Shown here one piece after another: positions 1-64,000 of a DNA stretch of 64,000 nucleotides (its first letter is position 1; each line of letters begins with the position of its first letter). Under the pieces are notes generated by a model. That model searched no databases and had not been told where the DNA came from. It saw only the letters and a list, made by a program, of their open reading frames with translations. The position numbers were made by a program, and so were the translations under genes. Source of the stretch: Vitis vinifera. Lineage: Eukaryota; Streptophyta; Magnoliopsida; Vitales; Vitaceae. Where the stretch lies: contig NC_081807.1 in assembly GCF_030704535.1 (NCBI RefSeq), forward strand, positions 4,195,001 to 4,259,000. The letters are read 5' to 3'.

Positions 1-2222
1 AAGGTATACAAAGGTGACAAATGGCCAAATAATGCTAAGGGAAAGTAAAAAAAAAAACAAATCTCCCGCCTCACTTAGAGTTTAGCCAATCAATGAAGTC
101 CAACACAGATAAAAAGCTATCACTTATGTACATTCTAACCCACTCCCAAAAAATATACATGAAAATTTGCTTGATTTCTTGGGCCCCTTTTTTAATGTTT
201 TCAAAAGCTCACCTATTTCTTTCTTTCCAGGTTGTCCAAAATAAACACAAGGGGGCAACTCTCTAAGCCCTCATCCTCTTCTTCCCAACACAAGAACCAT
301 TCTAACTAAAAAAGGTCACCCTCACAGTAGAGTATATCACCCATTTTCCCTAAAAAGAGCATAAATAAGATCTCACGACATGATTGCTTTCGAATGGTGA
401 AGGAGGATATGATCAACTATTTCTTCATTGCCTTTGCACAAATAGCATCTATTTGGAATTCTCCATTCCCTCCTCCTAAGTTGGTTCAATGTAAAAACCT
501 GACCCATATGAAGAAACTCACCCTCATCATGATCTAAGGATTCCAAACCAAGCTTGTAAGAAATGCCTTTGAATTTTCAATGGAAAACTAGGAATAATGA
601 GACTTAATAGAGAATTTGCCACATCTTATGTGCTACCAAACCATCTTATCCCCCATACCACCAAAAATCAACAACACTTGTAGTTTCCTAAAAAAGGCTT
701 CCACTTCATCTAGTTCCCAATCTTGGATTTGTCTATGTGAACCTAGGGTTCTAACACCCATCCTCCCCAATCTGCTCCCACATCTTGGCTATTCATGCAT
801 CTTTGGAGGAAGCTGTTGAGAGTAGCATAAGGAAAGCTTCACCTAAGGGTTCATCCTTACACCACTTATCCATCCAAAACTTTACTCTCTACCCATTTCC
901 CACCTTGAAGGCCGCTTTGCTTTTAAGGCCTTCTCACCCACTCCTAATGGTCTTCCACACTCCCACCCCATACCTTTCCCTCACTCCTCTGAAGCACAAT
1001 CCCCCCCTCTTCTTCCCCATAATTAATAGCTTCCAAAGGGAGTCGCTCTTGCAAGCAAATCTCCATAACCACTTGTCAAGCAAAGCTTTATTGAGGATGG
1101 ATAGACTTATAATACCCAAGCCCCCCATATTTCTTCTGCTAACAGATTAAAGACCAATTGAATAAATGTGGCCTGCTCTCAAGGGCCCCTTCCCCGCAAA
1201 AGAAATCCCTTTGGATCTTTTCAAGCCTCAAACTCACCTTGCTCCAAACAATGAAGAGAGACATAAAATAAATTGACAAACTAGAACACACACTATTAAT
1301 CAGAGTCAATCTACCTCCCTTTGATAAGCACTGGATTTTCCACATAACAAATAGTTTTTGAAATCTATCCTCAATCACATCCTAAACCCATTTGAAAGTA
1401 GCTCCTAGCAGAAAGCCAAGATATCAAGAAGGAAGGGTTCCACTCTGCAACTCAAGACCTTAGCAAGGTCACCCACATTGGCAACCTCTCCCAACAAGAA
1501 TTAACTCACTTTTCTCCAAATTGATCTTAAGGCTTGAGATTACTTCAAACCACATGAAAATCCACCCCAAGTACTCCATTTTCTCCTATGAGACATCGCA
1601 AAGGATAAGATATCATCAACAAAAAGCAAGTGGGACACTTCAATTCTCACTCCCCCTCTTCCACCACTTGAGAAACCCGAGATGAAACTCCCTTCCTTTG
1701 CCCTATTTAGGATAGATGAGAGAGCCTCCATAGCTAGGATTAAGAGATACAGGAATAAAGGATCACCCTACCTCAATTCTCTAGAACTCTAAAAGAAACC
1801 TGAAGGGCTTCCATTTACCAAAACAGGGAAACGAGCAGCAGAGATCCACCACTTCATCCAACTTATCCACTTAAGGCCAAATCCTAAATAACATGATCAA
1901 AAGCCTCCTCAATATCCAATTTACAGATGATCTCCTTATCAGCACATTTTATCATAAAGTCAATAGCTTCATTAGCAACAAGGACAACATCAAGAATTTG
2001 TCTTTCCTTCACAAAGACATGCTAGAATGCCGAGACAACTTTACCCACCACTTTTTAAAGCTCATTAACAAAACAAACCCATGGTTATATGAACCAAATT
2101 GCATGGCTCCCAATCATTCCCAACAAAATTCCAATACGATCAAAAACCAACCTGTGAAAAATGATTGTACAACCAGATTACAGCATATGAGTAAAACACA
2201 CATGCCCTCTACTCCCTGCTAA
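1..2222 (-). mobile_element. 5'-truncated, decayed LINE (L1-type) retrotransposon, ORF2 part
   Basis: Read on the minus strand, this is the reverse transcriptase half of a plant L1-type ORF2. Seen: RT motif A ([10 protein letters not shown]) near 1883-1912, the catalytic motif C (HLLFVDDILSF) near 1600-1640, the 'SKGGRLTLI' block near 1310, the 'GGLGI..LNKALLDKWLWRFA' block near 1050-1125, and a zf-RVT zinc-binding block (RCYLCK...VDHILLH) near 385-440. The 3'-UTR side runs off the left edge of the window. The frame is broken by several stops and frameshifts, so only short ORFs of 63-80 codons remain. The 5' end is lost near 2220, just before a GTAT/AT microsatellite. Plus-strand ORFs in the region are shadows. 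The LINE assignment is firm; the exact 5' border is not. Confidence 0.9.
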
Positions 2223-2482
2223 TTCAAGATAAAATGAAATTTTGCTAATTGATAAGAGAGGTATGTATGTATGTATATATATACACACATACATACATGA
2301 AGAGTTATGCAAACATTCCCCTCAGGCTAGGTTGTATCATCTCTCAAGCACCACCTAATTTTATGAGTTTTGTCAATGAAAAGTGGCCATAGACTTCACA
2401 ACTCATGGACTTAAAACCAACAAGTGGCAAATTTAGATGAAGTCTCGCTTGGAGGCTAAGGAGATCCCTAAATCATGTTAAA
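2223..2482. other. spacer with a short (GTAT)n/(AT)n microsatellite
   Basis: A palindrome-like GTATGTAT...ATACATAC microsatellite lies at about 2262-2297, next to the truncated end of the leftward LINE. No gene is seen in the rest. Confidence 0.6.
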
Positions 2483-2894
2483 ATGTCCCTCATATTCCCC
2501 AACTCAATGAAAACCCTTCTTCAAAGTCAAGGGGATAGAGAAAAGATGAAGGAAGATTTGGCGCATGGCTCCCTTATGATTACTTTGGTGCATGAGGAAA
2601 GAGTGCAATTAAAGGATCTTCTGTCAAGAAGAGCTGCCACATCAAAGAATGATGGGGACCTTTTTGATATCCTTCTTGGAATGGTCTTGGGATGCAATGG
2701 GGATGGCGGTCATCACAATGTTGGATTTATTATATAGCCTTAAATATGAATAGATAGGTCTTTTGTGGTGAGTTGTTCAATTGATTTTTCCCATTCTTTT
2801 TGGTATACCACTTGTGTACATTGGGTGCAGCTCTTTTTGTTAGGCAAATTGATATTTTAATATTTTATCTATTTGTCTATCCAAAAAAAAAAAA
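2483..2894 (+). mobile_element. LINE 3'-end fragment with poly(A), plus orientation
   Basis: From about 2755 the plus strand reads like a plant LINE 3' UTR: 'GGTATACCACTTGTGTACAT' followed by GGGTGCAGCTCTTTT and a T-rich stretch, ending in A12 at about 2882-2893. The reverse complement of the same signature occurs near 3035-3070. An 84-codon ORF (2483-2737) precedes it and may be degraded LINE sequence, but I do not recognise its product. This piece points right, opposite to the LINE at 1-2222, so it is a separate insertion. Confidence 0.55.
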
Positions 2895-3019
2895 TCTGGC
2901 ACCTAGAATTTAAGCCACCAAACAATCTCTCCAACAGCAACATATTTTCTAGACTCCTACTTTCAGTGAATCTCATATATATACATATATACATAAGCAC
3001 TAAACAAATACATACAAGC

Positions 3020-3190
3020 ATTCATAAGCACCAAAAAGGGGCAGCCCTAATACGTGAGGAGGTATACAAGGGGTCACCTTCTTTCTCCATGAGGAAGCAT
3101 ACAAGGAGTCACCTTCTCACTCGATTTCAAATTAACAACTTATCCAACAAAAGTTTCACCTTTAGTTCTCTCAAACCCCATGGCCCTTGT
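3020..3190 (-). mobile_element. LINE 3'-UTR-like remnant, minus orientation
   Basis: The plus strand carries 'GGAGGTATACAAGGGGTCAC' and nearby GGGGCAGCCC. This is the reverse complement of the LINE 3'-UTR signature and resembles the first bases of the window (AAGGTATACAAAGGTGAC). It looks like a third, short LINE relic. No coding sequence is recognisable. Confidence 0.45.
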
Positions 3191-4430
3191 TAAATTTTCT
3201 TTAGCGTTTAGTGTTGGGCTAGGCCCCTAGTCCAGCCCAAGCAGGTCGAAGTTGCTTCAAGTTTAAACCCATTTTAGTTGGATGGTTTTTAGTAAGTGAT
3301 TTTTGGGCCTGATCAAGCAACAGCTGGGCCTAAATTTTGAGGGGTTGAAATACCCAATTGGGTGTATTGAGAAAAAATGAAAGAGAGGAAAGAGGGAAAT
3401 GACAGGTATTGTTTTCTAAGCATTGTTTTAGGGATCAAAGCTGAAAATCCAAGATGAAGAGATGAAGCTTTTGTAGGGATTTCTTCACTGTTGTGGGAAA
3501 GCTCTTGTGGAAAAATCTCTCTATCCTTGAGATGGTGAGTTCCCATCTCAAGTATTAGTATATTTCCATTAGCTACATTGTTTAGAAGCTATTAAGGAGT
3601 TGTATACCTATTTTCCATAAAAATAGAATAATCATTATTTGCAGTTTTTTACCTCCTTTAGGAGGATTTTCCAGCACTAAATTTTACTGTTCCTTGTTAA
3701 TATCCCGTTGTTTCCTGTTGAACTATTATTGCTCTTTTCGTTAGGTGGTTGTTGTGGAAGGATTTTTGGCATGGTGTACATGATGTTATGCTATACCACT
3801 TGCCGTGCTTAACCATTCCTGCAAATGTTAAACCATCCTCCAAGTATTCAACTGTCCCCCACTAAGGTCCGTACATTTTCTTTGCTCAGAAAATGGCTGA
3901 ATGGCCCATCTTCTCAAAAACATATCATTGCCTGTTAGTCTCATAACCAAAGCATCACCAGTAACTGCCTAAACAAGTGAGCTCTATATTACATATCTTA
4001 TGCATTATCACTACCCACCACATAACTCAAAAGACTAATACTTCTTTTGCCCCTTACACATGAGCCTTTTACCTAATAAAACTTAAATAATAATAATAAT
4101 AATAATCATTATCAAAAACCCCAGATCGTAATTCAACAAAAATATGAGTTTTTTCGTAGATAATTTATGGATTCCCATGGAACAAGAACAGATATAGAAC
4201 ACCCAATTTAAAATTTTAATCCAAGACAGAAATTTCCAAATTCTAGCCCCAAAAAAACAAAACCCAACAAATCAAAACCTACCACCAACTAAACCAGATA
4301 TAACTCCTTATCTTATCTGCGTGAATTTATCATTTACCCAGAAAGCAAAACCACCATTCAAAATTTTTCTTTCTTGTTCTTTTCGTTTCATCAATTTTCT
4401 CAGCAATGAAACAGAGACCGATTGTTTTAT
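3191..4430. other. spacer and probable 3' region of TOM6, no recognised coding gene
   Basis: The stretch holds a 77-codon minus-strand ORF (3313-3546) with no recognisable product and a short ATA/ATT microsatellite at about 4086-4108. The right end probably contains the 3'-UTR intron of TOM6 (donor at 4436/4437), so part of the stretch may be transcribed as TOM6 3' UTR. I could not place the acceptor. Confidence 0.4.
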
Positions 4431-4469
4431 TCTTACCTTCATGCGATTATGAGAAGCGTAGATGATGGA

Positions 4470-4634
4470 TTAGAAATCAATCTTGAGCTCCTCTTTCTCA
4501 TCAGAGAAGTAGTGGAGAATGTAGGGAGTGACCCTCACCACCGCTACCCATGCACCGAACATAACCACATGTGTCCGCAGCTGCTTCAGAGCCACAGCCT
4601 TGTCTGGCTTGCGGGCAAACATACCTGAAAACAT
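4470..4634 (-). CDS. TOM6: TOM6, mitochondrial import receptor subunit
   Basis: 54-aa protein (MFSGMFARKPDKAVALK...SDEKEELKIDF), the usual length for plant TOM6, a small single-span subunit that stabilises the TOM translocase in the mitochondrial outer membrane. Seen: the N-terminal MF.GMF.RKPDKA and LKQLRTHV blocks, one hydrophobic segment at about residues 22-43, and the acidic C-terminus ending KIDF. An upstream in-frame ATG would add eight residues (MQTKKAEK), but family members start at MF.GMF, so I chose 4634. A good splice donor (AG|GTAAGA, at 4437/4436) lies 33 nt after the stop, suggesting a 3'-UTR intron close enough to the stop to avoid nonsense-mediated decay. The upstream region has site II and telo-box motifs. 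Identity is firm. Confidence 0.93.
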   Translation of the reverse strand: MFSGMFARKPDKAVALKQLRTHVVMFGAWVAVVRVTPYILHYFSDEKEELKIDF

Positions 4635-4675
4635 TTTCTCAGCTTTCTTTGTCTGCACTTCGCGCGAGAAAGCTA

Positions 4676-4825
4676 AAACCCTAGATGATTTTTGGCTCTG
4701 ATGCTCCCCTGGACTTGTGTTCGGGGTTTATAGGGTTTATGGTGTGAGAGTAGGAGACATATGGGCTCGGCCCCAGATGGCCCAATCACAATGTACCCAT
4801 ATAGCTATGGGCCAAACCCAGCCCA
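4676..4825 (-). promoter_or_regulatory. TOM6 promoter: telo-boxes and a cluster of site II (TGGGCY) elements
   Basis: Reading away from TOM6: a telo-box-like AAACCCTAG at 4676-4684, a second on the other strand (TAGGGTTTA, 4731-4739), then four TGGGCC/TGGGCT hexamers at 4762-4767, 4779-4784, 4808-4813 and 4820-4825. Site II plus telo-box is a known signature of plant promoters for ribosomal, mitochondrial and cell-growth genes, which fits a TOM subunit. The motifs are seen directly; their use is inferred. Confidence 0.7.
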
Positions 4826-4839
4826 CTGAAATTTCTCAA

Positions 4840-5035
4840 ATTAGGTTCTCTGCCGCTTAAATTAATTTAATAATAATATGTTTTAATTATTTTTATTTTC
4901 CTTTTTCTTTTGAATTTATTTTAAATTTAAAATAAAATATAATAAATAAAATTTAATTTATAGAAATATTTGAAAATGAATAAAATAGGTTGATAACATT
5001 TTAAGTTTTCAAATAAAATTATATTTAAAAAATAT

Positions 5036-5066
<31 letters not shown>

Positions 5067-6390
5067 GAAAAAGAAACCTCAATTTTTATAAATAAATTTT
5101 ATTATCATCCATTTAAAAATATTTTCAAGTACTTTTTCATAAATCAAATAATTGTTTCTTAAAATACCTTTTTATTTTATAATATTAAATAAAATTATCA
5201 AAAAAATAATTTATCATTTTAATTTGATAAAAATATCTTACAAATAAATATATTATAATTTTTTATTATATAATATAAGATACAAATCATTTTGAAAAAA
5301 ATCGTCATAATAAACAAAATCTTTATAATTTTTTAATTAATATAATTTTATATCATGTATTATATAAATCCACTTATCTTCTCTTTTTTAAAAAAATTAA
5401 ATAAAATAAAAATTTTGTTAGTTGACATTAACAATAAAATAAAAAAATTAAAAATTAAAAATTAAATACAATTAAAACCAATAAAACTTAAAAATTAAGA
5501 TATTTCCCGTTCTTTCTCATATTTATATTTTCTATTAATGTGATTTAGTAAAGTGAAAGTTAATATTTTATCTTTATATTTTTAGCTTTAAAGTTTTTTA
5601 ATTTTTAATAATTTTTTATTTTATTAATCTTAAATTAGTTTTCACGATAAAAAAAATTCAATTGATGTTATTAACGTGACAAGTAAAAGATCATTTTGGG
5701 GAATAATTTTTTGACTTTTGAAAAAGTATATTTATTTTAAAATATTTTTAAATGAATTAAGATAAAAATGATTTATAAAATTTGATAAATTTTTTTATAT
5801 ATATTTTTAAAAAATTAACGATTCAAAACCCATTTTTTCAATATAGAAAACTATCATAAATAAAAACAAAGAAAATAGAATAATATTTTTTTGGAGGGAC
5901 CCCAAAATCCATAGAAAGTACTAGGTGTTCCCTCCCCAATAATTCCTTTCACTTTCATGTACTTTGTATTTTCTGTTATCTCTTGAAGCACGTAATTCCA
6001 AACATCCTCCTAATTCTATTCTCCATTTTTTTTTATCTCTAAAGAGTTTAGAATAAACTCCATAAATTTTTATTTTTATTTTAATTTCTGATATTAATAT
6101 TGTGTATGGAATTTAATTGTAGAGTCGATTTCAAATAAATAAATGATAATTATAATAATACAAATAGCAATGTTGGTACAAATGTACACCTGGCACCAAC
6201 TTCACGCAATATCCATGACACCACTGTGTTATGTTATCATAGCTCCATAAAACCACAATAGAAGATCCTAAACCCCATACACCGCCAGACCATGGAAGCC
6301 GATGCTACGTGCCATTCAGAATTGGCCACGCTGCTAAAACACGCTGATCATGCGGCAGGTTGTTTTGATCGCTGTACACGGGGCATAGTG
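4840..6390. other. AT-rich spacer upstream of the RING-H2 gene
   Basis: Very AT-rich DNA with an (AT)n run at about 5041-5066 and many A/T homopolymers. No coding region or RNA gene is seen. The last 200 bp become GC-richer and form the proximal promoter of the RING-H2 gene, with a W-box-like core (AGTCAA) near 6435. Confidence 0.6.
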
Positions 6391-6531
6391 GATTGGAGCT
6401 CGCAGACTTAAGTTCGGTGACGTGGCGCTTCTCAGTCAAACGAAACATTAAACCCCTCAACCCCCTACCCAAAAACCCAAGAAGAAGAAAGCAGAAGCCA
6501 TTAGCAAAGCTTCAGACGACGATTGCCGGCG

Positions 6532-7722
6532 ATGACGGCGATGGTGCCTTCGAAGCCGCCGGAGCACGAATTCAGGTTGGGTCCATCGCCATCCAGCTTC
6601 GTCTCCACCTCCGATACCAACGACTACCAGTCCCCGTCAAAGGTCCCAGTCGATTTCAGCCCGCCGCTGATCGCCATGGTGGTGGTGGTCGCCACAGCCT
6701 TCCTCATCGTCACCTACTCTCGGCTCATCTCCCGCCACCTTCTTCCTCCCTTCCTCCGCCTCCTCCGCAGCTGGCGCCGCTGGCATCGCCGCCGTCGCCG
6801 GAGACGATCTCATATGCCCTCCTCAGCCGGCGACATCGAGTCTCCGCCTTACAACGGCAGCTTCGATGCCACCGAAGCGTACCAAGTGTTCTCTCCGTAT
6901 GGGTTAGATGAGTCCGTCATCAAAACTATTCCGCTCTCACTGTACACTGCCAAAGGGTTGAGCAAGCATGGCTTCGTGGATGATAGTCGTGACTGCGCCG
7001 TTTGTTTGCTGGAGTTCGAAGACAACGATTGCGTTCGTGTTCTTCCCGTTTGTTCTCATGCCTTTCACGTCGATTGTATCGATATCTGGCTCAGGTCTCA
7101 TGCCAACTGTCCTCTATGCCGCGCCGGGATTTTCCGGCATGAATCTCCATTCATTCCGGTGATGGCTGCTAGAATTCGACCCAGTTTGGATGATGCGATA
7201 TTGGAGAGCATTCTTCTCGAGCCTCTGAGCGAGGCAGCGCCGGAATCGGAAACCACAGTAACAGAGATCGTGCCGGCGGAGCCATCCCCGAGGAGAAACC
7301 AGTCCGAAGACAGATTCAACGCGCGAGATTTTATGTTGAAGAGATCATACTCATTCGGCTTCGAGCGGAACTTCCCGTCGGAGCGGCTGGTGATGGAGCC
7401 GGCGACGGCGTCCCCGTGGAGATACCGAAGAGGAAGCTTCTGGAGCAAGCGGCCATCTCCGTTTGGGTCATTGACGAAGTCCAGAGTCTTCTCTTTTCGA
7501 TACTACCGAGGCATGAAGTCCCCATTCTTCCGCCGGAGAGGCAGCTTCTTCCCGTTATCAGAATCCCACGCCCGCTTCTCCGGCGGCGGCTCCTCCCGGC
7601 GCACGAAATCATTAACCAGCCCAATATTCATACGATCGTCCGCCACAGCCTCCGCCTCAACCCGACTAAGGTGTCGAGATCTAGAAGCACTCCTATCCCC
7701 GGAGCGATTCAACCGAAGGTAG
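6532..7722 (+). CDS. ATL-family RING-H2 E3 ubiquitin ligase, ATL65-like
   Basis: Intronless gene for a 396-aa membrane protein. I start at the ATG at 6532 ([10 protein letters not shown]); the open frame continues upstream but without an ATG there. Order of parts: a short N-terminus, one transmembrane helix at about residues 44-66, an Arg-rich cytosolic stretch (82-92), the ATL 'GLD' motif ([11 protein letters not shown], 124-134), then a RING-H2 domain with zinc ligands C155, C158, C174, H176, H179, C182, C193 and C196 and the E2-contact Trp186. A Ser/Arg-rich tail includes '[12 protein letters not shown]'. ATL proteins are membrane-anchored E3 ligases, often in defence or stress responses; the substrate is unknown. 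Spacing around the GLD and RING blocks recalls Arabidopsis ATL65, but subfamily assignment is from memory. A larger overlapping ORF in another frame (6393-6911) is a shadow. Confidence 0.92.
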
Positions 7723-10700
7723 AAAACCCACCCACGTGCCATCAACAACAACACAACACGTGGGATCGCCGGCAGAGACGGTGGTCGGCGAAGGATGAAT
7801 GGGGGGAGAGAGAGAGAAGGGGTCCCCTGCGCTTTAATGAGATGGTCTGGCAATTTGCGGAGGTAATTAATGGTGGGTGGTGACTGCATTTAATGTTAAA
7901 ATTGACGAGAGAGATGAATACATGGGCATAACTCCCATACACACCCAGGTTCCAGACACACCCCACTTTTTCTCTACAACCTCCCTCTTTCCTCCTCTGA
8001 CCATGCTGTGAGAGTGTTCGGACACAGACTCTCAGGGACTCATAAATGCAAGTAGGCTGGGGTTCTTTTCTTTTTCCCCCTCCACTTTCCTTCCCTTTCT
8101 TGTTCCCTGCTACTGTGATGGTTTTTCTGTTTCCTCAATCCTCAATGTGATCGTTGCTTTAATTCACCGACAGCCCCATGAAAACAGTTCTCCTTCCATA
8201 TGTCTCATAAAATTTATTTAATTTATAGTATATTTATTATTTGATCTCGCCTCCTTTGATAAGACAAATAGATACCACGTGTACAAATACAAAAAAGCAA
8301 TCTATGATTTCCTTATTTGACAAACGCATCAGAGCTAACAAAGTTTGATACAATTCGCGGACTAGACTCGAATCTAACATAATTTTAGGGGATTTTTAGT
8401 GGATTTGTACTCGGTATAATTGAGTGTAGGTCAAATTCGGGTTGACCCGCATAACCCATATAATAAATAGGTAGGTTTTGGGTTATAACACAAATTTGAT
8501 TTGAATTAACTTATTTAATAATTCTACTTGTTAACTTAATTATAATTTTAAATTACTTAATTCATATGTGATTCATTTTAAATTTATTTTTAAATAAATA
8601 AGTTAATTAAGTTATAAATATGTTTTATTAAGATATTAATCATATGGATATATATGAGATTCAATTTGGCATAATTATTAAATAGAAAAACCTGATTATA
8701 AATAAGTAAAGTGGGTTGAACGATATATCACATCACATGTTTAATCCTCGAGTAGTACTTAAATTTATATTTTTAATACTATTATTACTTAGGTCAGGTT
8801 TGACTCAACCTATATCATCGAATACCTTTGTTTTGACATGATATAAATATGACCTACCAACATAAATTATCGGTTGTCAATAAATGATGGAGGACTAGTT
8901 ACACGGATAGAGAAAATTTGAAATGAGGAAGTAAAAAAAATTTTAATCACTTTTCAAAGATAATTACATTTTTGGTGTAAGCTTCTAAAAATTCTCTCAT
9001 TTTATATAAAATTTACTATTATTTTTATTTAAAAAAAACAGAAAATACATGGATTCGACAATTGATATGTGTAATGCGTGGTTAATAATTAATTAATACA
9101 TAAAATTTGTTTTGGTTTTGAATTACATATCAAGTTGTGAATGGCCTCACTGATGGCTTCTTGGGAACAGTAGCATGTGGATTCAATTTGAAATGTCCTT
9201 TTCATTCTCACCGCAAACCAAAGCTATAAATTTGTAAGGATGATATTCGCATTATAAAAGTATTTTTAATTATTAAAATTTTATTATACAAGTTTATATA
9301 TATATATATATATAACAACAATATTGTGATTATAAATAAAAATTATTATTTTTTATTATTATAAATTATATTTTATAATTTTCAATAGTAGAGAGGAGGA
9401 GTTGGATAAATTTCGATATAATTGATTTGTTTGATAACTGTTTTAATAAATAGTTTTTAAAAATTATTTTATGATGTTTTATTAGAATGTTTTTAATATA
9501 TTTTTAATATTAAAAATAAATAAAATATAAAATAATTTTTTGATTGCCAAACATATTTTTTTATTTTAAAAAATATAAAACAATTTTCTTTCCGAGCTTG
9601 TAGTTGTACAAAATATGTTTGAATGTTCATGTTATAAGATAACTATAAGTATATAGATAAAAAGAAGAATGATTTACATCTCCAAGATTCCTTAGTGTGT
9701 TTTTTGGTATAAATTTAAAATGTGGACCACCCTTGGAGGAGGAGTCCATTTCCTAAGAATGGCTAAATCAATTGAGGTGGTCTGAAATGGGTCTTATCCG
9801 TCTCCCATGTACAATTTTTTTGGTCCTCTTGGAATTTTCCTGAAAAGAGAAAAGAAATTAAAGAAATTATTTTTTCTGGGGGTCTTGTCAATTGTCATGT
9901 TGGGAAAGGAGACAAGACACGAGTCCAATTTCCGCCCTTTTATATTTTTTGTGCTGTCATGTGGGCTTCTTTTTGGACCATATGTACTTCTTGTTGGCCC
10001 AAACTAATGCTGGGCCTGCCTGGCCTACTGGGCCTACTGCAGCCGTCGTCCAAGCGTATTCCCGATCTAGCACCGTCGATACGAGTTTGGTTTCGGACTA
10101 GGGTTTGACAAAATGAATAATAATTTAAATTAAAAATATAAAATCATAATATGACTCATTTATTAAAAAAATATAAGTTATTATATAACCTATTTAATGG
10201 TTAGACTTATTTAATAATCAAGTCGGAGGAATCTATGAAGATAAAATCAGGTCTCAACAAAAAAATCGGTGTTTTGTCATCAATCACAAGTTTCATATTG
10301 GACACAGTACTCATACAATATTAAAAATTATTAGAAAAAATTATTTTATCAATCCCCGTCTACTTCACAAACCCTTTTTGAAACGTTTTAGAAATACAAA
10401 AGTTTAATATCTTCCCTTGAATTTTGAAATTAGTCAATATTCTTTTGTACAAAATATCAAATGTCACATAAATTTCAATGTAAATACGAAATACTTGTCA
10501 AAGTCTTGTTTGAATTAATATGATACAATTTTTAATTCGATATGTTTATAACTTGATTGACTTATTCAAATTTTAATTTTAAGTGAGTCAAATTTTGGTT
10601 AGATAGGTTTAGATAATACTCAAGTTAATAAGTAGGATTATTAAAGAGGTAAATTCTTATAAATTTGACTTTAATCACAACTCGAGGAAAAAACATGTTG

Positions 10701-12568
10701 AATTCAAATATATTAATATTTTTTACTTAATGACTTAATTTGACTTTAAATTAAAATATACTTAAGTAGTTAGCTTATAACTCGGTACTTAATTCTTACT
10801 TTTAATTATTAAAATTGTTTGATAAAATTAACTTAAAATATATTCTAAATAATGAATTTCATATAATTATCCCCATAAATTATAATTAGGACAACCGAGG
10901 TTGGGTAACAATGAAAGTTATGGAGTAATAAAAAAAATGTGAAGATAATCGAGACAAACAAAAGTAAAAAAAGGTGAATAAAGATGTGGACTTAAAAATG
11001 AATTAAATGTTTTTATTTATTACTTAAAGTTATTTTTTTTATATTTTAAGTCAATTATTAAGTTATTTTATCAAATATACTTAATTTATATAATGACTTA
11101 AATTAAGTTATTGCGCTATTTTCAGTTATTAAATTCGGTTTATAAAACATGTACTTAAAAAAAACACTTAATTTTAAGAAAGAAATTATTCTAACATATC
11201 TTAAATTTGGTACACTTGAGACAAGAGAACAATCGTACCATGCCTAGATTTGACAACTAAAAATTGGAGTTACCACTCAACTCGATGAATAGTAAAAAAA
11301 TGGAATTGACTTCCATGAGTCCATCATACCAAAGGCCCACATATTTACGATGGCAACATTTTATTGGATGTAACATGTCATGAATAAATAAAAACAGGGG
11401 GAGACATAAATGAGCTTCAATTGGGATTTCAATTTTCAACCCCATAAGGGCTTCTTGTTGGGCTGAATGTCACCATCTAACCCATAAAAGAATCCTCACC
11501 AAATTTTCCACCCAATTAATGCCATAGTGCCTATCCAAGCAATAGTATTAATATCTAGCAATACTATAATATAAAAATTTTCCTTTTTGATGTTCACCAA
11601 GAAACCCCTCATTCCTTCTAATATATGCCTCTCATTGAGTTTGGTCAAAAGGAAAATTAATGATTCTACCGATGGATTCTTCTCGACTCTTCAACATTGC
11701 CCTCTTATGGATGGATCCAATTTGTTTTTTTTTTTCAAAAATTAACCATGACCCAAGTGATTTTACCAATAGTTTACCTAGACCCACCAAATAAAAATTC
11801 CTTAGAAGTGTAATTTAGGGTTAGAATTTTACACTGGCATCAGGGTTTTTATCGGTACAAGCAATGGGATAAGTGTTTCAGGATAAGAAATAGAGACAAC
11901 TCCCAAAAAGTGACTATAAGTTATGCACCCTAGGCATGGTGGTAGACCATTAATAAATGACCCATGTTGACATATACCAATGATACGGGTGACAAAGATT
12001 AACATGATCATCAAAAAACTCAAATTCAATATGTTTTCTTATGAATTTGAGTTAAATTCACATTAATTTAATTATCATTCATGGAGTGTCTAGGTTGACC
12101 TAATTAGTCGAGTGCCTCGATTTTGACACGACATGAAAACAATCCACTAACAAGAATGGTGGCTCCTAATAAATGGTGACCTTATTTTTCAAGACCCCCC
12201 AACAACATATTTTCCACCACAAGTTGACTATAAGATGCATGGTTGTTGGAGGCTTTTTTGTTTCAAAAAAGCAGGGAATCCATAGAAGGCTATGGTCACC
12301 ATACCCAACATCTACCCTTATAAATGATGGCTTTTAAAGCAGGTACCTGTGCACATGGGGATGGGGCACCATTCTCCAAGGCCTCAATCCTTGTCATAAA
12401 CGCCGCTGTGAAATCGCTGAAACAACTGTGTAAAAGTAATCTTGAATTTAATGTGAAGTCCAACCAACCCCAACTCTCTTTCTGTCTTTTTGTAGTCAAG
12501 TTTTTAATATATACCAAGAGATGGGTAGCATCTCTAGCTGATCATACTGTAAAAAAGAGGAAGCCACA
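7723..12568. other. long AT-rich spacer between the RING-H2 gene and LACS2
   Basis: The first 400 bp are probably the 3' region of the RING-H2 gene. From 8.2 to 11.25 kb the DNA is AT-rich with degenerate repeat character ('GGGTTGACCCGCATAACCCA' near 8440, an (AT)n run near 9297-9314). Near 9995-10040 there is a cluster of GGGCC motifs resembling site II elements but no recognisable gene beside it. From 11.25 kb on only short ORFs of 60-70 codons occur, none recognisable. The last few hundred bases should contain the LACS2 promoter and 5' UTR; no clear TATA box stood out. Confidence 0.5.
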
Positions 12569-15500
12569 ATGGCGGTTTACACGGTGAAGGTCGCAGATTC
12601 GATCCCGGCGACGGAGGAAAGGCCATCCGCAGGGCCTGTTTATAGATGCATTTATGCAGAGAATGGCCTGTTGGAGGTGCCAAAGGGAATGGAGTCTCCA
12701 TGGGAGTTCTTTAGGTATGGACTCCGTCGTGCTTCTTTCCGGCCATGTTTTGCATCTTTTTGGCTGGTTTTCGATATGACTACATTTCTTATCATATTAT
12801 GACGTGGAAAATAATACGGCAAAAAATTATGTTTTTTTATAAAACTTGGCCCATGCAGGTCTCGAACCTGCGACCTTCGCGTTATTAGCACGACGCTCTA
12901 ACCAACTGAGCTAATAGGCCATTAGATTTGTAGATTTCCTGTATTACAATATAGATTTAAATTTAATAACAATGACATTATCAGTAGCATTTGATTCATG
13001 TTCTTCACTCACGATTGAGAAATTTTTCCTTTTCATCCGTTACTCCCCGAAACCCTCTTCAATCTGAAACTGCAATCATGGCTGTTTCCAATCTCCTATC
13101 TGACTCACTCAAAGTGATTCCGTCGAGAGAAATCCCAAAAACCAGATGCTGGGTAGGCGCCAAATCATCAATTCCAAGGTACCCATCTCTCTTACTCACT
13201 AGAATGACTTAAAAAAAGACAGAAAATGCTAAACTTGAATTGAATCCACAGGCGGGTCCATACGTTTGGCTCACGTATCGGGAAGCCTACGATGCTGCTC
13301 TCCGAATGGGTTCCGCAATGCGAAGCCGCGGTGTCAATCCTGTAAGCACGACTTCCACTGAAATGGTTTAGTTAGGGTTTTCATTTTGCAAATGAGTTGA
13401 TGAAATTTCAGAAAGAGTGAGGTTTTTGAGTCCTGGGTTTTTTTGTTTCTCAGGGAGACAGGTGTGGGATTTATGGATCCAACTGCCCCGAATGGATAAT
13501 TGCTATGGAGGTATTAAATTATTAATATTGGCTGTGTGTTTCATATTAGCATAGAAAATGAATTATTTTCTTAACAAGGTATTTTCTTTTTTGAATTTGA
13601 TTTTTTTGGCATTTGGGTTTTTATTATTTAAATCCTTTTTACACTTCAATTTATCTTCTTTTAAATCAAAATATTTAGCATTAGTTACTTCATATAATAA
13701 AATTTAAAATTCTAAAAAAATTGTCTATTTTAATTGATTTAGAGGAACTATATTGAATCAAATTTTATTTTAATTTATTTATGTTGAAATTGAATTTTAA
13801 CAATAAAATTCTTTTATTCTTAGTTATTTAATACAATAAAATTAAAATTCTAAATAAATTTTATTTAATTGATTTATAAAATTATTACGAACTATTTATT
13901 TTGTAATTACGATTTTGAAATTAACTTAAAGTATTGGATGAAGGCTTGATACCAATTCTTTTTGTTAGTGGAAGGCAACTCATAACTATCAAGAAAATTT
14001 TTAGACATTTATGTTTGGTTCCCGAAAAATATTAAGGAAAGAAAAAAAATGCAAAGAAAAATGATTTTTTCATACTTGATTGTCTTATGAAAAATATTAA
14101 AGAAAATCAAATATAATTAAAACTAATTAAAAACTTATATATTTTTAAATTATTTAATTTTTATATTGATGAGTTAAAATAAATAAAATGAGTTTGAAGT
14201 AACAAAAATAATAATTTATCAACTTTTAATCTATTTTTTTATTTTCTTTATACTTTTCTTTTGTATTTTCTTTCCCTTGCATTTTCCTTCAAATTTTCTG
14301 AGAACCAAACATAGCTCGTAAAGGATGGTTGAAAAATAGTTATTACATGCTGTTGAAAAAAAGATAATATCTTTTAGAGCTTTAAAATAACATGCAGAAA
14401 TGTAGATTTAATCACTTCATTCGAAGAATGCATTTTTATCTTCATGAGGTATTGGATACAATCAAAGGATGTTGTATGATAAGCATAAGGTTGAAGTTGT
14501 ATATGGAATCATTTTTAGACTTCGGTTGTTTCCATCATCAAGCAGTTAAATTAAGTTCAACACTTCAGTACTTATAATTCAGCACTAAAGTATTTTAGTA
14601 TTTTAGTACCTAATTTTCAGTTTTATTTAACATAGCCTCGGTCGATGGATCTTAATGGGCTTTGCAAAACTTGTAGTGCAAGGACGATCTTTTATTCTCT
14701 TCTTTTGAAGCCAATGATTTTCATATTTAAAATTCCAGTGAAGTTTTTCTTATTTTATTTTATTTTTTTACATTAAATTTTTTACATATGATTGAAAAGC
14801 TAAAGATATTTCCAATTTTGATAAACCATTTTTGATGTGCAATACCCTACTTGATGTAACTCCAAGTACTAAGTTAACACATTTGTTTTGTTTCTTCGCA
14901 GGCTTGTAACAGCCAGGCCATTCCCTATGTCCCACTATATGACTCCCTTGGTATATCGTACATGTGTCTCAAATAAGCCCAATAGTGACTTAGAATTGTT
15001 GCCATGGATTTTTCTTAATTATCCATAAGCTAGAAGAATTGAGTACCCAGTTCGGTTATCAATTGATGAGCTCTTACTTTGTTTTACTCTTATTGCAGGT
15101 GCTAATGCTGTGGAGTTCATCATCAACCATGCTGAAGTTTCAATAGCTTTTGTTCAAGAAAGCAAGATACCAGCTGTATGCTCTCATTTGTACTTCTTCC
15201 AATCTATGAACTTCACTTCTCTCTCTGAATAGACCTCTCTATCCATCTCTTTGTACTAAGAATGCTAAATTTAATGGAACAAAGAGATGTTTGTGTATCT
15301 GGAAAATGAGTCAGTAGTTCCATTTTAGAAAGATAAAAGGGGTTATCTAAAATGCTGTATCATAATACTTGAAGTGGTAACTCGATGTGCAGATGCTGAC
15401 ATGCCTCCCTAAGTGTACCTCATATCTGAAGAGTAGGTCATCATGCTACCTCTTGTGTAAAAAGTTAAGTATTTTAAGGGCTTTGCTTAGGGGATTAACT

Positions 15501-18500
15501 GAACTGTCTTATCTCCTATCTCTGTTGTTCAGCCATCATCAGCTTTGGGAAGATTTCCAGTTCACAAAAGGAGGAAGCTGAAGAGCTGGGGGTATCTTGC
15601 TTTTCTTGGGAAGAATTTGCTCTATTGGTAAGAAATTGACATCAACAATTTCTTATAGGGCTCAAACTGTAATGTGTATTTTGGTTTCATCTTATTTCAA
15701 TTCCTGTCCATGTTGCCAGGGAAGTTTGGATTGTGAACTTCCTCCAAAACAGAAGACAGACATCTGCACGATAATGTACACCAGTGGAACAACTGGAGAA
15801 CCAAAAGGAGTTGTTTTATCCAACGAGGCTATCATGGCAGAAGTTCTGTCCACGGACCAGCTACTTTTAGAGACAGACAAAGTGGTAAGGGACCAAAAAC
15901 CATTTTTGTTCCTAAAACTGAATGATTCCAAACCTAATTTCTGGAGTTTCAATTATGACACCCTTTCAACATGTTGTTTTTCTAACATCACTTGTCTCAC
16001 TTGATACTCTTTGTGTACATAGCTCAGTTGTAGTTTTCACATAGTTGTAATTTACCACTGGATTCTTATCACTACTATACTTGGTCTGATGGAAAAGACC
16101 TTGTTAAATTCACGTGCGCCTACAACACTGACTAAAATATAGCTGAGAGCTGCAAGTCAGAATGTTTGCAGCCCCTTGCTTGTCATAAAGGTTCGGACAT
16201 TACTTGTCTGCTAGCAGTTTTCCAGGTGATGAGGTTACTTTTCAGTTCCAACACTATCCAATGTATAGGAACGAATTCATCCAAAATGATCTTTTATAAA
16301 CAAAACAAAACATTAAAAGAGAATATCTTTTGTAGTTGAATGAGAATGAAATATAATATCTTCATGTGGAAGAGAATTGAAGTTGATAAACAAAATTAAT
16401 TCTATTTTTTTATTTATTGATCAGTTATCCTTCTTTTTCATTGTAAAAACATTACACAAGGACCTTTTCAAAGGGACAAGTGCTCTATAAGTGCAGTACC
16501 AATTTTGTAAGTAATTGTTTAAAAAAATATTAATATTGAACTAAATTATACTCGACAGCTCCCATCAAATGCTTACTCTTGTATCATCTCTTCATCTGAT
16601 GTTACATGTATGCATGAGCTAGTCTTGTTCCAAATTCTTTTAATTAGATGGAAGTAGACCAATGCAATGGTGCATGACTTGGAGTTTGGTTCTTTTTATT
16701 GGGCCAAAAGGTGATATCTATTACTCTAATTATGTGATATTGACAATTTTCTGTTGCAGGCTACAGAAGAGGATACATACTTCTCATTCCTTCCTCTGGC
16801 CCATGTATTTGATCAGATAATGGAAACATATTGTATCTACAAGGGATCCTCAATAGGATTTTGGGGAGCCGTAAGATTAAGTTTCATTTCTTGCTACGAT
16901 TGTTTTCCTTGTTTCTTTGCTTGATTCATATCTTTAAGCCTCCAATTTTGAATTGTGTCAAATGCTTTCTAACTTACAGGATGTGAGATATTTAATGGAG
17001 GACATTCAGGAACTGAAGCCAACTATATTTTGTGGGGTTCCTAGAGTTTATGAACGTATATATGGAGGTACGGAATTTATTTCTTGCTCTTCATATTCAT
17101 TATCAATTGTTGATTTGTGTTTCTCTAAGCATAGTTGAAAATTTGTGTATGAAGGTGCGATTGCTAAAATTTCATCAGGAGGTGCATTGAGAAAGGCATT
17201 GTTCCAATATGCATACAATTAGTATGTGTTACCTTGAACCCTTCATTATTCTTTTGCTGATATAGGCTTTGGAGTATTTTTTTTTTTTCCACCTATTTTA
17301 CAACTTATGAACAACTCATTAACAGCAAATTGAGGAATCTGGAGAAGGGCCTGCGGCAAGATGAAGCAGCGCCTCGCTTGGACAGGCTTATATTTGATAA
17401 GGTTAGCTATTTTTCCCTTTCACATTAGTATTGCAAATTTTTTGTTTAATTTGATAAAGTGATATCTTAATTTTTGGTAGATTAAACAAGGATTTGGTGG
17501 ACGAGTTCGTCTCTTGTTTTCTGGAGCTGCTCCTTTGTCTAGGCATGTGGAGGAATTTTTGAGGGTCACCAGCTGTTCTGTCTTATCACAAGGATATGGT
17601 ATAGTTATTTAAGAGTTCTCAAGATATATAAGGTGTATTTGGGGGAAACTTTATTCAGGAATTGAATTGCATTGGTTAAAATAAACTTAGAAATTAGTTT
17701 TTACATAAGCTTATTAATGACATTTGAATTCAAGAATTTCAAACAATGTCAAGGTTGAAGTAAATTCCTAAAATCGGGCACCACTTTTTATGTGGAAAAT
17801 TTTTAGGAGGATTTTCATAATGGACATCTCAAATTATCATTTTAGAGGCTATTAATGCTCTCTAGTCTTAAGTTGCTTCCAAAGTTCAAAAATACTATAA
17901 TTTACCGATTGATATTGCTTGCTATTTTTTCTGCATTTTGAGCTACTTTACTACAGCTTATTTACTTTGTTCTAATGTTATTCGAATGTCAGGCCTTACT
18001 GAAAGCTGTGGTGGATGTTTGACATCCATAGTTAATGAGTTCTCTATGATGGGAACTGTTGGAGTCCCCTACCCAACCATTGAAGCAAGGCTTGAGTCAG
18101 TTCCAGAGATGGGATATGATGCACTTTCCAATGTACCACGTGGAGAAATTTGTCTGAGGGGAAAGACTTTGTTCTCTGGTTACTTCAAGCGGCAAGATCT
18201 TACAGAAAGTGCTCTGGTGGATGGGTGGTTCCATACAGGTAACCATTTGTACAACATTTACACTAGAGACTACAAAATGCAGAGGTGCTGCAAATAACTG
18301 TTTCCGTGGGCTTTAATTGGCTCTGCTTTGCAACATGTTAGCTGGTCCTTGCCTATTCGTAACTAGGTGTTTTGGAACAAACTTGATGTTTAACAGGCAT
18401 TTGATTGGGCTTTGTTTTATACATAGCTTTTGAAGGGATTAAATAATATTCTTGGGCTGCCATGGGAATAATTTAGCTATCATTTTATTTTTTGGGTATC

Positions 18501-20465
18501 ATTTCAATAAATAATAACCTGCTTGTTGGCATTAGGAGTTTCAATAAGAACTAGTGGCTGAAACCTATCAAACCAGTGTTGATTCAACCCATTTTTACAA
18601 TATAGCAGTTCATTATCAGCAATAAGAATTTAAAAGACTTGTATTAACTAAGGCCAAATGAAACTATGTTTAGTTGAAACCTGAACTTAGCGGTGTGTTC
18701 AATCTTCAACTTATTAAAAAATTTCAATGGGGGGATCGTTTTAGACCTTAATTATTAATTTTTGGTTTTGCTTTCCTAATTTTTCTCACTTTTTTGTTTT
18801 GAGATTTACTTACAGGTATTTGAGAATAATATCTACAATATTGGATACTTGCAGGTGATATTGGAGAATGGCAGCCCAATGGAGCAATGAAAATTATTGA
18901 CAGGAAAAAGAACATCTTTAAGCTCTCTCAAGGGGAATATGTTGCTGTGGAGAATCTTGAAAACACATATTCAAGATGCCCGCTTATAACATCGGTATGT
19001 TGATTAGTTTTTATAGAAAGCTGATATCTACAGTAACATTTATGTTAGCATATGTTACCATCTTTCTCTACTTTCATAATTTCTCTTTACTTTTCTGCTG
19101 GTGCTCAGATTTGGGTCTATGGGAACAGTTTTGAGTCTTTCCTTGTTGCTGTGGTGGTCCCGGATAAAAAGGCACTTGAGGATTGGGCAGAAAACCATAA
19201 TGTGACTGGAGATTTTAAATCTTTGTGTGAAAACTTGGAGGCAAGGAAATACATTTTAGATGAGCTCAATAACACCGGTCAGAATCACCAAGTATGTTGA
19301 TATATTCTTGTTTCTCTGGTGCTACTTCCTTGCTTAATTATGTTTTTGTCTGACCTAAAGAACTCTGCACAGCTTAAAGGTTTTGAGAGGTTAAAAGCAG
19401 TTCATTTGGACCCAAATCCATTTGACATAGAGCGGGACCTGGTAACTCCAACTTTTAAACTGAAGAGGCCACAGTTGCTCAAGTACTACAAGGTATGTCT
19501 TCCAATGATTGCCTTACTTTCTTCACCTTATATAAGTTATATTCCTACCAGAACTAGGATTTCATTTATCTGAATTAGAGATCTTTCCCGACATCCACAT
19601 TCTGGGGTAAACTCAGTCATAGTTTGGTTAGCATTTTGTCATTTTTGCTATTGAAGGCATAAGAATATTATTAGTAGTAGTATTACTAGTACTATTATAG
19701 TACTTTTGTCACTCAAAACTGTCTGAAGCTATGTTCTTTTTCGATAACACTATCTTAAACCAGCTCAACTCAACTTGTGTTTTTACAGCATCTCATTTTC
19801 TAATCACTATGTTAGTAAATTTGCATTTCATTTCCTATATTCCTGTTTCTGGTCCTATTAAGCTGATCAATTCCAAGGCTTTACAGATAGTAAGAACAGA
19901 TCCTGATGAAATTCCATTCTAATTCATGAATGCTCCTGTTTGCTTTATGCATATGAGATTGCTAATATTTAATGTAGAAAATATTCTTCTATCATATGTA
20001 TGATGGCCCAGGTTGCATAATGCTCACATCAAGAAGTGAATTTGTGTGAAATCTTCTTCAATGCTGAGTTTTGAGTTTATTTGGGAAACCTAGAAATCTG
20101 GCCTGGTGAAGATTAACCTGGACTAGGTTCTTAGCCTTTGTGCTTGGTTAAAATTTGAACTTGGGGTTCTGCTTTATCTTAGTAAGAAAAATCCCATAAA
20201 AAGTCCACCACCAAGTTTTCTTTGGTTCTTGGTTTGTACAATCCCATAAAAAGGGCACCGAGTCTTTTTTGGTTCTTGGTTTAAGCATGCAGTCTAAACC
20301 ACCTGTGAATCTTTTAATGAAATTCTTAAACAAGCTTCTTGTCCTTTTTCTTGGTGTGCCATGAAAGTTGAACCATGGTGCCTCTTCTGATCTCCTTTTG
20401 GTCAATGTCATTTGCAGGACATCATCGATCGACTATACAGTGAAGCAAAGGGAACAAAGTCATGA
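12569..20465 (+). CDS. LACS2: long-chain acyl-CoA synthetase, LACS2-type (cutin pathway), 19 exons
   Basis: Exons: 12569-12714, 13115-13178, 13252-13341, 13454-13510, 14902-14950, 15099-15175, 15393-15432, 15533-15627, 15720-15884, 16760-16870, 16980-17067, 17155-17221, 17326-17401, 17481-17598, 17993-18238, 18855-18994, 19109-19291, 19373-19492, 20418-20465. They sum to 1980 nt = 659 aa plus stop, all GT-AG, all in frame; Arabidopsis LACS2 is of similar length. The enzyme activates long-chain and omega-hydroxy fatty acids to CoA esters via an acyl-AMP, at the ER. Motifs: P-loop YTSGTTGEPKG (226-236), LPLAHVFDQ, QGYGLTES (about 412-419), WFHTGDIGEW (about 493-502), DRKKNIFKLSQGEYVAVENL (from 512), TPTFKLKRPQ (from 629). 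The N-terminus (SAGPVYRCIYAENGLL) and the LYSEAKG C-terminus are closest to LACS2 as I remember it. The gene looks intact and contains a tRNA gene in intron 1 and a MITE in intron 4. An AATAAA signal lies near 20541. Confidence 0.93.
12847..12920 (-). tRNA. tRNA-Ile (anticodon AAU)
   Basis: 74-nt cloverleaf on the minus strand, inside intron 1 of LACS2 and antisense to it. Acceptor stem GGCCTAT/ATGGGCC with one U-G wobble, A box TTAGCTCAGTTGG, anticodon loop CTAATAA with AAT in positions 34-36, variable arm, B box GGTTCGAGACC, discriminator A, no encoded CCA. TTTT follows three bases after the 3' end, as a Pol III terminator. The sequence is essentially the standard plant nuclear tRNA-Ile(AAU). 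Confidence 0.96.
14010..14313. mobile_element. MITE in LACS2 intron 4
   Basis: About 300 bp with imperfect terminal inverted repeats: the left end reads TATGTTTGGTTCCCGAAAAA and the right end, reverse-complemented, TATGTTTGGTTCTCAGAAAA. The interior is AT-rich and non-coding. This 'TTTGGTTCYC' terminus is typical of small hAT-like MITEs in dicot introns. The target-site duplication is not clear, so the superfamily stays open. It does not touch splice sites. Confidence 0.65.
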
Positions 20466-21413
20466 GATCAATGTCGGTACCAAATATCCAGAAATACTAC
20501 TTATTGGCAAGCTTGTATAATTAAAATAGATTTTTGAACATGAATAAAGCATATGTTACCTTGCCTACAACTCTGCTGAAATGGACGGTTGGATATGTGC
20601 TAACCAAGGAGTGTTGGATAGTGAGTTTCCACCATGCTTCTATATTAATAAGAGCACTCAAGTTTTTCATAAAAACAAGTAGTCTTACCATACAAGAGTG
20701 GACTGACTAGAAGTTCATAGGAGCATCCACAGTCTGAAACTTCTTTCCCCTTCGATATTTTTGAGGGTAAAGCCATCCCCATATAGTTTGATGGGATGCT
20801 TCACTTATCTTGTTATTTCTTTTTTTCCTTTTTTTTTTCCCCACTTCAACCCTTCTGAAAAGCCTGCAAAATTCTTCCTTCCCCTTGATCCTCCTGGCAT
20901 TCAATGCCTTAATTCACTTGCTATCCTCATGATAAACATTAAACACAAGACTGGAAGAGGCAGATCGACTCAATCTTTACCCTGAATGTCTGAAACACTA
21001 GACCTACGCAGAAACCCAACCCCCGTCTTTTAATTTGAAAAACCTCATGGTTTTCATGCCCTTAAAACCTGCATCAAGACTAGGGGTGATATTAATACTC
21101 AGTTATTGCCCTCAGAAAATCGTTCATTAGTGACCGTGAGAACTGCTGGCCCCAGAAAATATTGGTTCAGTGGCAACAAAGACCAGGTGTAGAGCCATTG
21201 CAACTCTGGACAATGACAAGCGATGGCTGAGATTTGAATATGTGCAAATTTAATATAACTCTTGAAGGTTGCTTAATACATATAATTTTAATAAAACATG
21301 GGTTCTCCAAATGACAGTGTCAATCAAGCAAACTATAATGATACAAACAGGAACAATGGTACAAGATATTTGAGATTGCATACGATAAATGATCCACAAA
21401 TCGCAGAGTGTGC
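20466..21413. other. intergenic region between convergent LACS2 and COR413 genes
   Basis: Holds the 3' UTR of LACS2 on the plus strand and that of the COR413 gene on the minus strand. No further gene is seen. A poly-T/poly-C tract lies at about 20820-20842. Confidence 0.6.
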
Positions 21414-24381
21414 CTATAGGAAGTGAAGTACCAGAGCCCAGACAGGATAGACCAGCAGAAGGATTAATCCAATAGAGTTTGATATGCCATGCCTCTGTGT
21501 AAAGGAATTTCTGAACCCACCAGATGCCCTGATGTGTTCCTGCAGCAAATAACACCCAATTGCAAGACATATTACGAGGCCAATCCAGTCACCCCTTATA
21601 GTGCTCGAAAACAAGCTGGGAGCCACCACTATAACAAGAATCAAAGCTGCAGGCATTTCCAGCCAATCTGCAATCACAGTAACAAATGCTGCTGGTGAAA
21701 AAGATACGAAAATGACCAAGTTATTGGGTCCTAAGAGAAAGAAGCACACATACTGCAACTGCAAGCATGTGCAGTCTAAGTAACCATGTGTAAGCATGTG
21801 CATGCTGACGTAAGTATGAATCGTTCAAGGCCTTTGAAAATCAAATGAGAATATCAAATGCCACTCATAGCATTAGAAAAGAAACTAGTTTGATTTCCAT
21901 GGCATCCATAGAAGATTGATTCATCCCATCACTCCCTGATGATCCTTGATGCTTACATTGGGCTACAGGACCAAACTATAAACAGGAGGTCTTTTTTCTG
22001 TAGTGCTAGCAACAGAATTAGGGATACAGTTAACTAAAAAGGATGACTAGAGACTCTGGTTCAATCTGTATTTTTAATTTCTTTAAATTGGTACATTTTG
22101 CTCCTCCGCCCATTTTTTAAACTCTAGCTCCCTTGTGATTGAAATTTGTTGAGTGCCAAACTTCTCTGTCAAAGTGATTGGGATTGACAAGATATCCGGT
22201 TTTGTGTATAGATAAGTTGAAAACGTGAGATAAAAGAGGATTGATGACATAAATTGGCGTAAATATGATACCTACTATACTTGACAGCGCAAAAAAATTC
22301 CATCACACATTGACTTGTTCAATATAAAGAACCGTGGAGTAATGTCCTGGTGGTTCAGAAGATCAGCCATACAGGAGCTTGTATGTATGCAGTTCATACC
22401 ATAAAAACATATATATCTTTCTTAATATCATTAAACAGAATGAAGACATTGAGGCTTTCAATTAACAAACTTCACAGTAGGGTACTGAGTTTCTACTATG
22501 AGTTTATGATATACCTGGGAAACGTTTTGGGAAGAAGAGGCGCAGCACTACAGCAATAAAAGCAATCCATTTTCCAACCTGACCACTGCTCAACCAAGCA
22601 AATTGTCAAGAAACAGTATAAAAATTCAAGCCAAAAAGCATAACAGCTCCATCCAGGATGATGCTTACCTGAAAAAGTTGAATAATATTGAAGGAAGACT
22701 AAAGAAAATGTAAGGGATTAGAAGTGCCGTAAGGATGTTTGTCTTCCAGTTTGTTCGATCCAAGATTAATAAATAACTACACAAAGGAATATGTTAGCTT
22801 ATAAAAATTCTTAAATCAGAAAACCTAGCAAAAGCAAAATAAAAAAGAAGGCCAAGATATATCAACCTCACTTCCAAGCCAAAAAAAAAAATTGCATGAA
22901 GTAGACAAACAAATGAACAGGTGGTGAGAAAAATAGAAGGAAAGCTTCAAGGACACTAAAGAAACATCATGATTCATTTTTAATACAAGAGTTCAATGAC
23001 CCACAAGGAAAATTCTAAATTGAAACATATCCAAAGAAGATATGCATTTGCATTGAATCTATATAACATTATGAATTGAACAGTCAATTTATGGGACAGA
23101 AAAATCTGATCCCATTATCAAATTTTAGCAAGTAACAGAACATACTCCTTGTTTCACAGGAGTAAATTACTAAGTATGTGGCAAGAATCAAATGAAAAAC
23201 AAAAACAAAACAAAACAGGAAAAGTAATTCTTAGAGAATTAATATGACTAGTTGCAGAACAAATCTGCAAAGAGAAGTGTGAAAAAAAATTAGACAAAAA
23301 AATGGAAAACCTTTTTAGAGGAAACCTTCCAAATATGGAAAGTCTTTGTGTAGGTTTACAAAAATAAGACTTCATTCACACATGCCCATAAAAGGTAAAA
23401 ACCCATTTTTGGAATCATGCTCATCAAAGCTAAAATATGTGTTGAAAAGTCTTCAGATCGAACTGAAATGAAATCAGTCTCCATAAAAGAGGGATAAAAA
23501 AGAAAGATGAGGGTAAAAAAAAGCAAAGGACGAACTCTTTTTGCAAGTATGCAATTAATTTATTCAGACTTACCCACAAGTCAAATCCCATTTGGGGATC
23601 ACAGGTTATTAAAACTCTTATTGGAAGATCTTCCCAACAATTGAAATCAATCTCAATAAAGGGCCACCCATTTTTGGAATCATGCTCATCAAAGCTAAAA
23701 TATGTGTTGAAAAGTCTTCAGATCGAACCGAAATCAATCTCCATAAAAGAGGGATAAAAAAGAAACAAGAGGGTAAAAAAAAAAAAGCAAATGAAGAACT
23801 CTTTCTGCAAGCATGCAATTAATTTATTCAGACATACCCACAACAAGTCAAATCCCAATTGGGGATCACAGCTTATTAAAACTCTTATTGGAAGATCTTC
23901 CCAACAATTGAAATCAATCTCCATAAAGAGCCACAACCAACAGTTGCAAAGGCAATTGGACACATGGGGTTTGGACTAACGAGTCAATGACCAAAACCAA
24001 CAAACCTCACAACAATTCCAGACAAAATAAAACTAGCACAAAAGACATACAATCACAACAAAAGATGGGTTCATCACAATGATGCAAATAACAGTGGAAA
24101 AGGAAAAACCCTACACTGGATTTCAATCATAAACACAGAAAAATCCAAAATCCACCCAAATCAACGCAATAGATATACACATCAAAAGAGAGGAACAGAA
24201 CATACATGGCAGCAAAAGAAGCCAACCACTCAAGAAATGTAGTGCCAAAGCCCAGACCACCAAGCTTAATGGCATGAGTGGCAAGCTTCTTAGCAGCATT
24301 ACCAAGGTCTCTGAGATCAGAACTGATCAAATCAGTAGTATCAGTGTCAGTCCTCATCGCCAAGTAACCCTTTTTCCCCAT
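21414..24381 (-). CDS. COR413-PM: cold-regulated 413 plasma-membrane protein (COR413-PM), 4 exons
   Basis: Exons on the minus strand: 24206-24381, 22669-22776, 22515-22585, 21414-21667; 609 nt = 202 aa plus stop, all GT-AG. The first join restores 'ASFAAIYLLILDRTNW', exactly the family sequence, which supports the exon calls. Start ATG at 24381 (MGKKGYLAMRTDTDTT); the ten residues open upstream do not fit the family. Polytopic membrane protein with about five or six hydrophobic spans; conserved blocks LGGLGFGTTFLEWLASFAA, VGKWIAFIAVVLRLFFP, DWLEMPAALIL, and the C-terminal IGCYLLQEHIRASGGFRNSF and LLLVYPVWAL. COR413 proteins are plant-specific, cold- and ABA-induced, and thought to stabilise membranes; the biochemical role is unknown. 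Intron 1 (1.4 kb) contains a tandem duplication. Looks intact. Confidence 0.94.
23401..23935. repeat. two-copy tandem duplication (about 265 bp unit) in COR413 intron 1
   Basis: Unit 1 is 23401-23665 and unit 2 is 23666 to about 23935. Both begin ACCCATTTTTGGAATCATGC and run in parallel to 'CCCAACAATTGAAATCAATC' near the end, with scattered substitutions and small indels. The intron's splice signals are untouched. Confidence 0.9.
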
Positions 24382-25959
24382 CTTCAATCTCCTCCGATCT
24401 TCAGTCTTCACACACAGAAAGGGAAAATCTTTCCCCAGAGAGAAAAAGGAGAAGAAGCGCGAAGCTTACAAAGTCAGAGACTGTAGAGTACCATGTGGAT
24501 ATTTGTTTGTTGGTCTCTGCATGTGGGGTAACGGTGGGCGGAAATGATCGGAAAACGGTGTCGTTTTGCGTCCTGTACTGCCAGTTGTCCCATGCGGGCG
24601 TGTCCTCCTTCATCATGACGGAACCTACACTATATATTATCTTTTTGTCTTAATTATTTTTCTAAAATATAAATTATGACTTATGAGTCCAAGATAATGC
24701 CACGTGGCTCCCCAGTGTTGTGAAATAAAGTGTTAGGTACGTTCCTTATCCTATTAATTTTTCAAACCTACATATGTTTGATGAATTCACACGATTTCTC
24801 CAATAAAGAGGGTCGAAAATAGTTTGACTCTTTTACATTTTGTACATTAAATTCATTGAAGCATTAATTTTATGGTTAATTACTTTAAATAAATACGTTA
24901 AAATATAGTATGGAATGATACAAAGATTTAAAATAAATATAAAATTTAATTATAATTTTTAAAGAAATTTTGATATCAAAATGTCAAAAATTATTTGTTT
25001 ATTATTACGGTTTTAAAAAGTGTTTTTCTTAAATAAGATGTTTGATAAAAGTTTAAGTGTATTTGATTGTGATTTTAGAAAATATTTTTTTAAATTTTAA
25101 AAATAAAAATTTAAATGACTATCAAACATACTTATAAAAAGTAGAGTGTTTTAAAAGCGTTTTTAAGAAAATCACCTATTAAATACATCAAAAAATATTA
25201 TAAGCGAATTTTTTTATTTTTTAAAAATATTTTAAAATTTTTATCAAATATACTATTTTTTCTTCAAAAACGCATTTTATATCATACATATATATATTTT
25301 TAAATTATTACCAAATTGTCTCATATGATTGCTTCAATTCTACATTAAATTAATCAGAGTTATTTAATTAAAAATGTTATTAAAACCCTAATTTTAAAAA
25401 TCTAATCCTTCATTTTTTTTATCTCATTTTGATAAAGATATGCTTATTTTTTTCTTATAAAAATAAAATTTTTTTGCATTTATGTCAAAAATGAATTACT
25501 CTTTAAACAAAAATATAGAAGGGATTAAATTCACAAAAACAGAGATTATTTCAACCTTTCAACCAATTAATTCAATTAAAAATTGAAAATTTATATTTAT
25601 TTTATTTATTATCACATTAAGTTGAATTTCAAACTCTTATCTTGCCTTACTCTCTTCAAGATGGGCGATCACCAAACCCTTTGAATTTTGAAACATTGTT
25701 TGGTCAATGCCTATATGATCTTTCTCACTCCCATTCTCTATATGTATAAAATATTAAATATGAGGGCCTCCAAAATGGGTGTTGTGGTCCAATAATATTT
25801 AAGAGCTTCACATGGCATCCAATGCTTGACATTTAAAAAAAAATAAAAATAAAAACTAGTTTCTTTTCTAATGCTACGAAAATAATAATTTAGTTTCATG
25901 CTCCAAATTTGCCTAGCTTGTAATGTTCCAAAATCTTTTTGTGATTAAATATACTAATA
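24382..25959. other. COR413 promoter side, then AT-rich spacer
   Basis: The first 250 bp form the upstream region of COR413-PM, with a GC-rich patch (AAAACGGTGTCGTTTTGCG near 24551) that resembles the CGTCGTTT motif seen beside the U6 genes. From 24.65 kb the DNA is AT-rich with no gene. Between about 25010 and 25270 repeated 'GTTTTTAAGAAAA'-type segments suggest a decayed MITE, not resolved. Confidence 0.45.
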
Positions 25960-25964
25960 TGGAA

Positions 25965-26718
25965 TGTTGATACCTCGCGCTCCTGGTGTTCCACGTAGTC
26001 GCCAAATGGATAGACACGCGATCTCAACTCACAAAGGTTCTTGATTCAGTCATTATACCTGCAAAAGACATCCGGACAGGGTGTCCGGATGCACCCTCCG
26101 ATGGTTTTGTTAGCCATGGTTAGAGAGGGAGAGATAAATCAGTTGGCCTTTTACTAGGTATCATGAGATTACCTTCCTCTTCGTGTGAAAGTTTATATAT
26201 AGTGCTAGGAGCACTGTTCCTCTCATTAATGGTGAGAAGATATTTTATGTTTGTCATGATGACATTTGAAGGCAGCATGGTCATCGCCACCCTACTGGCG
26301 GTTGTCAGAAACCGTGGTAGGTGATGCTACTGTCAGAGATCGTGGGAAGTGATCATGTAGAATGATCGTGGGAAGTGACTTGTTGTCACCTCAACTCGTC
26401 TTTTCACTTTGCAAGTGATGGGACATGGGTCATGGCTGGTTTGTTCCGGACAATCATATCCGGATAACCCATGTTGGTTATCCGGATGTATTGTGGAGCG
26501 GGAGCATTAATGGAAGCCGTCCGGATGTCTATGTTTTGTAAGCGTCGTTTGTTCTTCTTTAAGGCAGTCCGGATAAAAAGTGCGTCATGTGTGCTTTATA
26601 GGAAGATCTGGATGAGGATGACCCGGATGACAATGCGTGCCATGTGTCACTGTAAGATGCGTGCCACGTGTCACTGCAAGATGCGTGCCACGTGTTCTTG
26701 GAGGGAGGGGTCCCTACA
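25965..26718. mobile_element. solo LTR of an LTR retrotransposon (fossil)
   Basis: 754-bp element that begins TGTTGATACC and ends GTCCCTACA, flanked by a perfect 5-bp target duplication TGGAA (25960-25964 and 26719-26723). No internal domain is present, so this is a solo LTR left by recombination. It contains several TCCGGAT/ATCCGGA repeats and direct repeats of 'GATGCGTGCCACGTGT' type near 26630-26690. Family (gypsy or copia) cannot be told from the LTR alone. The intact target duplication suggests moderate age. Confidence 0.75.
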
Positions 26719-26723
26719 TGGAA

Positions 26724-27609
26724 TAATAAAAAAAATGTTCATGATGGAGAAAAAGTTTTTGATATTATATATATAAACTTCTAACGGACAACATGATTAG
26801 AAGATGCTTGATTTCATAATTTTATGGGATATAATGAAAATATTGTATCGTGATTGTGAAATCTTATATCAAATATGAGAAAACAATTATTTTATCGAAT
26901 AAAATAAAAAATCTAATTTTTCATATTTTATGGAATCTCTTAACCCTTGCCGTTGATATCTTTTTTAAGTCGAAGGCTTGAAGGCCCCTAATCCCCTTGT
27001 GGTAGTTTACATTTTTCACTCTTAGGAGCCTCTAGAATGGCATGTGAAGCTTCCCTCTTTGTCTTATTGGTTTTTGTACAACTCTCCTACTGTACTTTTT
27101 CTGCAAAATATACAAATAATTGGTTGAAAATGACAACCTAACTTCCGCATTAAAAAAATACATCTCATTTCCAAAAAATTTTAAATCTAATTTTATGAAT
27201 ATAAAAACCTCTTTAAATGAATTTTGTTGAATTTTTGTTTTATTAAGACTTATTTTTAACAATCATTTTCAAAAAATGGATTTTATCTTTGGATTATTAA
27301 AGCCAATGAATTCCAGAAACGGACAAACTAAGGATCTTTTGAGTAAAACGGAAAAACCTTAACGACGTCGTATTACCAAAATGGGAATCACGATAAGGCA
27401 ACACCGAAGCTAAACGACGTCGTAATATCGAAAAGGGGAAAAACCAAGGTCATCGTCTTCTCCAACAAAATGCCCTAATGGAGGAGAGGAAGGGATCAAA
27501 ATCCACTGTGTCGCAGATAGAACATGTAATTTACACCATCTCCAGTTCCTGGTTCATAGTCAAACAATGAACGGCTGGGATGGGAGATAGGGTAGGAAGG
27601 GAAAGTGGA
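26724..27609. other. spacer 3' of U6 gene 1
   Basis: No gene recognised. Two copies of an ACGACGTCGT palindrome (about 27362-27373 and 27413-27424) lie here. The part from about 27360 is a diverged relative of the 3' flanks of the other two U6 genes. Confidence 0.45.
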
Positions 27610-27618
27610 AAAAAAAAA
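27610..27618 (-). terminator. Pol III T-run terminator of U6 gene 1
   Basis: Plus-strand A-run, so an uninterrupted T-run on the minus strand at the U6 3' end. Confidence 0.85.
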
Positions 27619-27664
27619 TTTGGACCATTTCTCGATTTGTGCGTGTCATCCTTGCGCAGGGGCC

Positions 27665-27696
<32 letters not shown>

Positions 27697-27716
27697 TCGG
27701 ATGTCTCCGAAGAGAC
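27615..27716 (-). ncRNA. U6: U6 spliceosomal snRNA, gene 1
   Basis: 102-nt U6 snRNA on the minus strand, from GTCTCTTCGGAGACATCCGA through ACAGAGAAGATTAGC (catalytic ACAGAGA box), the AGC triad region and the internal stem-loop (GGCCCCTGCGCAAGGATGAC) to GTCCAAATTTT. The core is identical in all three U6 genes of the window. U6 forms the catalytic centre of the spliceosome with U2. Promoter elements and terminator are intact, so it looks functional. Confidence 0.97.
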
Positions 27717-27739
27717 GAATTTCAATTGTTTGCTGATGA

Positions 27740-27781
27740 TATATAAAGCCTGAATTTAGCTTATCTACACTCGATGTGGGA
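27740..27781 (-). promoter_or_regulatory. U6 gene 1 promoter: USE and TATA box
   Basis: On the minus strand the USE TCCCACATCG lies at 27772-27781 and a TATA box TTTATATA at 27740-27747. The gap between them is 24 bp and the TATA ends 23 bp before the RNA start. This close USE-TATA spacing is the plant Pol III-type snRNA arrangement. Confidence 0.9.
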
Positions 27782-27895
27782 CGAGTCTCTTGGGAACGAC
27801 GTCGTTTCGATTTGGTCTGGGCATCGAGCCCAGGGCCCGTCACCACAGCTCATTTGCGTTGCTTTGAGAAATGGCATGTTTGTCCTTGGTGAGAG
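27782..27895 (-). promoter_or_regulatory. conserved upstream block shared by the three U6 genes (copy 1)
   Basis: Immediately beyond the USE, this block repeats with moderate divergence at 45443-45565 and 51395-51513. It includes the palindrome AACGACGTCGTT (about 27796-27807), GGTCTGGGCATCGAGCCCA, CGTCACCACA and, outward, GGCATGTTTGTCCTTGGTG. It could be distal U6 promoter, or the first exon of a divergent transcript ending at a GTGAGA donor-like site. No protein is recognised. Confidence 0.6.
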
Positions 27896-27899
27896 CACT

Positions 27900-28758
27900 G
27901 CCCTTTTCTCTCTGATTGCCCTTGCGATGTAGCTTTTCATCTTTTACTTGTTGCAATTTATAAAACAGAATCATATGCTTTATTTTGAGATAAATATGTA
28001 ATTTACTAATTTAGGAAAATTTTTAAGTTGAGTTTTAAATAAAAGTTATGATATTTAAAAATAAAAAATAACTAAAAAAAATTAAATTTAAAGTCATTAA
28101 CCATTAAATATGTTTTGCTAGACATTGTTTACATGTTCGAAATTATTTTGATATTAATTCTCAATATAATTCTTAAAATATCCTTTTCAATTCACAACTC
28201 AAAACTTAAGGATACTCCTTTTAGATTTAGGTGGTGTTTATTTATTATTATTTTTTTTTCATTTTTTTTACCCAAGGATGGTCATCCAAATGATGATTCT
28301 TAAAACAAGCCTATGAGATGTGATGTCGAATGTCATAAAAAGTTTGATCTACTTTTATTAAATACCAATTATTTTTCAAATAAAATAGTTAAATATCGAT
28401 CTAATAATGAGTATCAAAGCTAAGAGTAGAGCGAGTGTCATGTTGGGGGAGCGCTCTTATGTCCATGGATGGGTCACCTAAATAACGGTTTTTAGAATTG
28501 ATAGGATGTGACGTCAAATGTCATAAAATGTTTGATTTACCTTTATTGAACACCAATTGATTTTCAGATAAGATAATGTTTATTTTAATATTGTATTTCT
28601 ATTAATTATTAAGAAGTAAAAATAAAAATCAATAGGTTCATTATAATTACGGTAGTTCACTTTTAGCATTTAAAAAAAGTCAAATATTTTAATTTGTTTT
28701 ATTTAGTAAAAAATTAAAGAAATAAATAATAAGTTAAAAAACCAAAAAAAACTATCTA
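27900..28758. other. AT-rich spacer; left part of duplicated unit 1
   Basis: No gene. From about 28230 the sequence is homologous to unit 2 (from about 37395), for instance 'ATGTTGGGGGAGCGCTCTTA' at 28440 versus the near-identical stretch at 37621. The empty target site of the hAT-like element B (TTAAGAAG) is at 28609-28616. Confidence 0.6.
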
Positions 28759-28767
28759 AAATCTCAA

Positions 28768-29354
28768 GGGACAATTATTTTTTGGACCCGGTTAGACCCA
28801 AAAATTAAGATTTGACTCATAAAAATTGTATAATTGATGAGAATGATATAAAATATAAAGAGATCAATATACCCTTCAAAACTATTTTCTATCATAATGT
28901 TTGAGAAACTTTTTTATTTTAATTTTTTTTATAATTATTCTAAAAATTTATTATTTTAGAAAACTAATTTTTAAAAATATATTATTTAAAAAAAATAAAT
29001 TTGACATATTTTCAATTATTTTTTATATACACAATTTTAAAAATATATATTTTCCAAGATGTTTGATTTTTAAATAATAATAATTTATTTTTATTTTTTT
29101 TGGAAAAAGATGTATTTTTTTCTAAATCACTAAATTATATTAAATTTTATTAAGGTTTGCAAAATGAATAAAATTTAAATTAACGCTTTTCTATTTTTTT
29201 TTCAAGTTAATAAAGATCATTTTTAGAAAGATAAAAACTTCATATCCTTCTTCTCAATTTTCACATTTTTTCTAGGTCTTTGATTTAAATAATAAACTTA
29301 TATAGACCAAAATTTAATTTTTGGGTCTAACTAGGTCCAAAACACAATTATCCC
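28768..29354. mobile_element. Mutator-like MITE with long inverted repeats
   Basis: 587 bp, non-coding, AT-rich. The left end GGGACAATTATTTTTTGGAC and the reverse complement of the right end GGGATAATTGTGTTTTGGAC begin inverted repeats of about 45 bp. Flanks are a 9-bp target duplication AAATCTCAA (28759-28767) / AAATTTCAA (29355-29363). Unit 2 has the empty site AAATCCCAA at about 38874-38882, which proves the borders. The 9-bp duplication and long inverted repeats point to a Mutator-derived element. A relative lies at 59913-60496. Confidence 0.88.
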
Positions 29355-29363
29355 AAATTTCAA

Positions 29364-30381
29364 AGCACATTGCTTTAAAAAAAAAAAAAATGAAAAATTC
29401 ATTACTTTCATGTTGAAATCATCTATGATTGGTAGGAGCCACATCAATTTCTTTTTTTGCATAAAAATTTATATTATCTTTTATTATAGTTAAAATATAT
29501 GAAAAAATGGGTTGAAAAAACTGCCATTGGAAGATCCACATTTGAACCTTGAGAGGGATGTTTGAATGCCCCCTAGATCTAAAAAATAAGAAATAAAAAA
29601 AATAAAAAAATCCAAATTCAACCTTCACACCAGTGGGGCCATGCATTTGAATACCTTATTTCCCGTTGCCAATGACTCATCATGGTGGTGGATTGCTTAA
29701 TTGTCTAAATCAGAAAATGATAATACCTTTTCACTCCGTTAATTCAATTGTACATATGACTAGGGATGATAATGTTACGAGTTTTTTTAAAGCACATCAC
29801 CAATGTAGTTAATAATAAAACAAGTTTAGTATTAAAATAAATTAATTAGTGATGAGTTTGTATTATTATTATTATTATTATTTTTAATTCGAACAAATTT
29901 AAGTAATATCAGGATGATAATTCATATTGGTGGATCGTGTTCATGTCATATTAAAGACTAATCAATTCAAATCTAACATGAATAATCATTATGTGAAAAA
30001 TATAAATCTAAATATTTTATAATTATTAAACAGTTAACACGTCGTGTGTAACATATTTAACCCATTTAATAATTAAATTTTCATATTTGACAAGATATTT
30101 TTATGATTAATGTTTCAGTTAAACATGTTTATGATGTAATTGATATATTTATTTAAATATAAATTTAAAATAAATTAAATAAATATTAAATAATTTAAAA
30201 AATAATTAGGTTAATGGATTATTAAAGGAGTAGATTAGAGTAATGTTTTACACGTTTGATAAAAAAACTATCCATTTTTAAACGAATTATGTAGGGTTGA
30301 CTCAAATTTAACTTATTTATATTCGATTCAAATTCCAAAAGACATTAAGTTACTTTACTACGTAACGTATATCCTATCCAT

Positions 30382-30438
<57 letters not shown>

Positions 30439-30882
30439 GGATATAATTTATATATTTGGATAGCGGTATCGGTCATCCATTCGAAAACTTAATTTATATG
30501 ATCGGGATGGGATATCCATCCGTTAAGTCAACTCATGATAAAAAAATTTGATCTGATCACGTTCGACCTACAGTCATGGTGCAAGGGGGGTGAATAGTTG
30601 CACCGTCCTTCATAATTATTTCATTCAACGTCATGGCTAGCTTTGCTTATCAATGGTGTGTGTCCGGCCTTTGAATACTTCAACTGCTCAATAACTTGCA
30701 GAGACATCTACAGCGGTGGCCAGCACGCTTGCGTATCGTTCCAAGTCTGCATTCCTTTTTATTTGTATAACAATTTTGATCATCTTTCAACTACGAATAA
30801 TACCTTTTGGATCTGTCATTCTTCTATCACCATCCTTCAATCCATTGCTGTTGCAGTACCCCACCCCTTCCGGATTTTCGCA
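29364..30882. other. upstream region of CYP74C copy 1
   Basis: Homologous to the upstream regions of copies 2 and, more distantly, 3. It holds an ATT-repeat near 29863-29880 and a long (AT)n microsatellite at about 30385-30435 that is absent from copy 2. An in-frame upstream extension of the copy 1 frame to 30643 is open but is not conserved as coding in copy 2, so I treat it as 5' UTR. Confidence 0.6.
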
Positions 30883-32334
30883 ATGTCATCCTTGTCTTCT
30901 TCTTCTTCCTCTTCTCGATCAGAGCTTCCGTTACTGAAAATTCCAGGCGATTATGGATTACCCTTCTTTGGTCCCATAAGGGATCGTTTCGACTACTTTT
31001 ACAATCAAGGGCAGGACGAGTTCTTCAAAACCCGGATGCAGAAATATCATTCCACAGTCTTCAGAGCCAACATGCCGCCAGGCCCCTTCATCTCTTCCGA
31101 CTCCAAGGTGGTTGTTCTTCTCGACGCCGTCAGCTTTCCCGTTCTTTTCGACTCTTCCAAAGTCGAGAAGAGAAACGTCCTCGACGGGACTTTCATGCCC
31201 TCCACCGACTTAACAGGCGGGTACCGTGTCCTTGCATTTCTCGACCCCTCCGAACCCAAACACGATCTTCTCAAACGCTTCTCCTTCTCTCTACTCGCAT
31301 CTCGCCATCGCGACTTCATTCCCGTCTTCCGTAGCGGCTTGCCGGACCTCTTCACCACCATAGAAGACGATGTTTCCAGCAAGGGGAAAGCTAACTTCAA
31401 CAACATCGCCGACGGCATGTATTTCAACTTCGTCTTTAGATTGATTTGCGGAAAAGATCCTTCCGACGCTAAAATCCGATCAGAAGGACCCAATATTTTC
31501 TCAAAATGGCTGTTCCTCCAACTTTCTCCTCTCATGACTCTTGGGTTGTCCATGTTACCAAACTTCATAGAAGATTTGCTTCTACACACATTTCCCTTAC
31601 CACCATTCTTGGTAAAGTCCGATTATAATAAGCTTTATAAGGCCTTTTACGAATCGGCCTCTTCAGTATTGGATGAAGGTGAGAGAATGGGGATTAATAG
31701 AGATGAAGCTTGCCACAACCTTGTATTCCTAGCTGGTTTCAGTACGTTCGGTGGCATGAAGGTTTTGTTTCCCCCTTTGATCAAGTGGGTTGGGTTAGCA
31801 GGAGAGAAGCTACACCGCGAACTCGCTGATGAAATAAGGACCGTTGTTAAGGCTGAGGGAGGAGTGACATTTGCAGCGTTGGATAAGATGGCTTTGACTA
31901 AATCAGTGGTTTATGAGGCTCTGAGGATTGGGCCTCCGGTTCCGTTCCAGTATGGGAAGGCCAGGGAGGATATGGTGATCCACAGCCATGATGCCGCGTT
32001 TGAGATCAAGAAAGGGGAGATGATCTTTGGATATCAACCCTTTGCCACTAAGGATCCTAAGGTTTTCGAGAACCCTGAGGATTTTGTGGCCCATCGGTTT
32101 ATGGGTGAGGGGGAGAAATTGCTTAAGTACGTGTACTGGTCTAATGGACGAGAGACGGATAATCCGACGGCGGAGAATAAACAGTGCTCAGGGAAGGATC
32201 TGGTGGTGCTGATCTCCAAGTTAATGCTGGTGGAGATTTTCCTTCGTTACGATACTTTCGAAGTTGAGTCTGGGACCATGGTGTTAGGATCCGCTGTGCT
32301 TTTCAAGTCGTTGACCAAGTCCAGTTACACTTGA
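30883..32334 (+). CDS. CYP74C-type fatty-acid hydroperoxide enzyme, copy 1 (altered I-helix motif)
   Basis: Intronless, 483 aa. CYP74 enzymes are P450s that use no O2 or reductase and rearrange fatty-acid hydroperoxides (hydroperoxide lyase, allene oxide or divinyl ether synthase). Seen: PPGPFISSDSKVVVLLD (65-81), FVFRLICG, I-helix block AGFSTFGGMKVLFPP (284-298), ExxR E345/R348, PPVPFQYGKAREDMV, and the CYP74 haem loop NPTAENKQCSGKDLV with ligand Cys435. No transit peptide is evident beyond a Ser-rich start. Subfamily C is chosen from resemblance to the cucurbit 9/13-HPL sequence. Odd: the Asn of the I-helix motif, kept in the other three copies, is Ser287 here, followed by Thr288; and Glu350 of RIEPPVPF is Gly. 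I start at 30883 by matching copy 2. Activity may be changed or lost. Confidence 0.93.
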   Translation: MSSLSSSSSSSRSELPLLKIPGDYGLPFFGPIRDRFDYFYNQGQDEFFKTRMQKYHSTVFRANMPPGPFISSDSKVVVLLDAVSFPVLFDSSKVEKRNVLDGTFMPSTDLTGGYRVLAFLDPSEPKHDLLKRFSFSLLASRHRDFIPVFRSGLPDLFTTIEDDVSSKGKANFNNIADGMYFNFVFRLICGKDPSDAKIRSEGPNIFSKWLFLQLSPLMTLGLSMLPNFIEDLLLHTFPLPPFLVKSDYNKLYKAFYESASSVLDEGERMGINRDEACHNLVFLAGFSTFGGMKVLFPPLIKWVGLAGEKLHRELADEIRTVVKAEGGVTFAALDKMALTKSVVYEALRIGPPVPFQYGKAREDMVIHSHDAAFEIKKGEMIFGYQPFATKDPKVFENPEDFVAHRFMGEGEKLLKYVYWSNGRETDNPTAENKQCSGKDLVVLISKLMLVEIFLRYDTFEVESGTMVLGSAVLFKSLTKSSYT

Positions 32335-32966
32335 TCATGGTCAACATAATATTCCTTCCAGTTCAAATACATTGATCTAAAGTGTAAGTATGGTCCGGTG
32401 TGCTTTGTATGTTTTACAAGATAACGTGTGTGTGTGTTTTTTTTTAATTATTTTTTGGATTCGAATCAATGTAACATTTCTTTGGGATGAAACATGAATT
32501 TACTATGTATCTTTTTTACTACTACATGAGTCTTTTTATCGTAGAATATTTAATGCCAAAAATGGAAGATAAAAAAGTCATGCTCATATAATTAAAATAA
32601 TAAGGTAACATACAAAAAAAAGAAAAAGAAAAAAAGAATGTGAACTCAAAATTAACGCAATAAAAAAAATAGATATTTAAAGTTTTATTTGGAAATTCTT
32701 TTTAAAAATAGTTTTCAAGAATTGTTTTTGAAAATTATACTCTAATATTTTATGCAATAAAAGTTTGTTTGAAAGCTTAAATTGTTTTTAATTTATTTTT
32801 TAAAAGACTTTTAAATATTTTTAAAAATAGAACTTATTTGTAATATTTTATTTTAATCATTCTCCACATTTGTATAATTATTTTTCAAAATAACTCTAAA
32901 ATACAAATAAAAACAACTAAAATATATTATTAGAAAATACCATATTTTATAATGTTTGATTATCGA

Positions 32967-33030
<64 letters not shown>

Positions 33031-33225
33031 CTAGAAAACAGAAAACCTTTATTGAGAACAAATAACAAAGAAACTTAGTGTCCATTTGGATATGGTTTTT
33101 GTTTTGATACACTTCTCGTTTTCTATTCTTTTTAAAAAATAGTAATAACGGTAAGTGCACTAATTTTCGATTATCATTTTCCTAAATGTTCTTAATATTT
33201 ATATTTATTGTCCATGTGACTTAAC
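32335..33225. other. 3' flank of CYP74C copy 1
   Basis: AT-rich, homologous to 41916-42740 after copy 2. A long (AT)n microsatellite at about 32970-33026 is absent from copy 2. Short ORFs over the microsatellite are artefacts. Confidence 0.65.
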
Positions 33226-33309
33226 AGAATAACAACTTTGTATATTTGAGCTGAAGAGATGTATTTCTCTTCATTATGAATGGTATATATATAATATACA
33301 AAGGATAAC

Positions 33310-34519
33310 TGTTAGCTCAAGGGTTCTCCCAATCGGATTTTAATGATAACAAATCATGGTTAAGTGACTAATTGGTTTGAATGATAAAGAATCTCAGGTA
33401 TAAATTCGAAAATTTATCAAAGGACCAAGGGATACAAGATTGAGACTATTGGAAGACTTTTGATCATAGGAAACGAATGTAAGATGAATGCATGGGTGCA
33501 CTTAGGTTTTTCATATCTTTTCATGCATCTTTGAAAACTCGGTTTATTCTTTAAAATTTCGATTTCATTAAAACCCGAGTTTTATTAAATGTACCTTAGG
33601 AAAAACGTTTTAAAATTGACATACTAATTTACCTAAAGACCTTGCCTAAGTGTTAGAAAAGAAAGGAATTGAAAAGGATAGGTTTTCGGGGCCAAAAGGC
33701 TGAATTAGTCGAGGCTCTGGTCAACCGGCTCAACCGGTTGGGGAACCGGTCGATCGGTTGCCTTTGTCCGATCGAGGTTTGATCAAGGAGTGCCAAAAAC
33801 ACTCTCTCTCATCCAGTAGCTTCCTCTTCCCGGTTGAGGTTCACCCCTTCCCGGTCGACCTCTGATCGAGGCAACAATAACCTACCAAAACATTAAATGC
33901 TCCAAGGGCTAGTGAACTGATCGACCCTCAACTCGACTGGTCGAAGATGCCTTTTGCTATTTTTGGCTCCCGAGCTTAGAAACCTATAAATTGAGAGCTC
34001 TACTTCATTTATGAGATAGAGAACACCTGCAATCAATTGTCTATCTACCTGTTCTTAGCTTAAAAACTCTCATTTCTTTCTTAGTGCATTAAACCATCAC
34101 TTGCATATCTTTTAGTGCACCATTGTGAGTCATCCTAACTTTGTTTTGTATTTGAGCTATCTTTGAGCTAGGTTGAGGGATTCTTTCTTGTAAATTTTGA
34201 GTATTAAAGACTTCAAGAGATGTGAATCTTGAAGAGATTGTGTAAGAGCTTATTGGAATCGGAATCCAAATGTAAAAGATCGGAGACTTGGTTGAAGCTT
34301 CAAGCTAGTGGAACCCTCACTCGATTAGGAGATTGAAGAGAGTGGACGTAGACAAGGAAGTATCGAACCACTATAAAACCTGAGTTTGAATTCTCTAACT
34401 CTATCTCTTTATTTCTTGTTTATATTATACTTGAATTTGTTGTATTGAAAAAGTTTAAAAAAAAAAACCCAATTTACCCCCTCCCCCCTTCCCTCTTGGG
34501 TGTTTTTCTCCTTTAAGCA
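33310..34519. mobile_element. probable solo LTR or LTR-type insertion inside the copia LTR (fossil)
   Basis: About 1.2 kb without coding capacity, beginning TGTTAGCTCAAGGG and including AATGATAACAAATCATGG near the start and a 'CCCAATTTACCCCCTCCCCC' tract near the end, features common in large plant LTRs. A 4-5 bp repeat (ATAAC/TAACT) lies at both borders, so the exact ends are ambiguous by a base. Family not determined. Confidence 0.5.
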
Positions 34520-34593
34520 TAACTTTTATTTTCTCAATAACAATATAACTAACAACCAAACTAATCAGCTTAACAACCATCTAATAACAGAAA

Positions 34594-34648
34594 CTGGTAC
34601 AACTAGTTTGTTTCTAGTACAACTAGTTTGTTTCTAGTACAACTAGTT
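34594..34648. repeat. short tandem repeat in the copia LTR
   Basis: Three adjacent copies of an approximately 20-bp unit, GTACAACTAGTTTGTTTCTA, the last one degenerate. Confidence 0.85.
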
Positions 34649-36454
34649 TTGCTGTTCGACATCCCATCACAAGCTGAATAGAGGATAGGAAATTGAAAGC
34701 TTGGAACACAGAAACTGAAACTGAGAAAGAGACAAAGACTTAGTAAACAGGTCTACTGGTTGTTCTTGAGAGGGTATATAACGAACTTCAAGAGTAGGGT
34801 GGAGAATCTTTTCTCGAATGAAATAGACATCTACCTCAATATGTTTAGTGCGTGAATGATAAACAGGATTGTAGGAAAGAGCATGCACATCCAGGTTATC
34901 ATACCAAGCTATGGGATGATGCTGTAATGGAAGTTGAAGTTCATCCAGTAAAGATTTTATCCAAATTAATTCCATAGTAACACTAGCCAGTGTCCGATAC
35001 TCGGATTCAGTACTGGACCTTGCAATGACCTATTGTTTACAAGAACTCCAAGTTACTAAATTGCCACCAAGAAAATCACAATAATAGGTCGTAGATCTTC
35101 TGTCATCAACATTACACACCCAATCCGCATCCAAGAAGCCTTCAAGTGTAAATCGAGTAATAGGTGGAAAAGATAAACCAAGAGTTCGAGTACCACTAAC
35201 ATAGTGCAAGAGACATTTACAAGCACTCCAATGATGTTGTGTAGGAGCCTTAAGAAATTGGCTCAACTTATTAACCGAGAAAGATATGTCAGGCCGAGTT
35301 AAAGTTAAGTATTGGAGAGCACTGATGGTGCTGCAATACAAGGTGACATCAGGAAAATGAGCACTGTCTTCAAGAGCAAGTTTCTGACCAAGAGCCATTG
35401 GTGTAGAGGATGATTTAACATGAACCATGTTTGTCTTGACAAGTAAATCAGAAATATATTTGGCCTGATTGAGATAGAGACCGGAACTATCTCTAAATGC
35501 TTCAAATCCAAGAAAGTAATTAATAGAACTAAGAGTCTTCAAAGCAAACCGAGAAGTGAGAGCCTAAATCACAGAATGAATGAGTGTGGAACTGTCGCTA
35601 ATTATTAGGACATCATCAACATATACTAATACCAAAGCCAAATGACCATTCTCCCGAGAGTGAAATAAGAAATTATCAGAAATGGAAGGCCGAAATCCCC
35701 ATGAGACTAGAGCACTGCGAAGTTGAACAAACCAAGCTCGAGGAGCTTGTTTAAGCCCATAGAGTGACTTAATCAACTTGCAGACATGAGTAGGATGAGT
35801 AGAACTAACAAACGCTTCAGGTTGACACATATAGACATCTTCATGAAGAATGCCATTTAGAAAGGCATTATTGATATCGATTTGCTGTATGTCCCAATTG
35901 TAAGCGATAACAAGAGTAAAAATTATCCGAATACTAGAGGCTTTGACAACTGGACTGAATGTGTCTGAGAAATCTACACCAGCATGTTGTTGAAACCCCT
36001 TAGCAACCCATCTAGCTTTGAATTTATCCAAAGAACCATCAGCCTTCAACTTGGTTTTAAAGATCCATTTGTTTAGGACAATATGCATTCTTTCAGTTTT
36101 AGGAACCAGTCGCCAAGTACCATTGTGAACAAGGGCAGAATATTCAACCTCCATTATCGTTTTCCAGTGAGGTAATTGTAAAGCTTGTCGAACACTAGAG
36201 GGCTTTTGGAAGTGATCTAGTAAAGCAACAACAATTGTGTAAACCTTAGGTTTGTAGATGCCACTTTTAGACCTTGTCTGCATAGAATTAATATTGGTAG
36301 AAGTGTGGAGAAGAGGTTGAGACATAGTAGCAATAATAGGCTGAACAACATGTGTGCAAGGTGTGGAAACTATGTTGTCAACAATAAGAACTATAGTGCC
36401 AGTAGCAGGACAGGAGAGCAGTGAAGCAGAACTTGTTGTAGAATTAGAAAAACT

Positions 36455-37359
36455 CAATGTTTTCATAATCGGACCGGTGATCGAACCGGAAAAGTTACCG
36501 GTTCACGGTTCACTGGTCAGACCAACGGTCGAACCATTATCAAATCGGTGACGTCATAAATATAAAATTTATATATTATTAAAATTAAAAATAATTATAA
36601 ATTTTTTTTAAATATATATGAATAAATTAAACATCAATAATATTATTTTATATCTTTGATATTATCAAATTAAATCATATTAATATTTTAAATTTTATTA
36701 AATGAAATATGTATAATATTTAAATGTGAACATATAAAAAAATGAAAATTTAAACTAATTTCATAATTTTTAAAAATATTATATTATTTTTATTTAATAT
36801 TATAAAAAAAATTAAAAATCTAATATATATTGTTTTGTTTGGCATATTAGATAATAAAATACATGTAGCTGAGTGGTGTCCTAGGTGGACTATAGTACAG
36901 GAGTAGTCCAAGGTTCAAACTCTCTTGGTGGAGTTTTGTTATGTTTTTTTTCGTTGATATTTAGCAATCCCACATCGGAAAATGAGAGGCACAAAGAGTC
37001 AAATGACTCCTAGGTTTTGTGGGCTCAAAACTCAGCCCACAGTAATTGGAGTGGGTATGTGGACGGTGTCATAAGACAGACCCAACATGTGCTTTAGTAA
37101 AAACCATTTAAATTTTATGGAATCCTTCTTTCCATGCTTACAATGAGAGGGTAATATTTTCATTTTGTAATTTAAAAAAAAAAAATTAAAATCATTTGAA
37201 TCGATCGGTTCGTCCGGTTCACCAGTTGAACCGTCGGTTCGAGCGGTTCAACCCCGTCGATCTCAATCCGGTCCAAATGACCGGATCAGACCGGAACGGT
37301 GACCGGTCGACGGTTGGACCGGTCGGATCGGCCGGTCTGGTCTGATTTTTAAAACATTG
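36455..37359. mobile_element. hAT-like non-autonomous DNA transposon, element A
   Basis: 905 bp with terminal inverted repeats CAATGTTTT...AAAACATTG and an exact 8-bp target duplication GAAAAACT (36447-36454 and 37360-37367), the hAT pattern. The ends are rich in ACCGGT/CCGGTT motifs; the centre is AT-rich. It has no transposase. It lies in the copia coding region and is in inverse orientation to element B. It contains a USE-like TCCCACATCGG (36968-36978) and a tRNA-like A-box/B-box pair (about 36868-36918). Compared with B it lacks the segment that would hold the TATA box. Confidence 0.85.
36866..36922 (+). other. tRNA-like A-box/B-box sequence inside element A
   Basis: TAGCTGAGTGG fits the tRNA A-box consensus and GGTTCAAACTC resembles the B box about 35 bp later. 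The same pair is kept in element B on the opposite strand (38265-38328, TAGCCGAGTGG and GGTTCAAACC). It does not fold into a full tRNA that I can identify. Confidence 0.5.
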
Positions 37360-37798
37360 GAAAAACTAGAGCACACAGTGTCAGATAAACTATGTTTATT
37401 TTTTTTTTCATTTTTTTTTACTTTGTTAGGGTGCACTAATACTGCTCTTAAGCTCAAGGATGATCACCTAAATGATGATTCTTAGAATATGCCTATGAAA
37501 TGTGATGTTGAATGTAATAAAAAGTTTAACTTACTTTCATTGAATACCAATTGATTTTCAAATAAGATGGTTAAATCTCGATCTAATAATGAATATCAAA
37601 GCTAAAAGTAAAGAAAGCATCATGTTGGGGGAGAGCTCTTATGTCCACAGATGGGTCACTCAAATGATGGTTCTTAGAATCGACAAAATGTGATGTCGAA
37701 TGTTATAAAAGATTTGACCTACCTTTATTGAATACCAATTGATTTTTAGATAAGATGATGTTTCTTTTAATATTGTATTTCTATTAAGCATTAAGAAG

Positions 37799-38726
37799 TA
37801 ATGTTTTAAAAATCGGACTGGATCGGCCGGTCGAACCGGTCCAACCATCGGCCGATCATCATTCCGATCTGATCCGGTCATTTGGACCGGATTGAGATCG
37901 AACCGGGGTAAAACCGTTCTAACCGATGGTTCAACCGGTGAACCGGACGAACCAGCCGGTTCCAAAAAAACCGATCAATTCAAAAGATTTTAATTTTTCT
38001 CTAAAAAAAAAATTAGAAAATGAAAACATTACCAAGGATTCCATGGAACTTAAAATGGATTTTACTAAAGGATGTTGGGCCTGTCTTATGACACAGCCCA
38101 CAACCCACATACCCATTCCACTTTATGTGGGCTGAGTTTTGAGCCCCCAAGCCTATCTTAAGCCTTTGCTGAGGATGGCTTTTATAGGAGTCATTTGACT
38201 CCTTGTTCCTCTTTCTTGCCGATGTGGGATTGCTAAATATCAAAGAAAAAAAACATAACAAAACTCCAAGAAGGTTTGAACCTTGGACCACCCCTATACT
38301 AAAGTCCACATAGAACACCACTCGGCTACATGGATTTTATTATTTAATATGCCAAACAAGACAACACATATTAGATTTTAAATTTTTTTATAATATTAAA
38401 TAAAAATAATATAATATTTTTAAAAATTATGAAATTATTTTAAATTTTCATTTTTTTATATATTCACATTTAAATATTACACATATTTCATTTAATAAAA
38501 TTTAAAATATTAATATGATTTAATTTGATAATATCAAAGATATAAAATAATATTATTGATGTTTAATTTATTCATATATATTTTAAAATTTTTATAATTA
38601 TTTTTAATTTTAATAAAATATAAATTATATATTTATGACATCAATAATATTATTTTATATCCGACCAGTGAACCGTGAACCGATAATTTTTCCGGTTCGA
38701 TCATTGGTCCGGTTCTGAAAACATTG
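37799..38726. mobile_element. hAT-like non-autonomous DNA transposon, element B
   Basis: 928 bp, same family as element A but inverted. Ends TAATGTTTT...GAAAACATTG; target duplication TTAAGAAG (37791-37798 and 38727-38734). The empty site survives in unit 1 at 28609-28616, so the insertion followed the segmental duplication. On the minus strand it has a USE-like TCCCACATCGG, then a TATAAAA box, and upstream an A-box/B-box pair. No ORF of note. Confidence 0.9.
38180..38229 (-). promoter_or_regulatory. snRNA-type promoter-like USE plus TATA inside element B
   Basis: Minus strand: TCCCACATCGG at 38219-38229 and TATAAAA at 38180-38186, with 32 bp between. In plant snRNA genes a USE-TATA spacing of about 33-34 bp goes with Pol II and about 23-25 bp with Pol III, and the three U6 genes here show 24-26 bp. 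No snRNA is recognisable downstream. Whether it drives transcription is unknown. Confidence 0.5.
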
Positions 38727-38734
38727 TTAAGAAG

Positions 38735-40463
38735 TAAAAAAAATTAATAGGTTCACTATAATTATGGTAGTTCACTTTTAGCATTTAGAAAAAGTCAAAT
38801 ATTTTAATTTTTTTTATTCAATAAAAAATTTAAGAAATAAATAATAAGTTAAAAAACCAAAAATCTATCTAAAATCCCAAAGCACATTGCTTTCAAAAAG
38901 AAAAGAAAAGAAAAGAAAATGTCCTCTTTACGCTTTATTTGGTCTTAAATCTTAATCAATTAATAAGAGGATGAAAAATTCATTACTTTCATGTTGAAAT
39001 CATCTATGATTGGTAGCAGCCACATCAATTTCCTTTTTTTCATAAAAAAATTATATTATCTTTATTATAGTTAAAAGATATGAAAAAATTGGTTGAAAAA
39101 ACTGCCATTAGAAGATCCAACATTTGAACCTTGAGAGGGATGTTTGAATGCCCCCTAAATATATATATATATATAAAGGGGAGATTGAGATCTTTCTTCT
39201 AAAGAGGGACGATTGAAATTTAGAATTTAAAATCGAAATATATAACTCAATATATTGAGACTTGCCGTTTGGACAATCTAATTTAAGAGGCAAAAGTTAG
39301 GTTATTACAAATATAAATATGATGGAGATCTGCAAGCTGCTTTGCCAACCTTCACACCAGTGGGGCCATGCATTTCAATACTTCATTTCCCATTGGCAAA
39401 GACTCTTCATGGCGGTGGATTGCTTAATTGACTAAATCAGAAAATGATAATATCTTATCGGTCTACTAATTCAATTGTATATATGACTAGGGATGATAAT
39501 ATTGCGGGTTTTTTCAAGCATGCCACCAATGTAGTTAATAATAAAATAAGTTTAGGATTAAAATAAACTAATTAATGATGAGTTTGTATTATTATTATTT
39601 TTTCAAATTCGAATAAATTTAGGTAATATAAAGGGTGATAATTCGTATTTGTGGGTTCTGTTCATATCATGTTAAAGACTAAGTATTCTACTATATAAGC
39701 CAATTCAAATTTGACATAAATAATAATAATGTGAAAAATATAAATTCAAATACTTCATAATTATTAAACAGTTAATATATTGTATGTAACCTATTTAACC
39801 CATTTAATAATTAAATCTTCATATTTGATAATATATTTTTATGGTTAATGTTTGAACTATACATGTTTATGACTCAATTGACATGTTTATTTAAAAAGAA
39901 AATTTAAAATAAATTAAATAATTTAAAAATATAATTAGGTTAATCAATCAGATTATTAAAGGAGTAGATTTGAGTCGTGTTATATAGGTTGGTAGAAAAA
40001 CTATCCATTTTTAAACGAATTATGTAGGGTTGAGTCCAATTTGATTCTAACTTATTTATATTTACTCAAATTTCAATCACGTTCATGCGGTCAACAAATA
40101 TGATAAAAAAATTTGATCTGATCACGTTCGAACAACAGTCATAGTGTAAGCGTATGATAGAAAAGGTGGTGAATAATTGCACCATCCTTCATAATTTATT
40201 AGTGTGTTGAAGCCATTCAACGCCATGGCTTTGCTTATCAATGGTGTGTGTCCTTTGAATACTTCAACTGCTCAATAAATTGCAGACATCTACAGCGGTG
40301 GCGAGCACGGTTGCGTGTCGTTCCAAGTCTGCATTCCTTTTTATTTGTAGAACAATTTTGATATCTTTCACCTACGAATAATACCTTCTGGATCTGTCAT
40401 TCTTCTATCACCATTCTTCAATCCATTGCTGTTGCAGTACCCCACCCCTTCCGGATTTTCGCA
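38735..40463. other. upstream region of CYP74C copy 2
   Basis: Homologous to 28620-30882 minus the MITE. Short AAAAG repeats near 38900-38930 and a short (AT)n at about 39158-39174. No other gene. Confidence 0.6.
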
Positions 40464-41915
40464 ATGTCATCCTCGTCTTCTTCTTCTTCCTCTTCTCGAC
40501 CAGAGCTTCCGTTACGGAAAATTCCAGGAGATTATGGATTACCCTTCTTTGGTCCCATAAGGAATCGTTTCGACTACTTTTACAATCAAGGGCAGGATGA
40601 GTTCTTCAAAACCCGGATGCAGAAATATCATTCCACAGTCTTCAGAGCCAACATGCCGCCAGGCCCCTTCATCTCTTCCGACTCCAAGGTGGTTGTTCTT
40701 CTCGACACCGTCAGCTTTCCCGTTCTTTTCGACTCCTCCAAAGTCGAGAAGAGAAACGTCTTCGTCGGGACTTTCATGCCCTCCACCGACTTAACAGGCG
40801 GGTACCGCGTCCTTCCATATCTCGACCCCTCCGAACCCAAACACGATCTTCTCAAACGCTTCTCCTTCTCTCTACTCGCATCTCGCCATCGCGACTTCAT
40901 TCCCGTCTTCCGTAGCGGCTTGCCGGACCTCTTCTCCACCATAGAAGACGATGTTTCCAGAAAGGGGAAAGCTAACTTCAACGACATTGCCGATGACATG
41001 TATTTCAACTTCGTCTTTAGATTGATTTGCGGAAAAGATCCTTCCGACGCTAAAATCCGATCAGAAGGACCCAATATTTTCTTAAAATGGCTGTTCCTCC
41101 AACTTTCTCCTCTCTTGACTCTTGGGTTGTCCATTTTACCAAACTTCATAGATGATTTGCTTCTACACACATTTCCCTTCCCACCATTCTTGGTAAAGTC
41201 CGATTATAATAAGCTTTATAAGGCCTTTTATGAATCGGCCTCTTCAGTATTGGATGAAGGTGAAAGAATGGGGATAAAGAGAGATGAAGCTTGCCACAAC
41301 CTTGTATTCCTAGCTGGTTTCAATTCGTTCGGTGGCATGAAGGTTTTTTTTCCCGCTTTGATCAAGTGGGTTGGGTTAGCAGGAGAGAAGCTACACCGCG
41401 AACTCGCTGATGAAATAAGGACCGTTATCAAGGCTGAGGGAGGAGTGACATTTGCAGCGTTGGATAAGATGGCTTTGACTAAATCAATGGTTTATGAGGC
41501 TCTGAGGATTGAGCCTCCGGTTCCGTTCCAGTATGGGAAGGCCAGGGAGGATATGGTGATCCACAGCCATGATGCCGCGTTTGAGATCAAGAAAGGGGAG
41601 ATGATCTTTGGATATCAACCCTTTGCCACCAAGGATCCTAAGGTTTTCGAGAACCCTGAGGAGTTTGTGGCCCATAGGTTCATGGGTGAGGGGGAGAAAT
41701 TGCTTAAGTACGTGTACTGGTCTAATGGACGAGAGACGGATAATCCGACGGCGGAGAATAAACAGTGCTCAGGGAAGGATCTGGTGGTGCTGATCTCCAG
41801 GTTAATGCTGGTGGAGATTTTCCTTCGTTACGATACTTTCGAAGTTGAGTCTGGGACCATGCTGTTAGGATCATCTCTGCTTTTCAAGTCGTTGACCAAG
41901 ACCAGTTACACTTGA
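40464..41915 (+). CDS. CYP74C-type fatty-acid hydroperoxide enzyme, copy 2
   Basis: Intronless, 483 aa, differing from copy 1 at 32 positions by my hand comparison. All CYP74 landmarks are present: PPGPFISSD (65-73), I-helix block AGFNSFGGMKVFFPA (284-298) with Asn287, ExxR E345/R348, RIEPPVPFQYG, haem ligand Cys435 in ENKQCSGKDLV. The residue after the I-helix Asn is Ser288, as in allene oxide synthases, whereas copies 3 and 4 have Ala there as in hydroperoxide lyases. Residues 100-101 are Phe-Val where the other three copies have Leu-Asp. In-frame ATG at 40464 is the natural start. The frame looks fully functional; product specificity (lyase, allene oxide synthase or other) cannot be settled from sequence. 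Confidence 0.94.
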   Translation: MSSSSSSSSSSRPELPLRKIPGDYGLPFFGPIRNRFDYFYNQGQDEFFKTRMQKYHSTVFRANMPPGPFISSDSKVVVLLDTVSFPVLFDSSKVEKRNVFVGTFMPSTDLTGGYRVLPYLDPSEPKHDLLKRFSFSLLASRHRDFIPVFRSGLPDLFSTIEDDVSRKGKANFNDIADDMYFNFVFRLICGKDPSDAKIRSEGPNIFLKWLFLQLSPLLTLGLSILPNFIDDLLLHTFPFPPFLVKSDYNKLYKAFYESASSVLDEGERMGIKRDEACHNLVFLAGFNSFGGMKVFFPALIKWVGLAGEKLHRELADEIRTVIKAEGGVTFAALDKMALTKSMVYEALRIEPPVPFQYGKAREDMVIHSHDAAFEIKKGEMIFGYQPFATKDPKVFENPEEFVAHRFMGEGEKLLKYVYWSNGRETDNPTAENKQCSGKDLVVLISRLMLVEIFLRYDTFEVESGTMLLGSSLLFKSLTKTSYT

Positions 41916-44900
41916 TCATGGTCAACGTCATATTTCTTCCAGTTCAAATACAGTGATCTAAGGTGTACGTATCGTCCGGTGTGCTTTGTATGTTTTACAA
42001 GATAATGTGTTTTCTGGTTTTTTATTTATTTATTTATGGATTCGAATCCATGTAACATTTCTTTCTGATGAAACATGAATTTACTATTACATCGATTTTC
42101 CTCGAGTTTAATGCCAAAAATGAAAAATAAAAAGCCATGCTCATATAATTAAAATAATAACGTACCATGAAAAAAAAATAATAATAATAACATGAACTCA
42201 AAATTAACGTAATAAAAAAAATAGATATTTAAAGTTTCATTTGGAAACTGTATTTAAAAATTATCTTATAATATTTTATATAATAAAAGCTTGTTCATAA
42301 ACTTAAAATGTTTTTAATTTATTTTTTAAAAGGCTTTTAAATATTTTTAAAAATAAAATTTATTTGTAATACTTTATTTTAATCATTCTTTATATTTGTA
42401 TAATTATTTTTTAAAATAACTTTAAAATAAAAATAAAAAACAACTAAAACATATTATTAGAAAATATCATATTTTATGTTTTATAAATAAAAAATTATTT
42501 TATAGTGTTTGATCATCCAACATATTCCTTTTCTTTCTTTTTTTTTTCTAAAAAAACAAAAAACCCTTATTGAGAACAAATAACAAATAAACTTAGTGTC
42601 TATTTGGATATGATTTTTGTTTTGATACACTTTTCGTTTTCTTTTCTTTTAGAAAAATAGTAATAACGATAAGTACATTAATTTTCGATTATCATTTTCC
42701 TAAATGTTTTTAATATTTATATTTATTAGGTGTCCATGTGTCATCTTTTGATAGGAAGGAATGATAACTTCGTGTCATCTTTTGATAAGAAGGAATGATA
42801 ACTTCGTATAATATAAAAGATGTCCCTTGGGATTATGTAGCTATGTTATTGAGAACACGACCTTTTATTAGGGGTCACTTCAATAACTTCAACATAAATT
42901 CTTACAAATTTATTTTAAAAAGATAATGAGTTTTAAAAATTATTTAAAAAATTTTAAAAGTCTCATCCGCTCTAAATAGAGGTCAGTGGATCCCAATCCA
43001 AATTCAGCTAGATTACAAGGTCATTCCTAAAGTACACGAGCTTGTAAATGGTCTTCTCCACATCACGAACCCAACTCCTATCTACCAGTTAATGTGTTGC
43101 CACTTAATTTGAGAAGCCAAGTGGGATAATTTAGTGCACCATCTAAAGAAGGATTCAAAATTATAGATATAGTAATGGGTCCAAAAGGCCACCTTTGATA
43201 GAAAGAAAGTTTTCCCATGCAAAAGTCCGAAAGACCATGAAGAGGGGATTGATTGGTTGACCATTAGGCTGATCAAAACTTCAGTATGAGTTCATTGTCA
43301 CATAGTAACCATTAAGTACCCAACAAAGACTAAATACCCACCTGAGGCCAAAGGCCTAACAAGAAAAAAAATGAAATGGAAAAATGAAGACTCGAGTTTT
43401 TAACATAAAGACCAAACAACATAAGCTAAAAGATCATCTACCTAAGAACACAAAAGTTCAATGAGCAGTTTTTATAATGATTCAAGCTAATTATTTCCCA
43501 TCAAGAACATTTGAGAAAAAATATATGTTATAGTCCTTGTACCATGTGGCATTACAATGTCGAGAACTTCATCAATAACACAAAATCATTTTTTCTAACC
43601 TATAAATTCTCTAGGGATGAACATATAGGCAAGAGAAAATGGACAAATAGAGGGATCATGTTTAGAACTCGTGTTCCCATGAATACGAGGTGAGGAAATT
43701 TGTCTTTTTATGAACACTAAAGCTTATTAGTAAAACTAAAAATTATTCCATCATAATTACAAAAATAATAAATAAAAGCAAGACCACCAAGTTCTTAGAA
43801 AACATGAGAAGGATGTAAAAAATAATAATAATTAGCCACATTCCCTTATTTGCATGGCATCATGCTACAATGCACCCACTAGGGAGCAAGTGACCCTATC
43901 AAAATATTTTTCTCGCATAAAGACTTTTTAGTTCTAGGTAATATGATCTTACCTAAAGTCATTCCAAGTGTACTAACCTTGTATTTTAAAGAATACACCC
44001 CTTGTCTAGAGAACATGAATAATTTCCTTGACTTATCTAAAAAACGAATGTCATCTCCATGAATAATTTTCTTGACTTATCTAAAAAACAAATGACATCT
44101 CGATGACTTCTCTAAACAAAAATGAATGACATCATTCATTCAACATATGAGGTGGGGAATCAAAGATTAACTCTATATAAATATTAATTACAATAAAGGG
44201 GATTCTCCTTTTTGGGACACGAGAGAAGACCCCTCAAAAGGAAACACATGATTTTTTTTCCTCTTTCCTATTTATGGGCAAGAAAGAAAAAAGGGCGCAA
44301 GTGAAGTACACAAGCTTGTAACCTTCTTTCTTGATATCACAAATCCAAGACTCATCCACTAGTTAACATGGACTAAGTATTTATGTCAGCCTTGTAACGA
44401 GCTCCATGAAAGAAAAAAAACCGCTGTTTCATCAATAAAAACGAATCTTACTGTTTGAGTAGGGACATGCGTGAAAAATATGAATACACATCATTACAAA
44501 TATTTTTACAACTATATTATGGATAAAAATGAGACAAGTGTGAAGAAAAAAAAAAGGTGAAAAACATAAGAGAAAGAAGAAAGGACAATAGGACAAGAGA
44601 ATTCTTTGGTGAAACAACCATTCCCAACTCAATTTTAATTCAGCCTGGGAAAATTAGTGGATCTTCCAAAATTGTGTTATTAGTGCTTTAGATTATAAGA
44701 CATTTATATAGTGGCGCCAAAAATTATATCTAAGGTTTTGTACATGTATGTGTGTGTTGGTTTGGGCCAATTTGGAGCTTGAAAAATCGATTTTGGGCTA
44801 AAAAACCAAAATCCAAATCCTAATCGTTCCGGTTGACTAAGAGGTGTATGGCTAGAAACTTTTGAAAAGAAGTAGCATCAACATTGGCCTCATATAAGGG

Positions 44901-45440
44901 TAGAGAAGAAAAGAAAACATTTGACACAAGCCTTTAATCTCAACACTAGGGATGACTGCCTGGACTCCCATTTTAGCTTTGGAAATCTACACCATGTACA
45001 GCTTTCCTGACAACCATGCATGAGGATGGAGCAGTTCAATTCCCTAATCATCATGTCTCTGCAATCTCTATCTAAGAGCTCCGCAAGAGATGATATTCAA
45101 AATCTTTTTGCCATGGTTTTGCTTCAAGTTGGTTTTTGATCAGCAGTCAATGGATTTTAAGCTACCACCCTCGGTATCCTACATAAGAAATCCAATACAA
45201 AAGTGGATTTTTGCAGTGCTGGTAGTTTCTTGAATTTAAGTTATTTAATTAGACTTATGATAAACACTAGCCCCTGGAAAATTCACCTACAATTTTTTTC
45301 AGTTTCTTTCAATTACCAGCAAAATTAGGGCTGAGAATGCAATTCCCAAACCCTAAGAACAAAAAGAATGCCCAAATCTGAAAGCATTATATGACAACAA
45401 CCATAATAAAGATGAAAAGCAACGAAGAAAAAGTAATCTC
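41916..45440. other. long spacer after CYP74C copy 2
   Basis: The first 800 bp match the flank of copy 1. Then: a 34-bp tandem duplication at 42738-42805, and a decayed region at 43.0-44.4 kb with repeated motifs (compare 43027-43085 with 44305-44365, and a 37-bp direct repeat near 44023-44097). The segment 44890-45070 matches 63815-64000. No gene is recognised; short ORFs have no identifiable product. Confidence 0.5.
42738..42805. repeat. 34-bp tandem duplication
   Basis: Two copies of a unit starting GTGTCATCTTTTGATA and ending AATGATAACTTC, differing at one base (42738-42771 and 42772-42805). Confidence 0.9.
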
Positions 45441-45442
45441 AC

Positions 45443-45565
45443 CTTCTGGTGGGGAACACCAAGGACGAACATGCCAATTCTAAATTCAACCCAAATGAGT
45501 TGTGGTGACGGGCCGTGGGCTCGATGCCCAGACCAAGCGAAACGACGTCGTTCCCAAACGACTCT
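45443..45565 (+). promoter_or_regulatory. conserved upstream block of U6 gene 2
   Basis: Same block as at 27782-27895 and 51395-51513, ending at the USE: CACCAAGGACGAACATGCCA, AACCCAAATGAGTTGTGGTG, a GGGCTCGATGCCCAGACCA hairpin-like segment and AACGACGTCGTT. The opposite strand has a 72-codon ORF (45353-45571) with no recognised product. Confidence 0.6.
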
Positions 45566-45608
45566 TCCCACATCGACTGCGTATAGACTAAATTCACCTT
45601 TTTTATAT
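45566..45608 (+). promoter_or_regulatory. U6 gene 2 promoter: USE and TATA box
   Basis: USE TCCCACATCG at 45566-45575 and TATA box TTTATAT at 45602-45608, 26 bp apart; the TATA ends 22 bp before the RNA start. Pol III-type snRNA arrangement. Confidence 0.9.
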
Positions 45609-45630
45609 CAGGAGCAAACGCTTAGAGCTT

Positions 45631-45650
45631 GTCTCTTCGGAGACATCCGA

Positions 45651-45682
<32 letters not shown>

Positions 45683-45732
45683 GGCCCCTGCGCAAGGATG
45701 ACACGCACAAATCGAGAAATGGTCCAAATTTT
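45631..45732 (+). ncRNA. U6: U6 spliceosomal snRNA, gene 2
   Basis: 102 nt, core identical to genes 1 and 3: 5' stem-loop GTCTCTTCGGAGAC, ACAGAGA box, internal stem-loop and GTCCAAATTTT end. Followed by T8 as terminator (45729-45736). Its flanks on both sides are near-copies of those of gene 3. Looks functional. Confidence 0.97.
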
Positions 45733-45736
45733 TTTT
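45729..45736 (+). terminator. Pol III T-run terminator of U6 gene 2
   Basis: Eight T residues at the U6 3' end. Confidence 0.85.
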
Positions 45737-46445
45737 CCACTTTCCCCCTTACTCCCATCTCCCCATCTCAGCCGTTCAATCCCCGCTTTAATGTGATCCG
45801 AACCGTTTGATTGTTTGACCCAGAAATCCATCAATCGATCGTACGCCCACATTAGCTGATCACTTTTTGCAGCTGCTACACAGTGAATCCATCTGGGTTT
45901 TTTTGTTGAAGACGACGTTTCAGCCTTTTGTTTTATTTATGTATCTATTTGCCACAATACGACGTCGTTGGATGCTCAGTTCTCCTTTTGGTTTGTAAAG
46001 ATATCCCTGTGTGTTTTTGATAACTTTGAAAATAATTAAAGTTTTAACATAACCATTATGGCGTTATTAGGTATTTTTTTTTTTTTGAACATAACTTTGA
46101 AAATAACTTTTGTTGTTTTTAAAAAATATCTTTTAATCATTTTCTGAGTGATGATTTAAAAAAGAATTATACAAATATGTATAATGATTAAAAATAAAAC
46201 ATTGTACATTAAAATGATTTTCAAAACAATTTTAAAATATTAAAAATATTTTTTTTCCAAACAGACTTTTATTATATAAAATATTTAAAAATTATTTTAA
46301 AAAACAATCACAAATCCTACCGTTTTTTCATTAAATTAAATTTCCTTTTTCTCAAAAACTTATAGAAAATATGACTAATACTAAATTTAAAAAAAAAAAA
46401 AAACCAAAAGGATAATAAAAAAAAAAAACCAAGAGGATAATGATA

Positions 46446-49204
46446 GAAAACAAATAATTTTGGGAAAAGTAAACTTTGATTCACTAATATGAAAATATAT
46501 AAAAAAAAATACTTCAAAAATTTTAAATTGATATTATATTCATTTATTTAAAAACAATTTGAAAAACATAAATTTTTTTAATGAGTTCTTTAATTATTCC
46601 TTAAAATACTCATTTTACTTGTCATGTTGGCAACATCAATTGGCAATTAGATTCCTTCACTTAATTATTTCTTTTTCTTTTATATATTTATTATTATTAT
46701 TATTATTATTTGAGATTTTTTTTTTCTCTAGAAACAAACACCTAAGAAAAGTTTAAACACTTTTCTTTTTCCCTCATAAACAAACTTCATAATAAAAGTG
46801 AGGTAATTTAAAGAGTGTTGACATTAAAAGTAGGTAAAACCCTAGCGAAGAGTAGATGAATTTGAGTTTATTGGGAATAAGGTTTATAATTTTCTTTATA
46901 ATATCTTTGGGAATTTTTTTGATTATGACAAGTTAAGGTTAATTCCAAGGACTTTGATAGTTTAGAGAATTTTTTTTTTCTTGGTTTCATCGTAGAGATA
47001 CAAATAAAAAAGTAACATATTGTTGTTTTTATTTATTTTTATATAAAATTCTTAATGTGATTATTGGTAGTCAAGAAAATCTGAAAAGAAAATTAAAAGA
47101 AATATAATAATAATAATAATAATATTTAAAAGAAATAAAAATATTTATGTGAAGGAATCTAGTTATTAATTAAAAAAGTGTATGTATTTAAAATTATATT
47201 TAAATATATAAGATAATATTGATTTAAAAAATTTGAGGTTTTTTTTTTTATATATATTTTCCTGAGTCCAAACTCATTTTTTTTTAATAATTTTTAAAAT
47301 TTTCAAATAGTACCCTAAATATCATTTAATAAAATAAATAATTCTCAATATTATTTATAATGAAGATGAAAATATAAAATATATCAAATTTAATATTAAA
47401 AATATTGCTAAAATATTTAGCTTTTTTTAAAAAAAATTTAAAAATCAAGAGAATTTTTAAAAATAACAAGAAATATTAATAATTTTATTTATTTCTTTAT
47501 TTATTTATTTATTGCTACAAAAAGTTTAGAAATAACAAGAAATCAGAAGAAATTTTCCTAATTTTTCACAAAAAAAGTTATATACCTTAAAAACAGAGAA
47601 AATGAAAAAAAAAATTAATTATATATAACTAGGTTAATGATAATACAACACTAATTATTTCTATTTCTATCTTTTCTATTATTAAATACAAAAGTCAAAT
47701 GCTTCGTCAAACAAGATTTTTATTTTTTTAAGAATTTTTCCCTTTTTTTTTTTCAATAGGGGATAGAGAGATCTTTCTTCTAAAAGAGGGCGTAAATGAA
47801 TCTAAATCCAACTTTTATGTTAGCCATGACTCAAATGTTGAATTTAAAATTGAAATAATTCGATATATTGAGACGACACGTTTGGACAATCTAATTTGTT
47901 AAGCAAAAGATATGTTATTACAATTTTTTATAATTGGTTTGCCAAACTTGACACCATTAGGGTAGTTATATAGCATTTTATCATGCATTTCAATACTTTC
48001 AACGACTCATCACGGTGGATTGCGTAATTGTTTCAAATTAGAAAATGATAATACCTTTTTGTCTCAAGAGATGATTAGGAGTGATAATGGGATGAGTTTT
48101 TTCAAACATTGTGAATGATAAAATAAGTTTAGAATAAAAACAATTTGATTAGTGATGAACTGATATTTTTCTTTTATTTTTTTAAAATCCAAATAAATTC
48201 AGATATTACTAAGGGTGACAATTCGTATTGGTGGATCGTATTTTTATTGTGTCAAAGCTATTTTACTATATACATCGACCCAAACTCCATATAAATAATA
48301 ATCATTTCAAAAATATAAACTTAAATACCACATAATTATTAAATGAGTCAAATATAGGTTAAATAGTTTAAAAATACAATTAAACTAATAAATGAGACCA
48401 ATGAGTTTATTAAATGAGTCAATTCGACTCAAATTTGTATTATACAAATTGATAAAAAAAAAAGACCTATTTATTAAATAGAATATATTTAACTCATTTA
48501 TATTCAATCAAAACTTGCAAAAAATATGTTCACTCGAATCATATGGTCATATCAAATATATATATATATATTTATATATAATTGGATGAAAGTTAATTTA
48601 TATAATGGGGATGGGTGATCCATTCGAACCAAAGATTTGGAAATATCCAATCAATGCAAATAAGAAATATAATAAAAAAAAAATTGGAGGATATGTATCT
48701 GATCCTCTTCAGGCTTCAAACACCAGTCATGGGGTAAAAATGCATGATAGAAAACGTGGTGTCTTTTCAGTCGGTGCATTGTCGTTTTCCGCGGAATATG
48801 TGGTGAATTAAAAGGTTTTTAAGCGCCCACATGGAGTGGGTTGATGCAAGTGAGCTGGGTGGTGCCTCACAGGAAGTTTCAGGCTCGTGCTGCAGCATAT
48901 TCTGAGTTCAGAACACGATTGTGATCAGAAAAAGTGGCAATATTATTTAAAAAGGCGTGGAAATTAAAGTAGTATGGTCTTTCTTTACTGACACTATTGC
49001 ATCTCATGATATTCAAAGCTAAGGTGTGATTCTTGTGGACGCATATTAAATTTGAGTAAGTAGTGCACTAGTTGTTTATATCATTAAGAGTGGACCTCTC
49101 CTGCTCCATTTAACAACAATCTTCTTCGTCTTCTTAGCAATTTTGTACTTACTTTGTGACCTTGGCTTTCTCTGCTCCACCCTCCACCCTCCATAGCCAC
49201 CACC
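46446..49204. other. AT-rich spacer and upstream region of CYP74C copy 3
   Basis: Contains a (TTA)n run at about 46688-46711, an (ATA)n run near 47106-47122, and from about 47.76 kb sequence homologous to the upstream regions of copies 1 and 2; from about 48.8 kb it instead matches the upstream region of copy 4. The promoter junction is thus a mosaic. No gene. A TATA-like CATTTAA lies about 100 bp before the ATG of copy 3, where copy 4 has TATTTAA. Confidence 0.55.
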
Positions 49205-50701
49205 ATGTCCTCTTCTTCTTCCTCTCTTCCCCTCAATTTCGACAACTCATCTTCATCATCAAAACTTCCACTGCGATCCATCCCGGGTGATTGTGGCTCA
49301 CCCTTCTTTGGGCCCATTAAGGATCGTTTCGACTACTTCTACAATGAAGGCCGTGACCAGTTCTTCAGAACTCGCATGCAGAAATACCAATCCACGGTCT
49401 TCAGAGCCAACATGCCACCCGGCCCTTCCATGGCTTCCAACCCTAATGTCGTTGTCCTCCTCGACGCCATCAGCTTTCCCATCCTTTTCGACACCTCCAG
49501 AATTGAAAAGAGAAATGTCCTCGACGGCACATACATGCCCTCCACCGCCTTCACCGGTGGCTACCGTGTCTGTGCATATCTCGACCCTTCCGAGCCCAAC
49601 CACGCCCTTCTCAAACGCTTGTTCATGTCTTCGCTCGCAGCTCGACACCATAACTTCATTTCTGTGTTTCGTAGCTGCTTAACAGAGCTCTTCATCACCC
49701 TCGAAGACGATGCTTCCAGAAAAGGGAAAGCCGACTTCAATGGCATATCTGATAACATGTCTTTCAACTTCGTCTTCAAACTCTTCTGCGATAAGCATCC
49801 CTCCGAGACCAAACTCGGATCAAATGGACCCAATCTTGTTACAAAATGGTTGTTCCTCCAACTCGCTCCTCTCATCACACTTGGTTTGTCCATGTTACCA
49901 AACGTTGTAGAAGATTTACTTCTACACACCTTTCCCTTACCCTCATTATTCGTAAAATCCGATTATAAGAACCTTTACCATGCTTTTTACGCATCCGCGT
50001 CCTCGATATTAGATGAAGCTGAGAGCATGGGGATCAAGAGAGATGAAGCTTGCCATAACCTTGTGTTTCTTGCTGGTTTCAACGCATACGGTGGCATGAA
50101 GACCCTGTTTCCTGCTTTGATCAAGTGGGTTGGCTTAGCCGGAGAGAAATTACACGGCCAGTTGGCTGATGAGATCAGGAGCATCGTTAAGGCTGAGGGA
50201 GGAGTGACATTTGCGGCGTTGGACAAAATGGCTTTGACTAAATCGGTTGTGTATGAGGCTCTGAGGATTGAGCCTCCGGTTCCATTCCAGTACGGGAAGG
50301 CCAAGGAGGATATGGTGATCCACAGCCATGACGCTGCATTTGAGATCAAGAAAGGGGAGATGATATTCGGATATCAGCCATTTGCCACCAAGGATCCCAA
50401 GGTTTTCGACAATCCTGAGGAGTTTGTGGCCCATAGGTTCATGGGCGATGGAGAGAAAATGCTCGAGTACGTGTATTGGTCTAATGGACGCGAGTCAGAT
50501 GATCCAACGGTGGAGAACAAACAGTGTCCGGGAAAGGATCTGGTGGTCCTGCTGTCCAGGGTAATGATGGTGGAGTTTTTCCTCCGTTACGACACGTTCA
50601 ACATTGAGTGCGGAACCTTGCTGTTGGGATCATCAGTGACGTTCAAGTCGTTGACCAAGCAGCCTACATTTGATCACAAGTCAATTACGCACGTATCGTA
50701 G
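49205..50701 (+). CDS. CYP74C-type fatty-acid hydroperoxide enzyme (HPL-like I-helix), copy 3
   Basis: Intronless, 498 aa, with a longer Ser-rich N-terminus and a longer C-terminal tail than copies 1/2. Landmarks: I-helix block AGFNAYGGMKTLFPA (290-304) with Asn293-Ala294, ExxR E351/R354, IEPPVPFQYGKAKEDMV, haem ligand Cys441 in ENKQCPGKDLV. The GFNAYGG motif equals that of the cucurbit CYP74C hydroperoxide lyases, so a 9/13-HPL making C9 or C6 volatile aldehydes is the best guess. It differs from copy 4 at 17 of 498 positions by hand count; notable is Ser75 in PPGPSMASN, where the other three copies have Phe. Start at 49205 follows a well-kept leader shared with copy 4. Looks intact. Confidence 0.94.
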   Translation: MSSSSSSLPLNFDNSSSSSKLPLRSIPGDCGSPFFGPIKDRFDYFYNEGRDQFFRTRMQKYQSTVFRANMPPGPSMASNPNVVVLLDAISFPILFDTSRIEKRNVLDGTYMPSTAFTGGYRVCAYLDPSEPNHALLKRLFMSSLAARHHNFISVFRSCLTELFITLEDDASRKGKADFNGISDNMSFNFVFKLFCDKHPSETKLGSNGPNLVTKWLFLQLAPLITLGLSMLPNVVEDLLLHTFPLPSLFVKSDYKNLYHAFYASASSILDEAESMGIKRDEACHNLVFLAGFNAYGGMKTLFPALIKWVGLAGEKLHGQLADEIRSIVKAEGGVTFAALDKMALTKSVVYEALRIEPPVPFQYGKAKEDMVIHSHDAAFEIKKGEMIFGYQPFATKDPKVFDNPEEFVAHRFMGDGEKMLEYVYWSNGRESDDPTVENKQCPGKDLVVLLSRVMMVEFFLRYDTFNIECGTLLLGSSVTFKSLTKQPTFDHKSITHVS

Positions 50702-51390
50702 AAAGGCACGAAGTCGTTTTTTAATGTAAGATTAAGATTGACGTCCCCGTTTTTTAATGGTTTATGAAGAATTTTTTTCCTTCAATTTCTTTGTTCACAC
50801 CTCATCAAAATCCACCCTCTAATTTGTGGGTCATAAACAACAATCTGGCAAGTTTTTTTTTTGTTACCGTTTTTAGAGATGGGGAGAGATTTTTATTGAA
50901 TACAAAGTAATATTTACATATATTAATATTAATGTCGTACATCACATGTATGATGTAACAAGTTGGCTCAATGCTTGTCTCTTTATCAAGCAACCCAAAA
51001 ATAATAAAAGGAAAATCATCAAAATAAAGATGAAAAAGCATAAAATGATGTGTGGAGAGTAACAAATAGAAAGAAAAATAATTTAAAATTTGTTGAGTAT
51101 AATCAGTAAGGCTTTTTGATATTTAAGTTTGTTTGTAATTGCAAAAATGTCATTTATAGGTTTATTTGTGAATTAGATGGTGAAATAGCCATGAAGAAAC
51201 ATTTATGGTGGTTGATATATCAGAAATGAAACCTAGCTGTTGGATGGAACAAGGAACTATTGGGTCCATTTTTTGGAAAAAAGAAAAGAAAAGTTATATT
51301 GAAATCCCTTGCCAACACCAACAATCTTCTTTCCCTGGTTTCCATGCAAGACCACTCCTCCACAACCACCTCACAAAATGAGCAAAGAAA
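50702..51390. other. 3' flank of CYP74C copy 3
   Basis: Shares most of its first 380 bp with the flank of copy 4 (62448-62910), then leads into the U6 gene 3 upstream block. No other gene. Confidence 0.6.
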
Positions 51391-51394
51391 GAAC

Positions 51395-51513
51395 AGTGGT
51401 CTCACCAAGGACAAACATGCCATTTCTAAATTCAACCCAAATGAGTTGTGGTGACGGCGCCGTGGGCTCGATGTCCAGACCAAAGCGAAACGACGTCGTT
51501 CCCAAGCGACTCC
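51395..51513 (+). promoter_or_regulatory. conserved upstream block of U6 gene 3
   Basis: Third copy of the block described at 27782-27895, with CACCAAGGACAAACATGCCA, AACCCAAATGAGTTGTGGTG and AACGACGTCGTT. Confidence 0.6.
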
Positions 51514-51555
51514 TCCCACATCGACTGCGCAGAAGCTAAATTCGGGTTTTATATA
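51514..51555 (+). promoter_or_regulatory. U6 gene 3 promoter: USE and TATA box
   Basis: USE TCCCACATCG at 51514-51523 and TATA box TTTATATA at 51548-51555, 24 bp apart; the TATA ends 23 bp before the RNA start. Confidence 0.9.
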
Positions 51556-51578
51556 GCAACTCCAAATGATTGGAACTT

Positions 51579-51598
51579 GTCTCTTCGGAGACATCCGA

Positions 51599-51630
<32 letters not shown>

Positions 51631-51680
51631 GGCCCCTGCGCAAGGATGACACGCACAAATCGAGAAATGGTCCAAATTTT
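51579..51680 (+). ncRNA. U6: U6 spliceosomal snRNA, gene 3
   Basis: 102 nt, identical in the core to genes 1 and 2, followed by T10. It lies 0.9 kb after CYP74C copy 3. A long minus-strand ORF (51220-51783) across it is a shadow. Confidence 0.97.
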
Positions 51681-51686
51681 TTTTTT
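51677..51686 (+). terminator. Pol III T-run terminator of U6 gene 3
   Basis: Ten T residues at the U6 3' end. Confidence 0.85.
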
Positions 51687-52380
51687 CTCTTTTCCCCTTA
51701 TTCCCATCTCCCCATCCCAGCCGTTCATTCCCCTCTTTAATGTGATCCGAACCGTTTGATTGTTTGACCCAGAAATCCACCAATCAATCGTTCGCCCACA
51801 TTAGCTGATCACTTTTTGCAGCTGCTACACAGTGAATCCATCTGGGTTTTTTTGTTGAAGACGACGTTTCAGCCTTTTGTTTTATTTATGTATCTATTTG
51901 CCACAATACGACGTCGTTGGATGCTCAGTTCTCCTTTTGGTTTGTAAAGATATCCCTGTGTGTGTTTTTGATAACTTTGAAAATAATTAAAGTTTTAACA
52001 TAACCATTATGGCGTTATTAGGTATTTTTTTTTTGTTGAACATAACTTTGAAAATAACTTTTGTTGTTTTAAAAAAATATCTTTTAATCATTTTCTTTGT
52101 TTTCTGAGTGATGATTTAAAAAAGAATTATACAAATATGTATAATAATTAAAAATAAAACATTGTACATTAAAATGATTTTCAAAACAATTTTAAAATAT
52201 TAAAAATATTTTTGGTTTCCAAACAGACTTTTATTATATAAAATATTTAAAAAAATTTTAAAAAAACAATCACAAATCCTACCGTTTTTTCATTAAATTA
52301 AATTTCCTTTTTCTCAAAAACTTATAGAAAATATGACTAATACTAAATTTAAAAAAAAAAAACCCAAAAGGATAATAAAT

Positions 52381-53115
52381 CACAATTTTTTATTTATTTT
52401 TAAATAAGAATATTTGATAATTAAAAAATATTTTTTTAATTATTTAAAATATATATATTTTAGTTGTTTTTTATTATTTTTCTTTGTTTTTTGAATAATG
52501 ATTTAAAAAATAATTATACAAATATACAAAATGATTAAAAATAAAACATTAAACATAAAAATAATTTTCAAAAATATTTAAAAATATTAAAAATATTTTT
52601 AGTTTTCAAACAGACTTTTATCATATAAAATACTTTTAAAAAAATTTAAAAAACAATCATAGACCCTATCATTTTTTCATTAAATTAAATTTCCCTTTTT
52701 CATTAAAAATATGAGGAATGCTAGATTTAAAAAGAAAAAGAAAAAAACAAGAGAATAATGATAGAAAACAAAGTGGGATTTGATTCACTATTTTTCATTT
52801 TTTTATTTCCTAAAATACCCTTATCAATACTAATAATAAACTTAAATAATAATTTAATCTTTTTAAAATAATTTAATCCTTTCATTTTTGTTACGATTTT
52901 AATTATTTAACGTAACACAAACCATTTACCCAATTACAATTCGCAACACCATTTTTACTAATCCAATATTTTACATTCCTAAACTACTCTCCCTTATTTC
53001 TCTCCTCTCTCTCCTCTCAAACCTTATGTTCCAATTGCACCTTTTTTTTTTCCCAACCCCCACCCCACATTTTAGCATTCTTTTTCTTTTATTTTTATTT
53101 TTCTTTTCATCTCTA
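52381..53115. other. AT-rich spacer left of the copia element
   Basis: Diverged second copy of the U6 3' flank (to about 52740), then AT-rich and C-rich DNA. No gene. Confidence 0.55.
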
Positions 53116-53120
53116 CCCAC

Positions 53121-53361
53121 TGTTGAAATTGATAAATGATATTTTTTCATTCATCTTTTCATTTGTTCGTGTACAGAGTATATATAGAGGGTAATCACCA
53201 TTCTAAGAATGTGAAATAATAATACAAGAAAAGAATGATATAAGAAAATAACAACTAATATCCTAATATCTCAACTTTCCTAATATCTCAATATTCCTAA
53301 TATCTCAATATTCCCAATATCTCAACTTTCCTAATATCTAAACATTCCTAATATCTCAACA
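53121..53361 (-). repeat. left LTR of the copia element (3' LTR in element sense)
   Basis: 241 bp, TG...CA, containing repeated 'CCTAATATCTCAA' motifs near its inner end. Confidence 0.92.
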
Positions 53362-56300
53362 CTCTCCCTCAAGTTGGTGCATAGATGTCACACATGCCCA
53401 ACTTGTCTAAAATTTTTGAGAACACTTGACTTGAGACAGCTTTGATAAGGATATCGGCCAATTGATCTTCTGATCGAATTTTAGGCAATTCCACAATCTT
53501 ATCATCCAACTTTTCCTTAATGAAGAATCTATCCACCTTGACATGCTTTGTACGATCATGTTGTACTGGATTATGAGTAATGTCACATGTGGCTTTATTG
53601 ACACAAAACAATCGGATTGGTTGCCTAGATAGGTAACCTAAATCCTGTAAGAGGAGTCTTAGCCATAATGCCTCACAAAGTCCTAGAGTCATACCTCTAA
53701 ATTCCACTTCTGCACTTGAACGAGAGACGACATTCTGCTTCTTACTTTTCCATGTCACAAGATTACCACCTACAAAGGTAAAGTAACCAAATGTAGATTG
53801 CCTATCATCCACTGCACCGACCCAATCAGCATCAGTATATACTTCTATACTCTGATGATCAACATTTTTAACGAACAAAATTCCCTTCCCAGGAGCATTC
53901 TTCAAATACCTCAAAATACGCATGGCTGCATTCATATGTTGCTCTCTAGGATTACGCATGTATTGACTCACTACACTCAATGCATACGCAAGATCTGGTC
54001 TTGTATGAGCTAAGTACATTAATCTCCCCACAAGTCTCTGGTATCTTCCCTTATCGGTTGATACTTGATTAGACTCAACACACAATTTCAGACCTTTTTC
54101 TATTGGTGTATTAACAGGTTGACATCCTGACATTCCAGTCTCCTGTAAAAGATCTAAGGCATACTTTCTTTGAGACAGAAAAATTCCTTCACTTGATCAA
54201 GAAACTTCAATCCCAAGAAAGTATTTCAGAGGACCTAGATATTTCATTTCGAATTCTCTAGATAGATAATTTTGCAGAGTTTTTCTTTCTTCAGGATCAT
54301 TTCCTGTAACTACCATGTCATCCACATATACGATGAGTGTCGTAATCTTACCATGTTGCTTTTTCAGGAACAAAGTGTGATTTGAATTACTTTGACGATA
54401 GCCAAAAGCTCTCATTGACTTTGTGAACCTTCCAAACCATGCTCTCGGGGATTGCTTCAACCCATACAATGACTTCTTCAATTTGCACACCTTTTGACAT
54501 TGCTTTTCTGGCACCATGCATCCTGGTGGAAGATCCATGTATACTTCTTCAGATAACTCGCCATGCAGAAAGACATTTTTCACATCGAATTGTTGTAATG
54601 GCCAATCTAGGTTTGCAGCTAAAGACAATAATACTCGAACTGTGTTGATCTTAGCTACAGATGCAAATGTCTCTGTGTAGTCAATTCCATAAGTTTGAGT
54701 GTACCCTTTTGCTACCAGTCTTGCTTTAAATCGTTCAATACTACCATCTGCCCTGTACTTCACAGTATAGATCTAACGACACCCAACTGGCTTCTTTCCT
54801 GGTGGACATTTTACGAGTTCCCATGTTTCATTCTTTTGCAATGATTTCATCTCTTCATTCATGACTGCTTTCCACCTTGGATCAGCTAAGGCTTCCTGCA
54901 CATTGTTAGGAATAGCTACAGTAGATAATTGATTTACAAATGACTTATTTGATTCAAACAAACGATGGTTAGACACATAGTTGCTCATGGAATATTTGAC
55001 TTTGGTAGACAATTCAGGTTCATATGTGGGTTTAGGAATACCTCTATTATGACGGTGTGGTAACCGTTTCATGAATGGATCATGTTCCAAATTAAGAACA
55101 CCCTCAATAGACAACGATTGGTTTGGTATTTCAATGAAGACATCTTCGGACCCAAATTGTTGACCACTCATATCCAACTCACCCACTTCCTGGTTCACTA
55201 ATTCAGATTGTCCAGATTCATCTTCCTCAGAGATATGATAATCATAATCAAGAGTCTGAATTTCCTTACGGTACTCCCCCTAAAGTTCAGACTCAGATGA
55301 AAAATACATCGAATCTTCATGAAACACCACATCCATTGTAATATACATTTGTCGAGTTGGAGGATGGTAACATCGATATCCCTTTTTGTGCAATGCATAT
55401 CCAACAAACACACATTGCAATGCATGGGAAGTTAACTTGGCGCGTTGATGCTTGTGTAGATGCACAAATGCCACGCAACCAAAAACACGAGGAGGTAGAT
55501 TTGGGACAGTTGGGGCAACTACGGCATTAGTAAGAGCTTGGAGAGGTGTTTGAAAGTTAATTGAGTTAGAAGGTACCCGACTGATCAAGTATGCGACAGA
55601 TGTGATTGCTTCTCCCCAATAAGATATCGGTGTTTTTGCTGCTATCAAGGAAGCACGAACAACCTCTAACAAGTGCCGATTTTTTCGTTCAGCGACTCCA
55701 TTTTGCTGGGGTGTATTGGAACAAGTAGTTTGATGAATGATGCCATGTCCTTCCAAATACTTTTGAATATCAGAACTTTGATATTCTCCACCATTATCAC
55801 TACGTAGAACCCGAACCTTTGCATTGTACTGAGTTTCAATCACTTTATGAAATTTTTGAAACAACAAGTTCATTTCATCTTTGGTTTTCATCAAGCACAA
55901 CCATGTCATTCTGGTACAATCATCAATAAAAGTAACAATCTAACGTGAGCCACTCAAAGTTGGGACTTTGGATGGACCCCAAACATCAGAATGTATAACC
56001 ATAAAAGGAAACGGACTTTTATTTAAAATTAACGGAAACGAAGCACGATGACTTTTAGCCAATTCACAAATATCACAACGGAAACCAGAAATATCACTTT
56101 TTGCAAACAAACTAGTAAACAATTTTTTTAAATAACCAAAGGAAACATGTCCCAGACATCGATGCCACAACCAAATTTCAGATTTTTTCTTCTCCCCCTC
56201 AGATCCATCTGCCATCAAGGCTTGTTGCAACTTATTTGAATCATTTGACTGCAAGTCCAAGTAATAGAGTTTTCCCCGCTTAATACCACAACCAATCGTC

Positions 56301-57018
56301 TATCTTGTTTGGATGTCCTTAATCACACAAAATTCAGGCCAAAAAATAACAATACAAGATAAGGTTGCAGTGATTTGAGAAACTGACAAAAGATTGTAAT
56401 CTAAAGATGAAACAACTAAAACAGAATCCAAATTCAAAGTATCAGTAAGAGTTAAGGATCCTTCCCCAATGACTGGGGTTGTATTACCATTGGCTGTGGA
56501 AACAATTTTTTGTGAGGAAGGTCTAAGGGGTGAAACCTGTCTAGAATCAAAAGTCATGTGATCTGTAGCACCAGAATCAATTATCCATGCACTATTAATA
56601 ACAGGTGTAAAAGTATTTAAAAACTTACCATCATGATCTGTAGCGGCTACCAATGCAGAGGCTTTCTCAGCAACATTAGCCTCTGTTTTTATTTCGGCAA
56701 CAGTTGCAGTCGAGGTTTTCTTGGAATCCTTCTTCCATTGGTCACGATTATTATCATTAATAACAAAGTGTTGATAACCTAAACATGATCTAAAGGTCCA
56801 TGGTTCAAACCCTCGGTTCCTCATTTTTTTCCTGGTCGTACCAAGAGTCGTTGCTTTGAAATTGTGGGATATCTAGACTGGTGGGATCGGTCTTATTGCA
56901 TCGAGTGCATTTGAAGGTTGACTTATCAATATTAGGGCTTGTCTTAGGATGGTTGATCGCTGTTGGATTACCATAGCGACAAAATATCCAGGATTTCAGT
57001 TCCATGACTCTAATACCA

Positions 57019-57278
57019 TGTTGAAATTGATAAATGATATTTTTTCATTCATCTTTTCATTCGTTCATGTACAGAGTATATATAGAGGGTAATCACCATT
57101 CTAAGAATGAGAAAGAATGATACAAGGAAAGAATGATATAAGGAAATAACAACTAATATCCTAATATCTCAATATTTCTAATATCTCAACTTTGCTAATA
57201 TCTAAACATTCCTAATATCTCAACACTAAATGATATAAGGAAAGAATGATATAAGGAAACATTCCTAATATCTCAACA
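57019..57278 (-). repeat. right LTR of the copia element (5' LTR in element sense)
   Basis: 260 bp, TG...CA, same sequence as the left LTR with few differences plus a short internal duplication near its outer end. Confidence 0.9.
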
Positions 57279-57283
57279 CCCAC

Positions 57284-59740
57284 CCCACCCCACCCCACGT
57301 AAACTTTGTTTTTCATTTTTTTCATTTCTTTTATTTTTTCACACTTAATTGTTTTTCATATTCTTCTTATATTTTAAAACAAAAAGTAACTATGATAAAC
57401 AATTAAAAAAAAATCGATATTTATAATTATTATAAGGAAAAAAATTTAGCCCCACCATCGTCGGTAGTCCTCGACTTTCATCCCTACTCCAAACCCTAAT
57501 CACTGTCGCCTTGCCGCCTCCCAGGATGCCAGAATGCCACCCAGGTGGCCGGTTTTTTTTTTATAAATATATATATTTCTTTATAAAAAAAAATGAAAGT
57601 TATAATGGATGTTTGAAAAACAAACCTAGACTTAGGTTTAATATATTTAGAGGAAATTAGAGATAATTCTTTATTAAAAAAGTATAAAAAAGTGTTACAT
57701 TTAGCAAAAGGGATGTTGTGAATAACAACCCCTTAAAATTATTATCACAAATCTAAAAGATAATTCAAAATTTAATATTTTCCATAATCATAATCAACTT
57801 AAATGAGAATTTATTCATTTTCTTAGGGTTAACATGAGTCATTCCTAAAATTGATATCACAAACTTAAAAGGTAATGAAAAATGTGAGAATTTAATCTTT
57901 TCATTTTCTTAGGGTTAATAGAAATCATTCTTGAAATTGGTGTCACAAACCTAAAAGATAATGGAAAATTCAATCTTTTCATTTGTCTTTGATTTCTATT
58001 TCATCAATTTGTTTTAATATGAATTTAATTTAAGGTTTTAATTACTTGACATAATGGAAATCTGTATATTCATAACCTCATTTTGATTTTATATTCAAAT
58101 ACAATACTTCATTTTAATTTTATATTCAAATTCAGTTCTAAAAACCGCTCTCAAGAAACTATAAAAGAAAAGGTTAATGTTTACGGGAAACCTCTCAAAC
58201 TAGACATTAATCTTCAGCCCCTCCAACATACTTACTTCATCCTTCATCCTATTTGACAAAGTGCTCCATGATTACTAATACGATGTTTGTTAGTTTTAAC
58301 CATTTATTTATAGTATGTATGTAGATAAGTTTGGTTAAAGTAGGAAAAAATCACATAGTATTTTTCGATTTTGGATTTACAATTGAGATGAAAGACGGTT
58401 AAAATTTGTTTGGAACTCTCCCATAAATCATGTTTTTTTTTCTTAATAACAAATTTGTAGTATTTTAAATCAAGTGTGTTTTGAGAAAATAAATAAAATG
58501 TATTTAATATTTATATTATTATTAATTTATTCTTTCTATCCTAACCTATCTTTCATTTTTTCAATGAAATAAATTAATTTTTTTTTAAATATCACATTAA
58601 ACTTTTTACTTTTCATGACCGTAATAGTAATTTCCATTTATTTTGAGATATTTAAATCTTTAAACTTTTATATTTAATTAAATAATAGTGAAATTTCTCT
58701 TCTTGTCGTTCTCTATTTTTTTTTTTCAAAATTTCCTTTTCAACTCTTTCAGGTATGTTATTTGTTTTTTTTTTTTAATCCATAAATTTCTTACTCAAAT
58801 TAAGTCATTTTTGTTCTGATTTTTATATAAAAAAACTTGGATATAAAAGAAAAAATGTATTTAAACTATATATAAAATAATTAACTCAAAAGAATTTACA
58901 AATTTAGTGTAAAAGAAATAAATGATGTATTTAAATTAAGATTGGTAAATGTTATGGCTAAGGACCAAAGTGACATTTGTTTTTTTAATATAAGAAAATT
59001 GGTTAAGAAAATAATTTTATTAACATAAAATTTGGTGCCAAAAAGTATGATCTTTTTTATGTTTAGTCCCATTTTTTTTTAAAATTTGGTTTCATGTTTA
59101 ATTTAATTATTTGATTTTAAATCTCTACTTGATTTTTATATAAGTCTTGAAATAATAAATTCACATACTATTTTTTTTTTTTTGACTTTTTTCATATTCC
59201 CTCACGTGCTTTGGCACGTGTACACTTACTAGTATAAAAAAAAAACCTCAAAATTTTTAAGTCGATATTATATTTATTTATTTAAAAACAATTTGAAATA
59301 CATACACTTTTGGCCTAAAAACAAAAATTTTGGGCTAAAAACAAGGTCTGAGACTTTTTTTTCACTCAAACAAACATTTGAAAAATCATTTAGGCCTAAA
59401 AACAAAACCCAGTTGTCCACCCTAGGCTAGCGTTGGACTGGGCTGCCCCAGAGTTTCAGGTTCTATACCAAAAATGACGTAGGGAGGGTCATGTTTTTGT
59501 ATGTTCACATACGTAATTATTATTAAGCTTAGTTTACGATCGTTGCTTGGAGAATTGTGTAACGTCCGATACAATTTATTTTGCAATAACAAATTGGGCT
59601 TAATTTTTAGCCCACGACCATTAATAAACAAGGTTCACATGATGCTTGGGGCCCTGAAATTGTTCGTCAAAAAATATTGGGCTAGGCCCATATATATGGT
59701 GCACCAATAAAATAAATAAAACCGGTTCTGGACCCGTTTT
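57284..59740. other. AT-rich spacer between the copia element and the copy 4 upstream region
   Basis: Contains three diverged tandem units of roughly 80 bp at about 57725-57990 (each with 'ATCACAAACCTAAAAG'-like and 'TTTTCATTTTCTTAGGGTTA'-like segments). A short segment at about 59235-59310 matches 46495-46570. No gene recognised; small ORFs near 59422-59710 have no identifiable product. Confidence 0.5.
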
Positions 59741-60950
59741 AGCCCATATGTGGTGAGTTAAAAGGTTTGTAAGGGCCCATATGGAGTGGGTCGATGCAAA
59801 TGGGCTGGTGCCTCACAGGAAGTTTTAGGCACGCTGCAACATATTCTGAGTTCAGAACGTGATTGAGATCGCAAAAAGTTGCAATATTATCGAAAATAGA
59901 TAAATAAAAAAAGGGACAGTTGGATCCAGTTGGACCAAAAATTAAGATTTGGATATAAAATATGAAAAGATTAATATAGTTTTCAAAACTATTTTGAATA
60001 TTTTCTACCATAATGTTTTATAAACTTTTTTATCTGAATTTTTTTAATAATTATTCTGAAAATTTATTATTTTTAGAAAATTAATTTTTTTAAAAAAATA
60101 TTCTAAAAATATATCATTTAAAAAAAAAAATTTGACGTATTTTTAGTTATTTTTTACATACATAATTTTAAATATATGTATTTTCCAAGATATTTGATTT
60201 TTAAATAATAATAATAACAATTTATTTTTATTTTTTTGGAAAATAGTGTATTTTTTTTCAAATCACTAAATTAAATTGAATTTTATTGAGGTTTGTAAAA
60301 GTAATAAAATTTAAATTAATGTTTTTCTACTCTTTCTTTTTTTTCATAGTCAATAAATATCATTTTTGAAAAGATAAAAAATTCATATCTTTCTTCTCAA
60401 TTTTCACACTTTTTCTAGGTTTTTGGCTTAAATAGTGGATTTATATGGATCAAAACTTCATTTTTGGGTCAAACGGTCCAAAACACAATTGTCCCACAAA
60501 AAAATAAAGTGATAATCATTGGTTTTATTTTTTAAGTAAACAAGCTTAGAAACGCGTGGAAAATGAGGTACTGTGGTCTTTCTTTACTTACACTATTGCA
60601 TATTATTGTATTAAATATCTATACATGTTTGTGTTGAATCCTAGTACTATATCATAGAAAACATCTATATTTATGAAGAGAATTTTGAAAATTATGATAT
60701 ATATTTTTTAATTTATTTTTTCTAAGATGGTGCATTTGTCGTGGGCATATGATATTCAAAGCTGAGGGGTGTGATTCTTGTGAACGCATATTAAATTTGA
60801 GTAAAATGGTGCACTAGTTGTTTATATCACTAAGAGCGGACCTCTCCTGCTCTATTTAACAACAATCTTCATCGTCTTCTTAGCAATTTTGTACTTACTT
60901 TGTGACCTTGGCTTTCTCTGCTCCACCCTCCACCCTCCATAGCCACCACC
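59741..60950. other. upstream region of CYP74C copy 4
   Basis: Homologous to 48800-49204 before copy 3 (for example GTGCCTCACAGGAAGTTT and CATATTCTGAGTTCAGAAC in both), but interrupted by a MITE. A TATA-like CTCTATTTAAC lies about 100 bp before the start codon. Confidence 0.65.
59913..60496. mobile_element. Mutator-like MITE, second copy of the family
   Basis: About 584 bp, a diverged relative of 28768-29354 with the same ends (GGGACAGTTGGA... and, reverse-complemented, GGGACAATTGTGTTTTGGAC). Flanks ATAAAAAAA / ACAAAAAAA fit a 9-bp target duplication with one mismatch. Confidence 0.82.
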
Positions 60951-62447
60951 ATGTCCTCTTCTTCTTCCTCTCTTCCCCTCAATTTCGTCAACTCATCTTC
61001 ATCATCAAAACTTCCACTGCGATCCATCCCGGGTGATTGTGGCTCACCCTTCTTTGGGCCCATTAAGGATCGTTTCGACTACTTCTACAATGAAGGCCGT
61101 GACCAGTTCTTCAGAACTCGCATGCAGAAATATCAATCCACGGTCTTCAGAGCCAACATGCCACCCGGCCCTTTCATGGCTTTCAACCCTAATGTCGTTG
61201 TCCTCCTCGACGCCATCAGCTTTCCCATCCTTTTCGACACCTCCAGAATTGAAAAGAGAAATGTCCTCGACGGCACATACATGCCCTCCACCGCCTTCAC
61301 TGGTGGCTACCGTGTCTGTGCATATCTTGACCCTTCCGAGCCCAACCACGCCCTTCTCAAACGCTTTTTCACGTCCTCGCTCGCAGCTCGACACCATAAC
61401 TTCATTCCTGTGTTTCGTAGCTGCTTAACAGAGCTCTTCACCACCCTCGAAGACGATGTTTCCAGAAAAGGGAAAGCCGATTTCAATGGCATATCTGATA
61501 ACATGTCTTTCAACTTCGTCTTCAAACTCTTCTGCGATAAGCATCCCTCCGAGACCAAACTCGGATCAAATGGACCCAATCTTGTTACAAAATGGTTGTT
61601 CCTCCAACTCGCACCTCTCATCACGCTTGGATTGTCCATGTTACCAAACGTTGTAGAAGATTTACTTCTACACACCTTTCCCTTACCCTCATTATTCGTA
61701 AAATCCGATTATAAGAAGCTTTACCATGCTTTTTACGCATCGGCGTCCTCGTTATTGGATGAAGCCGAGAGCATGGGGATCAAGAGAGATGAAGCTTGCC
61801 ATAACCTTGTGTTTCTTGCTGGTTTCAACGCATACGGTGGCATGAAGACCCTGTTTCCTGCTTTGATCAAGTGGGTTGGCTTAGCCGGAGGGAAATTACA
61901 CCGCCAGTTGGCTGATGAGATCAGGAGCATCGTTAAGGCTGAGGGAGGAGTGACATTTGCGGCGTTGGACAAAATGGCTTTGACTAAATCGGTTGTGTAC
62001 GAGGCTCTGAGGATTGAACCTCCGGTTCCATTCCAGTACGGGAAGGCCAAGGAGGATATGGTGATCCACAGCCATGACGCTGCATTTGAGATCAAGAAAG
62101 GGGAGATGATATTCGGATATCAGCCATTTGCCACCAAGGATCCCAAGGTTTTCGACAATCCTGAGGAGTTTGTGGCCCACAGGTTCATGGGCGATGGAGA
62201 GAAATTGCTCGAGTACGTGTATTGGTCTAATGGACGCGAGTCAGATGATCCAACGGTGGAGAACAAACAGTGTCCGGGAAAGGATCTGGTGGTCCTGCTG
62301 TCCAGGGTAATGCTGGTGGAGTTTTTCCTCCATTACGACACGTTCGACATTGAGTGTGGAACCTTGCTGTTGGGATCATCAGTGACGTTCAAGTCGTTGA
62401 CCAAGCAACCTACATTTGATCACAAGTCAATTAAGCACGTATCGTAG
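60951..62447 (+). CDS. CYP74C-type fatty-acid hydroperoxide enzyme (HPL-like I-helix), copy 4
   Basis: Intronless, 498 aa, the closest sister of copy 3. Same landmarks: AGFNAYGGMKTLFPA with Asn293-Ala294, ExxR E351/R354, haem ligand Cys441 in ENKQCPGKDLV. It keeps the family residues where copy 3 departs (Phe75, Pro153, Arg318). Own oddities: Gly313 in place of Glu in LAGGKLHRQL, and His461 in FLHYDTF where the other copies have Arg. Probable hydroperoxide lyase of the 9/13 type by motif. N-terminus has no clear chloroplast transit peptide beyond Ser-richness; localisation open. Looks intact. Confidence 0.94.
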   Translation: MSSSSSSLPLNFVNSSSSSKLPLRSIPGDCGSPFFGPIKDRFDYFYNEGRDQFFRTRMQKYQSTVFRANMPPGPFMAFNPNVVVLLDAISFPILFDTSRIEKRNVLDGTYMPSTAFTGGYRVCAYLDPSEPNHALLKRFFTSSLAARHHNFIPVFRSCLTELFTTLEDDVSRKGKADFNGISDNMSFNFVFKLFCDKHPSETKLGSNGPNLVTKWLFLQLAPLITLGLSMLPNVVEDLLLHTFPLPSLFVKSDYKKLYHAFYASASSLLDEAESMGIKRDEACHNLVFLAGFNAYGGMKTLFPALIKWVGLAGGKLHRQLADEIRSIVKAEGGVTFAALDKMALTKSVVYEALRIEPPVPFQYGKAKEDMVIHSHDAAFEIKKGEMIFGYQPFATKDPKVFDNPEEFVAHRFMGDGEKLLEYVYWSNGRESDDPTVENKQCPGKDLVVLLSRVMLVEFFLHYDTFDIECGTLLLGSSVTFKSLTKQPTFDHKSIKHVS

Positions 62448-64000
62448 AAAGGCAGGGAGTCGTTTTTTAATGTAAGATTAAGATTGATATCCCCGTATTT
62501 CTAGTTTGAATAATGTAATTGTCTCCTTGCATGGTTTATGAAGAATTTTTTTCCTTCAATTTCTTTGTTCACACCCCATCAAAATCCACCCTCTAATTTG
62601 TGGTTCGTAAACAACAATCGGGCAAGTTTATAAATCAAACACTATCCTTCTTCTTTTCTTTTTTGTAACCATTTTTAGAGATGGGGAGAGATTTTTGTTG
62701 AATACAAAGTAGTATTTACATATATTAATGAAGTATATCACATGTATAATGTAACAACCTGGCTTGTTTAATTTGGGTCAACGCTTGTCTCTTTATCAAG
62801 TAACCCAAAAATAATAAGAGGAAAATCGTCAGAGTAAAGATGAAAAGCATAAAAAAATGTGTGGACACCAACATATAGAAAGGAGAATAGTTCAAAATAT
62901 GTGGTTTAACATTTAAAGCTTATCATTCCTTACTCTCTATCTTAAGTTGTAAATGGGATGAGATGGAAAATTGGTGTTTTCAGGAAAGTGAAAAAGGAAA
63001 TAGAATGCCCACAAATTCATACTAAAACTCAAAACATTGTTTTCAAGCCTTTATTATTATGTAGCAGAAAAGTGTAGGTAATCCCATTCCAAAATGGATA
63101 CTCTTCTTCAATTCCAATCCCATATCTCTCCTTAACATTATGATTGGTTCAAGAAATTAGTAAAAAAAAAATGTTAATTCATTGGCTAAAATAATAAAAA
63201 GATAAAATAAGTTTAAAAAAATATATAAAAATAATTTAGTGACTTTAGATAAGTTTTTCCACCGGCCTTTTCTTTTTTACCATTTTTCCGTCTTATTTCC
63301 TTTACTTTGCATTTCCCTTATTACTTTCCAATGAACCAAACACAATCTAAAATTCCTATCAAAGGAATAAAACACACGAACACCCAAAAAAAATAAATAA
63401 AGGAAGGAAAAAGAAAAAATGCTTGCACCAAGACAGCCCTCCAGATCCCCTTAACTATGCAAACCCAAAAATCTCAAAGATATTGACAGCAAGTGTACAG
63501 AAACCTTGTTGCCTTCTTCCCTTGTTTAGAGAGTTATGACACTTTCTCTTCTCCTTTTTTTGCATTTTGTGGGTTCTCTCATTCACTTGTTAATGGGTTG
63601 GTATGGAAGCTTTGTGTGCAAAAAGGGAAGAAGGTTTGGAGAACAACTCTTCAATGCCTTTTTTTTGGACAATTTGAAATGAAGGAAACCAACAAATCTT
63701 TGATAAAGAAAATGGATAGATAGCCACTTGGATATGAAACAGAAAATGGTTCAGCATTTTTACTCACACATGATGCAGCATCTATTCCCCACAATTCAGT
63801 TCCAATTGATTAAGGGTAGAGAAGAAAACATTTGACACAAGCATGAACCTGAACACATGGGATTACTCAAAAGCCTTACACAAGGATGAGTTCCTGGACT
63901 CCCATTTTAGCTTGGGAAATCTACACATATACAACTTTCCAGGCAACCATGCAATGAAGAGGGACCAATTCAACTCCCTAATCACCAGACCCCAGCAATC
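62448..64000. other. 3' flank of CYP74C copy 4 and start of the next U6-associated segment
   Basis: To about 62910 the sequence parallels the copy 3 flank. No gene in 62.9-63.8 kb. From about 63815 to the window end it matches 44890-45064, a segment that lies 0.57-0.74 kb before U6 gene 2. Confidence 0.6.

Follow-up and report, generated by a model that had tools for sequence, protein, structure and literature searches.

Divergent catalytic determinants in a probable five-gene CYP74C-type tandem array on grapevine chromosome 3

Layout of the array

The window, the whole 64-kb stretch of Vitis vinifera DNA that was analysed, contains four intact, intronless CYP74 open reading frames, all on the forward strand and without internal stops, and a fifth intact copy lies beyond it at C3:4262335-4263798 (window-equivalent 67335-68798). 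A preliminary description of this DNA had listed four intact same-strand copies, and these were borne out; a tblastn search with the four copy proteins (E<=1e-3) matched no other places in the window. Two U6 snRNA genes lie between the copies:

30883..32334, + strand: copy 1, CYP74 gene, 483 aa (open reading frame, Pfam, PDB search, alignment)
40464..41915, + strand: copy 2, intact, intronless CYP74 gene, 483 aa (open reading frame, alignment)
45631..45733, + strand: U6 snRNA gene (USE, TATA-like box), 3.7 kb downstream of copy 2
49205..50701, + strand: copy 3, intact, intronless CYP74 gene, 498 aa (open reading frame, alignment)
51579..51681, + strand: U6 snRNA gene (USE, TATA-like box), 0.9 kb downstream of copy 3
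60951..62447, + strand: copy 4, intact, intronless CYP74 gene, 498 aa (open reading frame, alignment)

The U6 gene at 45631..45733 belongs to a CYP74C-U6 arrangement that is repeated. Identity is 93% for copies 1 and 2, 97% for copies 3 and 4, and 76-77% between the pairs. The locus is probably a tandem array of five genes for CYP74C-type enzymes that act on fatty acid hydroperoxides. A sigma-70 promoter scan was discarded, as it says nothing for a plant gene.

Family and subfamily membership

All four window copies matched the Pfam p450 family (E 6.9e-16 to 1.7e-17) and carry the Cys heme ligand in an NKQC-x-GKD context. A PDB search, performed with copy 1, matched 10 distinct sequences, of which the best three were CYP74A enzymes (E<=4.1e-181), presumably the Arabidopsis and guayule allene oxide synthases (AOSs); the next P450 followed at 1.2e-5. 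The CYP74-type I-helix Asn is present in copies 2 to 5 and absent from copy 1 (Ser287), which is a CYP74 by descent that departs from this feature. CYP74s have GxxxI/A/V where other P450s have GxxxT (PMC1540422); the variable position is Val in copies 1 and 2, Ala in copy 5, and Thr, the P450-like residue, in copies 3 and 4.

The preliminary description had proposed placing the proteins in a CYP74 tree. In a nine-sequence alignment and tree (copies 1 to 5, three CYP74A rows, and the CYP74B-like gene on C12 as root), the five copies formed a clade of their own with support of 100, apart from the CYP74A and CYP74B-like sequences. No named CYP74C reference was found in the PDB search with copy 1 or in scans of genome contigs and viral contigs with copy 3, which revealed no relative. 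We infer CYP74C membership from the chromosome 3 locus of VvHPL2 (VIT_03s0063g01830), which is listed as a '9-hydroperoxidase' (PMC6804543) and cited as a 9/13-hydroperoxide lyase (9/13-HPL; PMC8747702), a specificity that points to CYP74C. VvHPL2 probably corresponds to one of the array copies, because it lies on chromosome 3 and no close relatives other than the array and the genes on C18 and C12 were found in this genome. It is one published lyase whose data are not copy-specific and do not cover the array copies with different motifs.

Catalytic determinants

The SRS-1 Phe/Leu toggle is a second determinant, beyond the I-helix motif emphasised in the preliminary description. According to a review, all AOSs have Phe at the toggle, and all known HPLs and DESs have Leu, the exceptions including two plant epoxyalcohol synthases with Phe (PMC10813956). 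The rule is reportedly conserved among angiosperm HPLs and AOSs, and moss and Selaginella HPLs with Phe are further exceptions (PMC8578206). Mutating three CYP74C enzymes, with combined changes above all, produced AOS activity, and tomato LeAOS3 was turned towards lyase activity by I-helix and ERR-triad substitutions (PMC10813956). The corresponding sites in the array, located by alignment, are:

31180..31182, + strand: copy 1 toggle codon 100, CTC (Leu), the lyase state
31735..31755, + strand: copy 1 I-helix motif GFSTFGG
31741-31743, + strand: copy 1 codon 287, AGT (Ser); Asn in 8/8 other aligned sequences
31930..31932, + strand: copy 1 codon 350, GGG (Gly), two residues past ExxR
40761..40763, + strand: copy 2 toggle codon 100, TTC (Phe), equivalent to Phe137 of Arabidopsis AOS (AtAOS)
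40815..40817, + strand: copy 2 codon 118 (Pro), the AtAOS Ser155 site
41316..41336, + strand: copy 2 I-helix motif GFNSFGG
50075..50095, + strand: copy 3 I-helix motif GFNAYGG, followed by MKT
61821..61841, + strand: copy 4 I-helix motif GFNAYGG, followed by MKT

The toggle residue is Phe in copy 2 and all three CYP74A rows, and Leu in copies 1, 3, 4, and 5 and in the CYP74B-like row. Position 288 is Ala in copies 3, 4, and 5 and the CYP74B-like row, and Ser or Thr in the CYP74A rows and copies 1 and 2. The I-helix motifs were as given in the preliminary description, and its rule that the residue after the Asn is Ala in lyases and Ser/Thr in synthases fits copies 3 to 5 and the CYP74B-like sequence against the three CYP74A sequences; it is inapplicable to copy 1, because this copy has Ser in place of the Asn. 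Origin by tandem duplication stands for the copies; for the I-helix motif it is one possibility, as CYP74A also has Ser/Thr at 288, which may be an ancient state. AtAOS positions 137, 155, and 321 have been described as decisive; position 322 reportedly corresponds to the tomato mutagenesis site, where the LeAOS3 change was reportedly Ser to Ala in the I-helix. A search for the motif letters in literature text, figures excluded, gave no match, which says little because figures lie outside such a search; the accessible parts of PMC9916873, PMC2180173, PMC5133920, and PMC10572586 hold nothing on these motifs.

Copies 3, 4, and 5 carry both angiosperm lyase states (Leu toggle and Asn-Ala), in agreement with the earlier proposal that copies 3 and 4 are a lyase pair. 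All three keep the lyase determinants and are most likely lyases, which would turn 9- and 13-hydroperoxides into hemiacetals collapsing to aldehydes, together with some epoxyalcohol.

Copy 2 alone among the five has both angiosperm AOS states (Phe toggle and Asn-Ser). By its residues at positions 101 and 118 it is short of fully synthase-like: position 101 is Val, as in the CYP74B-like row, and Thr in 3/3 CYP74A rows, while the AtAOS Ser155 site is Pro in copy 2, Ala in copies 1, 3, 4, and 5 and the CYP74B-like row, and Ser in the three CYP74A rows. Copy 2 is most likely mainly an allene oxide producer, possibly with epoxyalcohol or lyase products in the mixture. This prediction is based on the toggle Phe, which in characterised angiosperm enzymes accompanies a reaction that oxidises the epoxyallylic radical, yielding allene oxide, and on the AOS activity gained by three cucumber and Medicago CYP74C lyases upon combined changes in the toggle and I-helix. 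An AlphaFold2 model of copy 2, for which the four window proteins were used, was set aside (pLDDT 33, pTM 0.27).

The suggested synthase-like pair held for copy 2 but not for copy 1; since copy 2 has both synthase states and copy 1 the lyase toggle, the synthase-like copy is copy 2 alone. Copy 1 fits neither class, because it combines Leu100 and Ala118 (at the site of AtAOS Ser155, again the lyase residue) with Ser for the catalytic Asn and with Gly350, a position occupied by Glu/Asp in 7/8 other rows and Asn in the CYP74B-like row. It retains only the Leu of the angiosperm HPL pair, of which copy 2 has neither residue. The I-helix Asn is reportedly conserved in all CYP74s (PMC9320521) and is involved in O-O homolysis (PMC8124189), and AtAOS Asn321Gln yields only small amounts of product (PMC13049297). 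Copy 1 is therefore predicted to be an impaired or altered enzyme, which, with the lyase toggle kept and the Asn for O-O cleavage gone, would most likely have weak or no classical activity; fungal synthases that lack the Asn still cleave hydroperoxides (PMC13049297), so copy 1 could still work.

The explanation that we cautiously favour as a whole is that copies 3 to 5 would be lyases, copy 2 mainly an allene oxide producer, and copy 1 an enzyme of weak or no classical activity. Alternatively, all five could be 9/13-lyase/epoxyalcohol synthases that differ quantitatively, with the motifs shifting side products. Six CYP74C enzymes formerly called 9/13-lyases do show double lyase/epoxyalcohol synthase activity (PMC10813956), and the array copies are 75-97% identical, but copy 2 has both published synthase states and copy 1 lacks the Asn; we consider this reading unlikely.

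Divergence of copies 1 and 2

Copies 1 and 2 differ at 4/6 determinant sites and at 32/483 residues overall (hypergeometric P=0.0002), the six sites being ones of published or presumed importance, a set compiled once the motif had already made the array stand out; of the two that lie beyond that motif, 2/2 differ (P=0.004). The control pairs 3/4 and 4/5 each differ at 0/6 sites, and no enrichment was detected between lineages (copies 1/4, 2/6, P=0.41; 2/4, 3/6, P=0.14; 1/5, 2/6, P=0.45; 2/5, 3/6, P=0.17). The probability of L100F occurring among 16 replacement changes is 0.008.

Replacement:silent ratios are 14:6 for copy 1 and 16:5 for copy 2, neither of which differs from the neutral 2.78:1, so both may be drifting. 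One reading, possible but on the unlikely side, is that copies 1 and 2 are redundant and drifting to loss under relaxed constraint, weak or dead, with only the lineage of copies 3, 4, and 5 performing lyase work and the toggle and I-helix changes being accidents. Besides these ratios, it is consistent with a dN/dS of 0.69 for copies 1/2, compared with 0.31 for copies 3/4 and 0.17-0.21 between copies 1/2, copies 3/4, and copy 5, and with changes at residues common to copies 3 and 4 and two solved CYP74A structures (R18L, Y119F, N287S, E350G, E400D, and R446K in copy 1; D34N, L239F, L295F, V342M, and V472L in copy 2). However, the difference in replacement:silent counts between copies 1/2 and 3/4 is not significant (Fisher P=0.16), the changes concentrate on catalytic determinants, and the toggle of copy 2 changed to the synthase-associated residue. 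Moreover, free decay of both copies would be expected to produce 4.9 disabling changes, and no stop or frameshift was observed (P=0.008 for the pair; about 0.11-0.12 for either copy alone). An apparent purifying signal in copy 4 (4 replacement:8 silent, P=0.004) is not relied on, because with copy 5, a nearer outgroup, the counts became 6:6 and the signal faded.

Coding divergence is low and flank divergence high in the array, which suggests gene conversion within it. No recent exchange between copies 1/2 and 3/4 was seen in the 12 main 40-codon blocks of three between-pair comparisons (copies 1/3, 1/4, and 2/4, from alignment column 21 on and with the short remainder at the end trimmed), and the proportion of changed synonymous sites was 0.31-0.60 in every block. 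Under the favoured explanation, copies 1 and 2 would have diverged at catalytic determinants, either following a probable homogenisation of their coding sequences or in spite of it.

Codons 100-101 read Leu-Asp in copies 1, 3, 4, and 5, so the toggle Phe of copy 2 is most simply new rather than old. A different history, compatible with the favoured activities, is that the synthase state of copy 2 is an old CYP74C one and that copy 1 reverted to the lyase toggle, alone or by a short conversion from copies 3 to 5. The Ser/Thr at 288, the CYP74A-like Phe, and the conversion suggested by the coding and flank divergence would fit, but the two adjacent codons that copy 1 shares with copies 3 to 5 would call for parallel changes or a very short converted segment, Leu is the toggle residue of the CYP74B-like outgroup, and the tree compares the copies with CYP74A and CYP74B-like sequences only; we regard this history as improbable. 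The array may capture a transition between two enzyme chemistries. The strongest form of this reading, a recent natural switch in which copy 2 became an AOS by laboratory-like toggle and I-helix changes and copy 1 a working Asn-less CYP74 that cleaves the O-O bond through Ser-Thr and makes a different product, is given little credence.

Implications and relation to known enzymes

CYP74 enzymes convert oxidised fatty acids to volatile aldehydes of aroma and defence or to signalling precursors, and the residues that decide between these chemistries have so far been examined largely with point mutants. The near-identical native neighbours described here differ at such residues and would therefore allow published rules to be tested in natural backgrounds; copy 1 in particular could show whether the Asn is dispensable for CYP74 activity. 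Should copy 2 form allene oxides outside the plastid, a putative non-jasmonate ketol branch would exist beside the 9/13-lyase in grapevine.

CYP74C synthases and grape VvHPL2 were already known, and the array adds a natural variant of that kind. LeAOS3 (CYP74C3, tomato), StAOS3 (CYP74C10, potato), and petunia CYP74C9 are CYP74C AOSs, the class predicted for copy 2, although CYP74C9, which is intronless like the array copies, was a synthase by similarity only, its activity being unconfirmed in the 2006 paper. LeAOS3 has the toggle Phe of copy 2, by the review statement on all AOSs (PMC10813956). These enzymes are set apart by their description, which, in the portions of the sources available, does not present them as 93%-identical neighbours of a lyase-toggle copy. 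The cucumber lyase/epoxyalcohol synthases CYP74C1_CS and CYP74C31 resemble the array in that more than one CYP74C gene with mixed activities occurs per genome (PMC10813956), but their synthase states were engineered by mutagenesis, whereas both occur naturally in copy 2. CYP74A synthases differ from copy 2 at positions 101 and 118; Arabidopsis AOS CYP74A1 (PDB 2rch, 2rcm) is about 55% identical to the array copies, which form a separate clade. The CYP74A-like gene on C18 encodes 520 aa with a longer N-terminus, compared with 483-498 aa in the array copies.

A CYP74C-type array and its relatives in the grapevine genome

The array is confirmed, and it extends slightly further than the preliminary description had it. 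The window contains four intact, intronless CYP74 genes, whose I-helix motifs (GFSTFGG in copy 1, GFNSFGG in copy 2, GFNAYGG in copies 3 and 4) read exactly as first written, and a tblastn search over the window found no CYP74 place beyond them. A fifth intact gene (copy 5) lies just outside the window, also on contig C3.

30883-32334, + strand, copy 1
40464-41915, + strand, copy 2
49205-50701, + strand, copy 3
60951-62447, + strand, copy 4
67335-68798 (window-equivalent), copy 5

The genome (495.6 Mb, 21 contigs) was searched with copy 1; 88 of 155 candidates were scored and 21 matches listed. Among the matches listed, the five close ones were all on C3 (copies 1-4 and copy 5); others were a full-length CYP74A-like gene on C18 (L006) and a two-exon CYP74B-like gene on C12 (L007, L008), and the remaining 13 were weak (26-32% identity across 97-149 query residues). 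The C3 array and the C12 gene fit the published chromosomes of VvHPL2 (VIT_03s0063g01830, chromosome 3) and VvHPL1 (chromosome 12), as stated in passages of two papers (PMC6804543, PMC5701163).

Phylogeny and catalytic determinants

Nine proteins (copies 1-5, the C18 gene, Arabidopsis CYP74A1 (AtAOS) and guayule allene oxide synthase (AOS), with the C12 gene as outgroup) were placed in a maximum-likelihood tree. The five copies group as ((1,2),((3,4),5)), every node of this group, including the one that unites all five, having support of 100; nodes among the three CYP74A proteins were poorly supported (35 and 55). In the alignment of the same nine proteins, the SRS-1 toggle residue (equivalent to AtAOS Phe137; codon 100 of copies 1 and 2) was Phe in all three CYP74A rows and copy 2, and Leu in copies 1, 3, 4 and 5 and the CYP74B-like row. 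The residue after the I-helix Asn site was Ser in copy 2 and Thr in copy 1; the CYP74A rows have one or the other of these two, and copies 3-5 share Ala with the CYP74B-like row. The Asn itself was present in eight of the nine rows, the exception being copy 1, which has Ser (codon AGT vs AAT in copy 2). Copy 2 thus carries both synthase states and copies 3-5 both lyase states, whereas copy 1 combines a lyase toggle with loss of the Asn.

Judged by these residues, the array may well comprise one synthase-like copy (copy 2), three lyase-like copies (3, 4 and 5) and a copy 1 that fits neither class. The earlier proposal of a lyase pair (copies 3 and 4) beside a synthase-like pair (copies 1 and 2) is thereby retained for copies 2, 3 and 4, but not for copy 1, with its lyase toggle and no I-helix Asn. 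Two residues of copy 2 count against a purely synthase reading: Val at position 101 (Thr in CYP74A; Val also in the CYP74B-like lyase) and Pro at position 118, which corresponds to AtAOS Ser155 and is Ser in CYP74A and Ala in the remaining copies.

Copies 3 and 4 read GGMKT, with Thr at the residue aligned to copy 2 position 294; this column holds Val in copies 1 and 2, Ala in copy 5, and Ile in the CYP74A and CYP74B-like rows. In CYP74s, Ile, Ala or Val is reported to replace the monooxygenase Thr (PMC1540422).

The mutants made of the tomato CYP74C synthase LeAOS3 were reportedly F295I and S297A. According to passages of a 2024 review (PMC10813956), the toggle is Phe in every AOS and in two epoxyalcohol synthases from plants, and Leu in all known hydroperoxide lyases (HPLs) and DESs; mutating the toggle and the I-helix, especially together, conferred synthase activity on three CYP74C enzymes, and I-helix and ERR-triad substitutions shifted LeAOS3 towards lyase. 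Excerpts of other papers report that the toggle rule is conserved across angiosperm HPLs and AOSs, with moss and Selaginella HPLs as exceptions (PMC8578206), and that AtAOS was converted by F137L/S155A (PMC6627107). The I-helix Asn is given as conserved in all CYP74s (printed as "Asp (N)") in a passage that also describes the plant-like CYP74C44 as a lyase (PMC9320521), and is elsewhere stated in part of a paper to take part in O-O homolysis (PMC8124189). A further excerpt reports that plant AOS Asn321Gln still formed small amounts of allene oxide and that fungal synthases function without the Asn (PMC13049297). No description of the present I-helix motifs was found in the literature searched. 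Gene identifiers of this locus occur in eight papers, among them PMC5701163 and PMC6804543, and an earlier account may exist in the other six or elsewhere.

Divergence of copies 1 and 2: chance, drift or selection

Of 483 residues, 32 differ between copies 1 and 2. As determinants, six positions (AtAOS 137, 155, 320, 321, 322 and 389) were picked from papers and general background, after the motif was known. The two copies differ at four of the six (P=0.0002, a generous figure given this late choice of positions), and at both of positions 137 and 155, neither of which figured in the preliminary finding (P=0.004). The probability of L100F among 16 random replacement changes was 0.008. No determinant differed (0/6) between copies 3 and 4 (17 differences overall) or between copies 4 and 5 (74 overall), and the four comparisons run of copy 1 or 2 with copy 4 or 5 gave two to three of six, with no enrichment (P 0.14-0.45).

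The dN/dS ratio was 0.69 for copies 1/2, 0.31 for copies 3/4, and 0.17-0.21 between copies 1/2, copies 3/4 and copy 5. Assigned by outgroup, replacement:silent changes were 14:6 in copy 1 and 16:5 in copy 2 (5 of 46 ambiguous), neither departing from the neutral 2.78:1, and the difference between copies 1/2 (32:14) and copies 3/4 (17:16) was not significant (P=0.16). Free decay of both copies 1 and 2 predicts about 4.9 disabling changes and none was observed (P=0.008); the same test on a single copy gave P of about 0.11-0.12, so that copy 1 alone may be decaying. Drift is therefore the main rival explanation of the copy 1/copy 2 differences.

Divergence pattern along the duplicated segments

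Copies 1 and 2 diverge by 3.2% in the coding sequence and at 3 of the 100 bases upstream of the ATG, vs 6.3% (nearest upstream block past those 100 bases) to 18.8% in the flanks, with 12.7% immediately past the stop. Their silent sites (14/338) are less diverged than the flanks in the same BLAST block (120/1154, worked out by hand; Fisher P=0.0002). The profile of copies 3 and 4 is alike (1.9% and 2.2% vs 7-23%). Either gene conversion acting on the transcribed unit or slower mutation within gene bodies would account for this. The low-divergence stretches, about 100 bases 5′ of the ATG plus the coding sequence, are 30783-32334 vs 40364-41915 and 49101-50701 vs 60847-62447. Each recent pair becomes more diverged directly past the stop, as would be the case if conversion or mutation tracked the transcribed unit.

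Interleaved U6 genes and other neighbours

Four identical U6 snRNA genes, each with the plant USE and a TATA-like box, are interleaved with the CYP74C copies.

27614-27716, - strand, U6 snRNA gene, 103 nt
45631-45733, + strand, U6 snRNA gene, 103 nt, 3.7 kb after copy 2
51579-51681, + strand, U6 snRNA gene, 103 nt, 0.9 kb after copy 3
64581-64683 (window-equivalent; L009:581-683), + strand, U6 snRNA gene, 103 nt, 2.1 kb after copy 4

Three of them each come after a CYP74C copy on the same strand (copies 2, 3 and 4), and the duplicated unit thus seems to have been CYP74C and U6 together. No U6 gene was found between copies 1 and 2 or in the 4.7 kb past copy 5. Upstream of copy 2 is an inverted repeat (arms 36582-36817 and 38376-38611; 236 nt, 93% complementary, 1.6 kb apart), between whose arms the USE-like TCCCACATCG occurs on both strands with no U6 match.

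The remaining features are as follows.

53121-57224, - strand, retroelement remnant between copies 3 and 4, Pfam integrase and SH3-like in one of two pieces tested
34670-36502, - strand, second retroelement piece, between copies 1 and 2, RVT_2 at 35567-36502
14900-20466, + strand, gene with several exons, upstream of the array, Pfam AMP-binding matched by two pieces, other exons by eye
21417-24465, - strand, gene for a WCOR413-like cold acclimation protein, split into exons, two pieces matched
6532-7722, + strand, RING-H2 finger protein, one ORF, 396 aa
12846-12921, - strand, tRNA-Ile (AAT) gene

The remnant at 53121-57224, which we take to be of Copia type, ends in direct repeats (206 nt, 92% alike) with a 17-nt tandem repeat. 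By eye, the gene at 14900-20466 appears to encode a long-chain acyl-CoA synthetase, and the RING-H2 protein is presumably of ATL type by its layout.
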